In this document: one piece after another, positions 1 through 64,000 of the stretch
How positions within the stretch are numbered: position 1 is the stretch's first letter
Layout: each line of letters begins with the position of its first letter
Assembly (NCBI GenBank): GCA_017506865.1
Contig: JAFCMP010000001.1
Span: forward strand, 1,240,001-1,304,000
Origin: Tribonema minus
Taxonomy: Eukaryota; Sar; Xanthophyceae; Tribonematales; Tribonemataceae
Length of the DNA stretch: 64,000 bases
Direction: 5' to 3'
Program-made: the position numbers and the translations under genes
The notes under the pieces: generated by a model
Database searches by the model: none
What the model saw: only the letters and a program-made list of their open reading frames with translations
Told to the model about the DNA's origin: nothing

Positions 1-384
1 TATCCTCAAAGGGTGAGTGATGTGAGCTATGTAACAACATCTTGTCATGCACAGGGAAGCACAAGGCGATCAGCGGCCTGGGAGGGCCAAGCGTATATTG
101 AATCCGTTGTGACTACTCTGCAGCGGCGATGACGCAGAGCAGTCGTGCAATGGTCCCTTGTGCGGTGTGGTCGGCGTTTTTGAGTGCCAAACTCAGGAGC
201 CCTTGTGGCGACAGGCGCACGCCTCAGCCGTGAATACAGTTCGACAGTTTGAACACGAATCTAGATTCGTCGGCAACGCCGCTGAAGCTGCTGAGCGTCG
301 CCACTTCCGCGTGACATGACGTAACTTCAAGAACCGTCGCCATTAGCTGACGAAGCGTTGTTTGCTGCCCCCTTGCGCTTGCAG

Positions 385-2643
385 CCGTGGTCAGCATGAG
401 CGTGAACGACCTGCTCGGCGCGGACGTAGAGACCAAGTGAGTGCCTTTCCGAATGTGTGGAACCGTAGATCAGATCTATGGTTCCAATGTGCTGCTGTTG
501 ACCCAGGCCTGTTCGCGCATCGCGCAGATTACTGTTGCAGATGCAGCTTGTGTACTTCGTGTTGCGCACGCACGCAACAGAAAGCTGTTCCCCTTTTTGC
601 TTTACAGTAAACTGAGCTTTTGAGAGCCGTTGATAACGTCAGACATAACATCTCTCTGTGTGTTAACTTCACATGGGGCAGTGCTGGTCAACCGAATCTG
701 TAACTCCCAAAGCGCCAACATCGACTTCACACAATTGTCTGTCCTTATTGACATTGGCACTGGCAGGGGCGTGTGGGACCCCCTGGGCTTCTCCAAGGAC
801 GAGGCCGCGCTGTTTCGCCGCCGCGTTGTGGAGCTCAAGCACGGCCGCATCTGCAGTAAGTATTGCAGCATGTCTGCATCGCTGCACTCTTTCAGGTCAT
901 GAGGTTTATCAGGTGTGCAGTACCTTGAGTCGCATTTGCCGTGAATGGAAGGCGTGTGCTGCTGCTGTGCGCCACTGTATGGGTGTGGTTGCTTATCCTG
1001 TGCCAGGATGGTCACCGCAGTGTATGCAAACCCCAGCGTCAACTCTCGGTGTGAGCTCAAGAGCTCGCACTTTCAAGAAGCGTGCGTCTGTTGCTCAAGC
1101 GCACAGCACATATATGGTGACGATATGGTGACGAAATGTTGCCCACGCATCTGTTGTTGTGTGCGCAGCGCCATCTGAAGCGCAACCGCCACACCAGAAT
1201 TGCAGTGCATCTGTCACCTCCTGGGACTGCCTCAGCCCCAGTAGCTGCCTTCCTCTTCACCGCATCGCTGCACGTCGAGATGCAACCACGTCGCCTGCTA
1301 TCACGCTCAACCCTCACTTGCTCATTTGCTACCTCAACTCGTGAGCGGAGCGCTCCCCCATTCCTCTTCACCAAAAACTGCTAATGCGACAGGACCGCAC
1401 CGCGCTGCCCTGCCATTGCATTCCGCCCCTCCATTCCAAACTTGAACTTGTGAGTTGAGCGCTGCCCCCCCCCCCCCCCCTTCCCCCCCCAACCTCCAAC
1501 CCCCTCACCCCCCACCACCCCCTCACCCCCCGCCTCAGTGCTCGCCACCCTCGGCTACCTCGTCGCGGAGGTCTACCACCCCCTGTGACGGCAAGATCCC
1601 CCTCTTCTATCATAATCATTCTACTAAGCCCCACTTACCCCCCCCTCCCCCCTGCCCCCCAGTGCTGGCTACCCTCGGCTACCTCGTCGCGGAGGTCTAC
1701 CACCCCACCCCCTGTACGACGGCAAGGTCCACCCCCCCCCCCCCCCCCCCTTCTATGTATCATCCAAATTCATTCTATTTTAACCCCCCCCCTCCTCCCC
1801 AACCCCCCCCCTGCCCCCCAGTGCTCGCCACCCTGGGCTACCTCGTCGCGGAGGTCTACCACCCCCTGTACGACGGCAAGATCCCCGCGGGCCTCGGCGC
1901 CATCTCGCAGGTCCCCATGGCCGGCTGGCTCCAGATCATCGCCGCTATCGGCGTCGTAGAGCTGACCGTCGGCAAGCAGGACTTTGAGAACAAGGCCCCC
2001 GGGGACCTCGGCTTCGGGCTCGGCTTCAACCCGTTCCCGAACGACCCCGAGAAGTTTGCCGCGCTGCAGCTCAAGGAGCTCAAGAACGGGCGCCTCGCGA
2101 TGATGGGCATCATGGGCATGATGGTGCAGGAGGGGCTCACGGGGCAGACGCCGCTCGCGCAGCTCGCGTCGGGGCACATCAGGTGCGCACGTTGCTCAGG
2201 GTTGAAGTTGGGGCTGCTGGCAGTGGTAGGATTAGGCTCACGTTGCAGATGCCGCTCGCGCAGCTGGCCTCGGGGCACATCAGGTGCGCTCAGGGTTTAA
2301 GTTAGGGTAAGGGTTGGGATTAGGGGCAGGGCTACGGTGAGGGTAGGGTAGGGTGAGAGTAGGGTTTGGCAGACGCCGCTCGCGCAACTGGCGTCGGGGC
2401 ACATCAGGTGCGTCCCCTCCCCCCCCTGCTTGAATATAGGGTCAAGGTCAGGGGTAGTGTGAGGGTCAGGCTCACGGGGCAGACGCCGCTCGCGCAGCTG
2501 GCGTCAGGCCACATCAGGCGCGTGTCCTTCCCTCCCTGCCTGTAAGTTGGGCTGAGTGGGGGTCGGGCTGAGCAACAGGGTCAGGGTGGAGCTTGTCGTG
2601 CAGCTTCACTCTGCATGATGCTTTCAGGAGGGAGCAGGACTGA
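385..2643 (+). CDS. Fucoxanthin-chlorophyll a/c-binding light-harvesting protein (Lhcf type), 5' end missing
   Basis: Antenna protein of the plastid thylakoid membrane that binds chlorophyll a/c and fucoxanthin. I read four exons, 385-436, 767-855, 1822-2182 and 2628-2643, joined in phase (2, 1, 2). From the Met at 396 they give 168 residues, about the size of a mature FCP. The first helix carries ELKHGRICML, with the Glu and Arg of the LHC chlorophyll-binding motif; the last helix carries KELKNGRLAMMGIMG, followed by LTGQTPLAQL near the C-terminus. A Cys stands where many relatives have Ala (HGRIA). The frame is open upstream of Met396 through AVVS, so the plastid presequence should lie in one or more earlier exons, probably left of the window. 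The last exon is only 16 bases and ends RREQD-stop. Intron 2 and intron 3 contain copies of the adjoining exon edges. Family assignment is firm; the 5' end and the tiny last exon are inference. Confidence 0.93.
1539..1730 (+). repeat. Two pseudo-copies of LHC exon 3 start inside intron 2
   Basis: The first 60 or so bases of exon 3 (real copy starting at 1822, encoding MLATLGYLVAEVYHPLYDGK) recur at 1539-1600 and 1663-1730, each preceded by a C-rich tract and CAG. The first copy lacks two bases and the second has a short insertion, so both break the reading frame and neither can replace the real exon. Confidence 0.9.
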
Positions 2644-2716
2644 TGCATCAAAACCTCAAGCTGGAACTTGAGCAAGTAAAGATGCTCACGGGGCAGGCGC
2701 TGCTCGCGCGATCGTC
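2236..2716 (+). repeat. Four pseudo-copies of LHC exon 3 end inside and beyond intron 3
   Basis: The last 40-50 bases of exon 3 with its 5' splice site (real donor after 2182, coding for LTGQTPLAQLASGHI) recur at about 2236-2290, 2369-2412, 2469-2520 and, degraded, 2686-2716. They are separated by G-rich spacers with TTAGGG-like words. Three keep a plausible donor; the copy ending at 2518 has CAG followed by GC instead of GT. Confidence 0.88.
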
Positions 2717-2790
2717 AGACATTGCCTGCGTACATCGCGGCTTGGGCAATGTCGATGAGCGTCTGCGCCCCGTGCAGGGCAATGTTGCGG
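2715..2790 (-). CDS. Candidate C-terminal exon of an unrecognised minus-strand gene
   Basis: On the minus strand an open stretch reads ALHGAQTLIDIAQAAMYAGNV and stops at 2717-2715. A CAG suitable as acceptor lies just before the codons for TLIDIAQ. The peptide looks like the amphipathic end of a helical protein but I recognise no family. If real, the gene would be convergent with the light-harvesting gene, stop codons about 70 bp apart. A Gln-rich open stretch at 3064-3267 on the same strand could be an upstream exon, but I cannot connect the two. The overlap with a decayed light-harvesting exon copy argues for caution. Confidence 0.25.
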
Positions 2791-5727
2791 CCGTCCGCGC
2801 GCGCAGCGCGGCACGCCCGCGTGCACGCCCTCTCTCACTGCGCAGCACGCGTGGTAGCATGCCGAAGGACAGCTCCAACGTGCACCGCACGCCATGCCAT
2901 GTTTCACGCATGTACATGTGAGCAGTGTAAGCCGGGGCACTGTGGCCCTGTGCGTGCGCCAGCAGCCAACGCTGCAGCAGCAGCGCTCAGCGCCTCACCG
3001 CATGCCAGTTGGGGGTCAAGGGGCTGCACCCTGACCATTAGGGATTGCTCTTCACTGCTCCGCTCACTGACGTGCTTGCTGCGTGTTGCCGCGTGCTTTC
3101 TCCGCGCTCGCTGCTTGCTGCTGCTGCTGCTGCTGCCGCCGCTGCTGCCGCTGCGTCTCTCTGGCTGCACTTCGTCGCGCGATCTCCATCCGGGCTGCTC
3201 GCTGCGACAGCCCTTTTGGGGTGAGTGACTCTGGCGAGTCAAGCGCCTTTCTGTCCCAATATGCCACGCTGCATGCATGTTGCGTGGTGTGTGGGGCGGG
3301 CGGGCTTGGCTGCGTGCAGTCGCCGCCAGCGTCGCCGTCGCATCACAGCAGCATGCTTTCATGATTACGCTGGCACTTGAGTCAACGATCGCGCTGGCAT
3401 ATCAGTCAGTGTCGCAGTAACTTGATCAGTATCAAACCCACCGAAAGGAGGAATTGTGGGCATGAAATTGAGTTTGATTGTTGTCCCGTGAGCTCAGGAG
3501 CGACTGCCCGTGCAGCATGCCACGTCCTCGAGGTACACGTATTTGTGCGAGGCAGCGCTGCGGCCCCGCCTGCTGCTCATTCCTATGCATAGCTGGGATG
3601 GCCAGTGTGTATTTCATGTACTTTGAAGTACATGTTAGTGTGCCGCGCTTAGGGTCAGGGTAAGGTTTAGTTCACCGCGCGTGCCCCAGCGCCTACGATG
3701 CACGCCGACCGCGCTGCGCACTGCGCCGCTGCGAGAACGGTATGTCAACTCTGTGGCCACGCGCGCAATGTTTGTTGACCCAACTCCCGAGGCTTTTTGC
3801 GCTGCTAGTTGGCAGGCAGCAAGCCTGGCTTTGCATCACGGCGTCTGCTCTCTGCGAGCATCTCTGCTGTCGGCCAGGCCAGCACTGACTCTTTGAGTGC
3901 CATGTGCAACTCTTTGAGTGCCATGTGCGCCATTTGTAACTCTTTGAGTGCCATGCGTATTGGCATGTGCTCACTGCTGCGCTGCTGTGCGCTGCCGCGC
4001 GTGTTTTTTTTCGCAGGACGGCCAGGGCGCATTCTGAGCTCCGCCAAATGCCAATACGCCATCACACAGACAATTGCGCTCAGCTCCACCGCCGGATGCC
4101 AATACGCCATCACACAAACAACGGTGCTCAGGTCCAGTTGCCCCACCCCCCGCACACCCACCCACCCGCACACCCTGTATTATACGCCGCCCGAGCCTGG
4201 CTGCACACGATAATTCACAATTTTACAGCACGGCAATGCCCCCTATCCCATGCTTTTGCCCTTAATGCACACTCGGCCACTCCCTTGTATGCCCCAGAAA
4301 GCACCTGCTTGCTTCTTTGATGCTCTCAACGGTTGTGTATTGACAATGAGAAGAACTGAGCCATACATTGATGACCATTGCGGGCTGTGAGTACGTGCGC
4401 TTGCAACTCACATTGAATATTGTGAAAGCGCTATGCACATTTGCTGGTATGGATGATATGCACTGCTGGCTGCAGCTCAGAATGCATTCGCTCTGTGCGC
4501 TGCAGCTTTGCTGTTGCGTAGAGTGCAGCTGCTGCCCGCGTTTTGGGGACATGCATACACATCCATGACCCAATGTCAGTTGTACAATAGCAGTGCACCT
4601 TCAGGTGGCCCCGATGCACACCGTGAAGTCAGTACACACTTGCGTCTGCACTTACACGCTGTTGACGACAGCCAAGGCTGCATCACACTGAGCACTGACA
4701 GCAAAACGGCGTTCCGCTTTGGCGTCACAAAAAGCAGTAGGAGCGAGGACACGGGCCTTCTTCTCTGTTGTCATAATCATCCTTGCAATTGCGCACTTCG
4801 CCAACGTGCTGGTGAGCTTTCCTGGATGAGAATTCATGTTTGATGTCTAGCTTGGAAGTTTGCGGCACATGAAGTGATCGTTCGAGGTCTGGGCACTTCC
4901 CAGGCGATGCAAAGCTGCTGCGCGAGGGCCTGCACACCATGTGCACTGTGCTCAAACAGGGCTCAGGTAAGCTGTTTTGATGTTTGATGTCCGAATTCAG
5001 TATTGAATACTATCGGTAGGTGTCAGCCACACACAGGATGGACGGGATGTGGTTGAAGTTGAGGTTGCACCTTCGATGTGTGTTCATGACATTTTTCTTC
5101 CAGTAAGCATGTCTGGCTTCAAAACTGTACAGGCTTGCGCATGAGAGGGACTCAAACAAAAACTTCTGGAAAGATGTACAGGCTCGAGCATGAGAGGGAC
5201 TCAGGAACAAAAACTTCTTTCCAGCACGCCCTTCAAAGTTGTCGTGTTGAAGAAGGCTATTTCAGGAATAGGACATGCCTGACAGCAGGCCTCTCCAAAG
5301 CCTCAACGCACTCATGTGTATGCAGCATAGCATGGAAATCGACGGTGTTCACTGCAGTCTAGCAATGCAGATGCAACACCAAGCACGCACGCATACGAGC
5401 AAATAGGACTGGTAGTCTTGGCCTCCAGCGTACCGAGGCAAGCATATTACGACCAGCGTGTATCACAGGCAAGGCACGCGTAAAATGCGTGAGCGCATGG
5501 CTCAGCAGCAGCTAATTATAACGGTGATGTCAGCCAGTAAACTGCTGCGCTGCTACAACAAAAGGACACCAGGGCATCACAAACGGGCGAGAGAAACACT
5601 TCTGTAAGAGGAGCAAGAAGTGCTGTCTGTGTGTATGTATACATGCAATGACGGCCGACAAGCTTGCACACGCAAATGAACGCGGCGCTCAACTGCTGCG
5701 ACCCAGCAAGTGCTCGAGTGCGAGGCG
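2791..5727. other. Stretch with short tandem repeats and no confident gene
   Basis: I see no gene here that I can support. The stretch holds several small direct repeats: three or four units built on CTCTTTGAGTGCCATG at about 3889-3955, a pair of roughly 50-bp units sharing ATGCCAATACGCCATCACAC at 4044-4137, and two 49-bp units sharing CATGAGAGGGACTCA at 5127-5220. A CTG run lies at 3116-3135. Two exon-like plus-strand pieces are described separately. Confidence 0.6.
4730..4972 (+). CDS. Two possible exons of an unrecognised plus-strand gene
   Basis: A stretch ending at 4811 can be read as a hydrophobic segment (FFSVVIIILAIAHFANVL) followed directly by GTGAGC, a strong 5' splice site for this window. 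A second piece, about 4902-4971, is bounded by CCCAG and GTAAGC; in one frame it reads as a helix (DAKLLREGLHTMCTVLKQ), in the phase-0 frame it is Cys-rich. I cannot choose the frame, and I do not recognise a family. A diverged relative of the first piece lies near 7140-7230. Treat as a lead only. Confidence 0.22.
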
Positions 5728-6924
5728 TCAAGCGCTGCGCGCAGCTGCGGCTGCGCGCCTGAGAGCCGCCGTCGCCTTGCGCCGCAGGTGCCGGTACCGA
5801 GACAGGCAGTAATCGTAGCACGGGCAGCCATCGGCCAGTGCCCACTCCACGGTCGACAACACGTTCACGTGACGCTCTGAATCGGTGTGCTCAGTCCGCG
5901 TTAAAAACTCAAACGTCTCAAATGGTTGCCACGGGCAGCCGTTGGCGCGCGCCCACTGTAGCAGCTCCAGGTGACCCCCCTCGACCGCTCTTCTGCACGC
6001 CACACCGTCCCACGGGCAGCCTTGCGCCCGCAGCAGCTGCAGGATGTCCAGACGGCCCCCCTCCGCTGCAACTGCGCACGCAAATGCGTTGCAGGGGCAG
6101 CCTACCTCGTGCAGCCACGGGAGCACGTGCAGGTGGCCCCCGCGCACGGCCGCCGAGTATGCGCTCGCGTCAAGGGGGCAGCCATTCGCGTGTGCCCATT
6201 GTAGAAGCTGGAGATGACCGTGGAGGGCCGCATGGTACGAGGTCACGCTGCTCCACGGACAGCCGTGGCTTCGAGCGTACTGTAGAATGCCCAGGTGGCC
6301 GCCTGCCGCGGCGCCACTGCATGTCCTCTCGTTCCACTCGCAATCGGCGTCGCGTGCCCACCTCAGCACCTCGAGGTGCCCTCCCTGCGCCGCGTTCGCG
6401 GATGTGTCCCGATCTACGGGGCACCCGTTGGCACGCGCCCACTGCAGCACCCCCAGGTGCCCCCTGCGCGCCGCTGCTGCGGTTGTGCGTGCGTCCCAGT
6501 TGAACCCCTGGGCGCGCGCCCACTGCATCATCTCAAGATGACCACGCTCAGCTGCGGCCTTGCATATCATGATGGTATAGTTGTACTTTGGGTCCGTGCC
6601 CCGACGCACTGCGTTTGCGCAAAGATACTGCACTACTTCTAAAGGACCGCACGCGGCGGCTTGGTCCAGCAGCATTCTGTTTTCCTTGCATCCGTTTGCA
6701 AACGCCCACTGAATCAGGGGTACTGATGCAACCATGGCCTGCACAGCGGTTACCTTCTGTGACTGGGAGCGTCCCCTCAGCTGCATGGTACTGGCATACA
6801 GCGAGCGCCACCACGTGCTCACGGATGCAAGCTGAAGGTAGTGCCCGTGTGATAGGAACTCAAAGACTTTCATCCACATGTCTGAGGGCACAAGCGAATG
6901 GAGGTACAGAAACGTCAATGACAC
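5728..6924 (-). CDS. F-box-like protein with ankyrin-type repeats
   Basis: An open frame of 398 codons. Residues about 10-45 (VPSDMWMKVFEFLSHGHY... then WWRSLYA) resemble an F-box, the segment that docks Skp1 in SCF ubiquitin ligases. From about residue 65 there are ten or so ankyrin-type repeats of the form GHLEVLQWARANGCPWD, a subtype common in algae, oomycetes and large DNA viruses of protists. The tail is rich in Ala and Arg. The frame at 6924 opens with GTG; the first ATG (6879) falls inside the F-box-like segment, so either translation starts there or an upstream exon joins at the CCAG acceptor ending at 6927. A role in substrate recruitment for ubiquitination is inferred from domain order only. 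It is the neighbour of UBAC2 on the same strand, 1.2 kb downstream of its stop. Confidence 0.82.
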   Translation of the reverse strand: MSLTFLYLHSLVPSDMWMKVFEFLSHGHYLQLASVSTWWRSLYASTMQLRGRSQSQKVTAVQAMVASVPLIQWAFANGCKENRMLLDQAAACGPLEVVQYLCANAVRRGTDPKYNYTIMICKAAAERGHLEMMQWARAQGFNWDARTTAAAARRGHLGVLQWARANGCPVDRDTSANAAQGGHLEVLRWARDADCEWNERTCSGAAAGGHLGILQYARSHGCPWSSVTSYHAALHGHLQLLQWAHANGCPLDASAYSAAVRGGHLHVLPWLHEVGCPCNAFACAVAAEGGRLDILQLLRAQGCPWDGVACRRAVEGGHLELLQWARANGCPWQPFETFEFLTRTEHTDSERHVNVLSTVEWALADGCPCYDYCLSRYRHLRRKATAALRRAAAAARSA

Positions 6925-8160
6925 GGCTGGTGATGCACACGCCCAGCAGGGGCAAACACCCTTGGCGACGAACCTGCGATCAGCAGCAGGTGCGGTTTCA
7001 TCGCCCAGAAAAACTGTGACTGTGTCACTTCATGATTAAGAGCGCACTGGTGCCATAGAATGATTCGCTACACTCAATTCTTCGCACAGCAACTAGGATT
7101 TGTCGAAGATTCGGTTGCCACTCACCACGCTGCTGCTGGCTCGCTTCCGCCTTCGTGTCACAAGATGAGTTGAGAGCCAGCACGCGCGCTCGCTTCCTTG
7201 TTGCCACCATCTTCTTGCTGTACTGTTACACTAGACACGATGGGAAGTTTTGCCAAGTTCACGTTTGAAGTTCATGTTTGAAGTTCAACGGATCATTGTG
7301 TGCTCAAAAAGCTCGCCATGTAGGCAAGCACGCATTTGCTGATGCAGCAGACGCCGCAGGGAGAATATGCCTGAGGGGCACTAAGTGGCGCTTGTGCAGT
7401 AAGTCGACGCCTGCTTTGTTGTTTACAAGGCTATGTGTGCATTCCCAGTGTACAGGCAACAACTGCCTACAGGCATCACCCGCTCCCCAACAGTGCACAA
7501 ATGCTGATGGGCATGCTGCAAATGAAAACAAATCACAAGATCGCAAATATGTTTACAAGCGGTTCCAGGTCTGCCGGGCCCGCTAGGTGTTGTGAAAATA
7601 ATGTTTGTGGTGTGAGAGGACTGCAGACTACGCGCAAGCACAACGGCCTCCGCCGCCAAAGTCGCAACCACACCCATCACCACGACGTGTATTTATGCGT
7701 GCAGCGCGAGAGCGTCCCCGTCCTGTGCCACACATTGTGGAGCTCTTTTTAAAGTTTACAGTGCACTTGAAGGTGCAAGCGCACAACCGCAGCGAGCTGC
7801 CGCTTTGCCTCTCCAACGGCGGCGCGCGTACGTAGCGCATTGCGGCGGCGGCGCTTACGAGCGTGGCGCACGCGGTCCTAAGGCTTGCTGGCCTCCAAGC
7901 GCAGCCTGAGGCCTCGCGCTGCTGCATCAGTTGTGTGCCGCAGCGCGACATGCGCACACCCACAAAACGTCGTGCGCACACTCTCCTCCGCCGCCGCCGC
8001 TGCCGCCGCCACCGCCGACGGCAGCGTGGCGCTGGCGCAAACGCGCTCTGGCCGACGGCGCGATCAGCCGCTTGCCGCCCGGGGGGCGGGGCGCTGGGGG
8101 CAGTTACTGTTTAACAATGTTTATGTACTCAGGAACCACGGCACTCGAGTAGCGGCGTAT
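6925..8160. other. Intergenic stretch between UBAC2 stop and the F-box/ankyrin gene
   Basis: No gene supported. The interval 7140-7210 is a diverged copy of 4700-4775 (shared words around CGTGTC/TTGTGACxCxAAxGCGG on the minus strand), so a dispersed repeat or a duplicated exon occurs on both sides of the F-box/ankyrin gene. Around 7985-8020 lies a GCC-rich low-complexity patch. Confidence 0.55.
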
Positions 8161-11100
8161 TTATAGTCCGAGCAGGCGCGCTGCCGCGGCGTCGGGGTTG
8201 TTGCCCGTCTGCTGCAGCGCCGCCTCCGCCGACGCCCTGCGGTGGCGCGATGCAAACGCGCACGGGCGTGAGTGAGCGACAGAGGGCAGGTCAGAATGGG
8301 GCGTGAAGGGGGGAGGAGGCGTGGTGCGAAGCGGGCGGGAAGGGCGTCCTTGAAGTTGGTGCAAACTGACAAGTTGAAGTGCCTGCTATAGCGCAAGCTT
8401 TGCAGTAGAGCTCTGCATCGCACGGAATGGCACTTTTGAGCCTGTGCGTCGGGCGCACTCATGCTTTGGTGTGGAGTTCATTAAGTATACGGGGGGTCAA
8501 GTGAGGCCGGTGCCTTGGGCCTGCGTACACGGAACCAGGGCTACCTATCTGACTGTGCACTCAAGTGCCATGTCAAAGCCATGTACAAGCGATCATAGCC
8601 GCGAAGGCCTACCAGTGCCAGTGTCCTGCCGAGCGCGCAAACGCCCCGGGGCTTTGTCACGCGGCTGCTCTGAACGATACCAGCGTTCACTATGGAAAAT
8701 CATGGCATGCTCAGTGTCAAGGGGTACTGAAGCCCCCTTTGAGTCCAGTGACGTGACGGCAGCAAACAAGCCTTCATATTGGCACCGCAGAGGCGAGGGC
8801 CTTGCAGATATGGTCTGGGGGGTACACTGCGCGCACCTGTCAAAGCCTAGCGCCATGCCAGCAGCAGTATACCAGTGTCATGCTGACCATGCAGATGCTA
8901 TGGGTGTTCTGCTTGAACAATCGCAGCAACATCAGCCTAACTGGCAGCAGCAGCAGCAGCATGCCAGAAGCGAAGGGCATGTAGGTATGTATCGTAAGAG
9001 CGGTAAACTGCGCACACCTGTCAAAGCCCAGTGCCATGACGGCGGCGATGGCTTCTTCCGAGGGCGCCGCCGGCGCTGCTGCCGGCGCAGGCGCGACCGC
9101 TCTTCTTCGTAGGCCCTGCACGGCAAGTAGTGTCATGAGCAAGGCACATTCACGTTTGAGTTTGTCGCACGAGAGCTGCGCACTCAAAAGATGCCTACCC
9201 CACTTGAACTTTGTCCCCCCGCAGCAGCGACAAGCTAAGGTGTGAGCGAGGCACAGCCCAGGTCTGCGCTTGCCCCGCGAGAGCTGCTGCACACATGCCG
9301 TGCTTGAAACGTACTTCTAAGCTTAGAGCTTATCGGCCGACGCGGCGTCCATGCCATTCTGCAACGTTGCACCCGACACCTCTGTTTGAAGTATACAGCA
9401 CCATCCACTGGCTTATAACCGAGTGTACATGATATATTATACTTGAAGTATATAAAGACATACCTGCTGCAGTGCGTCCATGCCGTTGTGCGCCGCGCCC
9501 GGCGCCAGCAGCGCCTCCCCCCGCGCCTGCGGCTGCGCCCCCGCTGCCCCACCGCCGCCACCCTGCACAGGAGAGGCACCGCAGCAGCTTCGCTTAGAGC
9601 ACTGTCATGCATCCAGCTTTAGTGCTTGACGTATGAACCTAAGTGCAAGTACGGTTGCTATTGTTGCTGGTGCTGGTGCTGCCGCTACCGCTGCCGCTGC
9701 TGCTGCATGGGCGCAAGTCCCCTGGCACAGACCTCATCGGCCAAAAGGCGCCATCCCTGTTGCGTCAAATCTGCCTGCTGCGTAAGCCCGCATTGGACAG
9801 TATCGTGGCTACATGGCGATGACAACAAGTACACTTGAGAGTTCAACGGCAGCCGAGTCGCACGGCGCGGGGGCGCGCGCACGGAGCGGCATGCCAGGCG
9901 GCGCCAGCAATGGACACGTTTGCCGAGAGGGAGCGCGGTCACATCCCAAGTTCTGCATATATTCTGATGGCGCCGGCCGGCCGGGCGAGGGGGGGGCTCC
10001 CCACTCTGACTACACTGGCCAGGGACGCTGGGGACCAGAGACGGGTGCCCATGCCGTGACTGTGGGGAGCTGCCCCCTCACCCGGCCGGCGCGCGCCGTC
10101 AGAGTGCATGCCGCACTTGAGATGTCGCCGCGCTCCTTCTCGGCAGACGTGTCCACAATGCACAGTGCACTTGAGGTTCGCCCCATGCTCTGCAACGTCA
10201 ACTTTACTGAAGATCTGGGCTTCTGGGCTTGTGCGCCCCCCCCCCACCAAAAATCGTCAAAAGTGCACTTCAGAAGCCAGGTGACCCCTTCCTGCGCGCT
10301 ATGCACACTCACCAGTCCCCCCGCTGCTTCTGCGCGTCGCCGCAGCTCCTCCAGTGCCTGCGGCGCGCGCGCGACAAAGAAAAAAGCAACAAAACCACAG
10401 CGCAGCAGCCATGTTGAGCATCCACACACAGTTTCAAGATACTGCAGACATATGGTACGCACACTTTTGCAGCAGATGATCCGTCACAAATAAAGCTTCT
10501 GGTTAATGACGCGCTTCTGGTTGGCGAACGGCCGCAGCTGAGCGCTGTTAACTTGAATGCAGAACCGCCTTGTTTGCGCGATGCCGGTGCCGAGCACCGC
10601 AGACCACGCACGCTCGCGTTCACGATCACTGAGACGAAGCTCTCCGGGGAAGGGGGGCTTCTGATTGGCTGCGGGCTGCGCCTGAGCGCCGAGCTCACCG
10701 CGCGCGCGATCTGGCATGCAGAAGTAGCTTGTCTTGTGTGTGTAGCTGTGCGCGCCCCGGGCGCGGGGAACAGAGCGCGGCGCACGCCGAAGAGCGGACC
10801 ACTTAGAGTTAGGCCCGGGGTTGGGGTTGGAGAGGGCGGGCCACTGCAGTCGCTGGCACGCTCCCCGTACAGCTTGCCAGGGGCAGCACAAACAGACAAT
10901 CGGGCGACAAGTTTGGCGTCCCCTTGGTGAAATGGGGTATGTGTGGTGACACATCGACGGACGACAGGCGCGATAGCTACCACCATGTAGAACTGGGCTC
11001 AGGTTGAATGATGCTGCAGAGAGTATCGGCCTGCAACACAGCAGCATCTCCTTCTGCTTCGTGTGCGTGCCAGCGTCCAAGGTAGCTGTCACGCGGCGCT

Positions 11101-14100
11101 CACCAGTTGGCGCGCCCTTTCGCGCGGGTCGTCGGACTCGAGTAGCGGCCCTAGGACCGCACGGAGAAGGCGCCGTATCGGTTTCGGGACGGTGAGCCGC
11201 CCAAAGGGCAGCGCGTTGCTGCCGTAGAGACACGCCGCCGTTGCGCCTGCGCGCAGCAGGAGGTACAGGGCGGCGTTGGAGCGCTGCTGTCGCTGCAGGA
11301 GGGTAGGCATCTATGTATGTACCTCTATCAAAAAAAGTCAACTGTGCAAACGGCAGCGCGCCGCTGCCGTAGAGACACGCCGCTGTGGCGCCTGCGTACA
11401 GGTGGAGGGGCGAGGTGCGAGGCGTGGCGTTGGACCGCTGCTGATGCTGCAGGAGGGTAGGCATGTACGTTTGTGTCAAGAATTGTTGACCGCGCGAACG
11501 ACAGCGCGCTGCTGCCGTACGGACACGCCGCCGCGGCGCCTGCACAGAGGAAAAGCACGGAGCGGCGCGGGTCGCATTCGTCTGGCCTGTTAGCCCATTG
11601 GCAGCACTACCGCCACAGCAGGTCTGGAGTCCGTCGCAGCTGACAGCGTCGCCTTTAGGGTTAGAGTTAGCAGCATAAAATCCGGCGGTCTCCGCACGCG
11701 CCGGCCGCGCCAATGCTTTGCGTTCGTACGTCCGATTATATATATATATATTGGTGGAAGGCGCTTGCGGCTAACCATCCCTTGTCACCTAGAGCTCTAC
11801 CATCTTTTGATTCGTTTTCATATATATACATGTGGGGATACATGTGTGCAGCACGCGACCAGACGATGGATGCAGTCACGCTCGTGCGCGGCCGTACTGG
11901 TGATGAGGCAAAGGCAAAGGGTGGAACTGGCGTTTGCTGGGGCAGCTCGCCCACTTGGCGCGGGCGGTGGCATCCGTTTTCATGTGCTTTCATGTGAGCA
12001 GATGAGCCAAATGAAAGACAACAACACAGGCCGTGATGTCTCAGGCCGCAAAGCTTATGTATGGCTGACCTACGCCTTGTGTCGCCCTTGCCCCTGATGC
12101 GTACCAGTGCTGGCTGGCAGCACTGCTGACGACGAGCGATGGCGCCCAGGTGCGTGTTGATATGCTGTATGCAGGTATCCCAACTTCGAGTGCAGCGACT
12201 CACCCAACGCGGACATTATGACGCTGCAGTAGCCCAGCCGTTGCTGAAGATGAGATACAACTGACCAGCACTGCTGAAGACGAGGGACACCTGGAAGTTC
12301 TAACCTCAAGCCACTCACCCAACGCAGATGGAATGACACTAGCCCAGCCTTTGCCGAAGATGAGATACAACGCCGCGACGTACGTGCTCGTCTTGTCAGA
12401 CAAGGGGGCTGTGCGGCGGCCTGCGAGGGGGGTACGAGGGAGGGGGGTAGGGGGGGGGGGTCAGCACTTGACTTCAACACCTGATTGTGATAAACAAGGG
12501 AGGCGCTCCGGGTTTGCTTTCTCTGCGTCGACGCCAATATACTCGTAGACAGCAGTATTATGGCATCAACGTCGGTGCAGCTATGTATGATGTGAAGTTT
12601 GCGGCGTCCTAGGGTTAGGGTTATGGGTTACGGCTAAGCGCCGGAATGTACCGGACGCTCTCGCAGTGAGTGCCGCTCAGCGTCAGGGTGCCAGCTCGAC
12701 GAGCGATGCTGGGGCATCCGTTGCCGCATGCGGCACGCGGCGTGCGGCACTCAACCTCAACTGTCATGACTGCACACTTCAACTTCAGCTTCTCATCACG
12801 CCGCCGTCGCCTCTCATTTGCGGTCGCCCCTTGCAGCACTTAAGGCGCGTGGCAAGCACCGGCAGTACGACCGAGGCTGGCGCGGAACGTGGTCACTTTG
12901 GGGCTGGGGTTAGAGTTTGTCGCATGGTCATACTGTAGCATGGTCGCAGCACACAGCGTGTCGCTTGCGCAGGTGCCACCCCTGCAGCATTGCTCTGAGC
13001 AGCGTCGAAGTCGCGAGAGACAGCGCGCAGTGTGGTCGCATGGCAACGTGGCCACGACAAGCAGTGGCAGCAAGTAGCAAAGTAGCGACCGACCTCGCCG
13101 GTCGCCGCACCAGGACAACCAACGGCAGTGTATCGCCTGGCTCGGTGCCCGTCGCACTCATTCTCAAGTGCTTGAAGTAGTCACAAAACGGTGGTGCGTC
13201 ACCGTGCACCGCAAGCATTTGAAGTTGAACTAGCAGACGCACTCTAAATGCTCACCCGCGGGCGCCAGCGGGACGTGGGACCACGAGTGCAGGGGGGGTA
13301 TGTAGGCATAGTACAGCGCGCACAGCGCCCCCAGCGCCGGCAGCGGCCCGGGCCGCAGCCGCAGGCTGGGTATCCTGCGCGTGCACGTGTCGGGCAAGCG
13401 GAACACTCATCAGTGCTCAGCAGGTGATCATGCGCAGAATCACTGCTTCTGTGCGGGCGCTTTTGCAGCTCGGCGCGTGTTCTTCCGTTGTGAGGAGCCG
13501 TGTGTCCGCGTTCAGCAGGGCGCGTTCCAGGCATAGGTAGCTGCGTGCAGCGCGGCCGCGGGCAGCCTCGGCGGCACGACACTCTTGCGCAGCAGCGGCA
13601 GACGCTCCGCGCGGCGCAGGCGTGGTGCGCTTGGTACACAGGGTCTGGCAAACCGAAGCAGCCCATTCGCTGTGCAGCGTCGGCAGCATGGCTGCCAAGA
13701 CAGGATTCCAGGATCATTTGTGAAGCCTGGAAACTTGACCAACTGACAAGGAAGGCGCAGGCCGATGCACTGTCAGTGGCAGCATATAATCCTCATCGGC
13801 TTAAACTTTCACTTGTGGTGGACTTCAACAAGTCGCGGCGTAAAACCCCGTGTTGCGCTATTCACTTCGCCTTATAGTACTGAGACACGCCATGCAAGGC
13901 GGTGGTCAAACGCAAGCCCAGCGGCGCCGCTAGTTGGTGCTGTCGCATGTTCAGATAGCCTGCTTCCCTATTGATGCTGCAGTACTGCAACAAATACTTA
14001 TATCCAGTGGTGAAGACTGTACTGGACAGCATAGCAGCCGCGTTGCTCTGAATCATCAGATCGACAGCGGTACTTTGTATGCATGCGTTGCCACAAAACC

Positions 14101-15442
14101 GGCGGGCAGCAAGTACACAGCTACTGCACGGTCATCCCGACTCGCCTGTAGCACAGCGCCAGCTCCGCCGACCACGAGAACGCCGTGACGAACAGCAGCA
14201 GCGAGCCAAACTTCCCCGAGCCCAGCTGCCGCTCGAGCGTGCGGTACGTATGCAGCAGGCACGACCCGCAGACCAGCTCCGACAGGCTGCCGAACGCCAC
14301 AAGCGACGTCGCCAGGTCCGCCGCGCTGCCCTGATTTGAGGATGCGGAGGCAGCAGGCGAGGCTTGACGGTGTGAGCTGACGCGTGCGGGAGTCGCGTGT
14401 GCGCTGCCGCGGCGGCCTTTTCGGCGCCACATGCGTACGCCGCATATGTGCCCTTGTAGAGGCTGCGTGGATAGGACGGCGGTGGTGCGTTGCGCGAGCA
14501 CGTGGCGCGCAGGCAGGTAGGTATGCAGTCAGTGAGAGTCAGTGCTCGGCAGCAGCGCTCCCCCGCGCGAGCACGTGGCGCAGGCTCGCCCGCGCGAGCA
14601 CATGGCTCGCATGTAGGTATGTATTGGAGTCAGTGCGAGTCAGTGCTCGGCAGCAGCAGCGCTCACCCGCGCGAGCACGAGGCGCAGGCTCGCCCGCGTG
14701 AGCACGTGGCGCGTATATAGGTATATCATGGAGTCAGTGCGAGTCAGTGCTCAGCAGCAGCGCTCACCCGTGCGAGCACGTGGCGCAGGCTCGCCGAGGC
14801 CAGTCCGCGCGCGTCACCCGACAGCGCCGCCAGCGTCGCGGCGGCGCACGCCCACACCAGCGCCTTGCTCACGGGCGCGTGCACTGCAGTGCGGTGGAGG
14901 GGTGAGGGGTGGGGGGGAGGGGGCAGCGCGTGCAGGGATGCTCAGCGTCTGCAGAGCGTTGCTGCCAAAGTGCAGTTGCAGTCCCCATCGAAATTGCGGG
15001 CATAAGTGTGGCACAGGGGGCATGGGCGCGCATGGTAGTGGGCGCAGCGCGTAGCGGCAGTGGAAAGCCGCGCACGTTCCCTATGGGCAGCGGTGTATGG
15101 CAAGCTCTGTCGGCTGTGTGTTTTATAAATAGCGGCAACATGCCACGTGCCCCAGATTGTGTCAACGCAGATGCAGGCAGTGGAGGGTATTGAGGGCCTA
15201 GCCTAGGCGCACGACGATGTGGCCACCTGCGTTCATTGCGAACGCAAGCCTTGACACTTGCTGTGCAAATTTAGCTCACGCTCACACGGCCTTCCTCAAC
15301 AGCTGGGTGCTACGCTGTCTGCAAACTCTGTCCTACGTCCCTAGCTCATGCTGCACACCAGACACGAAAAGCACAAGCGGTGAGCACCCACAGGTGCTGT
15401 ATGCTGCCGCGGTCACTCACCATACCAGCCACGGCCGCTCAT
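8161..15442 (-). CDS. UBAC2: UBAC2 homologue: derlin/rhomboid-like ER membrane protein with UBA domain, complete
   Basis: UBAC2 is a catalytically dead rhomboid relative of the endoplasmic reticulum that takes part in ER-associated degradation. Ten exons in order: 15421-15442, 14768-14883, 14146-14330, 13256-13374, 12319-12420, 11104-11246, 10313-10357, 9464-9562, 9018-9115, 8161-8236. All nine junctions agree in phase and the sum is 334 residues (human 344, from memory). Landmarks align with the human protein: N-terminal GWYVHAPVSKALVW, TYRTLERQLGSGKFGSLLLF (human NFRIFERRYGSRKFASFLL), then PALGALCALYYAYIPP, then the cytosolic stretch PKPIRRLLRAVLGPL, a variable Ala/Gly-rich linker, and a UBA domain from about residue 296 (EEAIAAVMALGFDR to NNPDAAAARLLGL-stop). 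Intron 3 starts CAG|GCGAGT, a GC-AG intron. Start chosen at the ATG of the 22-base first exon because it reproduces the family N-terminus. The short exon 7 is the least certain. Confidence 0.93.
8829..8858 (-). repeat. Pseudo-copy of UBAC2 exon 9 end in intron 9
   Basis: The final bases of exon 9 with its donor (minus strand, TGGGCTTTGACAG then GTGTGC at 9018/9017) recur as TAGGCTTTGACAG then GTGCGC at 8858-8829; a weaker trace sits near 8569-8585. The copy lies downstream of the real donor. Confidence 0.8.
9908..10158. repeat. Long inverted repeat (foldback) in UBAC2 intron 7
   Basis: Left arm 9908-10020 and right arm 10048-10158 are inverted copies of each other, about 85% alike by eye, with a roughly 27-bp loop. 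Both arms carry GACACGTxTGCCGAGA, GGAGCGCGG and GCCGGCCGGG in the same order when the right arm is reversed. The transcript of either strand could fold into a hairpin of about 110 bp. No coding sense and no recognisable transposase; a MITE-like or hairpin-RNA element is possible. Confidence 0.85.
11340..11560 (-). repeat. Two pseudo-copies of UBAC2 exon 6 start in intron 5
   Basis: Exon 6 begins at 11246 with codons for ATAACLYGSNALPF. Diverged copies of this start, each preceded by a CAG or AGG-type junction, sit upstream at about 11402-11346 and 11553-11486 (minus strand). The copies stay open for some distance, which gives a spurious long open frame across the intron. Confidence 0.85.
12196..12262 (-). 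repeat. Pseudo-copy of UBAC2 exon 5 end in intron 5
   Basis: The end of exon 5 (12319-12420, coding for YLIFGKGWA and ending in TTGG then GTGAGT) is repeated about 100 bp downstream, minus strand, with the same GCGTTGGGTGAGT junction. A third, weaker trace may follow. Confidence 0.8.
14480..14765 (-). repeat. Tandem pseudo-copies of UBAC2 exon 2 end in intron 2
   Basis: Three or four units of roughly 90-100 bp repeat the last bases of exon 2 (AGCCTGCGCCACGTGCTCGC) with its GTGAGC donor, plus an intron piece containing AGTCAGTGCGAGTCAGTGCT. Units end near 14500, 14575-14600, 14665-14710 and at the real donor 14767. Confidence 0.88.
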
Positions 15443-15703
15443 GCTTCTGAACACTTCTTCCACGCAACTGTTGAAGTGTCCAGTACAATTTTTCTCCGTG
15501 AGCTGCAAAGCCGCAGACGCCAGACCCCCACCAAGAAACGCCAGCGTTGCCACACTTGAAGTATCGGACCAAAGCCTCTGGATCCGGATCCTGTTGTTTT
15601 GTTGCGTGAGGTCACAAGGGCAACTCTTACTTCTTCGAACAAGAAGTTGCAGTTCAAGTTTTTGAAAGTTGCGCAGAAAAGTTGGATCAAGCGCGAGATC
15701 AAC
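15443..15703. promoter_or_regulatory. Short divergent promoter region between UBAC2 and the PPR gene
   Basis: Only 261 bp separate the ATG of UBAC2 (minus strand, 15442) from that of the PPR gene (plus strand, 15704). The interval must hold both 5' UTRs and core promoters unless untranslated exons lie elsewhere. I see no TATA box; it has scattered ACTTGAAGT-like words and a GGATCCGGATCC direct repeat. Confidence 0.55.
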
Positions 15704-18502
15704 ATGGCTTTGCGCAGAAGCGTCCTGGTTGCATGGCGTGCTCGGGCCTGCGTTAGCAGCAGCTGCAGGTGCGCAGCAGGAGCTGCGCGCGGGCCAGATA
15801 CAAAAATCGCATCTCGGATGACGCAGGCGAGAGCCGGATTCCACAGGCTGCGGCCTGCAATGCAGCAGAGCGGAGGCGCCGGGAGTGCCGATGGGCCTCC
15901 AGATGACATCCCCAGACAACAAGCGCACATGCTATATCAGCTGGAAGCATTAGGTGAGCTTGAACTTCATGACGAGGAACAGAAGATCCACGATCAGGAA
16001 AACGTGCTGAAATGCGGCAGTCTACACAATTGATGCGGTTAGCTCATCCTCGATACAGCGCTGGCGAGCAGCAAATCTGCTTGTCACGAACGTGACGATA
16101 GCGGCAACGCTTGTATTGACGCACATCCCGGCTCCGGGGATCGTCGTGTGATGCAACTCGCCGTCATCGACAGCCCCTGCTCATTGCCTTCGTCGAAGCA
16201 GCAGGTCACCCTTACAGCTGGAAGATATCATTGGCCTATCTCGCCCATCTCTGAGTTTCACAGCCGGGCCTCCACTGTGCCTACAGCCCCTGCAGACAGA
16301 ATTTGCTCCTGTTGCACTCATCACACACGTTAGCCTCGACGAGCTCACGGGCGCGCAGCTGCTCACTGCGCATCAAGCAGCGCACACACAGCCCTTCGCC
16401 AATAGCACTCACGTCCCAGCAAACTGCAGCACGCCTGCCAGGCCAACAACCCTCCTCACAAACTCACATCAAATCCCCTTACCACCCCCCCCCCTTCCCC
16501 GCACACACACCCGCAGAGAACACCAAGTGGCGCGACGCGCTGCGCATGCTCGACGACGCGCGCGCGGCGCGCCTCCCCCTGACGCCCCCCATGTACGCGG
16601 CGGCGCTCGCCACGCTCGCCGCGTCGCGCCAGTGGTCGCGCGGCCTCGAGCTCGCGCGCACGATGCTGGCGGAGGCGCACGCGCCAACCGAGGGAGGTCG
16701 TGCGGACGCGCTGGAGTGCGCGCGTGGCCACGCGCGCGGGCTGGCGCCGCGCGAGCTCGCGCCGTTCTTGGCGGAGCTGCGCGAGATGGGGCTCGCGCCG
16801 GACGCCGAGACGTGAGCGTCACTGCTTTTTGTATAAGTGAAGTTGCACACTTGAATTTGTCTAGGAGGGCAAGCGCGCACACGCGCTGGGGTGCGCGCAC
16901 GGCTACGCGCGTACTCTGGCGCCGGTCGAGCTCGCGCCGTTCATGGCGGAGTTGCGGGAGATGGGGCTCGCGCCGGACGTGGAGACGTGACCGCCACCCG
17001 CGGTTTTTTTGCAGTTGAAGTTGCATAATTGAAGTTGTATATGCGACGCGACGCGTCACATTGCGCGCGCCTGCCGCCTGAGGGCCGTCGCCTCTGGGGG
17101 CGGGGCTTGCCCCGGATGCCAAGACGTGAGCATCGCCGGCGGTGCTTGTCCGCGGCAGCCTGCCTGGGAGCGCGGCACACGCGCTCGCCTTGTTCTTGAA
17201 GTGCGCATCGCTTCGGAAATTGCGCTTGACCGTGCGCATCGCTTGCGCACCTTTGTGTTCCTGTGTGCTGATGCTGCCCGCGGCGGCAGCGCGCAGCGCG
17301 CGGACGTGTAACCCCTCACGCATGCTCGAACTTCACCTTCAACATGCGCATGGCGTCTCGCTCACCTGCAACATGTGCCACGAGCAGATACGGCGCGGCG
17401 GCGGCGACGGCGGCGTCGCGCAATGCGTGGGCGGAGGCGCACGCGCTGCTGCAGGAGATGACGCGGCGCGGCCTCGTGGTCGACGGCAGGAGCGCGGAGG
17501 ACCTGCTGGACGGGCTGGTCTTCGCGGCGGCGACGGCGGAGCGCGCGGAGGAGGTGCGCACTGTACTGCATATGTACTCCACTGTACTGTCTGTGAAGTC
17601 ACGAAACGAAGGGCACCATGCAGGCGGCGACGGCGGAGCGCACTGCGTGTGTATTCACAGCGAGTGAGCTGTACTTCACCAAGGAGTGAACTGCGTGTGT
17701 ACTCACAGGGAGTGAACTGTACTTCGCAAGGAGTGAACTGTGTTGTGCGTGGATTCGTGAGGCGAAGGGCGCTATGCAGGCGGCGACGGCGGAGCGCGCG
17801 GAGGAGGTGCGCTGTACCGCTTGTGTACTCACAGGGAGTGAACCTTCGTGAATTCACACAGCGAAGGGCACTGCGCTGGCGGCGACAGCGGCGCGTGCAA
17901 AGGATGTACACGCTGTGCTGTACCTGAACTCGTCCGGAGTGGACTGTTCTGTGCATGTGTACTGCCGAAGCGAAGGGGCCCATACGTGTACGCTTCGAGT
18001 GTGATCTGTAATACGTGCGTGCTTCTGAACAGAGGCACCATCTACAGGTGCATGAAGCCAAAAGCGTCAACAGAGGCGGCGGTGTATGGTGCACTCTGTC
18101 GCGGGGCGGCAACTGCGCCGCTTCAGCACAATGGCCGTTGAAGTACCCGGTTCAACGAATAATCTGAGCACCAAAACAATCTTTACAGCTAAGCTCATGC
18201 AAGGTTGCAATTGAAGGCATGCGCTGTTGCGTCCGCCGCTGCCTTTCATAAAGCTCGCATGCTCGCATGCTGCAGTGTCACGAGGCGGCCGCCGATACTG
18301 CTGCTTAAGGTGCCCTTCGCGATTGCGATCAAAGTCGCCGTTGCAGCCTCAAAGCCAACTTTCGCAACTGCCATTGCCCCTCCCTGCTCCTGCTCAGGCT
18401 CGTGAACTGTGGCTGGAGCAGACACCAGAGGCAGATGCCAAGCTGCACACAATGCTGCTGGAATTGTGTAGTGTCCTCAAGGAGGGCGGCGGGGAGGACT
18501 AG
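15704..18502 (+). CDS. Pentatricopeptide-repeat (PPR) protein, probably organellar
   Basis: PPR proteins bind organelle RNA through paired helices of 35 residues. Exons 15704-15953, 16517-16811, 17388-17553 and 18398-18502 join in phase (1, 2, 0) and sum to 271 residues plus TAG. The N-terminus MALRRSVLVAWRARACVSS is Arg-rich, without acidic residues, as in a mitochondrial presequence. From about residue 84 the protein is helical with PPR spacing: RDALRMLDDARAARLPLTPP, then LAELREMGLAPDAETYGAAA, then AWAEAHALLQEMTRRGLVVD. The C-terminal exon (ARELWLEQTPEADAKL) is acidic at its end. It has few repeats for a PPR protein, so it may be a short member or have further exons I missed. The start is the first ATG in frame. 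It runs divergently from UBAC2 and convergently with ETFA. Confidence 0.83.
16864..17130 (+). repeat. Pseudo-copies of PPR exon 2 end in intron 2
   Basis: The last 120 bases of exon 2 recur at 16866-16988, again ending GGAGAC then GTGACC, and a shorter trace ends at about 17126 (CCAAGAC then GTGAGC). If the only acceptor before the first copy (TCTAG at 16865) were used, the copy would be read out of the PPR frame, so it is not a usable exon. Confidence 0.88.
17620..17915 (+). repeat. Pseudo-copies of PPR exon 3 end in intron 3
   Basis: The end of exon 3 (GCGGCGACGGCGGAGCGCGC then GAGGAG|GTGCGC at 17553) recurs three times downstream, at about 17621-17640, 17777-17812 and 17876-17908, with decreasing likeness. 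The spacers share CTGTACT and ACTCACAGxGAGTGAACTGTA words, themselves tandemly repeated at 17640-17840. Confidence 0.85.
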
Positions 18503-18511
18503 GCACGTTTA

Positions 18512-18536
18512 AGTTAGGGTTAAGGTTAGGGTTAGA
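18512..18536 (+). repeat. Interstitial TTAGGG-like tract
   Basis: Three to four imperfect TTAGGG units just after the PPR stop codon. Similar tracts: 2296-2366, 12609-12630, 23486-23525, 36846-36885, 39879-39900, 40112-40131, 49905-49940, 55017-55088, 55548-55582, 56981-57004. Confidence 0.85.
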
Positions 18537-18901
18537 GCGCCTGCGCTTTTCGTGTGCCGATGCAGGTCTAGGAGCTGCAGAGGGAAACTGTACACAGTAG
18601 GCGGAGGTTCGCCTGTGCCTTGGTGCATATTGCACCGTTGCAGTAGCGTAATGCACCTTCATGTACCTGAACTTCAGTTTGCGGTCAGCGCTGTTTGTTG
18701 TGGTATGACCTGAGCATGATGGCTTTTGTTACATGATTCATCGCGGTTTTAGCTGTGCAATCACTGCGGTTTGCACCTCCGTATGATAACTACAACAGCT
18801 GTCAGTGGCACCACGTATTGCAAGCTGAGCAACGTGAATGCAAGACGCCACAGTACCTCTTGTTTGTGCATGGCGTGGCATAACCTTGTTGCGGTCCGCA
18901 A

Positions 18902-19528
18902 TTGAGCCAAGCAGCAACAGCTTCGGTCTCAGTGTCGATGTCATACTTGGCGCCGTTAATATACTGCGGAATTGAACGATTTGGTGTGCAGAAGTTGATG
19001 TTGAAGATGCGGGGTCCCTCAGATGAAGTGTGGCTAAGATCATCTGAGCTTGCAACAAAGACACACACGCCATGTGCACATCCTTGCGAGCTCTGTGGCC
19101 ACCCTACTGGTCTGCGCGCTGACTGCTTCTCTGGAAGATCGATTTTGAGCATACCTTTGGATGTCGATGTAGCACTGTGCATCCAATGCAGCTACTATTT
19201 TCAAAACGAAGGGGGTCGAGACCCTCCCTGGTTCGCAACACATTGTATTGAGAAATGCCACGGCCACAAAGCAAGAACGGTACGCGCAACGCCTGTGTTG
19301 GTGGGGGGGGGGGACTACACTGAGGCTGCGCAGTGCGCTACTGAAAGGATCAGCACCAAAAAGCACAGACACGGGCAGAGCACCACTCTATTGCAATGTG
19401 TGTTGATCACTTCAGAGGCATGTGCAAGAAGCTGTCAAAATCGACGGGCAGTGTCCCAGACGGCACCATCCGCTGCTGAGAACCCACACACGCATGGTCA
19501 CAATGCGGAGCACTGTGCTGCTTTGTAG
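18902..19528 (+). CDS. Uncertain open frame with CxxC pairs
   Basis: An open frame of 208 codons. It contains CELCGHPTGLRADC followed about 30 residues later by CIQC and then HCIEKC, which would suit a small zinc-binding fold. Against it: the base composition is lower in GC than the confident exons here, the region lies in the likely 3' flank of two convergent genes, and I recognise no family. There is no strong start context. I keep it as a low-confidence hypothetical gene; the zinc-finger reading is inference from Cys spacing alone. Confidence 0.25.
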   Translation: MSQAATASVSVSMSYLAPLIYCGIERFGVQKLMLKMRGPSDEVWLRSSELATKTHTPCAHPCELCGHPTGLRADCFSGRSILSIPLDVDVALCIQCSYYFQNEGGRDPPWFATHCIEKCHGHKARTVRATPVLVGGGDYTEAAQCATERISTKKHRHGQSTTLLQCVLITSEACARSCQNRRAVSQTAPSAAENPHTHGHNAEHCAAL

Positions 19529-19713
19529 GTCCCCCCCCCCCCCCCGCCCCCCACCCTTGTCTCCCGTATATTCCTCATGTCAAAATTGTGCGGCCTTTTC
19601 CTGTATAGATATCAGCGCCGCTGATCCAGCAGCATACGCAAGCTGCCCCCCTGCATGGGGGCTGCAAGCTTGTCCCCTCGCCCCCCCCCCAACTCCGTCT
19701 TGGATGTGTGCCA

Positions 19714-22700
19714 TCAGAGTTTCTTGGTGAGCTCGGGTACTGCTGTGAACAGGTCCGCCACGAGGCCGTAGTCCGCAACGGTGAAGATGGGCGCCTCCTT
19801 GTCCTTGTTGATGGCCACGATGCACTTGCTGCGCGAAGAGAGAAAAGAGAACACGTACGTAAACAACACACATTAGACCCCGGCAGTGGATGTACATACA
19901 TGTACTTCAACTGTACATCAGCTGCCCGCACAAAGCGGGGATCGCATACTTCTCTGAAGTATCAGTACATAGTGGTTGTCGTTGACACTTTCAGACTGTC
20001 ACACGACATGTACTTCCGTACAGCAAGCTTCAAGTTAGATGCCATTCATCTGGCCTTTTTCGCGCCCTGAGCGAGAATAAATAAAAAGTACAGAGCTTGC
20101 ACGTACGGTAGCTGGGTCTGGTAGGCATGCATACGCGTGCGTGCCTTTGGCCGCTGCAGCACGATGTGTGTTCATTCGAAGCTACCCAGCGACGTCGCGC
20201 AGTAACAGAGCACTTCCATGCATTCGAATGTCTCCGTGTATCTGGTGCACAGCGGCTTGCGGTTGAAGCGTGATGCAAGTCCGATTGACGCCTGAGCGCA
20301 CTGACGTTGTAGAGCAGGTCGTGATGGGTGCAGGCGACTCAGCACAGTGCATCTTCAAACCTAGGTGCGCATCGGAGTGTACATGCATCCCCTCTTGGCA
20401 ATCAGCCCTGGCGCTGGGATCTGGTGTCTACGGGCGCGCGTGAATGTGGCAGCATTGAGTGTACGTCATGTGCGCAACTAACGCAGAGGCAGCACCCGCT
20501 GGCTCCTACTTGAAGTAGAAGTACGCAGCATCACTGTGTGGACAGAGCACTTCGCATGAAGATTGACAGGCGCACGTGCTCTGGGAATAGGCCACACACA
20601 GCGTTCCAGTTGCAAACAGCACTGTGCGTACGCATGGCCTGCAACGGGTGGCTGCACAAGAAGGGAATGTTGTTGCAATATAGGGCAGCCAGGCATCAGG
20701 TCTCCGCAACGCACCTGTCTTTCATGCCGCTGAGGTGCTGTATGGCTCCGGAGATGCCCACCGCAATGTACAGCTGCGGGCAGCAGAGTGTGGCGGCAGG
20801 GGCGAATGCAACAGGAGTACATCAGAGATGAATATGTGTACTGGTTATGAAGTGGTTGTGAACTCTCGCTTACGGCGCAAGAAGGCCCCAATGATCAATG
20901 TCAAGCTCACTGCCAGAACCTACGTGTGGGTACCTCTGTTGACAAAGTGCCTCACAACGCATGGTCGCTCACTGTTGAATGACAAGGTCAAATGAACCAC
21001 AGCGCGCTGCAGGTCATCGTCCGTTTCGCGCCGCATGGGGTGTTCAGCCCGAGACTGTGTTCAGGAGCGCAGCGCGCTGCGTGGATTGAACTTCACCTTC
21101 ACTTGCGCGCGGCCACAGTACATAGTACCATAGCTCAGGTGCTGCTACCCGTATGAGAGGCCTTCAACACGGCAGAGCGACTTGCATTGCGCGTCACGCT
21201 AGCTGCGGTTGTCTCTGCGTGACAAATGCCCCCCCCACCCCCGTCCAACAACCTTCAAGTGATTGAAGTTGGCAAACAGAACCTCAACTGGTTGGAATTG
21301 AACAACTTTTTCAGATCGTGCAGCGCGATGAGCGGACGCACCTCTGGCGCGACCACCTTGCCGGTCTGGCCCACTTGCAGCTCGTTGGGCACGTAACCGG
21401 CGTCCACTGCTGCGCGCGACGCGCCCACTGCGGAGCGCAGAATGACATGCAGGCGAGCACGCGTCAGGGGAGGAGAGTCGCCACAACCCTGCGCAGCGCA
21501 CTTGTGTGCCCAGTGCGAAGAGCACAAGGCAGAGCTTTCATCAGCAAACACAAATAATGTACTTCAAACATGTACTTTTTCAAGAAGTACCTCTTTCTCG
21601 AAGCACATTTGCAGCCGAAGCACATTGGCGGGACAAAATGCAGGCAAGCACGTCAGTGCGAAGGAGAGTCATAGCAAAGAGTCACTTGAACAATGCACTT
21701 CATCTGTACCAGCATCACGGGCGTCTGCCTCCTCCAATCCGCCGATGTTGTCCGCAGACGTCGCCACGACTTAAACTTCAACAGAGCGGCAACACGCATC
21801 GCCTGGGATGTATGTCTGCTCGTTACAACGATGCAACGCACTGTGATCGCGATCAGCGGCATGAGAGGTCGGCCTCACCTGCCAAGGGCGTCCATATCTT
21901 CAACTTCAACACAGTAGCAAATGTTACAGATGATGCCATTTGTTTACTTGTCGACCTCCTCTAAGCTTGTCTGCCGACGCGTCCATAACTTAGCTGCAAC
22001 ACTGTACACACATTCGCTTGTTACAGAAACACAACGCATTGTGATCATGATCAGCGGCGTGCGGGGTCCTCCGAGCCTGTCCGCGAGCATCTCCAGAACT
22101 TCAACTTTGACGCAATGGCGACAACTTTGCCTCACCTGCTCCTCCGAGCTTGTCTGCCAACGCCCCCATAACTTCGTTATTAACACATGAGCGACACATA
22201 TATCCGAATGATGTTTGTTTGTTTGTTACAAAACACATGCTCATGAGCAACACACATGCTCGTCACATGTGCCTCACCTGCTCCTCCGAGCTTGTCTGCC
22301 AGCGCCTCCAGCATGGCAAAGTTCTCCCCGTTCTTCATGCCCCTGCCGCCGCTCACCACCACGCGAGCTGCGCCCAGATCCGGCCTGCCAACGCAAGCGA
22401 CGAGGGCACCCGGAGCGGGTTTAGCGTGAGGGTATGGGGTACGACAACTGCACGCAGCCGCAGAGGCAGGGGAAATGGCTTTGGACACGTGATGCACGCA
22501 CAGTGCGAGTGCAAGCACCGCATAATCGACGGCCGATGTATCTTCTTGGCTGGCACGCCGTGCGCCTCAGGGCTTGCGGCCCGCGCACGACGCAGCCGCG
22601 GGCGTTGTTTGTTACGATTCATGACACAACTCATGGACTGCGTCAACCGCTTGGCGTGCGAGTCACCGCGTTCATCGGACAGGCCTCCACTGGGAGAGGC

Positions 22701-25700
22701 CAAGAAGCGTGACTGTGCATGATCCATCCGTGCTGGACTTCCTCGTGTCCATGACATGAGCATGGAAGTTACCACGTTCCCGACGTACACCTAGCGTGCT
22801 CAAACCGGCGCTCTCCGCCTGTTCCATCCGCGCGCAGCTAGCTGCCTGCGCCGCACTCGTGCATGAGCACGGCAGACGCACGGCAGTCGCGCTGCTACCG
22901 TCACAAGTGGCGCTCGAGTGGTCGCCCGCTCCTAGCGTGGATGCACCGGCAGGGGCGGCATTCCACTAGTGGTGGTACAATGGCAGCCACGCTTGTACGA
23001 AATCGGTGCATTGCGCGCGACCAGGGTCAGAGTCGGCGTCGACGAGAGGGGCGAAAGCAGCGGCAGTTACTTGGCAGTAACGCTGTTACCTACATACCTG
23101 GCGCTCGAGCTGACGCTCTGAGGCCCGCGCCACAGCGAGATGCAAGGGCCACAGAATGCAGAGGCACTTGCACGGCAGTTACATGACAGTTGCACTGTTC
23201 TACATACCTAGCGCTCGAGCTGACGCTCTCCGACACAAACTTGGACAGGCCGGTCTCCGGCTCCGCGGGCAGCGGCGCCGCCTCCACCGCCGCCGACCCC
23301 CCTGTCTGCAGCGCTCAGTATCAGGACGCCGTGGGGGGCAGAAAATCATATTGCTGAGCGTTGCCATATACCTGGAGCAAAAGTACACCTGCAGAAGTGA
23401 TAGAAGGTCTGCATCGAGCATGAGGCACGTGTAGATTCTGGCAGCAAGCTTGCAAGCGTGACATGCGCCGTCTGGCCACGGGGTGCCTAACCCTAACCCT
23501 AAGCCCAAACCTAACCCTAACACCAGCACCCCAAAAAAACACATGGCAAAAACTGGAAACAATGCGTGTTCACCGCGACAAGCGTCTTCGACCGCACTGG
23601 CAGCGCGTGCTTGGCAACGACACCCACTGCTTTAGTGACGACGCGGGCGGCGCCCTCACAGCCTTTTTGAAAACAGACCCCCCTTAATAACAGCGCGCGC
23701 TTAGGGTGGGGCAGAGCCCTTGTCATCACCTACTCAAAGCCAGAACCCGCTTAACAACAGCAGCGTGTGTGTGCGCGCTCACCGCGGGCGCCTTGTCAAA
23801 CGCCGTGGGCCGCACCGTGAGCAGCTTTAAGGGGTCCGACGCCGTGACCGTGGCGATGGCGTTGCCGGCGTACATGGGCCGCTCGAACGTCGACTCGTCC
23901 ACCTGAGATTTGCATGTGCGCGTGCGCGTGATTAAGCGTGGTCACAGATGAGCAATGAGGTCTATTGTGCCAGCTCACATCGTGTTGCCAGTGTACGTGG
24001 GTCGCTCGAACGTCGACTCGTCCACCTGACATTTGAGCGCGAGTGCGCGCGGGTCTATTGTGCCAGCTCGTATCGTGTTGCCGGCGTACATGGGTCGCTC
24101 GAACATCGACTCGTCGACCTGAGGTTTGCGGGTGAGGGTGAGTGCGCGCGCATGATTGTGCATTGTCACAGCTGAGCGTTGACGTCAGAGTCAGCTCGAA
24201 TCGCACCGCCAGCGTACTGAGGTTCTCTCGGCCCGAGGGTAGCGCGCGTGCACGTGCTTACACGTGAGTTGAGCATCATCACAGGTAAGCGTCGTCATCA
24301 TTGGCGACGTGCATGGATCCACTCGTGGGCCTTGAGCGTTGTCACGTTTGAGCATCATCATCGTTGACCGCGTGCATAGGCCTTTTTGTAGACCTGTACC
24401 TGCACGTGTGCGCAGCGGTAGAGACAGTTGAAGTTCGCTGTGAGTTTTGTCCTGGCTTATGGACGCTTCTCTCTCGTTCTTAGTCAAGACATTCACGAGA
24501 CTCAAAGGTGCGAGTGTTCAAAAAAGCCGAGTAGCGCCGCATTCATTCACTCACTCACTTACTCATTGACTGTATCACTGACGCCCATCAGGCGATCTGC
24601 TGACACAGCACCGCCCAACGGCAGGCACTTTCTGTCCGGCAAGACCTGTTCTGGGCAAGCTCTCAGGGGTCAACACGCGCTGAAATTCACGTGAACGTTG
24701 CGCACTCAGGCATCGAACGCGCCGAGTTGCAGACGCAAATCGTGTTCTTGAAGGAATACAGGAATGGAACAAAAGCGTTTTGTCATTGAAGTCACCATAT
24801 GACTGTTTCACATGGTCCATTGCTTGCGGGACACAGAGCCGGTGCTGACAGCCATGTTCAACGTCAATCCCTGTCGAGCCCACGTTTCTCGGCAACTCCG
24901 ATCAACGGTGCGAGTGCACATGACTTCCGTTGCGGATCCTGTATTTATACCCTTGTATTTTGCCTCTCGAAAGTGTCGACGTTAGGGCTACATAGCATTA
25001 GCATTCAACGTGCCTCATAACCGGCGCCGCTGCCTCACCAATTCGTGGTGTTGAAATTGGGTTTACGGTTGGCACTTGATGCTTCTGTCAAACCACTACA
25101 ATGGCGGCGTCCGTAATTGGCGCCAGTGTCTTTCCACTTCATCCGGGGCAGGGTTAGCCCCCTAACGCTTGTGTCGAATCACTTTGATGCTGTTTGTGAC
25201 CGGTGCCGCTGCCTCATCACTGCGCAGCGTGAATGAAAGTCAGGTACGCCCTTATTAGATGCTTTCAGCGTACCACTTTGATAACATCCGTAACCGGCGC
25301 CAGATCCATCTCCGCGCCCAGCCGTCCAATGAAATTCTTTCCCGCCATGCTGGATATCGCCATCACCTGAGGAAAGTGTGCGGTACGCATGGGGGAAGAC
25401 GGGGGCAGGGTCAGACGGGTACGCGCGTTCGAGCTGCGCTGCAAGGTAACCGAGTTCATGCGTGAATTCGCGTGATGTGCAGCGACAAGCTGCTGAGCAC
25501 TGACGCTGGTGTGCACATGCACAAGTACCTACATGCGCTACGGCAGACACGTGGCAGGCCCTGCATCTATGACTTCAGACCGAGGTGGCCTGTCCAACGA
25601 GGGTGCCTACGTGTGCATCGGACTGTGCACGCGCTGCACTGCTGCACCGGCGCAGGGCAGCACCTCCTATCACAGAGAGAGGTAAATAAAAAAATCACGG

Positions 25701-27238
25701 CACATAACTACGATTACACATCTGGTCAAGAAGAAGAAACTTACAACATCGTAGCCATGCACAGAGAGAATAATGAAAACGGTGGCAAAATGTGAGCATG
25801 CGGTGCGCAGCAAGTATAGAAAGTATGGCACCAGAGCTGAGCGCTGCTGCACAAGTCTGCTGCACTTGTTGTACTGCGCAGTCCGCGCTCCGCAGCGCGC
25901 CATCATCTGCTGACTCAATGACTCATCGACTCACGTGCGTGTACTTGTGCGCCTCCGCCGACGCCCTCACGCCGCGGCTGCAGCGCACGACAGGACAAGG
26001 GAGCAGACGGTGCGCGCATGGTTCAGCGCAGGGGACCAGCAGGCGTTCGCGGCAGGCGCAAGTGATTGACAGGGCGACACGACGTCTAAACGGGGCATTG
26101 GATGAGATTACAGATGAAACAACCTGTGAAGAAAGCAAATTAAAATTACAACGAACCTACTGTGAAGTGCATACCTGGGGGTACAGAAGTACACGCAATA
26201 ATACGAACATTACACTACATGCTTACTTTGAAGTAATCATGAGTAGATTCGGTGCTTCAGAGCAGAGTTTGCACCATGTGGACGCGCACCTGGTGTTCTC
26301 TGCCAGAAAGTGCGCGTACGCCGGGTGGTCCCCGTGCAGCACCTTTGCGACGCCCGCCACCTGAGTAAATAAAGCAAACAGAAATTACAGGAGTGTAGAT
26401 GCAGCGTTGAGCGACAGCGCCTGTGGCCGTGCTGGAGCACAAGCCCAATCGATGGTAGCGCATGGCATATGGGCCATGACACCATGTTCAGAATGATGCA
26501 ACTGTGCAACGGAGAACTGGGCTCCTGCAGTGGATGCTGAGCGCATTGAGCAGGAAAGCAGCGTGGTGCAATGCAGCAAAATGCGATGGAGCCACCACGC
26601 ATGCAAGCTGTGCACAGCACAGGCGCACTTGCCTTGGATGCTGCCTCCGCCACCGGCGCCGAGCCGCTGCCTAGAACCAGCAAGTGAACCTGCAATCACA
26701 GCAAACAAAACAAAGCGATACGCAGCAGACAGTGTAGGGGGGGCATATGCTTGCGGCTTGACAGGGGTCAACCAGATGACAGAGGGTCACCTGCAAGTTT
26801 CGCAGCTGCCTACGCTGAGCGAGAGAGCACGGTGGCAAGTCGGTATGACTCGCTGCCGCCCCGTGCAGGTGCTCCTGTTAGTCTCAAAAGCTTTGTGCCA
26901 CACCAGCGAGAACACGCGTAATGCAGCTTCTCCTCTATTGCAGCGGGTTCAAACCACCTCTGAAATCCGAAAAATGGCAAGTTGAACCTGGTCTTGACCA
27001 TCTCTGTGAGTGCCCAAGAGGCCATGTTGCCACCTCTCTCGCGGCCAGTCACGGATCTCACCTCGCCTCCTATCTTGCCAGCAGCGGTGACGGCGCTGAG
27101 AGTCCCTGGACTGAGGGCCTTGTTGTTGTGCTCTGCCACGACCAGCGTGGATGCTAATCTGCTGTTGCTGCTCCAAGCATGAGACACCAGAGCACCACAT
27201 CTGCGAAGGGATGCATGGCGGCCTGCTCGCAGCATCAT
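19714..27238 (-). CDS. ETFA: Electron transfer flavoprotein subunit alpha, mitochondrial, complete
   Basis: ETF alpha with ETF beta carries electrons from acyl-CoA dehydrogenases to ETF-ubiquinone oxidoreductase in the mitochondrial matrix; the alpha subunit binds FAD. Eleven exons: 27062-27238, 26633-26689, 26290-26360, 25935-25977, 25274-25366, 23783-23902, 23208-23305, 22278-22384, 21342-21427, 20715-20773, 19714-19828; all junctions are in phase and give 341 residues (human 333, from memory). N-terminal [15 protein letters not shown] suits a mitochondrial presequence. Then [72 protein letters not shown]; and the ETF-alpha signature [19 protein letters not shown] followed by IVAINKD and [11 protein letters not shown] near the C-terminus. 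Intron 2 is GC-AG (AAG|GCAAGT). Start is the first ATG in the frame. The 43-base fourth exon is the least conserved part. Confidence 0.97.
21715..22177 (-). repeat. Tandem pseudo-copies of ETFA exon 8 end in intron 8
   Basis: About four or five diverged units repeat the end of exon 8 (GCAGACAAGCTCGGAGGAG with donor GTGAGG at 22277). The nearest, 22130-22177, is almost perfect over the exon edge and donor; the others lie near 22065-22095, 21945-21990, 21850-21880 and 21715-21765. Each spacer ends in ACTTCAAC or similar. Confidence 0.87.
22800..23125 (-). repeat. Degenerate copies of ETFA exon 7 end in intron 7
   Basis: The sequence around the exon 7 end (GAGAGCGTCAGCTCGAGCGC, donor GTATGT at 23207) recurs as CAGAGCGTCAGCTCGAGCGC then CAGGTATGT at about 23120-23092, with fainter traces near 22930 and 22810. 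The first copy keeps an intact-looking donor. Confidence 0.78.
23990..24127 (-). repeat. Two pseudo-copies of ETFA exon 6 start in intron 5
   Basis: Exon 6 starts at 23902 with codons for [16 protein letters not shown]. Copies of this start, each after a CAG, lie upstream at 24029-23990 and 24121-24080 (minus strand), reading [15 protein letters not shown] and [15 protein letters not shown] before diverging. Units are about 95-125 bp apart. Confidence 0.9.
25017..25240 (-). repeat. Pseudo-copies of ETFA exon 5 end in intron 5
   Basis: The end of exon 5 (GCGCCGGTTACGGATGTTATC then AAAGTG|GTACGC at 25274) recurs three times at roughly 75-90 bp spacing: near 25185-25215, 25100-25130 and 25015-25040. 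GGCGCCGGT-like cores and ATCAAAGTG are retained but the GT of the donor is lost in at least one copy. Confidence 0.78.
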
Positions 27239-27736
27239 TGCTCCACGCCGGGTTCCTGAGCTACAGTAGGGTCTACTCGTGATCGAAAAACAGCAACGAG
27301 ACTTCAACAGCGAGGACTTCAACGTGAAGTTCAGGAGTTCAGGATTGAAGGTTTCCTGTAGCGGAGAAGAGGAGAGGAGGGCAGTGCACCGCAGTCACAT
27401 GTAATACGTGCCTGAATCAGCACCATCGTACTGCGTGCCTGAGAGCTGCTGGAGCGCATCAGGTGAGGCTCAAGCTGCTGTAGGTGCACCTGAGCGCGAA
27501 AGGAACGACGCTGGCACAGCGCATAGGCAGTAAGCGCATAGTGTCACTTATAGTCCTTGAAGCAGCTTGACCGTAGTGGATGCCTGCTGTAGTGCAACAA
27601 ATGTGTCTGAGAGGTGCTACAGAGCAGCGCCAGGGCGCAAAAAGCGCTCAGCGAAGAGAGCAAAGAGGATGCCATTATTGAAGAGTCCCCGCTATTGACT
27701 CACCGGCAGTATGTGTCCAATGTCTTCGCTGCCAGG
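27239..27736. promoter_or_regulatory. Divergent upstream region of ETFA and the ankyrin gene
   Basis: 498 bp between the ETFA ATG (minus strand) and the first ATG of the ankyrin gene (plus strand). It is crowded with CTTCAAC/GTTGAAG words at 27299-27350. The ankyrin frame stays open upstream to 27614 without an ATG, so part of this region could be an upstream exon or UTR. Confidence 0.5.
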
Positions 27737-29746
27737 ATGAGTGATTACCCACATGCTTCCAAGAGGATGAGAAGGTCTGAGCCAGCAGGGCCGGACGGCG
27801 GCGCGGCGCTGTCGGCTGCGGTGCTGAGCGCCGCGGCGGCGCTGTCGGTTGCGGCGAACGCCGCGGCCATGAATGCCCGCCTCATCCTGGCTGCGGGCTC
27901 CAGAGATGGTGATGGCGTACGGGCGCTGCTGGTGCAAGAGGCGGCGGTGACGGCATCTGACGGGGAGGGGAGGACTGCGCTCATGTCGGCGGCAATCGAT
28001 GGCCACATCGACTGCGTCAGGGCGCTGCTGGCGCACAATGCGGCGGTGCAGGTAACGGCAGTTGACGGGGAGGGGACCACTGCGCTCATGTGGGCAGCAA
28101 CGTACGGCCACCTCGACTGTGTCACGGCGCTGCTAGCGCACAATGCGGCGGTGCGGGTGACGGCAGTTGACGAGGAGGGGGAAACTGCGCTCATGTCCGC
28201 GGCAATCGATGGCCACATCGATTGCGTCAGGGCGCTGCTGGCGCACAATGCGGTGGTGCAGGTGACGGTAGTTGGCGGGGAGGGGGAAACTGCGCTCATG
28301 TCCGCGGCAATCAATGGCCACATCGACTGCGTCAGGGCGCTGCTGGCGCACAATGCGGAGGTGCAGGTGACGGCAGTTGACGGGGAGGGGGAAACTGCGC
28401 TCTTGAAGGCAGCAATGAATGGCCACGTAGACTGTGTCACGGCGCTGCTGGCGCACGACGCAGAGGTGCAGGTGACGGCAGTTGACGGGGAGGGGAGAAC
28501 AGCGCTCATTTGGGCAGCAAAAACCGGCTACGTCGACTGCGTCAGGGCGCTGCTGGCGCATGATGCGGCGGTGACAGCAATTGACGGGAAGGGGAGAACG
28601 GCGCTTATGGTGGCGGCAATGAAAGGCCACGTTGGCTGCGTCGAGGCGCTGCTGGGGCACGATGCGGCAGTGACGGCGGTTGACGTGGAGGGGAAAACGG
28701 CGCTCATGAAGGCAGCAACGAATGGCCACGTAGACTGTGTCACGGCGCTGCTGGTGCACAACGCGGAGGTGCAGGTGACGGCAGCTGACATGGAGGGGAG
28801 AACGGCGGTCATGAAGGCAGCAATGACAGGCCATATCGATTGTGTCACGGCGCTGCTGGTGCACAACGCGGAGGTGCAGGTGACGGCGGTTGACGGGGAG
28901 AGGAAAACGGCGCTCATGTGGGCAGCAAACGCCGGCTACGTCGACTGCGTCAGGGCACTGCTTGCGCATGACGCAGAGGTGCAGGTGACGGCAGTTGTCG
29001 GGAAGGGGAGAACGGCGCTCATGCGAGCAGCAATGAACGGCCATGCAGACACTGTCACGGCGCTGCTGGCGCACGACGCGGAGATGCAGGTGACGGCAGC
29101 TGACATGGAGGGGAGAACGGCGCTCATGAAGGCAGCAATGCAAGGCCATATTGACTGCGTCACAAGGCTGCTGGTGCACGACGCGGAGCTGCAGGTGACG
29201 GCAGTTGACGGGGAGGGGAAAACGGCACTCACATGGGCAGCAAGCACCGGCCGTGCTGACTGCGTTACGGCGCTGCTGGCGCACGACGCGGCGGTGACGG
29301 CAGTCGACAGGAAGGGGAGAACGGCGCTCATGCGAGCAGCGATGAACGGCCATGTAGACAGTGTCACAGCGCTGCTGGCGCACGATGCGGAGGTGCAGGT
29401 GACGGCAGTTGACGGGAGGCGGAGAACGGCGCTCATGTGGGCAGCAAGGAACGGCCACGTCGGCTGCGTCGCGGCGCTGCTTCAGCACAGGGCGGCGAAA
29501 CAGGTCGCAGCAGTAGACAGGCAGGGGAGCACGGCCTTCCGCCTGGCAGTGCTCGGATCACACAAGAGTGTTATCGCAAAGCTGATGAGGGCAGGTGCCG
29601 ATATAGGGCTGCCGGCCGAATACACGGTCGTCCGCCACATGATCACCGACATGTGTGAGTTTATCGACATACCTGATCGTTTGAATGAGATCGTGGTCGC
29701 GTTCGCACAGAGGGCGTTGCAGCTACGCGCCCCAGGCCCCCCATAG
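27737..29746 (+). CDS. Ankyrin-repeat protein with about 16 near-identical repeats
   Basis: A single open frame of 669 residues from the first ATG at 27737 (the frame is open to 27614 but without ATG). A basic patch KRMRRSEP near the N-terminus could be a nuclear signal. After an Ala-rich stretch come about 16 repeats of the form TAVDGEGRTALMSAAIDGHI followed by DCVRALLAHNA. Most units are 35 residues because VQV is inserted between repeats; a few (about repeats 7, 8 and 14) are the canonical 33. The final part, ending in RALQLRAPGPP, is non-repetitive and contains a helix (MITDMCEFIDIPDRLNEIVV). Repeats are very alike at the DNA level, so recent unit duplication or gene conversion is likely. 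The opposite strand is also open for 451 codons, an effect of the repeat codons. Ankyrin stacks bind proteins; the partner is unknown. Confidence 0.88.
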   Translation: MSDYPHASKRMRRSEPAGPDGGAALSAAVLSAAAALSVAANAAAMNARLILAAGSRDGDGVRALLVQEAAVTASDGEGRTALMSAAIDGHIDCVRALLAHNAAVQVTAVDGEGTTALMWAATYGHLDCVTALLAHNAAVRVTAVDEEGETALMSAAIDGHIDCVRALLAHNAVVQVTVVGGEGETALMSAAINGHIDCVRALLAHNAEVQVTAVDGEGETALLKAAMNGHVDCVTALLAHDAEVQVTAVDGEGRTALIWAAKTGYVDCVRALLAHDAAVTAIDGKGRTALMVAAMKGHVGCVEALLGHDAAVTAVDVEGKTALMKAATNGHVDCVTALLVHNAEVQVTAADMEGRTAVMKAAMTGHIDCVTALLVHNAEVQVTAVDGERKTALMWAANAGYVDCVRALLAHDAEVQVTAVVGKGRTALMRAAMNGHADTVTALLAHDAEMQVTAADMEGRTALMKAAMQGHIDCVTRLLVHDAELQVTAVDGEGKTALTWAASTGRADCVTALLAHDAAVTAVDRKGRTALMRAAMNGHVDSVTALLAHDAEVQVTAVDGRRRTALMWAARNGHVGCVAALLQHRAAKQVAAVDRQGSTAFRLAVLGSHKSVIAKLMRAGADIGLPAEYTVVRHMITDMCEFIDIPDRLNEIVVAFAQRALQLRAPGPP

Positions 29747-32582
29747 TCGGCGGTCATGGTGCGTCCCGCTGAGAAAGCTGTGCGCAATTGCGTCGTGTCG
29801 GCACAATGTACAACATTGAGTACACTATGTTCCTCGCTTCGAACTGTGCATTCTGTGTTGACGGTTCTTGCTTCGTTCACCACCGCTGCTCAAGTTTGCA
29901 ATAATATATGTGTATGATGTAACAACGTATGTACGTTGTTACATTGGTCTACGTCTCAGTCGCAACCTCTTTGAACAACCAGCCTTGTTCAGTGCGAGCA
30001 CTTCAAACGACTTCACTTTTTCTCCTTGAGCTTCGTTCGCAAGGGCTGATCAGCCTGCCCCCTCGTGCGCTTGACGGCGTCGCGACGACTAGCCAGGCCC
30101 AACCGAAGGTAAGTCGTCGAGGACCTGCTCGGCCGTGCGCCATGATGGCGGTCGCCATGCCCTGTTTGGTGTTCAGGCCAGAGCGTTCTCCAACACTTCC
30201 CGCACCTTCGCCAGCGGCCGTTTACAGTGTCTTGTAAATTTGCCGGTGTTGTTGCTGGTGCTGCTCCTCCACCATCGTCAACGACTTGTGTGATTCCTGA
30301 ACTGCTGCTGCTGCTGCAGTATCAGCTGCTGAGCACCCTGGTGGTGCTGCGGCTGCTGCAATGCCCGCCCGGGCGGCGATGCCCCAGCTGTACCTGAGTG
30401 TTGCGATAGTATACCGCTCTGTGTAGAACGGAAACTGTCCAACATTTGCGGCACGGCAGCGAAAGGGGGGCGCGAGTTCGGCTGGCCAGTTGGAAATAGG
30501 GCAGGCAGGCACTGGCATCATGATCCACCCCATACATTCATCATGCAACTTCAAAGCGGTGACTCTCACAGCATCCCGTGAGCGTGTCATTGCGGACTAC
30601 CGCATCGATAGCATGTACGACCATCACAATGGGAGCCCTCATTACACCAATTGCTCTGACTGTCACCATCGTGAAGGCTAGGCCAGTAATTGTGTAGTCA
30701 CCATACGCCGCCGCATTGTATGATACGCTGTACCTACGCAAATGCTGCGCGTCTCCACGTGCACACTGCCTGTGCAACGTCTGCGTCACTCTGTCCCTTG
30801 GTCCTGCACGCCTCGTGCTGCGACTGGGACGACCGCGCGCGCACGCCATGGTCCCTGTCCAAAGCTGCAATGCTGCCTGTGGCATTCCGATGCTTGGAGA
30901 TGCGTGGGTCTCCAGACATGATGGGTGTTGAGTGATTACTGAATCAATTTCGCTACAATGACAACGCATGCAGCATCTGAAGTGAGTTTTGATCATGAGA
31001 CCAGAAGCTGCCCTGTGAGCATGCCACGAACTTCAACTTGAAGTTCAACGTTTTTTAACTCTTCAGGAATCGGTGGGGGGTCCAGCATCCTCCCCCCCCC
31101 CGACCCCCCCACCGGCGCGCACACACCACACACGCATGCCCGTGGCCTCAGTACAGATTGCTACTGTCGTATGGTGTCCCACGACATCGTCTGCTTCATG
31201 CCACCGGCTCGCGCGGTGTACGGCGGCTGAAAATGCATTTTTGGTGTGGCTGAATGCTTTCTGCAAGATGCAATTGCTCGCGCGTTGCCACACACGCACA
31301 TATGATTGGCGCACACCATGTCAAATGTATCCTATGATAGCCAGTCAACATCACCAGCTGCAACGTGCATGCTCTCGCTGTGTGTTGCTGTACGCTTATT
31401 TGTTTGAGGGCGCCTGTTGCAACAACCTCAAGAAAGCACGATGAAACGATGTCTACACAGCGCGCGTTGCACTCGTAATGAGACGAACTGATGCTATGTA
31501 TCGTGGACTGTCGGCTGCTATCCACAGCGCGCTGGCAAGCACCGTGGCGCAAGCAATAACAGGATTCGGCCTCAGAAAAAAGTGCAGAACTTCAAACGCT
31601 GGCTGCTTTTGCTGCTCTCGCGCCATGAAGCTGCCGGTGAGCGTTGGTGGGCTGGGCTACCTACAATGCGTTGCTCCTGTGCCTTACGCGGCCTCACTAA
31701 GTGTCACTCAGCTGGTATGCTGCCCTGCTGCTCGATTTTTCTATGCGCCAGCACACTGGGGGGGGAACCCTAGTTGTGGCCCTCCTACCAATTCTTGTTT
31801 TTGTGTCGCACCTCATGAAACATGAGGAAACGAGGGGCACAAAAATTGGAAATTGGTGGGAAAGCCCTGCCTTCCCCCCCCGCCGAAGCATACATGATTT
31901 CCATATTCGCGACCATCGTTATCAGCGTGCTGCAGGTGGTAGGTTCGAAGCTGACAACAGCGGCGTTCTGTCGGCGTTGATCACATTCATCAAGCAGCAG
32001 CTTAGATGCATCAGTGCAGCACCACCATCATGTCACAATCATCCGGTTTAGTGGCCTAAAAGTCAATACAGTCCAGTTCATCATCCTGTCCAGTGGCCAT
32101 CCTGCCCAATATGTGAGTTGCTCCTTGTTGCCGATGATGTTTTGCATGTGCGGCAACTCATCTGCACTGCCTGCTCTCTCAGTGCAGGCGTGGCGGCACC
32201 GTGACCCGAGTCTACACCTGCTCATGATCATTTGTTGCTCATGCTCTAACCAACAGTGCATGTATGCTTGCCATTTTGCCGTGCTCTGCGCTTGGAGCCC
32301 AGGTGCAGCTTAAATGTTGTTGGCCTCGTGGATGCCGAACGCCATCCCCTTAACATCATCCAACACCGCCATATCGCCAGTCAACAACGCCAGCACAGCT
32401 AGTTGGCGACACAACAGCAGCTCACACCGGAAGAGCACAAACAAGGCAGCACGAGTTTCAACAATGGCCACCAGGCGCCACGGGCCTGATATGCTTCATG
32501 GTATGCATCCTCTCTTGTACAAAATTGTGCGCGTCGCACACTGCACTTTCACGCTCACGGCAACACCCAAACGCGCTCCTCG
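29747..32582. other. Convergent intergenic region without a supported gene
   Basis: Lies between the stops of the ankyrin gene (plus) and RICTOR (minus). I find only short open frames without family resemblance. Visible features are a dense CTTCAACTTGAAGTTC palindrome at 31028-31050, a C-run at 31091-31108, and GCTGCTGCTG runs near 30302-30360. Long 3' UTRs or a small gene cannot be excluded. Confidence 0.55.
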
Positions 32583-35220
32583 TCATGACAACTTGGGAAC
32601 GATATCGTCGAACATCTCGTGGACGAAGCGCCGCATCGGCAGCGGAAACGCGTAGCAGCGCAGCAGCGCGTGCGCCGCGAGGAACAGCGCCGGATTGTTC
32701 TCGGAAATTTCCGCGGAGACGTCCTTCCAGCCGCGCCCCTTCCTGAGCCGTGCCAGCTTGGTGCGCGCGTCCTTGCTGGTGATGTGGTTGGACAGACGCG
32801 CGATCTGTACCAGTATGCCGCGGCCCTCCTCCTGCAGGCGCAGCGAACGCGCCGCACAAAGACATGGCCCATGGCCGCCAGAACAGGGGGGCTTTGGATC
32901 AAAAGATGGCTTTGGGCCCGCATGATCCAGGTCAAGCTTGCCATCACAGTTTTGCGACCAAGTGTAGCCATGCTCAATGCTCATTGTCAGTCTCCCTCAA
33001 TGGCATGAGTGTACTTGCGTATGCGGTGAAGAGACATGGGCATGTTTTTGGGTCGAAATACCCATACCGCATGTCCTCCACGTGGCGCCGTACGATGACC
33101 GTCAACAAGAGAGGTCCTGGCGTCGCAGCAGGAGATGAGCATTGGCACATGCGTCAACGCGCTTGTCACTGAGAGGACGCCAGCAGCAGGAGATGAGCAT
33201 TGGCACATGCGTCAACGCGCTTGTCACTGAGAGGACTGGCGTCATCCTGTGCCTGTACTCTGCTCAAACTCCCCGGCAACTTAGCATACACCCAGGCACC
33301 GAAGCGCATTGCACATGTATGCACCGCCTGGGCTCCGCCGCTTGCGCACGCTGCGACGCCTGGCCGACCCACTGCCCTGATCGACTTTGGGCTTGCGGAA
33401 ACTGTTGACGTCTCCTGGCTGCCATGCGTGCTGGCGCGTCATGGCACAATGGGACACAAAACGGCGCTGGCACTGCGGTGCGCCAGTTTCTTTACGCATG
33501 GCGACAATCTGGCGGCTCCTCTTCCAATCACTCGTGCTGCACGTTTGTCCCGGGTCGCTTCAATGCCTTGTCATAAAACGGTGCTTGCACGCACTGCGTG
33601 TCCCTGCGCATGGCATTGGTGGCACATCATGGCCGCAGGCTGTGTGTGATGCGATCCCTGAATGCGCTGTCTTCACGCACCCCCTGAATACGGCCTCCGC
33701 GCGCCCAGTCACGGATGCGAAACTCTGTTCAATCATGAACGCGGACTCCATCCAACTGAGGTGCACGCGAATGCTGCTCCTGCACAAAGCGCAATCCAGT
33801 GTACGCACCGTCAGCCCCGGCGTTACCATGGGGTCTTCCCTGGCGGTGATGGCTGCGGGGTCGGCGGGCGATGCCGCAAAGCGCCAGGAGGGCGCCTGGA
33901 ACAGCGCCCCGAGATCGCTCGGCAGAAAGATCCCCAGAGACTGGTCCCGGGACGCTTCCCAGCCTTGCGTCTGCAGGAGCTCCCTGCCCTGGTGGCAGGC
34001 AAGCGGCGCGATACCAGCGGATGGTTCAAAGCAGGGACATAGCGACCGCTGGTATTGGCACCTGCGCTGAGCTGACTTGAGGCGTTCAAGCGTCAACGTG
34101 AATACTTTTATGAACATGGGTGTGCCTCAGGAGGGGGCGAGCAGCTGCAGAAGCGCACGCCCCCAGCGGCGCCAGTATGTAGCTGAAACATAATTGATTA
34201 GTGCCACAGATCCGTGAGGGCGCAGCAGTAGGCCAGCATCCAGCGCGCCCCTGTGCAGGCGATGTGATTCAAGTGGACTGCCAGTGTACCGCGACTGCAC
34301 TCCGCTGAACTCAGCGGGGCGCCGTGGCGAGCGCATGTGCATGGACAGCGCTTGCAAGCAGCGGCTCTATGTGCTGTAGTGACATTACACCATATACCGC
34401 AGCGGCGCCTGATGCGCACAGCGTCGGTGTCAGCGCCGGCGTGACCATGCGGATGGTTGTGGCTTAGGATCAGGGCAAGCGGCACTAGCACCATCACTTG
34501 AAGCGATGAGCTTACGACAGGCAGTTTGTACTCTTGCGGCGCATGATGCACCCACAGTTGGCATGCTCGCAACTGGTGATGACAGGCAGTTCTGGATCAA
34601 CAGCAAGGCATTGAAGACAGAATGCGACGACGGACGCCATTCTGTACAACATGAATGGCGAGTTCGTGACACATCAAGGGGCCCAAATAGCTCGTTGCCC
34701 CAGGTCTGTTGTGCATGCACTGTGCCTGCGGCGTGGCAGTGACCAGACGCAGCACCGTCAGCGTCGCCAGTGAGGCGCTGGACACAGAACCGCAAAACGT
34801 GTGACATTGTGCACTCGAGTTTGCCGGCTTGCCTCGATGAACGGCACTTGTTCTCACAAGGTGAATGGCCAGTAACCCCCCCCCCCCCCTTCATGGTGAG
34901 TTTCGCGTGCATGTAAGGTACTGCGTGCCCCCGCCGCCTCACACAATGTATCCCCCCCCCCCCCCCCCCCCAAAACAAGAGCAATGTTGGGCATGTATGA
35001 CGGGACGAGCACTGTTGAGTATGTATGCACTGTACCTGCGGCGTGGCAGCGACCAGAGGCAGCGCCATCAGCGCCGCGCCGCGCACCGCGAGGTTGGGGT
35101 CGCCCGTGGCGACCGCCACCATGTCCGACACAAAGTCCGGCCGCACGTCGAGCAGCAGCCGCAGGCCGCGCTGCGACTGAGCGATGCTGGCCAGCGACCA
35201 CGCGGCGGCCCTGCGGGCGT
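32583..35220 (-). CDS. RICTOR: RICTOR block 5: conserved C-terminal domain
   Basis: Exons 35036-35220, 33809-33988, 32583-32831 (stop 32585-32583). DARRAAAWSLASIAQSQRGL and DPNLAVRGAALMALPLVAAT correspond to human KASLWALGNIGSSNWGLNLL and CEVLSIRGTCVYVLGLIAKT, the Rictor phosphatidate/HEAT segment; GRELLQTQGWEASRDQSLGI corresponds to GCDILKCHNWDAVRHSRKHL. The final exon reads GRGILVQIARLSNHITSKDA through ENNPALFLAAHALLRCYAFP to MRRFVHEMFDDIVPKLS-stop, matching the human C-terminal region (LRLVINLSSSV, VSHLLSHCTFRLPCRRFIQE). The long Ser-rich region of animal RICTOR between these parts is absent, so this protein is shorter here. Confidence 0.95.
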
Positions 35221-38200
35221 CTGCAGCGCGCACGCGCACAACAATGCCACCGAGCGAATGATTGAGTAGGGTCGCGTGGGGGGTGCGGTAGCTGTGTGAT
35301 GATGCTGTGCTGTGATTGCCGACTGAGCGATGCTGGCCAGCGACCACGCGGCGGCCCTGCGGGCGTCTGCAGCGCGCACGCGCACAACAATGCCACCGAG
35401 CGAATGATTGAGTAGGGTCGCGTGGGGGGTGCGGTAGCTGTGTGATGATGCTGTGCTGTGATTGCCGACTGAGCGATGCTGGCCAGCGACCACAAGGCGG
35501 CCCTGCGGGCGTCTGCAGCGCGCACGCGCACAACAATGCCACCGAGCGAATGATTGAGTAGGGTCGCGTGGGGGGTGCGGTAGCTGTGTGATGATGCTGT
35601 GCTGTGATTGCCGACTGAGCGATGCTGGCCAGCGACCACAAGGCGGCCCTGCGGGCGTCTGCAACGCGCGCATGTGCACGACAACACTCTCAAGTGAATT
35701 ATTCAGTGGGGTCGCGGGGGGGGGCTGCGTGATGATACCGTGCTATGATTGGCGACTGAGAGATGCTCACGCGGCGGCCCAGCGGGCATCTGCAGCACGG
35801 GCGCACGACAACGCTGTCGAATGAATGATTCAATGGGGGCACGCGGAAAGGGGGCGGGGGGGGGGGGGGGGGGGGGCACAATAACGCTGCCGTCGAGCGC
35901 AGTGAATGACAGAGCCGATTCATCGTTACACGGCGCACGTCAGCGGTGCGTAGACATTGAGCGAGTGGAAGCTGTGAGCCAGGTACCGCCCGTGGCAGCC
36001 GAGGCTACGCTCGCGCGTTTGGCAGGGTTGTGCTAGGGGGGGGCGGGCTGCGCGATGACGCGGTGCTGTGATTGGCCAGCGATTCTGCAACGGTCTTGCG
36101 GCAGCTGAGTGCGTGCCTGTGACATGCCCGATGTACTTTGACGTACATGAAGCACGTACACAGCATGGCTCACGGCCGTGGCCTCGCTGCAAAGCTCACG
36201 GAACACGCTGCCGATGCCTGCGGAACACGAGTGCTGCAAGTGAGACCTGGGCAGGCGGCCTCGTCAGGTGAAGCTGCAATCCACAGCGCGACGACAAGAC
36301 GAAAGCGCAACGCCATTACATGGCGAGGCAGTGCTGGTCGATGGCAGCGCTCAGCAGGCTTGCGCACTTCTGCAGCGCATGGAGGGCACTCGCGCACACA
36401 CGAGGGCCATCAGCAGTAGTGAATTTCACTCGTAAGGGGGGCACAGGACAGTGTGAAGTAAGGAGTACAGTGGCAGTCCACGGCAGCGCCAGAAGAAAGC
36501 CCGCGCTGCGTCGCTGCCTGGCAGCACTCAGCACTTATCGCACAGCCAGGCTGTTGCTGACAGCAGCACTCAGCGGTCTGCCGGGATCCGCGCAGCGTCG
36601 CCGCGCCCGGTCGCAGCACAGCGCTGCAGTGTGCGGTGCACTGCAAGCTCTGGCTGAACTGCACCGCGCGCCCCGATGCGCGCACGGCCCGTGTGCACGT
36701 CTCCAGCGCTCCCGCTTCGCAGCGCACCACCGGCCCGGGGACAAAGGGCGTGGCGCTCATACACTGTGAGGTGAACGCCGATTACTGCCGTGCTGAACGC
36801 TAGAACGGACCGGCCCACGGCTGCGTGGACGTGGCAAGCATACACTTACCCCAACCCCTAACCATACCCCCTGACCCTAACTTGGGGTTGATAGAGCCGT
36901 GCACGCGCGGCTTACCGGGGGACGCGGACGAGCTCCTGAGGGCCAGCGTCTGCCCGATGATGTTGCAGCGCTCCACGAGGATGGCCGAGCCTGCCTCTGT
37001 CTTCGCCAGCTCGCCATACAGGTGCGTGGGCAGCGGCAGGCTTGACAGACTGGACGGTGGCGGCAGCGGCGGCGGCAGCGGCGGCGGCGGCGGCAGTGGC
37101 AGCGGCGGCGGCGGCGGCAGTGGCGGCGGCGGCAGGGGCAGCGCAGTGGCAGGGGATGAAGTGGTTCAGCTTGTGCTTCTGAGCAGTACCTCGCTGTGCA
37201 CTGGTGCACGACATCAGTATGAACGCTGAGCGCTGCTGCATCAGCAGATGGCAGCGCTCAGCTTAGACGGCAAGGCCTCTGCGACATATGATTCGCCCTA
37301 GAGGGAGCGCCAGCAGCGTTGCCTGCAGATGCCCACATCATGAGTCGCAGGAAACATCAGGTGCTGCAGCACAGTGCACTCGACGTGAGCCCTCGAATCC
37401 AGGCCGACGGCACCGACCCGCAACTTCAACACGTGACTCACCCGCCGCACTCCAGCGACAGCGTGAACTCGACGGCTTTCAGGAACGCGACGCGAGGGGG
37501 ATCCCCGCCCCCGCCCCGTCCCCTCGGCGAAGGGGCTCCGTCGCCCGACTCGGCGCGCGAAAGCGTCTCAAATACGAACACGGCCGTTTCGCTGGGTATA
37601 ACGATGGGGTACTCCCCTTCTGCGTCGTGGGGAGCGGCGGGGTTGAGCGCTGGGGAGAAGTTGACGCTCCCACTCCTGCTGCGGGGGGTTGTTGAAGTGT
37701 CGCGCAGGGGGCGCGCGGCGGGCGGCGGCTGGCGCTGGTGGGGGCGGCAGCTGCAACAAACAGAGGCATGCACAATTAAGGGCGTTGCATGTGGATCACA
37801 ACTCGGGGGCTTGTGGGCTTGTGCTTGCATCCGAAGAAGGCGGCGGCGCGCGCAATAAGGGATCTCGTGTTAATTACCGCCTTGTGTACGTGCGAAGGTC
37901 ACAGCACCAGATGCCTGCCGTGGACCTTAGATGTCGCGTCACTCATGCTTGGGCCCCCATGCGGTCGAGCGACGGCGCTCTATGTGCTGAGCAGGGGAGG
38001 CACTCTCTCACACATGCACACACACGGTAGCCGAGAAGATGGCATGCGTGAACCACGACTCGAGTGCTCGTGATCCTGTGCTTGTAGCAGCCTTGATGTG
38101 GGCTCTGGTACGAGAGACCATGGGCAAAAGACTAAAACCGGACGGGACTCGACGGCCCTGCGATTTGACTACGTTTGTAGGGTCACTGCAGCAAATGGTT

Positions 38201-41200
38201 GTTGCAAATGAACGCCTGTCACAGATTGCGGGTGTTCCGTCGCTCGTGCTCGGGCCCCCGTGCGGTCGCACAACGGCGCTCACTGTGCTCAGCCCGAGCA
38301 ATACATACATACAGGACCCGGACCGTGTTCGCGGCGGCGGCGGGCAGGGCCAGTAAAGTACATAGCATTTCGTTGAGCGTGAGTAGGCAACAACGCAAAT
38401 GCACTGCTGCAGATCCAGGGCGTCAACAGCATGTTCGGATGGTTGATCATAGTGTATGCATCGCGTCGATGCTTGATCACGCTCTATGCATCGCGCCAAT
38501 GGTCACCGCACGCGCTTCCAAACCGCTTGCCCGCAGCTCCCCACCCGACATGACTCCTACCTGGACCAGTACAGGTGCTGATCGGATTCGCTGCCGCTGC
38601 CGCCGGGGCTGTCGTCACCCCCCCCGTCCGCCCAGCTGTACAGCTTGCCCCGCCCCCCGTAGGGGTGCCCCCAGGAGGTCTGGTAGGGGGCGTGGTAACT
38701 GCCGGCCGGGCTGCGCGGGGTCCCCGGCTGAGCGTTGATGTGGGGATTGTGCGAAGCAGCGCTCGGTCGCCACGACTGGCGGTACGTGGGGGGCAGGCCT
38801 GTGGCGGTGGAGGGGGGCGCTTCCTGCTGGGGACGGTGGAGGGCAATGAATGTGGGGTGGGGGGAGGGGGGGGGGAGGGGGGGGCACTGATGAGCAGGGC
38901 TGCCTCGCACGGATGGTCGAGCCGACATTGGTCGCGGGGTGCACATATGTGCGTAGCTGTCCAAGCCCTATGCCGACCCTAACCCTACGTATACAAGAAA
39001 CAATGCAACAAGCGTGCACGCACAGCTGCCGCACCTGATAGGCCGATGCCGCACCCGCCCCCTGCGGCGGCGGCGGCTGCAGGTGGCCGTAGCGGTCCAC
39101 CGCGCTGGCGCGAAAGCACATGCGCACGTGCAGCGTCAGGTGACTCTCCACCGAGTGACCCTCACCCCCCAACCCTCACCCTACTCATGCAACAAAACAC
39201 GACAACGCACGCACAACTGCCACACCTGATAGGCTGATGGTGCGCCTGGCCGCTGCGGCGGCGGCGGCTGCAGGCGGCCGTAGCTGTTCCAACCCTCTAC
39301 CGACCCTCACCTCAACCCCAACCCTACGCATACAGAAAACAAAATGCAAAAAGCTTGCACACACAGCTGCCGTACCTGATAGGCCGATGACGCACCCGCC
39401 CCCTGCTGTGGCGGCGCCGGCTGCAGGCGGCCGTAGCGGTCCACCGCGCTGGCGCCGACGCATATGCGCACGTGCAGCGTCAGGTGACTCTCCACCGGGT
39501 GACCCAACCCCCCCCGACCCTTACCCTAACCCTACCATACAACAAAAGCTGCAGCAACTCGCGCACAGCTGCCGCACCTGATAGGCTAATGGTGTGCCTG
39601 GCCCCAGCGGCGGCGGCGGCTGCAGTCGGCCGTAGCGGTCTACGGCGCTGGCGCCGACGCACATGCGCACGTGCAGCGTCAGGTGACTCTCCACCGGGTG
39701 GCAGGTCGGCTTGCCCTGCGAGTCCACGATCTCGCCGCGAATGCGCACCGTCCTGCTGTGGCAAACGGAACCGCAGCAGGTCAGCGTGTGCGAGCGTGCA
39801 GCCTTTTGCACCGGTGATGACGCAGCTGCGTGCTTGTCCATTCACAGGGTCGAGATCGGGTCCAGGGGTATGATGCTGGGTTAGGGTTAGGGTTAGGGGT
39901 ATGTAGCGTACGCACAGCGTCAGGTGACTCTCCACCGGGTGGAGTCCACGATCTCGCCGCGAATGCGCACCGTCCTGCTGCAGCAAACAAAACCGCAGTT
40001 GATCAGTGTTTTTGTGCTTTGCAGCCTCGTGCATGAGTGATGACGCAGCTGCGCGCTTGTACTCCCACAGGATATCGTGAGGCTGAGATTGGGGTCGGGG
40101 CTACGATGCCGGATTAGGGTTAGGGTTAGGGTCATGAAGCAGGGACGACAAGAAGGCGCGAGTGAGTGCGAGTGCCGTCGTCTCATTTCTAGCGCGTTGC
40201 ATTCGAGACTCTTCACATCGGCACCGTGCAGGCGGCGCGTGCCTGCCAGCAGTGCAGGCGACAGGGCTCAGGTGGTACAAATGTTGAAGATTCAGATGTT
40301 GAAGTGTGTCATAATCGAGCTGGCGCAAGGTGAATCTGCACAGGGTGCCTGTGCGCTGCCCCTACAGGCACCGCGGCTTCCTTTGCAATGGCATGTGACC
40401 TCCTGACACAGGCCAGCACAATGCCACCGCCAGCAACATGCAATCAGAGGATTATTGTCGGCTGCCTGTGCTGCGCAGCGCTGGCGGCAGCGGCACTCAG
40501 CGACAGCAGCGCTCTGCAGCATCAGGTGACGCTCCGTCGCATGCGCTAAGGGGCGACAGCAAGACCTTGCTTTGCACTTGAACGGCATTGCGTGCACAGA
40601 TTCGCAGTGGAACGCCCCCTGTGATAATGCTGGGGGGTACGGAGTCCGCGTTTTCTGTCGCAGAGCCGCAATTGAACTCCCCATCCGGCGGCGCGCCACA
40701 AATGGCCGTGCCTGATATACGAGATGATGCGCTACCGGCAGGGAGCAAGGTCAAGCGTGCTGCAAGCTATCGGCTGCGACTCTACCTGGTGCCCAGTCTG
40801 GGTCGGAGTCCGTCGTCGCTCATCGCCTCCGCGCCGGCCTTGACGAACGTGTCGAGCTTCAGCTGCAGGCCGGACGGCGCGCCGTCTCGCGACAGAACGA
40901 CCTGAGGCGGAGCGCCGCAGCAGGGAGTTCGCGATGAAACGGAGTACCTGCAAGATCTGTTTCCGCAGGCTGAGGTGGGGGGTGAGAGGGGAAGCACACG
41001 ACGACAGGGGACTGCTGTGTGTGCTACCGGCGTGTCGTGCCGCCGCGCGCCGCGCCACACACGCCGCACTTGGTCCTGCAGGGAGTCACCAACGGAACAT
41101 GCAGTAGTACAAGATGCGGTTGTACAACGAGGGCTGCCTGCTGTGTACACGACATCACTATCCCATCGGCGAGGGCCACGGACTGCAAGACATTGGGCAT

Positions 41201-44000
41201 CAGGATGCGATGTGTACCCTACCTACTGTATCTCCATGTTCCAAGGCAGGTCTGTAGCAAGCTGCTCTTTGAACGCCACCGCGCTGTCCTATCAGCGAGG
41301 GCAATACACTGCAGGATATGGGGGCATGCACACATTGCAAGCCCTACCACACCAACCTCCATGTTCCAGGGCAGGCGCATGAGGAGCTGCAGCCCCCGCC
41401 CCCCCCACACCGCGCCCCCTCCCGGCAGCTGATCGAGCTTCACGGGGATGGGCACGCCGCCCACAGAGGGTGGCGATGATCTGCACCGAACGGCGACAAC
41501 ATTTAGAGACCATCAGCACGCACAGCACCATAATGTAAGAAAGGTTGCTGGAGCTGCCGCATCTGGTCGTAGTATTCCAGGCAACAAATGGGTTCTTTTG
41601 GAAGCTTGACTGCTGACGGATACTCACAAAATAGCAATGTCTACTGCTATCGATTGGGCACATGGGCCTGAATCAGGGCGTATGCAGGCGGACGTGGAGA
41701 TTGCAGTCACTGCGTGAGAACTTGTTTGTGATGAACAGCGCAGCAAGTACATGCATGCCGCGTTGCGCTGAGCGCTGCAGCACTGTGGCAGCGCTCAGGC
41801 CCGTTGTACGTCGCAGACGCTGCATACATACCCAACGCTTTGTGCTGAGCGATGCAGCACTCAGCTCACAGCAGCGCTCAGGTCCATAGGTCTGTCGCAG
41901 GCAGCTCGCCCTAGCTTGCAGGTATCAAGCAGCACATGCAGCAGTCCCCGTATGCAGCAGTCCCTGTATGCAGCAGTCATGCAAATTGACATGTGACTGC
42001 GTAACCGCATGCGCAACCGCGAGCGATGTCTCTCCTCAAACCCAACCGCTACGCTCACCCTTACCGTGTTTGCGAGCTCACGAGGCGAGCGGGCAGCGGC
42101 AGTCGCGGTCAGAAATATGATGCACCCACAACGTGAGTACCTGTGTGAAGCGATTGTGCAAGTGAAGTTCAAGTGGAGCGTCGTACCTCAAGGTGGCGGG
42201 AGAAGACGCGGCCGCCTGCGGCTGGGGGCTCACGGGGGTGTGCACGGAGGAGGGGATACCTGCTGAGCAGTGCGCACGAGTACAGCGTCAGTACACAGAG
42301 GGGCCTCCGCGTACTGCATCAGCATACTTTGTGTGAGAAGTGCGCAGGGGCACGCTGCTGCACACGGCGGCGTCGGCGGCGCGGCGGCTTGCAGCGGAGC
42401 AGCGGATGTTCAGCGCAGCGTGAGCAATGATGCGCCGCAGAGCGGTCGAGCGCCTGAATGCAGCAAAGCAGCAGCAAACGCTTGCGCTTGGAGCAGTCGA
42501 GCGGCGAAGCTCCGCAGGCAGCGGGCGAGCAAACACAACAAAGCAGCAACGCGGCCTGCAGTCGAGAGATGCTGCGCTGCAGCGCGGCTGAGCATCTGAC
42601 ACACTGCTGATGCAGCGCACGCCCCCCCCCCCTCCCCCCCCCCCCCCCCCCCCCCCAGTGCTCAACACAACGCTTTTCACCGGCGCCGCTGGCTTCAAGG
42701 CGGAGCACTGACTCACTGTATTCTGATGTGAGGGGGGCCCCTCCGCCGGCGCCGCCGCCGTCCGCGGCAGCGGCGCAGAGGTGGCGGTGCAGCGCCGCGG
42801 CGGCGGACGCGGCGAACGCGCCGCAGCCACTGCGGTGCCACTCCCTGCGAGCAGCGGCAGCGCAGCGCGTCGTGAGCGAGGGGTTGAAAGTCGAAGTGTT
42901 GTTTGTAAACCGCAGCAAGTAGTTTTGCGAGAAGGTTGCATAGACAGACGATGTGCTGAAATTCAACTTCAACTTGCACTTCGGGCTGGACATCCAGTCA
43001 GAACGCCGTCCTCACGGGCAACAAACATACACCTGGTGGCGCAGTCGCTTCTGTATGTGTCACTGCTGCGGCATTCTAACAAAAGTCCCAATGTGTGGAC
43101 CATTTGCTGTGGACCAAACCAGACTTCAAGCTGTGACGTGCCCGTGCAGCTCGCCTCTGTAACTGTAACACGGCTGTTGCAGCTACAGAGCTCAAAAGGC
43201 GCGTTCAAAGGCTCTGGGTCAGGCCAACGGGCAACCTGTGACGTGCCGCAGACTGTGTGCCTTCGCACATGAGCTGAGAGGGTCGGGCGAAACTGCAAAA
43301 CCAATTCTTTTAGCTTAGAAAAGGTAGATATTTCACCTATGGAACAACTGCAAGCTGTGACGTGCCACGGACTCACATCGCCATGTTCGCGGCCCACAAG
43401 TCGTTGCCGCCGCACAGCAAGGCCGCGCCCTCTGGAATCGATAAGAAGCGCATCAGCAAAGCTCCGCAGTCTTGTCGGCCCTGCAGCTGCGGCCTGCGGG
43501 GGGGGGCACAAAGTGATGAGCGCCAGATAGAAACTTTCATACTTGTTGTAGAGGGAAGTAGTGATTGGCGAAAAGAGTTGAAGTTACTGGAAGTTTGAAG
43601 CGCATCAGCAGCGCTCCGCAGTCCTGTCGGCCCTGCAGCTGCGGCCTGCGGGGGGCACAGAGTGGCGAGCGCCAGGTGGGGGTTTCCACACATGTCAAAG
43701 TAGTGATCATTTGCAGGGACAAGAGAGTTGAACTTGAAGGAAGTTTGGAGCGTACGAGCAGCACTTGGCCGTCCTGCCAGCTCAGGCTGAACAGGCATAC
43801 ACGACCCATTGTACACGCAGTTCAAGACCGGTTCACGGCTGGATGGTCAATGCAAGGACCATGAAAGTACTAGACACAAGGTTCAAAACGCATGGGAGCA
43901 CATGTGCTCCGCAGTCTCAGATCCATCACCATCTCGCCAACTTGTCAGTGTGAGCATGCGTGCACCAGCGCTGATCGGCGCCTGCCCAGTGCCCGCTATC

Positions 44001-44037
<37 letters not shown>

Positions 44038-47000
44038 GCAGTGATCGTCTGCCGAGCGCTGCCACCGCGCGCCGCCACCGCGCCGCCTCTCCGCCATCGC
44101 CGCGCGCGCTCTCCCCGATCAGCCCCCGCGAACAAGCGGCGAGAATAGACGGACTAAGTCACTACTTCATCATCGCCCACATGCCAGACGGCAAGCGGTC
44201 GCGCTGCCTCACACCGACACTCGCCTGGCGTCCACCATCGCCCTCAAGTGGCGCGCATCCGCGGCCGCCTCGATGAGCGCCGCCACCGCCGCCGCGCGCA
44301 CTTCCCCGCCGTGCCCCCCCGCCCGCCCCCCTTGGCCCCCCTCGCCCCCACTCCTCCCTTCTGGCGCTGCTGCACCATGCGTGGTTGGTAATTGTTGAGC
44401 GCTGGTGCTGATCGCGCCCGCAAGCGATAAGAGCGTGTGCAGCGCCCAGCGCTCGTTGTCGGGAACGTCGCCGCCGTGAGGGGTTGAAGTTGGGGTTGGA
44501 GTTGCACCCGCGGGGTCCTCCTCGGCATGCGGCGCGTCGAGGACGGCGCGCGCGAGGTGCACGATGTACAGGCATAGGGAGGGCGAGCCTGTGGCGTAGG
44601 GGTTTTGGGGGGGGGGGGGCGGGGAGGAGAGCGTTGAGAGGGGGGGGGGGGGGGGGGGTTCACCATGACGAGGATGCACACTGTGGGTGACAGCGTTCTA
44701 AACTTCAAGGCACTGGTTTCAGAGCAGCAGCCAAAGTCGAAGTTGAGCTGCGACGGGCAGCGGCCTCATCACACTGCATGCGCAGCGCCCCCTGCCATGT
44801 GCCCTGAGGGGTTCAGAGAAGAGGATCAGGAGCGTGCCCGGCACCCGCTCGCACTCGCCCGGACAGCTGCTGCACTGCTACGATGAAGTTAGACAAATTT
44901 CATTATGAAGATTGGTGTTGAAAATATAGTTGAACTTCAAGAACTTCAATCGCGGTCGCCGCGAAGCGCTTCCCCCCTTCCAGCAGCACCCAACAGCGAA
45001 GGTCCCAAAGTACACAGCGTGCGGCGCCGGCAGAGGGCATCGCCGCGCTCTCTGGTGACCGCGTGCACGTGCGCACAGGGTCAGGATTGGACGAAGGCCA
45101 GGGCCGGCGTAACCCTAGTCTCACCCCCCCCAATCAGGGTAAGTATGAAGCCCATAAAGTACCTAGCTACATACCTGTGATCGACCACGGACAGGGTTAG
45201 GAATGGAAGAAGTCCGACCCCCAACGGAGGTATGTATGAAGTACAGTACCTGGCTACATACCTATGTTCAGCCACTCCATCAGCAGCTCCCTCTCCTCGA
45301 GGCACAGGCGCCCGGGGTCCAGGTGCGCCACAACGAGCCGTGTCACAAAGTCCAGCTCAGGTATGCCCCCCATCTGCAGCAGCGGGCACGTGCGGCAGCA
45401 TGCTGCTGAGCGTTGATGAATACACCTGCAGGTTTACTCACGCGCATGGGCAGGCGGGATGGGGGGGGGGGGGCTGGAGGGAGATTGCGTTGAGCGGCAG
45501 CGCAGCAGCCTCGATGCAACTTCAGGATCAGCATGCGCTAAATTGCATTGAACTTCAACTGCAGATGCTGCCCGAGAACATTGCCGCAAGCACACGCACG
45601 CTGGTTTCAGCACTGCGGTGAGCTGTGCCTGCATGCAAGATGCCCCCCCCGCGTGTGACGCATGAGCCGCTGCAAGAAAAGTTCAACTGCAACTTCAACT
45701 ACAGCACCTGCCGCAGCACCGCGAAGAGCCGCGCCTGCCGCAGCACCTCCCGTCCGTGCTCGTCCCGCGCCGCCACCCCCATGAGCAGCGCGATGTACCC
45801 CGCCGTCATCCGCCGCTGGACGCCCTCGAGGTCAAAGACGCGGCCGCCGCCGCCGCTGCCGCCCTTGGACGCGCCGCCGTCGCCGCCGCCGCTGCCGCCA
45901 TCGCGCGCCGCGCGCCTGCTGAGCAACAGCGCCTCCAGCTCCTGGGGTGCGTGCGTGGGTAGGCAGGTACGTTTGCGCAGTGGTCAGAGGCTCGTGTCGG
46001 GACGTTGACGTGGCACGATGTGTGCTTCCACGAGCTTCGCTGCGCCAAGTGGTGGGTTCGGACGTCATCGAGGACCGTGGCTACACGGGCTGCGTAGGTG
46101 GACCAGGGGCGTCGCAAGGATGCGCAAAGAGTGGGGTGGCCACGCTGTTGAGACAGCTTTTGCGTCGCCTGCTCGCTTCTGCATTGCGGCACCTGCCTGT
46201 CGGCACAGAGGTGCTTGACGCTGCTGCCGCGTGCACGATCGCGCATGGCGTGTCTTGCGTCTCCTGGAAATTTCCTGGACGGTCAGTCCACTACGGTTGC
46301 GCGTGCGGCTACGGCAACAGTCGTCGCAGGCCCACTACTTCACCTTTGAAGTTTCCTGGAAGAGGGCGCCGCGCCAGTCCGCGACGAGGAACGCGTGCCC
46401 CTCGGCGTGCCGCAGCAGCGCGGCGTGCAGGCGCGCGCCGCAGCGCAGCCCGATGATAAGTGACTGCATGTCTTGCGAGGCAGCTTGAGCCAGTACCTTT
46501 TTGGTTGGGATGAATCGCACACAGGTCAGCTGCTCCTTCGCCTCAATGCTTTCCTGAACGACCGCACAGCGCCGCAATCAACGCCGCGGCCGTGTTACAG
46601 TCAGGATGTAGCTCAGTCCGCAACTTCACCTTTGAAGTTTCCTGGAAGATGGCGCCGCGCCGGTCCGCGGCGAGGAACGCGCGCCCCTCGGCGTGCCGCA
46701 GCAGCGCGGCGTACAGGCGCGCGCCGCAGCGCAGCACGCGCGGCGACTCTCGCGCGTCCCAGCGCTGCTCGTGGAGCCCCCCGGGGCTCGCGCCGGAGTG
46801 CCCCAGGAACCTGCGGTCACGCGTGGAATGCACGCAAAGAGAGAGCACCGCGTTGAGGCTGCGCTGTGGCCTCAGGGCAGCGAGGGATGAGGCTGCTCGT
46901 GCTGGAGTGCCCCAAGAACCTGCGGTTGTGCGCAGAGTGAACTCGGTAAGAGGGATGCGTAATGTTTCCAGTGACTTTTCCGTTATGTGAGGTTGTGGCC

Positions 47001-50000
47001 TACTCGCAAGGTTCACGTAGCGTGGTGCCAAAAGAGTGTATATGTAGTCATCTATAGGTGTTGAGAAGTAGCTAATTTGGTCAAAGTATGTATGTTCAGC
47101 CTGAGTGCCCCAGGAACCTGCGGGTATGCGCGGAACGAACGCCCGCCAAGAGCACTGCGTCAGGCTCTTGTAGGAGCGTGGTACCTCACGCGTAGTACCT
47201 CAAGATGAAACACCACAAGAGACGTTGTCAGCGCAGTGAGACGAGAAAGCTCATGTGGAACAGAAGAGTACGAGCTGACTTGTATTTGATCATCGCCACT
47301 GAGCACACGCTATGGAAGCACAGCCCTGCGTCACCGTGCAGACACGGCCTGTCAATCTTTCAGTCCCTGATATCACTCCCCGCTAGAGGTGCATCGAATG
47401 AGAAACATCATAGAGAGTGGAAGGCCGAGTGCCAGTCATCTCCTGCCCCAAGATTAGCATCACTTCTAGCAGCGGGGTCAGGGTTTAAGGGCCAGGCCAA
47501 CTTCAACTTCACGCCTCACCTGAAGTAGCCCGACAGGCGCTTGACCCACTTGGTGCGCAGCGCGTCGCTCAGGCGCGGCGCGTGCGGCAGCGAGTCCTGC
47601 AGCAGCGCTCGACATGCACGCAGGGGGGGGGGGGGGGGGGGGGAGGAGCGTCACCCACTGATCATCAGGTCTTCTTTGAGCTACATCTACATAACGTCAG
47701 AGTAACAGTTGCTAGACGCCAGTCGGTAGTTAGGTACATCTACATGATGTCAAAGTAACAGTTTCTGAACGTGGGTCACTCAGTGCCAGGCACCGCGCAT
47801 GGAAGGGGGGGGGGGGGGAAGGGGGGTCGGCGTGAGGAGGTTCGTCCACCGAGCAGCAGCGAGCTGTTGCGCGATGCGCTTCAGAGCAACGGGCTTGGAA
47901 CATGAGTCACTCAGTGTCAGCCACGAGTGATTCACATGCAGCACGTCCGTCGGGCGACCATTATGATGATGTCCGTCAACCTTGTTGCCACAGTCAGAGA
48001 GGCAGTAGGTACCGGTGCTCACGCTGCATTTAGGCTGCGCATTCCTGCATGCGTGGCGCAGGAGTCACCGCACCCAGCAGTTTTCAGTCATGAGTCACTC
48101 AGGTTCATGCATGAGTCACTAGGTTTCACGCATGAGTCACTCGGTTTCAGACACGAGTCACTCACCCGCAGCGCGTCCTCGATCACCTCCCAGTCCCACT
48201 TGGTGAAGTCCTTGGTGGCCAGCACCTTGGAGCGGTTGATCTGCGCTTCCAGTAATGAACGGTCCGCGCCAGACCCCATGGACACCCGCAGCTGCCTGCG
48301 CCGCGGTGAATGAAGCCTTGTGTCAAATCGTCATTCAGATATTCACAAGTATTCAACAACGGAACACAGAAGCATACTTCAAAGTTCTTCGAAGTATATG
48401 TATTGTACTTGACGTGATCATGTTAGGGTTCTGGTGGAACGGTCCGCGCCAGACCTCATGGACACCCGCAGCTGCCTGCGCGCCACGAAGAATCAGGCCT
48501 GGTGTCAAGCGCTTAACGGCTGTCATTCAGGTGTTCGACATCAGAACATGCTGAACAGCATGATTTTTAGTCATTACGTTGGGGTTTTGGGGGAGCTGTC
48601 TGCACCAGACCCCATGGACATCCGCAGCTGCCTGCGCCGCGGTGAACAAGGCCTTGTGTCAAACCATCATTCAGATATTCGGAAGTCATTTTTGGCCAAT
48701 GACTGCAGCAGCGGCGACCACGGTTACTGGTGGAGGCACTTGCGGCTAACCACTCCTCGTCACCAGGAGCTCTACGATCTTTGGATTCGTTCCATTCAAC
48801 AACGGAACACAGAAGCACACTTCGAAGTACAAGTATTTCTTAATGTGATTGTGTTAGGGTTCTGGGGGAACGGACCGCGCCGGACCCCATGGACACCCAC
48901 AGCTGCCTGCTTGCCATGGAAAATCAAGCCTTGCGTTTAGCGCTTGACTGTCGTCATTCAGACGTTCACATCAGAACATAGTGAACAGAACATAGTGAAA
49001 AGCATGTGTATTTCAGTCGTGACGGTAGGGTTCTGGTGCGAGGGTCCGTGCCCGACTCCATGCGCTGGTATGACCTGGTATTTACGTGCGGGCGTTGCGT
49101 AGGTGCACCGCCGTGGCCATCAGCGCCTACGAGACCGCGGTGATGATGTGCCCGGGCACACCGGCGTACTTTTGGGTCGTCAACACTGCAAAGGCTGCCC
49201 CCAAGGCGGCACTGCGAACGGAGCTGCAGGGGCCGCAGGCAGCAGCGTCGCTGCCGCCACGCATGCCGCTGAGGCTGCGGCGCGCACAAAGCTCCAGGAA
49301 GTACGGGCGCAATGGGAGGCGGCGCTGACGGCAGCAGCAGCAGAGGAGCAATACACTGCTGCCGCAAAGGCTGCCCGGGCGGCGCTGCAAGCGGCGCAGC
49401 TGCAGCAGATGCAGGTAGAGGCGGCGGCGGCGGCGATAGCGCGGCAGGCCACCGCCGCTGCCAGTGCTGCAGCGGCGGCGCTGGCGGTGAAACTGCGGCC
49501 GCAGCTCCATGCGGCGCAGGGTGGCAGCGGCGACGGCTCAGCAGGATGCCCAGCAGTGGATGGCAGACCTGGCCATGAAGGCTGCCGGCGCAGCGGGGAC
49601 CGCCGCCGCCGCGCTTAAAGGCGCCTTCGCCGCCAAGGAGCGGGAAGGCAAGAGGCGGCGGCGGCGGCAGCGGCAGCAGCGGCGGTGCAACGGCTGCACT
49701 GTCGCCACTGCTGTCCGCGCCGCTTCCCGAAGCGGCAGCGCTGCGACGCCGCCGCCGCCTCTTTCCTTGCCGCTCCTTGGAGACGAGGGCACCTTTAAGC
49801 TTGGCGGCAGCGGGCACCGCTGCACAGGGGATGGGCAGTCAGCATGGCCAGGTCTGCCATCGACTGCTGGGCATCCTGCTGAGCCGTCGCCGCTGCTCAT
49901 AAGTTAGGGTTAGAGTCTGAGCCTTAGGGTTAGCGTTAGCTGCCCGCGCTGCGGCACATTGGGCCGGGCTTCATCGTCGCCATTTAGACGACCCACATCA

Positions 50001-53000
50001 CAACATGCATGAAAGTACTTCAAAGCGTTTTTGTGTTGCGTCAAAATGATCATGCCTGCCGTCACAGCGCATCGGGCGTGCTGTCAAGCGCTCGAGGTCC
50101 TTCAAGAAGGCAGTCAAAGTGCTCAAGGACAGTCAACATGCGCATTCGATGCGATCCGCCGTCGTCGTGCAGCGTGCGCGCACGCATTTGATGCGATCCG
50201 CCGTCGTCGCGCAGCGTGCGCGCAGCAGCGAGGCGAAGTGTGTGGCTGAGCGTTGCGCTTGACGCTTGGATGCAAGTCCGGGCCGCGTCGTGTACGTGAC
50301 TCCGCCTTGAAGTTGAAGTTGTCGTGCACGTGATCCGGAGACTTGAATTTGCCGACGCAGCAGCGCGGTCAGCAGCATCTCAGAGAAAGCCAGCGGGTCA
50401 GGAGAGCTGCCGAAAATGCACACGGAAATTGGGGATAATGGACAGCGGAGAGGTGATGAATGTGGACGGCCCGGCCCATTCAGGGAGGGGAAGAGTGCTG
50501 CTGCGCCGGCGATCTCCACTCTTCCGCAGCTAATTCACCTTTGTCGCGTGACCCCCCGGGATCGGCCAGAAGAACAAAGTGTTGAGCCGTGTTGTCCTGT
50601 GGCGCTTCAGGCGCACGGCACGCCGGAGATTGGCATTCGGCAGTTGGCGCGATACTTTGTGAACTTCAAACTTGAGGTACGCTTCAGAGAAGCCTTCTAA
50701 ATGTGGTGCAAACGGAGCGTCGACCTCGCTTGCGTAGCCGCTGCAGGAGGCCGCCCCCTTCGCAGGAGGGGCCCTCGCCGTCGCCCTCCCACGCGCTATT
50801 TCAAATTGTACGTTGCTTCACTTCAGAAGTGAGGTGTGCAAGGGGAGCGTCAACCTCACCTGCGCAGCCGCTGCAGGTGGTCCTCCCCCTCGCAGGAGGG
50901 GCCCTCGCCGTCGCCCTCCCACGCGCTCTCGTGGGCGCCGAGGGCCAGGCCGCCGATGTCTGCTGAGCAGTGCCACATTGGGGGTAAGGCATCATGAGGT
51001 GAAACTCAATTCAAAGTTCAAGTCAGTCAATGGCCAGCACGAAGACACTCGGTGAAGCAGCTCGAGAAGCGCGGCGCCTTCGACGCGCCCTAGGGGAGAG
51101 CGTCGTAAAAAGCGCTTGGGAGGGGTGCGCGGATGTCTGGCGCGGAACGCCGTGCTGCGCGTGGATTTCCGGGCCACGCGATGGCCCGATGCATATCGGA
51201 TTCGAGAGCCCTGGCGCGTTCACCGCGCCCTTGTGACAGTGACCAACAGGCAGCAACGGAGGGCTGCCGCACAATACCCAATGTGTCACAGCGTGGATCT
51301 TCCTGTCAAGCGATGGCACAGTGCAAATGGCACCGAGACCTCGGTGTCTTCGCCGCGCCGTCTCTGGATAAATGCAGCAACGGCACAGCAAAACTGGCAC
51401 GCGTTCAATGGCGTTCAGGGCCGGGCCATTCATACTAACCTACCTTTAGGCAGCGCACACAACTGCACACAGAAGATTAACACTGACACTCTGAAAGCGG
51501 CGTGCTACAGTTGCTGCTGGCATTGCTCTGTAGCGTGTGGAGCTCTGAGAACGACGTGCTACCATCGCTTGCATTTGGTCTGTGGCGTATTGGACTCCTC
51601 TCGAGCGTCGCTGTGCAACCAGCGCTCACATTCCCGCAACCTTGACTCGCACACCAGCAGTGCTCATCTGCAGACGGCGCGGGCTGCAAGATGTGAGCTT
51701 TTGAAAGCACTGTGCCATCGGTTTGCAGTTACCTGTGTAACAGTTACCCGTGTAACAGTCCTGATGTTCCTGCGCAAGCATCGTTGAGCAGTCAGAGCTT
51801 GCCCTGCGTCGCAACAACTCGTATGCATACTTTGTACGCATACCTTTTCTTCGAAACATATGCAAATATACTTCCATACCTTGCGTGTGGGGATACGTCT
51901 CAGAGCTCGGGCCTCCCCCGGGCGCCCCCGCCTGCGACCCCAGGCACACGTGCAGCACGCGCACCAGATCCGCTGCGGCAGCAAGCATCAATGGTAACAC
52001 ATGAGGACACTTTGAATGGTATTTCAATGTCCTAAAAAGATAACAAGCAATGCTGAACTAACAAGTACGGCAAGCACAGCTATGAGTAGGGAGTGCAAGT
52101 GGCGGCGCCGGTCAACGGGTTCGAGACGTGCTGCCACGGCTTCAGCAACTCTCGTTGATCGCGCGTTGGCATTCTTGCGACTACGCGATCTGCCGGTCTG
52201 GGCAATCGTGCTTGAAAGAAAACCATGATTGATCGTGTATGCGTCTGTTTCAATGTTCCGCAGGCACCAGCACTCGGAAGCATGAACAGACCCGCTAGTG
52301 GCTGTAGTCTGAATCTTCTAGATGGTTTATTGATTTTGTGTCGAGTGATGCCTGTGTACACAGCGTGTTCACCCTAACTTCAAGTGCATTGCGCGGTCGC
52401 CCCTGCGACCCGCGCACGCCTGACAGCATGGGCAGGTGAAGCAGCCGAACCTGTCGCGCCGCCACTGCAAACGGATTCACGAATTCATGCCAGCGCGCCG
52501 CGCGGACCTCTGCACGCCTGCCAAGCAATGCACGCCAGTACCGTATATGCAAACAACATGGTTCCGCAGTGCCCATTACAAAGTCACTCTGCTTCTTTTG
52601 CAATTCATGCCCCTGTCACAATTCATGCATTCGCACCTGCGCGCGCGGCGTGCTTGCGCGCCACGTGGAGCGCTGCGGGGCTGCTGCCGCCCGCGGCTGC
52701 CGGTCCGGCGTCGAAAGAGTAGGCCGGCGCCGCGGTAAGGGCCCCCATCCACGCCATCTCGCGCTGAGGCACAGGCAAGTTCAAGTTGAGTTTTAGGAAT
52801 GCGGGGGGCAGTGCGAATGGATGTGAAGTGCGCATTGACGCGCAGCAGTTCAAAAGATGAGCCATGCAGCAGACGCGGTCAGGTAAAGCTTCAATGTTGA
52901 AGTCCGGTATTAAAAGGGGGGAGCGCGCGCTCGTGGAGCAGTGAAGCAGCGCATTCCATGTGAACAACGCAGGGCAGGTCTGCATGCCGGCGCCAGTGAG

Positions 53001-56000
53001 GCCCTCAGGCGGGCAGGTTGAGGTAAAGCTGCGCCTCAGTCACTGAACACATTTGTCGCGCAAATGCTGTTTCTGAAGCGTTCAACGATGGCCACCGTTC
53101 GCGCTTGTACTTTATGCAGCATGGTAGGCGCATTGAAAAGCGCGCGCATGTCGGTGTGGGTGGGGTGCGGGGGGGGGCGGGGGGTATTTGATGCTATACG
53201 CTGCGACGGCACATGCAGGGGGAGCCGCGCCCCATGCCGCATGCCTTCATGCCATGCCCGTGCGCTGAGGCGAAGCGCGGGGGGGGGGGGGGAGTGAAGC
53301 TAGCACCTTGAAGCACGACGCCGAGGGATGAGCAATGCATGCAGCCTATTTCATGTACTTCGAAGTGCATAATTCATGCCCGGTAGGATTGCCCACCCTG
53401 GCCGCTCCGCTGCGATGGCAAAGTCACGTTGCCGCCGGGAGTCGCCTACTTCATGTCCAGTGGGGAACTTGCGCACACTGGCCACCCTAGCGTGATGGCA
53501 CAGCATGCATGCTTCTATATGGAAACGAATCAGAAGATCGTTGAGCTCTAGCTGACAAGGTGAGCCATCAAATTGAATGCCTTCCACCAATGACCATGGA
53601 CGCCGCTGCTGCGGCAATATATAATTCATGCCCGGTGGGATTTTGCGCCCTGGCCGCTCCGTCATGATGACAAAGACACCTCCCAGCAGTCTCCCGCTTA
53701 AACTCTTCAAATTTCTCACCTCGCTCCCCGTGCACGACGACAGCAGGGGGTCCCCGCCGTCGGGGGGGCAGACCCCCGTCCCCGCCGCGAGCGCGACCAG
53801 CTTGGGCATGCTCAGCAGCGCGGCGCACTGCCGCGCACTGAGCAGTGACACGGCCAGCCGCAGCACCTGATGAATGAGAAGGCGCGCGCGCGCAGGGCGA
53901 TGCAAGCTGGGCTGAGCCGCTGAGTGACTTTCAGTGGGCAGTTTCACGATTGAGGACGGCGCGTGCAGAGAGGCGCTCAGCAAGCTCAGCAGCGCGGCGC
54001 ACTGCCGCGCGCTGAGCAGCGAGACCGCCAGCCGCAGCACCTGACAAACGGGGACCATGCGCATAATGGGTACCTCTTGCAAGCCCACGGGGCAAGTTGG
54101 CAGTGTGCCAGATCACGCCTCGTGCTGACAGGCAGCCAACGAGTGCTAGGCACAGCTGCAGTAGAGGCGATAGCTGGCAGGCACAGTTGAAAGACAGACG
54201 AAGGCGCACGCGCACGGCAATGCATGGTGGGCTGGAATTCATCTTACAGTACCCAGGCAGCGTTACGATTGAGGACGGCGCGTGCGGAGCCCAGCAGCGC
54301 TCAGCAAGCTAGGCAGCGCGGCGAGCAAGAAGCGCGGCGCACTGCCGCGCGCTGAGCAGCGAGACCGTCAGCCGCAGCACCCGAGGAACGAGAGAGCGCG
54401 CATGCGTGGCCTTGCACGCTGGGCTGAGCTGCTGAGTGAATTTCAGTGGGCAGTTTCACAATCGGGGACAGCGCGCGCGGACCTGGGTCGAGCTCGGCAG
54501 CGCGGCGAGCAAGCAGTGCGGCGCACTGCCGCGTGCTGAGCAGCGACACGGCCAGCCGCAGCACCTTAAGAACGAGAAGGTATGCATGCGCGACGACGCA
54601 CGCCACGTTGAGCCGTTGCACAGGGTTTTCAAGTGCGCGGGTCGGTGTTTTGTGGACGGCACATACAGAGCTGGGGCAAGCTCGGCAGTGCTCAGCAGCA
54701 TGCGACCCGACGAGGCTAGAGCGCGCGGCATCGGGCGCGCTTCGCTGAGCTCCCGGATGCCACAACACAGTCAGTGGGCTTGGGTAGGCTTGATTTTGAG
54801 AGTACCACGCGCGGCGGCTCACGGCCGTGACCGAGGGGGGCCGTCGTTGCGGCGCTGAGCACCCGTCATCCTGCCTGCGCGATCGCGCAGCGCAGCCGTG
54901 CGCTGAGCGCTGACGGCGTTCGCAGCAGCGCTCAGGGCCCAGGCGCGCACGGCGCGCGCGCTGGCTGCGCCAGTGACATTAACGTGAGATTGGTGGAGGC
55001 AGGTCAGCGATCAACCCTGATCCTAACCCTACCCCTAAGAACCGCAGCGACGCATGCGGCGCAGAACCGCAACCCTAACCACAACCCTACGAACCACAGC
55101 GGCGCGTGCGGGCGGGAGCAGCATCGCAGGGGGAACAGGCGTCGCGCAGTGAAATGTGAGAAAATGCGGAGAGAATTCGGACACGAGGCAGCGCAGTGCA
55201 TCACTTGCGGTTGTCGGCTGGCTTGAACCGATGACACTAGATTCGGGCGTGCAGGTGCAACGGAGCCCTAGCTGGTAGGCAGGACAAGGAAATTGACATT
55301 GCCATGCGTGCAGGCACAACGGAGTAGCACTCACGCAGTTGTGGACAAGCTTCACTTCTGGCCCCCACATGCACCTGCAGCACTACGCATTGCAGCGCGC
55401 TAAACCGCGTCGCCCCCCGCTGCGGCCACCGCCGCTGCCGCTTCAATCGCTACCTGAAACCTATCAGCCACTTCAGCGCCACACGCAACAGGTCTCAACA
55501 GTGCAACTCATTCATGAAGGTTGCAGCGGCAATTGCGCACGCATGGTCAGAGTTAGGGTTTGGGTTAGGGTGTGGGTTAGGATACCTCTAGCAGCAGCGC
55601 CGTGGCCTTGCGGCGCAGCGGGTCGCAGCACGCGGTCACCGCCAGCGCGGTGAGCGCCTCCACCAGGCCGCACTGCAGACGTCAAGCGGTGACGCGCCCA
55701 CGGCAAGAGGCGAATGGCTGGTATTAGAAGACGACAGCAGACTAAGAAGGGTATCGGGTACTTCAAGAAGTATTCTGCGTTGACTCTGAATGAAAAGGAA
55801 ACGTAGTGGAGCAGCCACAGCGGCTTGTGACAAGGCGGGCATATTGTCGAGTGGGCTCTGAGTTGGAGCAGGTGATGCACGCTGGAGGGAAGAAGAACAG
55901 CCTCGCATTGAATGACGCAACGCACGCAACCCATCATCAGGTGCACAAAATGCAACTGCAGCGTGGCACTCGAATAAAAGCGCATCAGACGAACTGCGTT

Positions 56001-56421
56001 TGCCGGTGCATATGTACAATGGCGTCGTACGCAACCTAGAACCAAGGGCTGGAGCCGGCACTAAGGCTCGATGATTCACCATGTTGCGCCGGGTGAACGG
56101 GGCAGATGTTGCGCCAGGTGGATGGGGCAGACACCGATTATTTTGCAGCTCGCTCATGTTGAAGTCAGATCTGGCCCGAAAACATGAGTCCTTTAATTCC
56201 TTCGTTGCTGTCGGGGATGCGGCACGCCCAACTCGAAGTGACAGGTACAGGACGCGGAGCTCGTTACGAGCTTGCCACTTACCTTGACGAGCGCCGCGCA
56301 CAGCAGCGCCGCGTACGGGTGCAGCAGGTTGCGCGGCGCAGCGTGGCATGCGCGCAGCTCCTGCGCAGCCGCGAGCAGCAGCAGCAGCGGCAGCAGCAGC
56401 AGCATCAGCAGCGGCAGCGGC

Positions 56422-56476
<55 letters not shown>

Positions 56477-59400
56477 CTCAGGAGGTGAGGACGGCACGCC
56501 ATTGGGGGCGGGCTGCCGCGAGGAGCGTTGACGACGGGCACGGTCGCTGAGCCAACCGAAGGGAAGTGCTCGGCATATGCAGACATGAAGACATGCTCTT
56601 GCACCCAAGAATAACATTGACTCAAGAACGACCAGATAAGGAGAACGCAGGCTGCATTATTTGCCGAGTAGTATGACTTTGAAGGGACTTCCGTGCAGCG
56701 CTTGCACGCAGAGGGGGCTCAGCCGCTTGAAGCCGGCACAACGGGACCCCGCTCCACCGTCAAGGCACTCTCTGCGACACTTCAAGTGCTATTTCAAACA
56801 GTCTGCACGTGGGCACACTGCGTTCTGTGTGCACGCTCCGCAGGCGCGCACGTCGCCGCATCGAAGCCATTTGCACACAGCGCACAATGAGTGCAGCAGC
56901 ACATCTAGCCCTGGTTTCAGCCCGAAACCTAAGCTAACCTCATGGGCGCACGACGATGGCAGCAACACAGCGCACCCTAAGTGGACCTAACCCTAACCTA
57001 ACCTCAGCTTTGACCCAAGGTGTCAGTCGCCGAGCTCGGCGCGCACTCGCAGGGCGGGATGAATCTGCACATAGTCGGCCACGAAATTTCCTGCTCCCCC
57101 CCTCCACACACACACACACACACACACAAATAACTTACTTCAAAGTATTTGTAGGCGAGTTTGAAGATCGCCTCCTGAAAGTCAGTGAGCAATGTCGACT
57201 CGTCAACTGCCGCGCGTGGTGTGGCGCATATTTTCAGGGGTGCCAAAAGCCAAGCGCATTCACAACTTGAACACACACCGCCGCATGGCGCACGCACGCA
57301 CGCACGCATCAGCAAATTGCGCGCAGCGCCATGCCACATACCATTGGTTGAGAGCAACGCACTCGCGGAGCTCTGATGTATGAGGGAGCCCATGCGAACC
57401 ATACCCATACGTACCTGCGGGTCAACGGGGTCCAATGGGGTGCCTCCGCACGCTCCGGTCACCTGCATGGCCAGTGCGGGCAACCAACATTTGCTGTTAC
57501 ATTGCGCTAAATAGATACTTGGACACGCGTACATGCACACTGCACCATACCATGCCAAACTGATCTGCGTCTGATTCTGCGGTGCGCCCGCGCAGGCTCC
57601 TCCAGCGCAGCATGTCGATGGCCTCGCTTCTCTTTTCTTTCTTGTTTCTCCCCCTGTCCACTGAGCGTACATCTCAGCTGCAGGTTTGCTCAAACCGGCA
57701 AAGGGTGCACAGGTGCCCACGGAAGTTGTGTTGTGAAACCACCCTGAAACTGAAAGCCAATGGGAGGGGGTCTCACGCTCGGATTGGCATACAAGCAGTC
57801 GGATACACCCAAGAAGACGCCCAAAAACCGGGCCTGGTGCAGTTTTCACGCGCCATCAACAGCTCAGCAACTCAATCGATCAGTTCAACAAGCGCACGCT
57901 TATGATTTTGACAAGATGGTAGGTCAATGGTGCTAAGATGGGGCTGTACAGGCCTCGTCGCGTCCTCCGAGGACTCCATAGTTTCACCCTGCATAGCGCT
58001 GCTGCATTCTGCGCCATCAAGTCAACTCGTGTATTCGCGGCATCAATTCATCGAGGCAGACGGGGCGCACTCGTGTCATTGCATCCATCAGCGTCTCCAG
58101 AATCGCATCCTTCAGCGCGCTCGCCAGTTATATTCATGAGCTGGGTTATTCGACCGATCGATTCGTTTCGAGAAGCAGATTCATCAACTCATCTGAATTG
58201 ACTCATCAGTCCATATCAAAAGGTGGTGTGGCCGTACCGGCGTCATCACGTCAATCAGCGTCTCTAGGATCGCGTCCGCAGAGCGCTGACCCCCGAGTTA
58301 ATTCATGACCTCATATGATCTGACTCATCAGTTCATCTTTGTTAAAAGGATGTTGGGGCCCTATCACGTCCATCAGCGTCTCCAGAGTCGCGTCCTGCAG
58401 AGCGCTCGCTGATTACATCCATGAGCTGGTTTCATTTGACCAATCGACTCATTCTGAAAAGCGAATCCATGAACTCATCTGACTTGACTCGTTGACCCAT
58501 CAATTCATAACTTCAAAGCTTTAGAAAACGTACCGGCGTCATGACGTCCATCAGTGTCTCCAGGATCGCATCCTGCAGAGCGCTGCCGCAGCCGCCGCCG
58601 TCGTCGCCGCTCGCGCGCGCGCAGCCCGCGCCCAGCGACGAGCACTGCTGCGGCGCATCTGACGCCCACGCCGCGGAATCGCTGAGCAGCTGCACGAGGG
58701 TCACCAGACCCCTGCAGTGGGGGGAGGTGAGGGGGGGGGCGTTAAAGGGGTTCAGGGCCCGCTCAGCAGCTGCGCATTGTGCAGTATACAAGGGTCAACA
58801 GACCCCTGCAGCGGAGGGGGGTGGGGTGGGGGGTTCAGAGACTGGCAATGCACAGCAGCTGCGCTGCGCAGCCGCTGCGCAGGGGCTCGCCAGAGCCCTG
58901 CTGCGGGCAGGGAAAAAAAGGACGGGGCCTCGGTCGCGCCCGCTTGGTGTCGTTGCGCTTTGCAGTGCGGCGCGCGAAAACCGCTGAGGCATGCCGCACG
59001 AGCGATGCTCACTTCTCATAATAGGATGTTGGGGTGAGGGCTCAGAGTTCGAGAACACGCAGCGCTGCCGGGCGCTGACGCTGCGTTCGGCGCCGGCCTC
59101 GCTAAGCCGCCAAACGGGGGGGGGGGGGGGGGGGGGGGGGTCGTCGCCCCTCTTTGTCAAAGGGAGCAGGGGCTCACTAATTCATCAAGCGAGGGACTCA
59201 GCTTCCAGGTACAAGGCACGTGAGCTGCGCGGCCTGCCTGCTTGGCGCCGCTGAAGCCCAAAGAGAGCGGGCACGAGGGGGGGGGGGGGGGTCCAGAGGG
59301 GCCGGCACGCAACACGTCACTGTCGCATTACATGGGATCTGTGGACTGTGGTATGATGCCTGGTGATGTCATCTACGCCGGTGCTGCGTGCCGTGCTCAA

Positions 59401-62400
59401 ATGACATGATTCTGATATTGGGTGAGCTGTATGACCACCAAGTCACTGCCACTCGCATTGGGTCAGGGAGCAGGATGATGCCCGACCGCGTCCGCATGAG
59501 CGCGGCAACGGCGCCGCGCGCCACGCTGAGGGTACTTGTCCTACCTCACTGAGTTTGCTATATTGTGTTGAATGCGCAACAGACGCTCAGGGTCGCAAGA
59601 GCTGTGTGGCCGCTGCCTGCCAGCAGGAGGTGAGTCATCGCATGGCGCATGGCGCGTCACACGCGCGTGCCTGCGGTCTGCAGCCAGCGGCATTCTGCTG
59701 CCCGATCACGTCCTCATGAGTGCAACAACACATATACACATATACAGATGTGTCGTACATGCATAACATATGCCGCACATTCGTTCGAGCAAATCTACAA
59801 AAAAAAAGATACTTCGCATGCATATACGCACCTGGGATCCGCGGCGAGCAGTATGATTCCCGACCACGTCCGCATAAGCGCGACGACGGCGCCGCGCGCC
59901 GCCTGCCAGCGCTGGTGCCTCTCGAGGCCCGCGGGCCAGTCCGTGTCGGTGAAGCCGCTGAGCAGCTGCTGCAGCTCCACACCGGGCCTGCACATGACAG
60001 TTGCAAGTGGCAGTTGCGTACTTGAAGTACTGTGTCACGCCGGGCCTGCACATGACGATCGCAAGTGACAGTCACGCATAATCCTGGGTGCAAGGGCCAT
60101 GTCTGTGGTGATGCAGGTGATCCACCGCACGCGCGCGTGGTACGAGCTCTGAGGCATATGGAGTACGTTGGCCATTCCAGCGGCCTATGCAGACGTACTC
60201 GAGGCATGCGGCAAATGGCGGTTTCAGTTACGACGAGGGCCATGTCGAGGTTGCTGGCGGGTGCCGGCCCCACTGTGTAGATGCCCAGGAGCTGCAGCTC
60301 TGCTCCGCGATGTGCGTTCCAATGGCGAATACAGTCAGCCTGAGGGGCCATGTAGGTATGTAAACCTCGTCCCCCCCCCCCCCGGGCCTGCAGCCACGTG
60401 CCGGTACTTGCGGCCATGCGGCGCAGGGCGAGGTGTACGGCTACGAGGGCAAGCGCACAGGCCGCACTACGGCAGCAGGACGGACAGCGAAACGCGTGCG
60501 CGAGCGCGCCGCAGTGTACACGCAGCAGGCGGGGGGAGACGTGCCGTCACTGCTTACCAAACAGAACATAGTGGAATGTGACGGCGCCTGCAAAGCAGTT
60601 GAGGATGCTCAGGAGCTGCCATGCCAGGCGCTGCCCCTCGGCCAATGGGCGCTGCGTATTGCGCGGCGAGCGCGAAGTGCGCTCCCATACAGAGCCTCCA
60701 AGGTTCAGGCCCGGCCCCGTTACTGCGTCCGCTGAAGCGGACGACGAGCCACTCCAGCGACTCCACACTACTGCAGTTCACCACACCAAGCACGAGTGTC
60801 GTCTGCTCTGCCGAGCTGAGGATATGTCACTGCGGCAGCCGTGTGCCGCGCCCAACGGCGCAGGCCAAACGGGGATCGGCGCGCAAGCGACGGAGCGTGC
60901 CGCGCGCACGGCAGAAAGGCGGAGGCACGTTCGGCGCATCACGAGTGCACCTGCTCTGTTTTGAGGGCATCCGTACCTACCCTGCTGACACGGCAGCGCT
61001 CAGCACGGTTGCACGCCTCTGCGCGCGGCGGCGGCGGCCGAGTGGCACTGAGGGGGGCCGAGCACTGCGCTCGCTGCCGACGCATCGCTGTGCAGCAGGG
61101 TGCGGGAGTCGTGATAATCCGTACTCGTGAATGAATGTGTCGGGCAATCCTCAGCGCGGTGACACGCGGTCACCTGGGGGGTGGAGCGCTGCTGCCGGCG
61201 CGTCGTCACCCAGCAGTACCGGTACGGTGATGCGGAGCGGGAGTGTAAACTTCAAGAACTGGTAGTCGTAGAGAGCGTGTCAGCGCTCACCTGATGAACT
61301 GGCGCGTGCTGGGGTCCTCGAGCAGGAATGTGATGGCCGACAGGAGGGGGTCCACGAGGTCCTGGGAGCACGGGATCACGAGCGCAAAGAGAATGTGAAG
61401 TTGGCCACGTTCGATCTTGGCAGGACCATGATGACACAATGTATGTTGAACTAAATTGATGCCGCTGAGTGAGGGGCTGGTGGAATCGTCGGACCCGGGC
61501 AAGAAATATCTGAAACCGCATGTACGTCTACTACTGCAGGTCCACGAGATCCGGCTACGCAAACTTGAGCGCGATGCGTGCAGCGTCACAGGCAATGGGT
61601 GTACGTGGCAGCGGGGTGTATGTGAAGGACGCCACGCTGACTTGCAAATGATCCTGACTCGAGACCTAACCCTACACGCGGAACTGCATCAGCGAAATGC
61701 CAGCAGTTGACTGTGGTCCTGTGCGACGCGATTCTGCACCGGAATGGCAGCGCGCGCGCCCTGCCGCCAGGATGCATATAAGAGTCCAGCGCTTATGGTT
61801 GGGGTGAGTTCAATGCGTAGCTAGTGACAGGTGGCAGTGAGCCTTCCCTCCTGCAGTCCTCGGTGCACAATTTCGTTTCTCATCCGCAGCTCTACATCTG
61901 GCCCTGAAGTGCTGAGCGCTTGACACAATGTCCACGCGGTCGCCATTGGCCGTTGGGATTCGGCTTGATTGGCGCCGTGGCCCTCTGTTGTACGCAATAA
62001 TGGCGTGTCCCCAGACCCACCTTGCCCTCTGCACTCAGTTCACGACTCGTTCCAGACTGCTGCGTCTGTAGCGATGCATCAAGCACTGCGCACGCTGCAC
62101 CATCTGGACATAGAGGCCGCTCCGACTCACAAGCTTGTTCAACGATCTCTTGAAGTTGAGGTATGGACCTCAACATGTCACCTTGTGTGCTTCACATCAC
62201 TCACCGGACCTTACCAGACACGCGACCTTGTGTCTGGCCCACCAGGTCTTCATTGAGCTCATCAAAATCATGTGCTGCGTCACACCACGCTGCCGAGCGC
62301 TGACCTGTGTGGCGCGGTCGAGGTTGGCGCCGAACAGGCATCGACGCCGTTGGCGTTTTCTGGCGCATCCACTGCTTCTCATACACACCTTCGCACGCTC

Positions 62401-63781
62401 GGTGACCAGGCTCGGAACATTGTGCCATGCCCACTACGCGGGTCTTTGTGAAAGTCATCGAAGCTCACCTGCGTGGCGGGGTCGAGGATGGCGCCAAACA
62501 GGCACCGGAAGCCGCTGTCGCTTTGTGGGGTAACTAGTTTCTTTTTATGCCTTAGAAGCAGCAACACTTTGTTGCGCGTCTTTGAAAGTCAGCAAAGCTC
62601 ACCTGTGTGGCGGGGTCGAGGATGGCGCCAAACAGGCAGCGGAAGCCGTTGACGCATTGTGGGGTGGAAGTATAAGGTTAGCTGACCAGGCTCGCTACAG
62701 TCTTTGTCGTGACCACTAAGGAACATCATTACTTCGAAGTATTATAAGTCATCAAATCTGACCTGCGTGGCGGGGTCGAGGATGGCGCCGAACAGGCACC
62801 GGAAGCCGTTGACGCGCGCGACGGCCTCGGGGCTGCGCACCGATAGCTCCCTGCGCACGCGGCAACGACGACGACGGCGGTGGCAGCAAGAGCGCAGCGG
62901 CAGCGGCAGCGGCGTCAGCTGAAGCGCGCTGCCAAACAAAGCACTTTCCTGTGCCCATGCAGTGCGCTAGAAAGGTGGCGCGCCGACCGGCAGTGATGCC
63001 GTGCAGCCAAGGAGCCCGCTAGGGGGTCGCGGGGCCACAATGCAGTAGTGTCGTGTGCACCCGTGCAGTGCGACAGCGCGGTGAAGCGTGCTGCCATGCA
63101 CTGGGGCTTTAATGTGCCCGTGCAGTGTGGCGGGCAACACAGCAGCAGCAGTGCCATGCAGCTGCGCACCGACAGCTCCCTGCGCGCGCGGCAACAACGA
63201 CATCGATGGCGGCAGCACGAGCGCAGCGGCAGCAGCGGCAGCGGCAGCGCAGCGGCGTCAGCTGAAGCATGCTCAATCAGCAGCACTCTCCCATGTGCCC
63301 ATGCAGTGTGGTAGGAAGGTGGCGGGCCGATTGGCAGCGATGCCGAGCGCCTGAGGAGCGCACTAGGCGGTCGCGGGCTACGCAGCAGCGGTGCCGTGTG
63401 CGCGCGTGCAGTGCGACAGTGGGGTGAATAAGCTGCCACCCTGCCGCACAGTAGCACATTCATGTGCCCATGCAGTGCGGCGGCAACACAGCACCAGTGT
63501 CGTGTGCACCCGTGCAGTGCGCTAGCAAGGGGGCGGGGCGATGCGCCACGGTGCGCAACCACCCCCCCCCCCCCCCGCGCCGCCTCTCTGGCGCTGCCGC
63601 ATGGCTCAGCAAGTACCGCACGCTGTAGGGGTCGCGGTTTGGGGTAGGCATGGACGTGAGGCTGGGAGCCGAGGTCTGTACAGACATTCCGCCCGCAGAC
63701 CTGAGCGCTTTCTTGATGATGGCAACAAAGGGCTGCAGCGTGTCGTGCTCGGCGCTCCGCTCGCCGCGAGGCGACAATGGC
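32583..63781 (-). CDS. RICTOR: RICTOR (TORC2 scaffold subunit), about 31 kb, 5' end probably beyond the window
   Basis: RICTOR (Pianissimo, Ste16, Tsc11) is the scaffold that defines TOR complex 2, the kinase complex acting on AGC kinases and the actin skeleton. I placed 33 exons. Those from 62850 to 32583 (31 exons, 4,399 bases) join in phase at every intron and give 1,465 residues plus TGA; exons 63701-63781 and one starting at 63622 precede them. Order and motifs follow human RICTOR from memory: SPEAVARVNGFRCLFGAIL, LLEDPSTRQFIR, LMRTWSGIILL, VLATKDFTKWDWEVI, RMTAGYIALLMGVAARDEHG, MRFLSIPEGAALL, THLYGELAKTEAG, RRAAAWSLASIAQSQRGL, and the C-terminal LPMRRFVHEMFDDI. Exon coordinates are in the five block entries. 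Human RICTOR is about 1,708 residues. One gap near 62.9-63.6 kb and one optional exon near 57.05 kb remain unresolved. Confidence 0.93.
35175..35735 (-). repeat. Tandem array with an exact 146-bp period upstream of a RICTOR exon
   Basis: The start of exon 35036-35220 (GCCGCGTGGTCGCTGGCCAG, minus strand) and about 100 bp of intron repeat at 35175, 35321, 35467 and 35613 (position of GACTGAGCGATGCTGG), an exact spacing of 146 bp. The first three units are almost identical; a fourth is diverged and a fifth relic begins near 35753. Each copy retains CTGCAG plus ACGCCCGCAGGGCCGCC, that is a splice acceptor and codons for DARRAA. Confidence 0.95.
35853..35878 (+). repeat. Poly-G tract
   Basis: A run of G broken by a single C, in the intron before the exon at 35036-35220. 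Read on the transcribed strand it is a C-tract upstream of the acceptor. Confidence 0.9.
36916..43493 (-). CDS. RICTOR: RICTOR block 4: conserved loop helices plus a lineage-specific insert
   Basis: Exons 43377-43493, 42717-42844, 42187-42259, 41357-41480, 40786-40901, 39578-39752, 38561-38826, 37442-37750, 36916-37049. The first gives DCGALLMRFLSIPEGAALL, nearly the human KGLLLLLRFLSIPKGFSYL, and runs into MEWHRSGCGAF (human KWHREYNSKY). The last gives LPLPTHLYGELAKTEAGSAI (human YLPIHLYGQLVHHKTGCHLL). Between them seven exons encode about 390 residues without counterpart in the human protein: RIRGEIVDSQGKPTCHPVES, the Pro/Gly/Ser-rich SAAGSYHAPY-like stretch around 38600-38780, and FLKAVEFTLSLECGG. 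All nine exons are in phase with one another. The insert may be a structured lineage-specific domain with disordered flanks. Confidence 0.85.
37058..37142 (+). repeat. GGC/GCC microsatellite next to a RICTOR acceptor
   Basis: Imperfect GGC trinucleotide array with AGC and AGT interruptions. It lies immediately upstream (in transcript sense) of the acceptor at 37050, where the transcript shows (GCC)n, acting as the pyrimidine-rich tract. Confidence 0.9.
39028..39503 (-). repeat. Three copies of RICTOR exon 39578-39752 in its downstream intron
   Basis: The 3' two-thirds of the exon (ESHLTLHVRMCVGASAVDRY) with its donor recurs at 39503-39376, 39290-39222 and 39146-39028. The first copy is open across the whole segment and ends TATCAG then GTACGG, so it could in principle serve as an alternative exon end if an acceptor existed. 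Confidence 0.9.
39920..39982 (-). repeat. Copy of RICTOR exon 39578-39752 start in its upstream intron
   Basis: Codons for TVRIRGEIVDS after CAGCAG recur at 39982-39940, directly followed on the minus strand by a piece of the later codons (HPVESHLTL). The copy therefore lacks a central part of the exon. TTAGGG repeats lie at 39879-39900. Confidence 0.85.
42612..42657 (+). repeat. Poly-C tract
   Basis: About 40 C broken by one or two T, in the intron downstream of RICTOR exon 42717-42844 (G-run in transcript sense). Confidence 0.9.
43597..43800 (-). repeat. Two copies of RICTOR exon 43377-43493 start in its upstream intron
   Basis: The exon start (GGCCGACAAGACTGCGGAGC, then TGCTGATGCGCTT) recurs at 43664-43597, again after a CCCCGCAG acceptor, and in weaker form at 43790-43750. 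Both are followed by GGAAGT...CAACTTC words that also occur after the real segment. Confidence 0.88.
44225..48291 (-). CDS. RICTOR: RICTOR block 3: central region
   Basis: Exons 48166-48291, 47520-47596, 46630-46810, 45708-45941, 45262-45373, 44225-44588, all in phase. LLEAQINRSKVLATKDFTKW then DWEVIEDAL matches human LLINLRDSQVLQHKENLEWN; TKWVKRLSGYFR matches the VRRLLYFYKP segment; ALLRHAEGRAFLAADRRGAI matches EFLLESEEDGQGYLEDLV; RMTAGYIALLMGVAARDEHG matches HYFLFIGTLSCHPHG; FVTRLVVAHLDPGRL matches LLKLTVSSLDYSRDG; EVRAAAVAALIEAAADARHL matches ISSEALDILDEACEDKANLH. A Gly-rich insertion sits in exon 45708-45941. The last exon ends CAG|GCGAGT, a GC-AG intron that keeps the phase. Confidence 0.93.
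44637..44659 (+). repeat. Poly-G tract forming a C-rich pyrimidine tract
   Basis: G-run on the plus strand; in RICTOR transcript sense it is part of the C-tract 50-70 bases upstream of the acceptor at 44589. Confidence 0.85.
46345..46460 (-). repeat. Copy of RICTOR exon 46630-46810 3' part in its downstream intron
   Basis: The second half of the exon (LRCGARLHAALLRHAEGHAF) with the codons GALFQETSK and donor recurs about 285 bp downstream. It is open in the same sense, about 85-90% alike, which makes it the best-preserved exon-edge copy in this gene. Relics of the exon start lie at 46935-46905 and 47135-47105 upstream. Confidence 0.88.
47623..47643 (+). repeat. Poly-G tract
   Basis: Run of about 20 G; in transcript sense a C-tract about 25 bases upstream of the RICTOR acceptor at 47597. 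Confidence 0.9.
48060..48165 (-). repeat. Short tandem copies of a RICTOR 5' splice site
   Basis: Directly after the donor of exon 48166-48291, the 20-24 base unit GAGTGACTCATGCxTGAAACC repeats four times (minus strand). Each unit retains GTGACTC-like donor sequence. Two more isolated relics occur near 47900 and 47775. Confidence 0.85.
48441..49065 (-). repeat. Four copies of RICTOR exon 48166-48291 start in its upstream intron
   Basis: The acceptor and first 35 bases of the exon (GCAGCTGCGGGTGTCCATGG) recur at 48480-48441, 48645-48590, 48915-48868 and, worn, 49065-49035. Three of them are followed on the minus strand by CCCTAACA-like sequence, and three of the spacers contain ACTTCGAAGT-type palindromes. 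Confidence 0.9.
49513..49903. repeat. Large inverted repeat with arms of about 190 bp in a RICTOR intron
   Basis: Left arm 49513-49690 and right arm 49705-49903 are inverted copies with almost no loop. Both contain GACGGCTCAGCAGGATGCCC, GGCAGACCTGGCCATG, GCTTAAAGG and CCAAGGAGCGG in the same order. It sits in the 2-kb intron between exons 50343-50406 and 48166-48291. Both arms read as Ala/Arg/Lys-rich open frames, an effect of composition. No transposase or terminal signature was recognised. Confidence 0.85.
50343..57174 (-). CDS. RICTOR: RICTOR block 2: middle of the N-terminal domain
   Basis: Exons 57139-57174 (EAIFKLAYKYFE, 36 bases), 56283-56360, 55586-55672, 53720-53866, 52637-52763, 51897-51972, 51049-51089, 50860-50959, 50343-50406; phases agree. 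NLLHPYAALLCAALVK then CGLVEALTALAVTACCDPLR and RKATALLLEVLRLA parallel human DNYLALILSAFIRNGLLEGL with ISVRATILLGELLHMA. The three exons between 52763 and 51049 and the acidic exon 50860-50959 (GLALGAHESAWEGDGEGPSC) are supported mainly by splice sites and phase, less by conservation. SPDPLAFSEMLLTALLRRQI leads into block 3. An open stretch at 57070-57025 (FVADYVQIHPAL) could be an additional exon but does not fit the phases I read. Confidence 0.78.
50728..50795 (-). repeat. Copy of RICTOR exon 50860-50959 end in its downstream intron
   Basis: The last 70 bases of the acidic exon (codons for AWEGDGEGPSC) recur 130 bp downstream, slightly altered and ending CTACGCAAG instead of CTGCGCAG. Confidence 0.88.
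53975..54575 (-). repeat. Three copies of RICTOR exon 53720-53866 start in its upstream intron
   Basis: The exon start (GTGCTGCGGCTGGCCGTGTC, coding VLRLAVSLLSARQCAALL) recurs at about 54045-53985, 54385-54335 and 54568-54505. Spacers share a GGGCAGTTTCACAAT...GGACAGCGCGC segment. All copies keep the CAG or AAG before GTGCTGCGGC. Confidence 0.9.
56372..56475 (+). repeat. CAG/CTG microsatellite abutting a RICTOR acceptor
   Basis: About 30 CAG units with a few CGG and CAT interruptions. The transcript carries (CUG)n ending some 10 bases before the acceptor at 56361, so the array occupies the polypyrimidine-tract position. Confidence 0.92.
57103..57128 (+). repeat. CA/TG microsatellite
   Basis: Thirteen CA units in the intron after RICTOR exon 57139-57174; (TG)n in transcript sense begins about 10 bases after the donor. 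Confidence 0.92.
58080..58410 (-). repeat. Three copies of RICTOR exon 58534-58711 end in its downstream intron
   Basis: The exon end (GCGATCCTGGAGACACTGAT then GGACGTCATG) recurs at 58405-58365, 58290-58238 and 58110-58080. Units of 130-160 bp also share TCATGAGCTGG and GACTCATC words. Confidence 0.9.
58534..63781 (-). CDS. RICTOR: RICTOR block 1: N-terminal HEAT-like region
   Basis: Exons 63701-63781 (HDTLQPFVAIIKKAL), one starting 63622 (VRYLLSHAAAPE, end not resolved), 62763-62850, 61291-61361, 59832-59987, 58534-58711. The last four join in phase and match the conserved N-terminal domain: ELSVRSPEAVARVNGFRCLF against human ELALQNPEVVALRGGLNTI; DLVDPLLSAITFLLEDPSTR against EALITTILHLLNHPKTR; VELQQLLSGFTD and MRTWSGIILLAADP against VELERILAPYTD and FRSWAGIINLCKP; RGLVTLVQLLSDS and LQDAILETLMDVMTP against IQSLIGVL and LLEVLYDIF. 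About 90 residues expected between RYLLSHA and ELSVRSP are missing and should be in 62.86-63.6 kb, which is instead filled by a tandem array. Confidence 0.9.
59115..59140 (+). repeat. Poly-G tract
   Basis: Uninterrupted run of about 26 G in the intron between RICTOR exons 59832-59987 and 58534-58711 (C-run in transcript sense). Confidence 0.92.
59455..59725 (-). repeat. Two copies of RICTOR exon 59832-59987 end in its downstream intron
   Basis: The exon end (GGCGCCGTCGTCGCGCTTATGCG) recurs at 59530-59455 and, with more changes, 59725-59670. The start of the same exon has a short relic upstream at 60060-60040 (GGCCCGG after TGTGCAG-like sequence) and near 60390. Confidence 0.85.
62300..62660 (-). 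repeat. Three copies of RICTOR exon 62763-62850 end in its downstream intron
   Basis: The exon end (TTCGGCGCCATCCTCGACCC then CGCCACGCAG) with donor recurs at 62655-62602, 62516-62470 and 62346-62302, spacing about 130-165 bp. Two of the copies continue with GTGAGCTTTG, the third with GTCAGCGCTCG, unlike the real donor GTCAGA. Confidence 0.92.
62851..63592 (-). repeat. Tandem array around the first RICTOR exons of the window
   Basis: Two to three long units. The words GCGCACCGAxAGCTCCCTGC at 62836 and 63165 mark a spacing near 330 bp, and GTGCCCATGCAGTG or close forms occur at 62951, 63115, 63296 and 63466. The unit includes a copy of the acceptor and first codons (ELSVRS) of exon 62763-62850. 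A RICTOR segment of about 90 residues is expected here but I could not find its exons. Confidence 0.75.
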
Positions 63782-64000
63782 CTGCAAGCGCGCTCTTCAG
63801 CGCATCTGTTCAAGATTCAAAGCTTGCAATCGCCATCATTGCTAGGCACGTGGACATACGCAGCAAGGGGCAGCGCACTTTGGTGTCTAAAGACACACGT
63901 GATGCTCAGCAGCATGGTACGGTGCAGATAACAGTGCCGCTGCTTCAAGGCAGCGGCAGTGCCAAGCGCGCCGCGTTGCTGATGCTAGAGGTCAAGAAAG
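63782..64000. other. Right edge, upstream of the first RICTOR exon seen
   Basis: By phase, exon 63701-63781 begins inside a codon, so at least one more exon lies upstream. I see no convincing minus-strand exon in these last 219 bases; the promoter and first exons are probably outside the window. Confidence 0.5.

Follow-up and report, generated by a model that had tools for sequence, protein, structure and literature searches.

Decaying local copies of exon edges in introns of the xanthophyte Tribonema minus

Introduction

How do existing introns lengthen, and how does an intron come to hold several copies of the ends of its own flanking exons? The question is raised by a stretch of 64,000 nucleotides from Tribonema minus, a xanthophyte of the PX clade. 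This whole stretch (C1:1240001-1304000 of a genome of 158.18 Mb in 554 contigs) is referred to below as the window. To our knowledge, intron lengthening without transposons is poorly documented. Internal gene duplication and tandem arrays reportedly contribute to introns (work of Gao and Lynch in 2009 and of Zhuo et al. in 2007), and the cases are said to concern arrays of whole units or newly formed introns, as opposed to degraded copies of an exon's own edge.

Intron gain by tandem genomic duplication (TGD) is an established process, reviewed in PMC3443670, where an exonic AGGT is duplicated and gives rise to a new intron. The table of that review lists 188 unambiguous events over several species; cases are described in Drosophila (PMC2891723) and in potato (PMC4974935). 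Here we describe copies of exon edges in the window and in three gene families beyond it, and weigh the explanations for them.

Materials and methods

Genes beyond the window were picked by profile matches to the LHC, chaperonin and kinesin families. The loci fetched comprise 34 stretches, the window and eight short loci, which cover part of the matched genes. Fifty introns were modelled by homology; 47 passed the splice score, and the 46 of at least 200 nt (median length 646 nt) were used for the edge tests, one intron of 179 nt being excluded. The counts exclude three introns with a splice score below 7.3, one exon pair without a model, and any exon pair separated by more than 3.5 kb or by a profile gap above 16. 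Four HMM matches (C5:353415, C135:208473, C511:562024 and C246:701357) represent edge copies and were kept off the exon lists.

The spliced chaperonin fragment on contig C5 has 355 residues identical to the NCBI T-complex protein 1 gamma of Tribonema minus, and that on contig C135 has 368 residues identical to the annotated CCT-theta of the same species. Eight intron models reproduce residues of public gene models, with annotated proteins as the basis; among them are introns in which eight copies of the donor edge (seven with GT) and six of the acceptor edge (five with AG) were counted. Tested on its own training introns, an ab initio gene finder recovered 33 of the 47 introns and 85 of the 94 sites. 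It merged genes and therefore was not used to compare intronic with intergenic DNA.

Exon-edge copies in the window

Self-comparison of the window reveals abundant local direct repeats, which form 35 clusters, versus none in a Markov-shuffled window. Two of the 35 are coding ankyrin repeats, not introns (5.9-6.6 kb and 27.8-29.5 kb). The ankyrin-repeat reading frame at 27818-29535 (plus strand) is a coding tandem array with a 105-bp unit in about 15 copies, and in the second such frame, at about 5919-6600 (minus strand), the coding sequence is a tandem array as well. Thus, tandem expansion reaches coding DNA too where the frame is kept.

The second exon of an LHC (chlorophyll a/b-binding) gene, at 1822..2182 on the plus strand, has given rise to copies in both flanking introns; it was assigned by a PF00504 match at C1:1241824-1242132 and by modelled splice sites. 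Two acceptor-edge copies lie upstream on the same strand, at 1503..1595 (about 58 exon nt, 93% identity, AG kept) and 1638..1726 (about 60 exon nt, 93%, AG kept). Downstream there are three clear donor-edge copies and a weak one, including those at 2235..2306 (49 exon nt, 90%, GT kept), 2368..2412 (40 exon nt, 96%, GT kept) and 2469..2551 (49 exon nt, 85%, GT changed to GC), all on the plus strand.

The ETFA gene lies on the minus strand, and both of its matches (PF00766 and PF01012) exceed the Pfam cut-off. One repeat cluster (21818..22311) lies over the donor-side end of its coding segment 22288-22389, matched by PF00766, and another (23856..24230) over the acceptor-side end of segment 23774-23905, matched by PF01012. 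Positions 23486-23521 hold six CCTAAC copies with 83% matches, which we take to be an interstitial telomere-like repeat.

In the RICTOR gene, also on the minus strand, domain V is the only Pfam match over the cut-off (PF14668, E 4.8e-9), domains M and N being below it. The domain V exon, at 35036..35210 with predicted splice sites, is accompanied by four acceptor-edge copies at 35320..35810 (starts at 35320, 35466, 35612 and 35752). With growing distance from the exon they are 100, 97, 94 and 88% identical to it, and AG is kept in the first three. The copies are about 146 bp apart, and TRF reports a period of 146 at 35174-35767; this array is young. A donor-edge copy of the same exon is found at 34706..34767 (minus strand, 89%, GT changed to GC).

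Further copies accompany predicted exons. On the plus strand, exon 16517-16811, whose gene has no Pfam identity, has a donor-edge copy at 16927..17019 (86%, GT kept). On the minus strand, exon 50860-50959 has one donor-edge copy (50706..50789, 90%, GT changed to GC), exon 53720-53866 has four acceptor-edge copies (53981..54955, 76-92%), and exon 58534-58711 has four donor-edge copies (57946..58406, 73-91%). Two donor-edge copies (59454..59729, minus strand, 74-87%) belong to exon 59832-59987, with a RICTOR_N match just under the cut-off, and three (62300..62655, minus strand, 89-91%, GT kept in all three) to predicted exon 62763-62850, with a weak RICTOR_N match.

The repeat clusters cross the expected sides of the ETFA and RICTOR segments, except for the RICTOR stretch 45702-45944, where no copy was seen and the ends read as non-splice sites. 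The arrangement described in the original prediction, with exon ends copied after the donor, exon starts before the acceptor and the splice sites included, is thus seen in LHC, ETFA and RICTOR, and on both strands, as had been claimed (plus for LHC, minus for ETFA and RICTOR). Two other genes that it named, UBAC2 and PPR, were not identified by Pfam in the 30 stretches scanned.

Frequency of edge copies and controls

The enrichment extends beyond the window. In the 46 modelled introns, the own 50-nt exon edge is copied within the same intron at 24 of 92 junctions, divided evenly between donors (12/46) and acceptors (12/46). The same edges match foreign introns in 12 of 1840 comparisons (Fisher p 6.5e-25 for own versus foreign introns, the foreign draws reusing introns and so not being independent) and the reverse strand in 0 of 92. 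Many introns have one to eight decaying copies of the adjoining border, and in many cases an additional splice site that looks intact. Genes of unrelated function are involved, as predicted: edge copies were found at 2/10 LHC, 13/50 chaperonin and 9/32 kinesin junctions. Independently of these models, the protein profile tables contain additional matches in which an exon edge recurs beside its exon, also on contig C51, which is not among the fetched loci.

The wider wording of the original prediction, that every spliced gene has such copies and that its introns are filled with them, did not hold. At least one detectable edge copy is present in 20 of the 46 introns, and 26 have none; the proportion by gene ranges from 0/12 to 4/4 junctions, one chaperonin gene having 0/12 and another 6/10. 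Repeat clusters take up 39% of intron bases. Introns with edge copies are longer than those without (median 779 versus 557 nt, p = 0.02).

For ab initio junctions of the window and 20 other loci, an edge copy was found at 27 of 157, with controls of 17/1570 in foreign introns, 1/157 on the own reverse strand and 0/72 for exon middles. Copying falls off into the exon in successive 50-nt steps (24/92, 8/88, 2/69 and 2/49). Local copies are present for 168 of 615 intron windows (27%) versus 7 of 140 (5%) in 3' flanks, defined as the 1 kb downstream of seven likely gene ends, which were hand-picked from 16 as plausible C-termini. The same test gave 284/3276 for noncoding parts of LHC loci and 2/600 for foreign sequence. 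A control with stop-codon edges was set aside as too weak: the 16 rows that had an in-frame stop, only about ten of which look like true gene ends, all stayed below 17 (the highest was 15), but two other scores in this table, in which the final 50 nt of the match were compared with sequence beyond it, were 31 and 25. The minimum spacings of 108 repeat clusters range from 60 to about 520 bp, and 78 of them fall within 80-199.

Paralogous genes and the direction of change

A paralogous LHC gene on contig C79, with 89.7% identity over the matching stretch, shares the intron but has none of the copies. It has one acceptor and one donor region, and its sole self-match is between the two exons. The gene in the window exceeds it by two acceptor-edge copies and by three or four donor-edge copies. 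Growth in one lineage is the simpler reading of this one pair, although loss on C79 is possible. In this pair no new intron has arisen at an exonic AGGT: the paralogue has the intron without copies, and the duplicated units include existing intron sequence.

Several observations were made on the LHC loci in passing. C1:1236836-1242132 and C79:1257616-1261236 form an inverted duplicate of an LHC gene pair, in which coding sequence is about 90% identical and most intron sequence is unalignable. By eye, the donor of LHC exon 2 (2182) is shifted by ~11 nt relative to the matching exon end in the L010 paralogue, possibly by intron sliding beside copied donors. Three LHC paralogues on contig C554 (stretches L017 and L018) have exon stretches 91-97% identical; two of their introns are alignable (83% over 1170 columns including exons) and the third is not, a sign of fast intron turnover. 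A 532-nt stretch is 100% identical between C490 (L016 2757-3288) and C554 (L017 3804-4335), perhaps through recent transposition or segmental copying.

Proposed origin of the copies

We propose that pervasive local tandem duplication, with a unit of about 90-200 bp, is tolerated in introns and across their borders, and that the copies then decay as noncoding sequence; we consider this explanation probable. The genome would continually make local tandem duplications of about 90-200 bp. A duplication within coding sequence would break the protein and mostly be lost. One that falls inside an intron or across its border could be tolerated, the extra copy becoming intron, because splicing from the exon-proximal donor to the last acceptor leaves the mRNA unchanged. 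Tolerated cross-border duplications would then leave copies of exon ends after donors and copies of exon starts before acceptors. Some copies may seed arrays of 2-8 units, and repeated unit edges suggest that such arrays grow by slippage or unequal exchange. The copies and their decoy splice sites would decay as noncoding DNA, with the spliceosome presumably ignoring the decoys.

The duplication mutation itself is a supposition that fits the copies, their polarity and local origin, their concentration in introns, their one-sided presence in one paralogue pair and the decay described below. In this form, general intron growth by cross-border tandem duplication, as originally predicted, stands in large part, being backed by locality, polarity, noncoding decay and the paralogue without copies. 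The parts that would limit it to borders and extend it to all genes do not.

Are exon-intron borders special?

Intron interiors are also duplicated. With growing distance from the edge, windows with local copies number 24/92 (the edge itself), 18/92, 51/164 and 75/264. Interior windows are thus copied about as often as edges, and the borders take part in an intron-wide process. This is what would be expected of plain neutral duplication without any border preference, the border copies being prominent since their exon side does not decay. We regard such an origin as a real possibility, though not the one that we expect.

Several counts of cluster positions bear on a border preference. Of 34 clusters in modelled introns, two, with offsets of 1000 and 1284, were discounted as spurious; 24 of the remaining 32 extend at least 10 nt into the exon and eight do not. 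Coding-segment ends, as predicted ab initio, are crossed by 37 of 108 clusters, versus 21.3 +- 4.2 after permutation (maximum 33 in 300). When exons were masked, 15 of 24 clusters abutted a splice site. The expectation is 12.4 with estimated ancestral intron lengths, in line with neutral duplication, and 7.2 with present lengths, which is not; a border excess is therefore seen in this test only under present intron lengths. Compared with ordinary minisatellites, whose placement would be independent of gene structure, the picture is mixed: introns exceed 3' flanks and coding ends are enriched, while the exon-masked result varies with the assumed intron length.

In a first simulation, run with four settings of uniform duplication, edge fractions came to 8.7-16.0%, versus 26% observed. 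Later simulations included slow exon decay, with or without deletions; their parameters were chosen rather than fitted, and differences between genes were ignored. Uniform duplication predicts fewer edge copies than deep-intron copies. The observed ratio of edge to interior copies was reached in 1 of 120 replicates under a uniform rate and in 0 of 72 with deletions (1/192 together). A border bias of 2 reached it in 16/120 replicates, or 25/72 with deletions, a bias of 3 in 59/72 (with deletions), and a bias of 4 in 81/120. With a bias, however, exon bases 50-100 are copied too often in the simulations (0.07-0.37, in most cases at least 0.13, versus 0.09 observed).

A border bias in duplication is thus likely, if unproven: the simulations support it, while the exon-masked test does not show it clearly. 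We infer that border-spanning units would exceed interior ones 2 to 4-fold. A stronger version would make the borders duplication hotspots, at which transcription- or splicing-linked copying of 90-200 bp proceeds several times above intron interiors and flanks and drives the long introns here, and perhaps in relatives, with the spliceosome reliably taking the outermost site. We put this forward tentatively and hold it to be rather doubtful.

Make-up and decay of the copies

The exon part of the copies measures 13 to 135 nt per junction (27 junctions), with a median of about 50-58, and the intron part is of similar size; one outlying exon extent of 271 nt comes from a match that does not touch the junction. 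The units thus straddle the splice site at varying points. A fixed unit edge at ~58 nt into the exon, suggested by 14 of 50 copies with 56-61 nt, was rejected on the spread of 13-135 nt per junction. Some arrays are contiguous, the match length exceeding the offset; not all pairs are so, and many repeats are shorter than their own offset. For some cases simple contiguous tandem duplication therefore needs later indels.

Most copies are 5-25% diverged from their source and contain indels. Over all copies, identity is not significantly correlated with distance from the functional site (rho -0.17, p 0.19). The splice-site dinucleotide is aligned in 59 of 64 copies, and 48 of the 59 keep GT or AG: GT is kept in 26 of 33 donor copies, with GC in four more, and AG in 22 of 26 acceptor copies. 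Seven intact donor copies lie in one CCT-gamma intron.

Such numbers could point to a splicing function, the extra donors and acceptors being kept for factor recruitment or for regulation, such as alternative sites coupled to mRNA decay. By position, as raw proportions, GT is kept in 57/64 (0.89) and AG in 40/42 (0.95), versus 0.86-0.91 for neighbouring exon bases. Retention of AG is slightly above that of exon bases, as such a function would have it, but GT is kept no better than they are. Since the dinucleotides are kept at about the exon-base rate, neither purging nor preservation of the decoys is clearly indicated; they decay like their surroundings, which also agrees with neutral duplication. 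Moreover, the annotated CCT-gamma and CCT-theta proteins fit the exon-proximal splice sites only, and 26 of the 46 introns have no detectable copy. We hold a splicing function to be improbable.

The copies contain coding sequence, and 22 of 58 are gap-free in their exon part, as might be expected of spare or alternative exons produced by exon duplication. However, only the edge of the exon is copied (the median exon part being about 50-58 nt), and 29 of the 58 copies are frameshifted, the gap being a multiple of three in the other seven. Mismatches by codon position are 119/1063, 124/1077 and 178/1072, positions 1 and 2 diverging equally. The original prediction had read broken frames as a sign that the copies are not spare exons, and the frameshifts and codon-position divergence bear this out: spare exons were rejected and are very unlikely indeed. 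The copies look like noncoding relics.

Introner-like mobile elements or other dispersed repeats at splice sites would be a conceivable source, introners being reported in 5% of species searched (PMC9860276), yet each copy resembles its own exon, foreign introns match in those 12 of 1840 cases and no sequence family common to introns of unrelated genes was found; this source was rejected and is extremely improbable. An assembly artefact is hardly credible: the analysis rests on assembled sequence, but mis-assembly would give near-identical copies, not the identity spectrum seen at many loci, on which this explanation was rejected.

Discussion

The process that we favour, local tandem duplication tolerated in introns and across their borders, resembles TGD in that gene sequence is duplicated locally, the duplicates are in tandem with their source (contiguous arrays, though not all pairs), and the mRNA can stay unchanged while the duplicate becomes intronic. 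In contrast to TGD, existing introns appear to lengthen here, the duplicated unit includes a border that was already present, and about a quarter of the sampled junctions are affected. The introns differ from those attributed to internal duplication or tandem arrays in that degraded copies of each exon's edge lie in the adjoining intron. Introner elements likewise add intronic sequence across whole genomes, and do so in diverse eukaryotes (PMC9860276); unlike the gene-specific copies described here, they copy themselves into many genes.

Long introns are described as typical of the related brown algae (PMC12477816). In Ectocarpus, which belongs to the same wider PX clade, the median autosomal intron of 524 bp (PMC12477816) is similar in length to the 46 introns modelled here. 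In contrast to Tribonema minus, tandem repeats are described there as relatively even over the genome, and the part of PMC12477816 drawn on here deals with intronic transposons and does not mention border copies. A study of Chlamydomonas introns (PMC8226300) has, in the corresponding part, no bearing on border copies. No description of existing-intron growth at this scale was found in titles and abstract openings of the open-access literature, outside which most subscription papers lie.

Our results suggest that local duplication accounts for part of the intron growth in this alga, whose splicing machinery would then have to pass over many near-identical decoys. Intermediate stages of intron growth are visible, as the copies can be aligned to their sources and set beside paralogues. 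Because a single intron may contain as many as seven intact, near-identical donor copies, these genes also offer a natural experiment in splice-site choice; in the two annotated genes checked, CCT-gamma and CCT-theta, only the exon-proximal site is used, according to the protein annotation.
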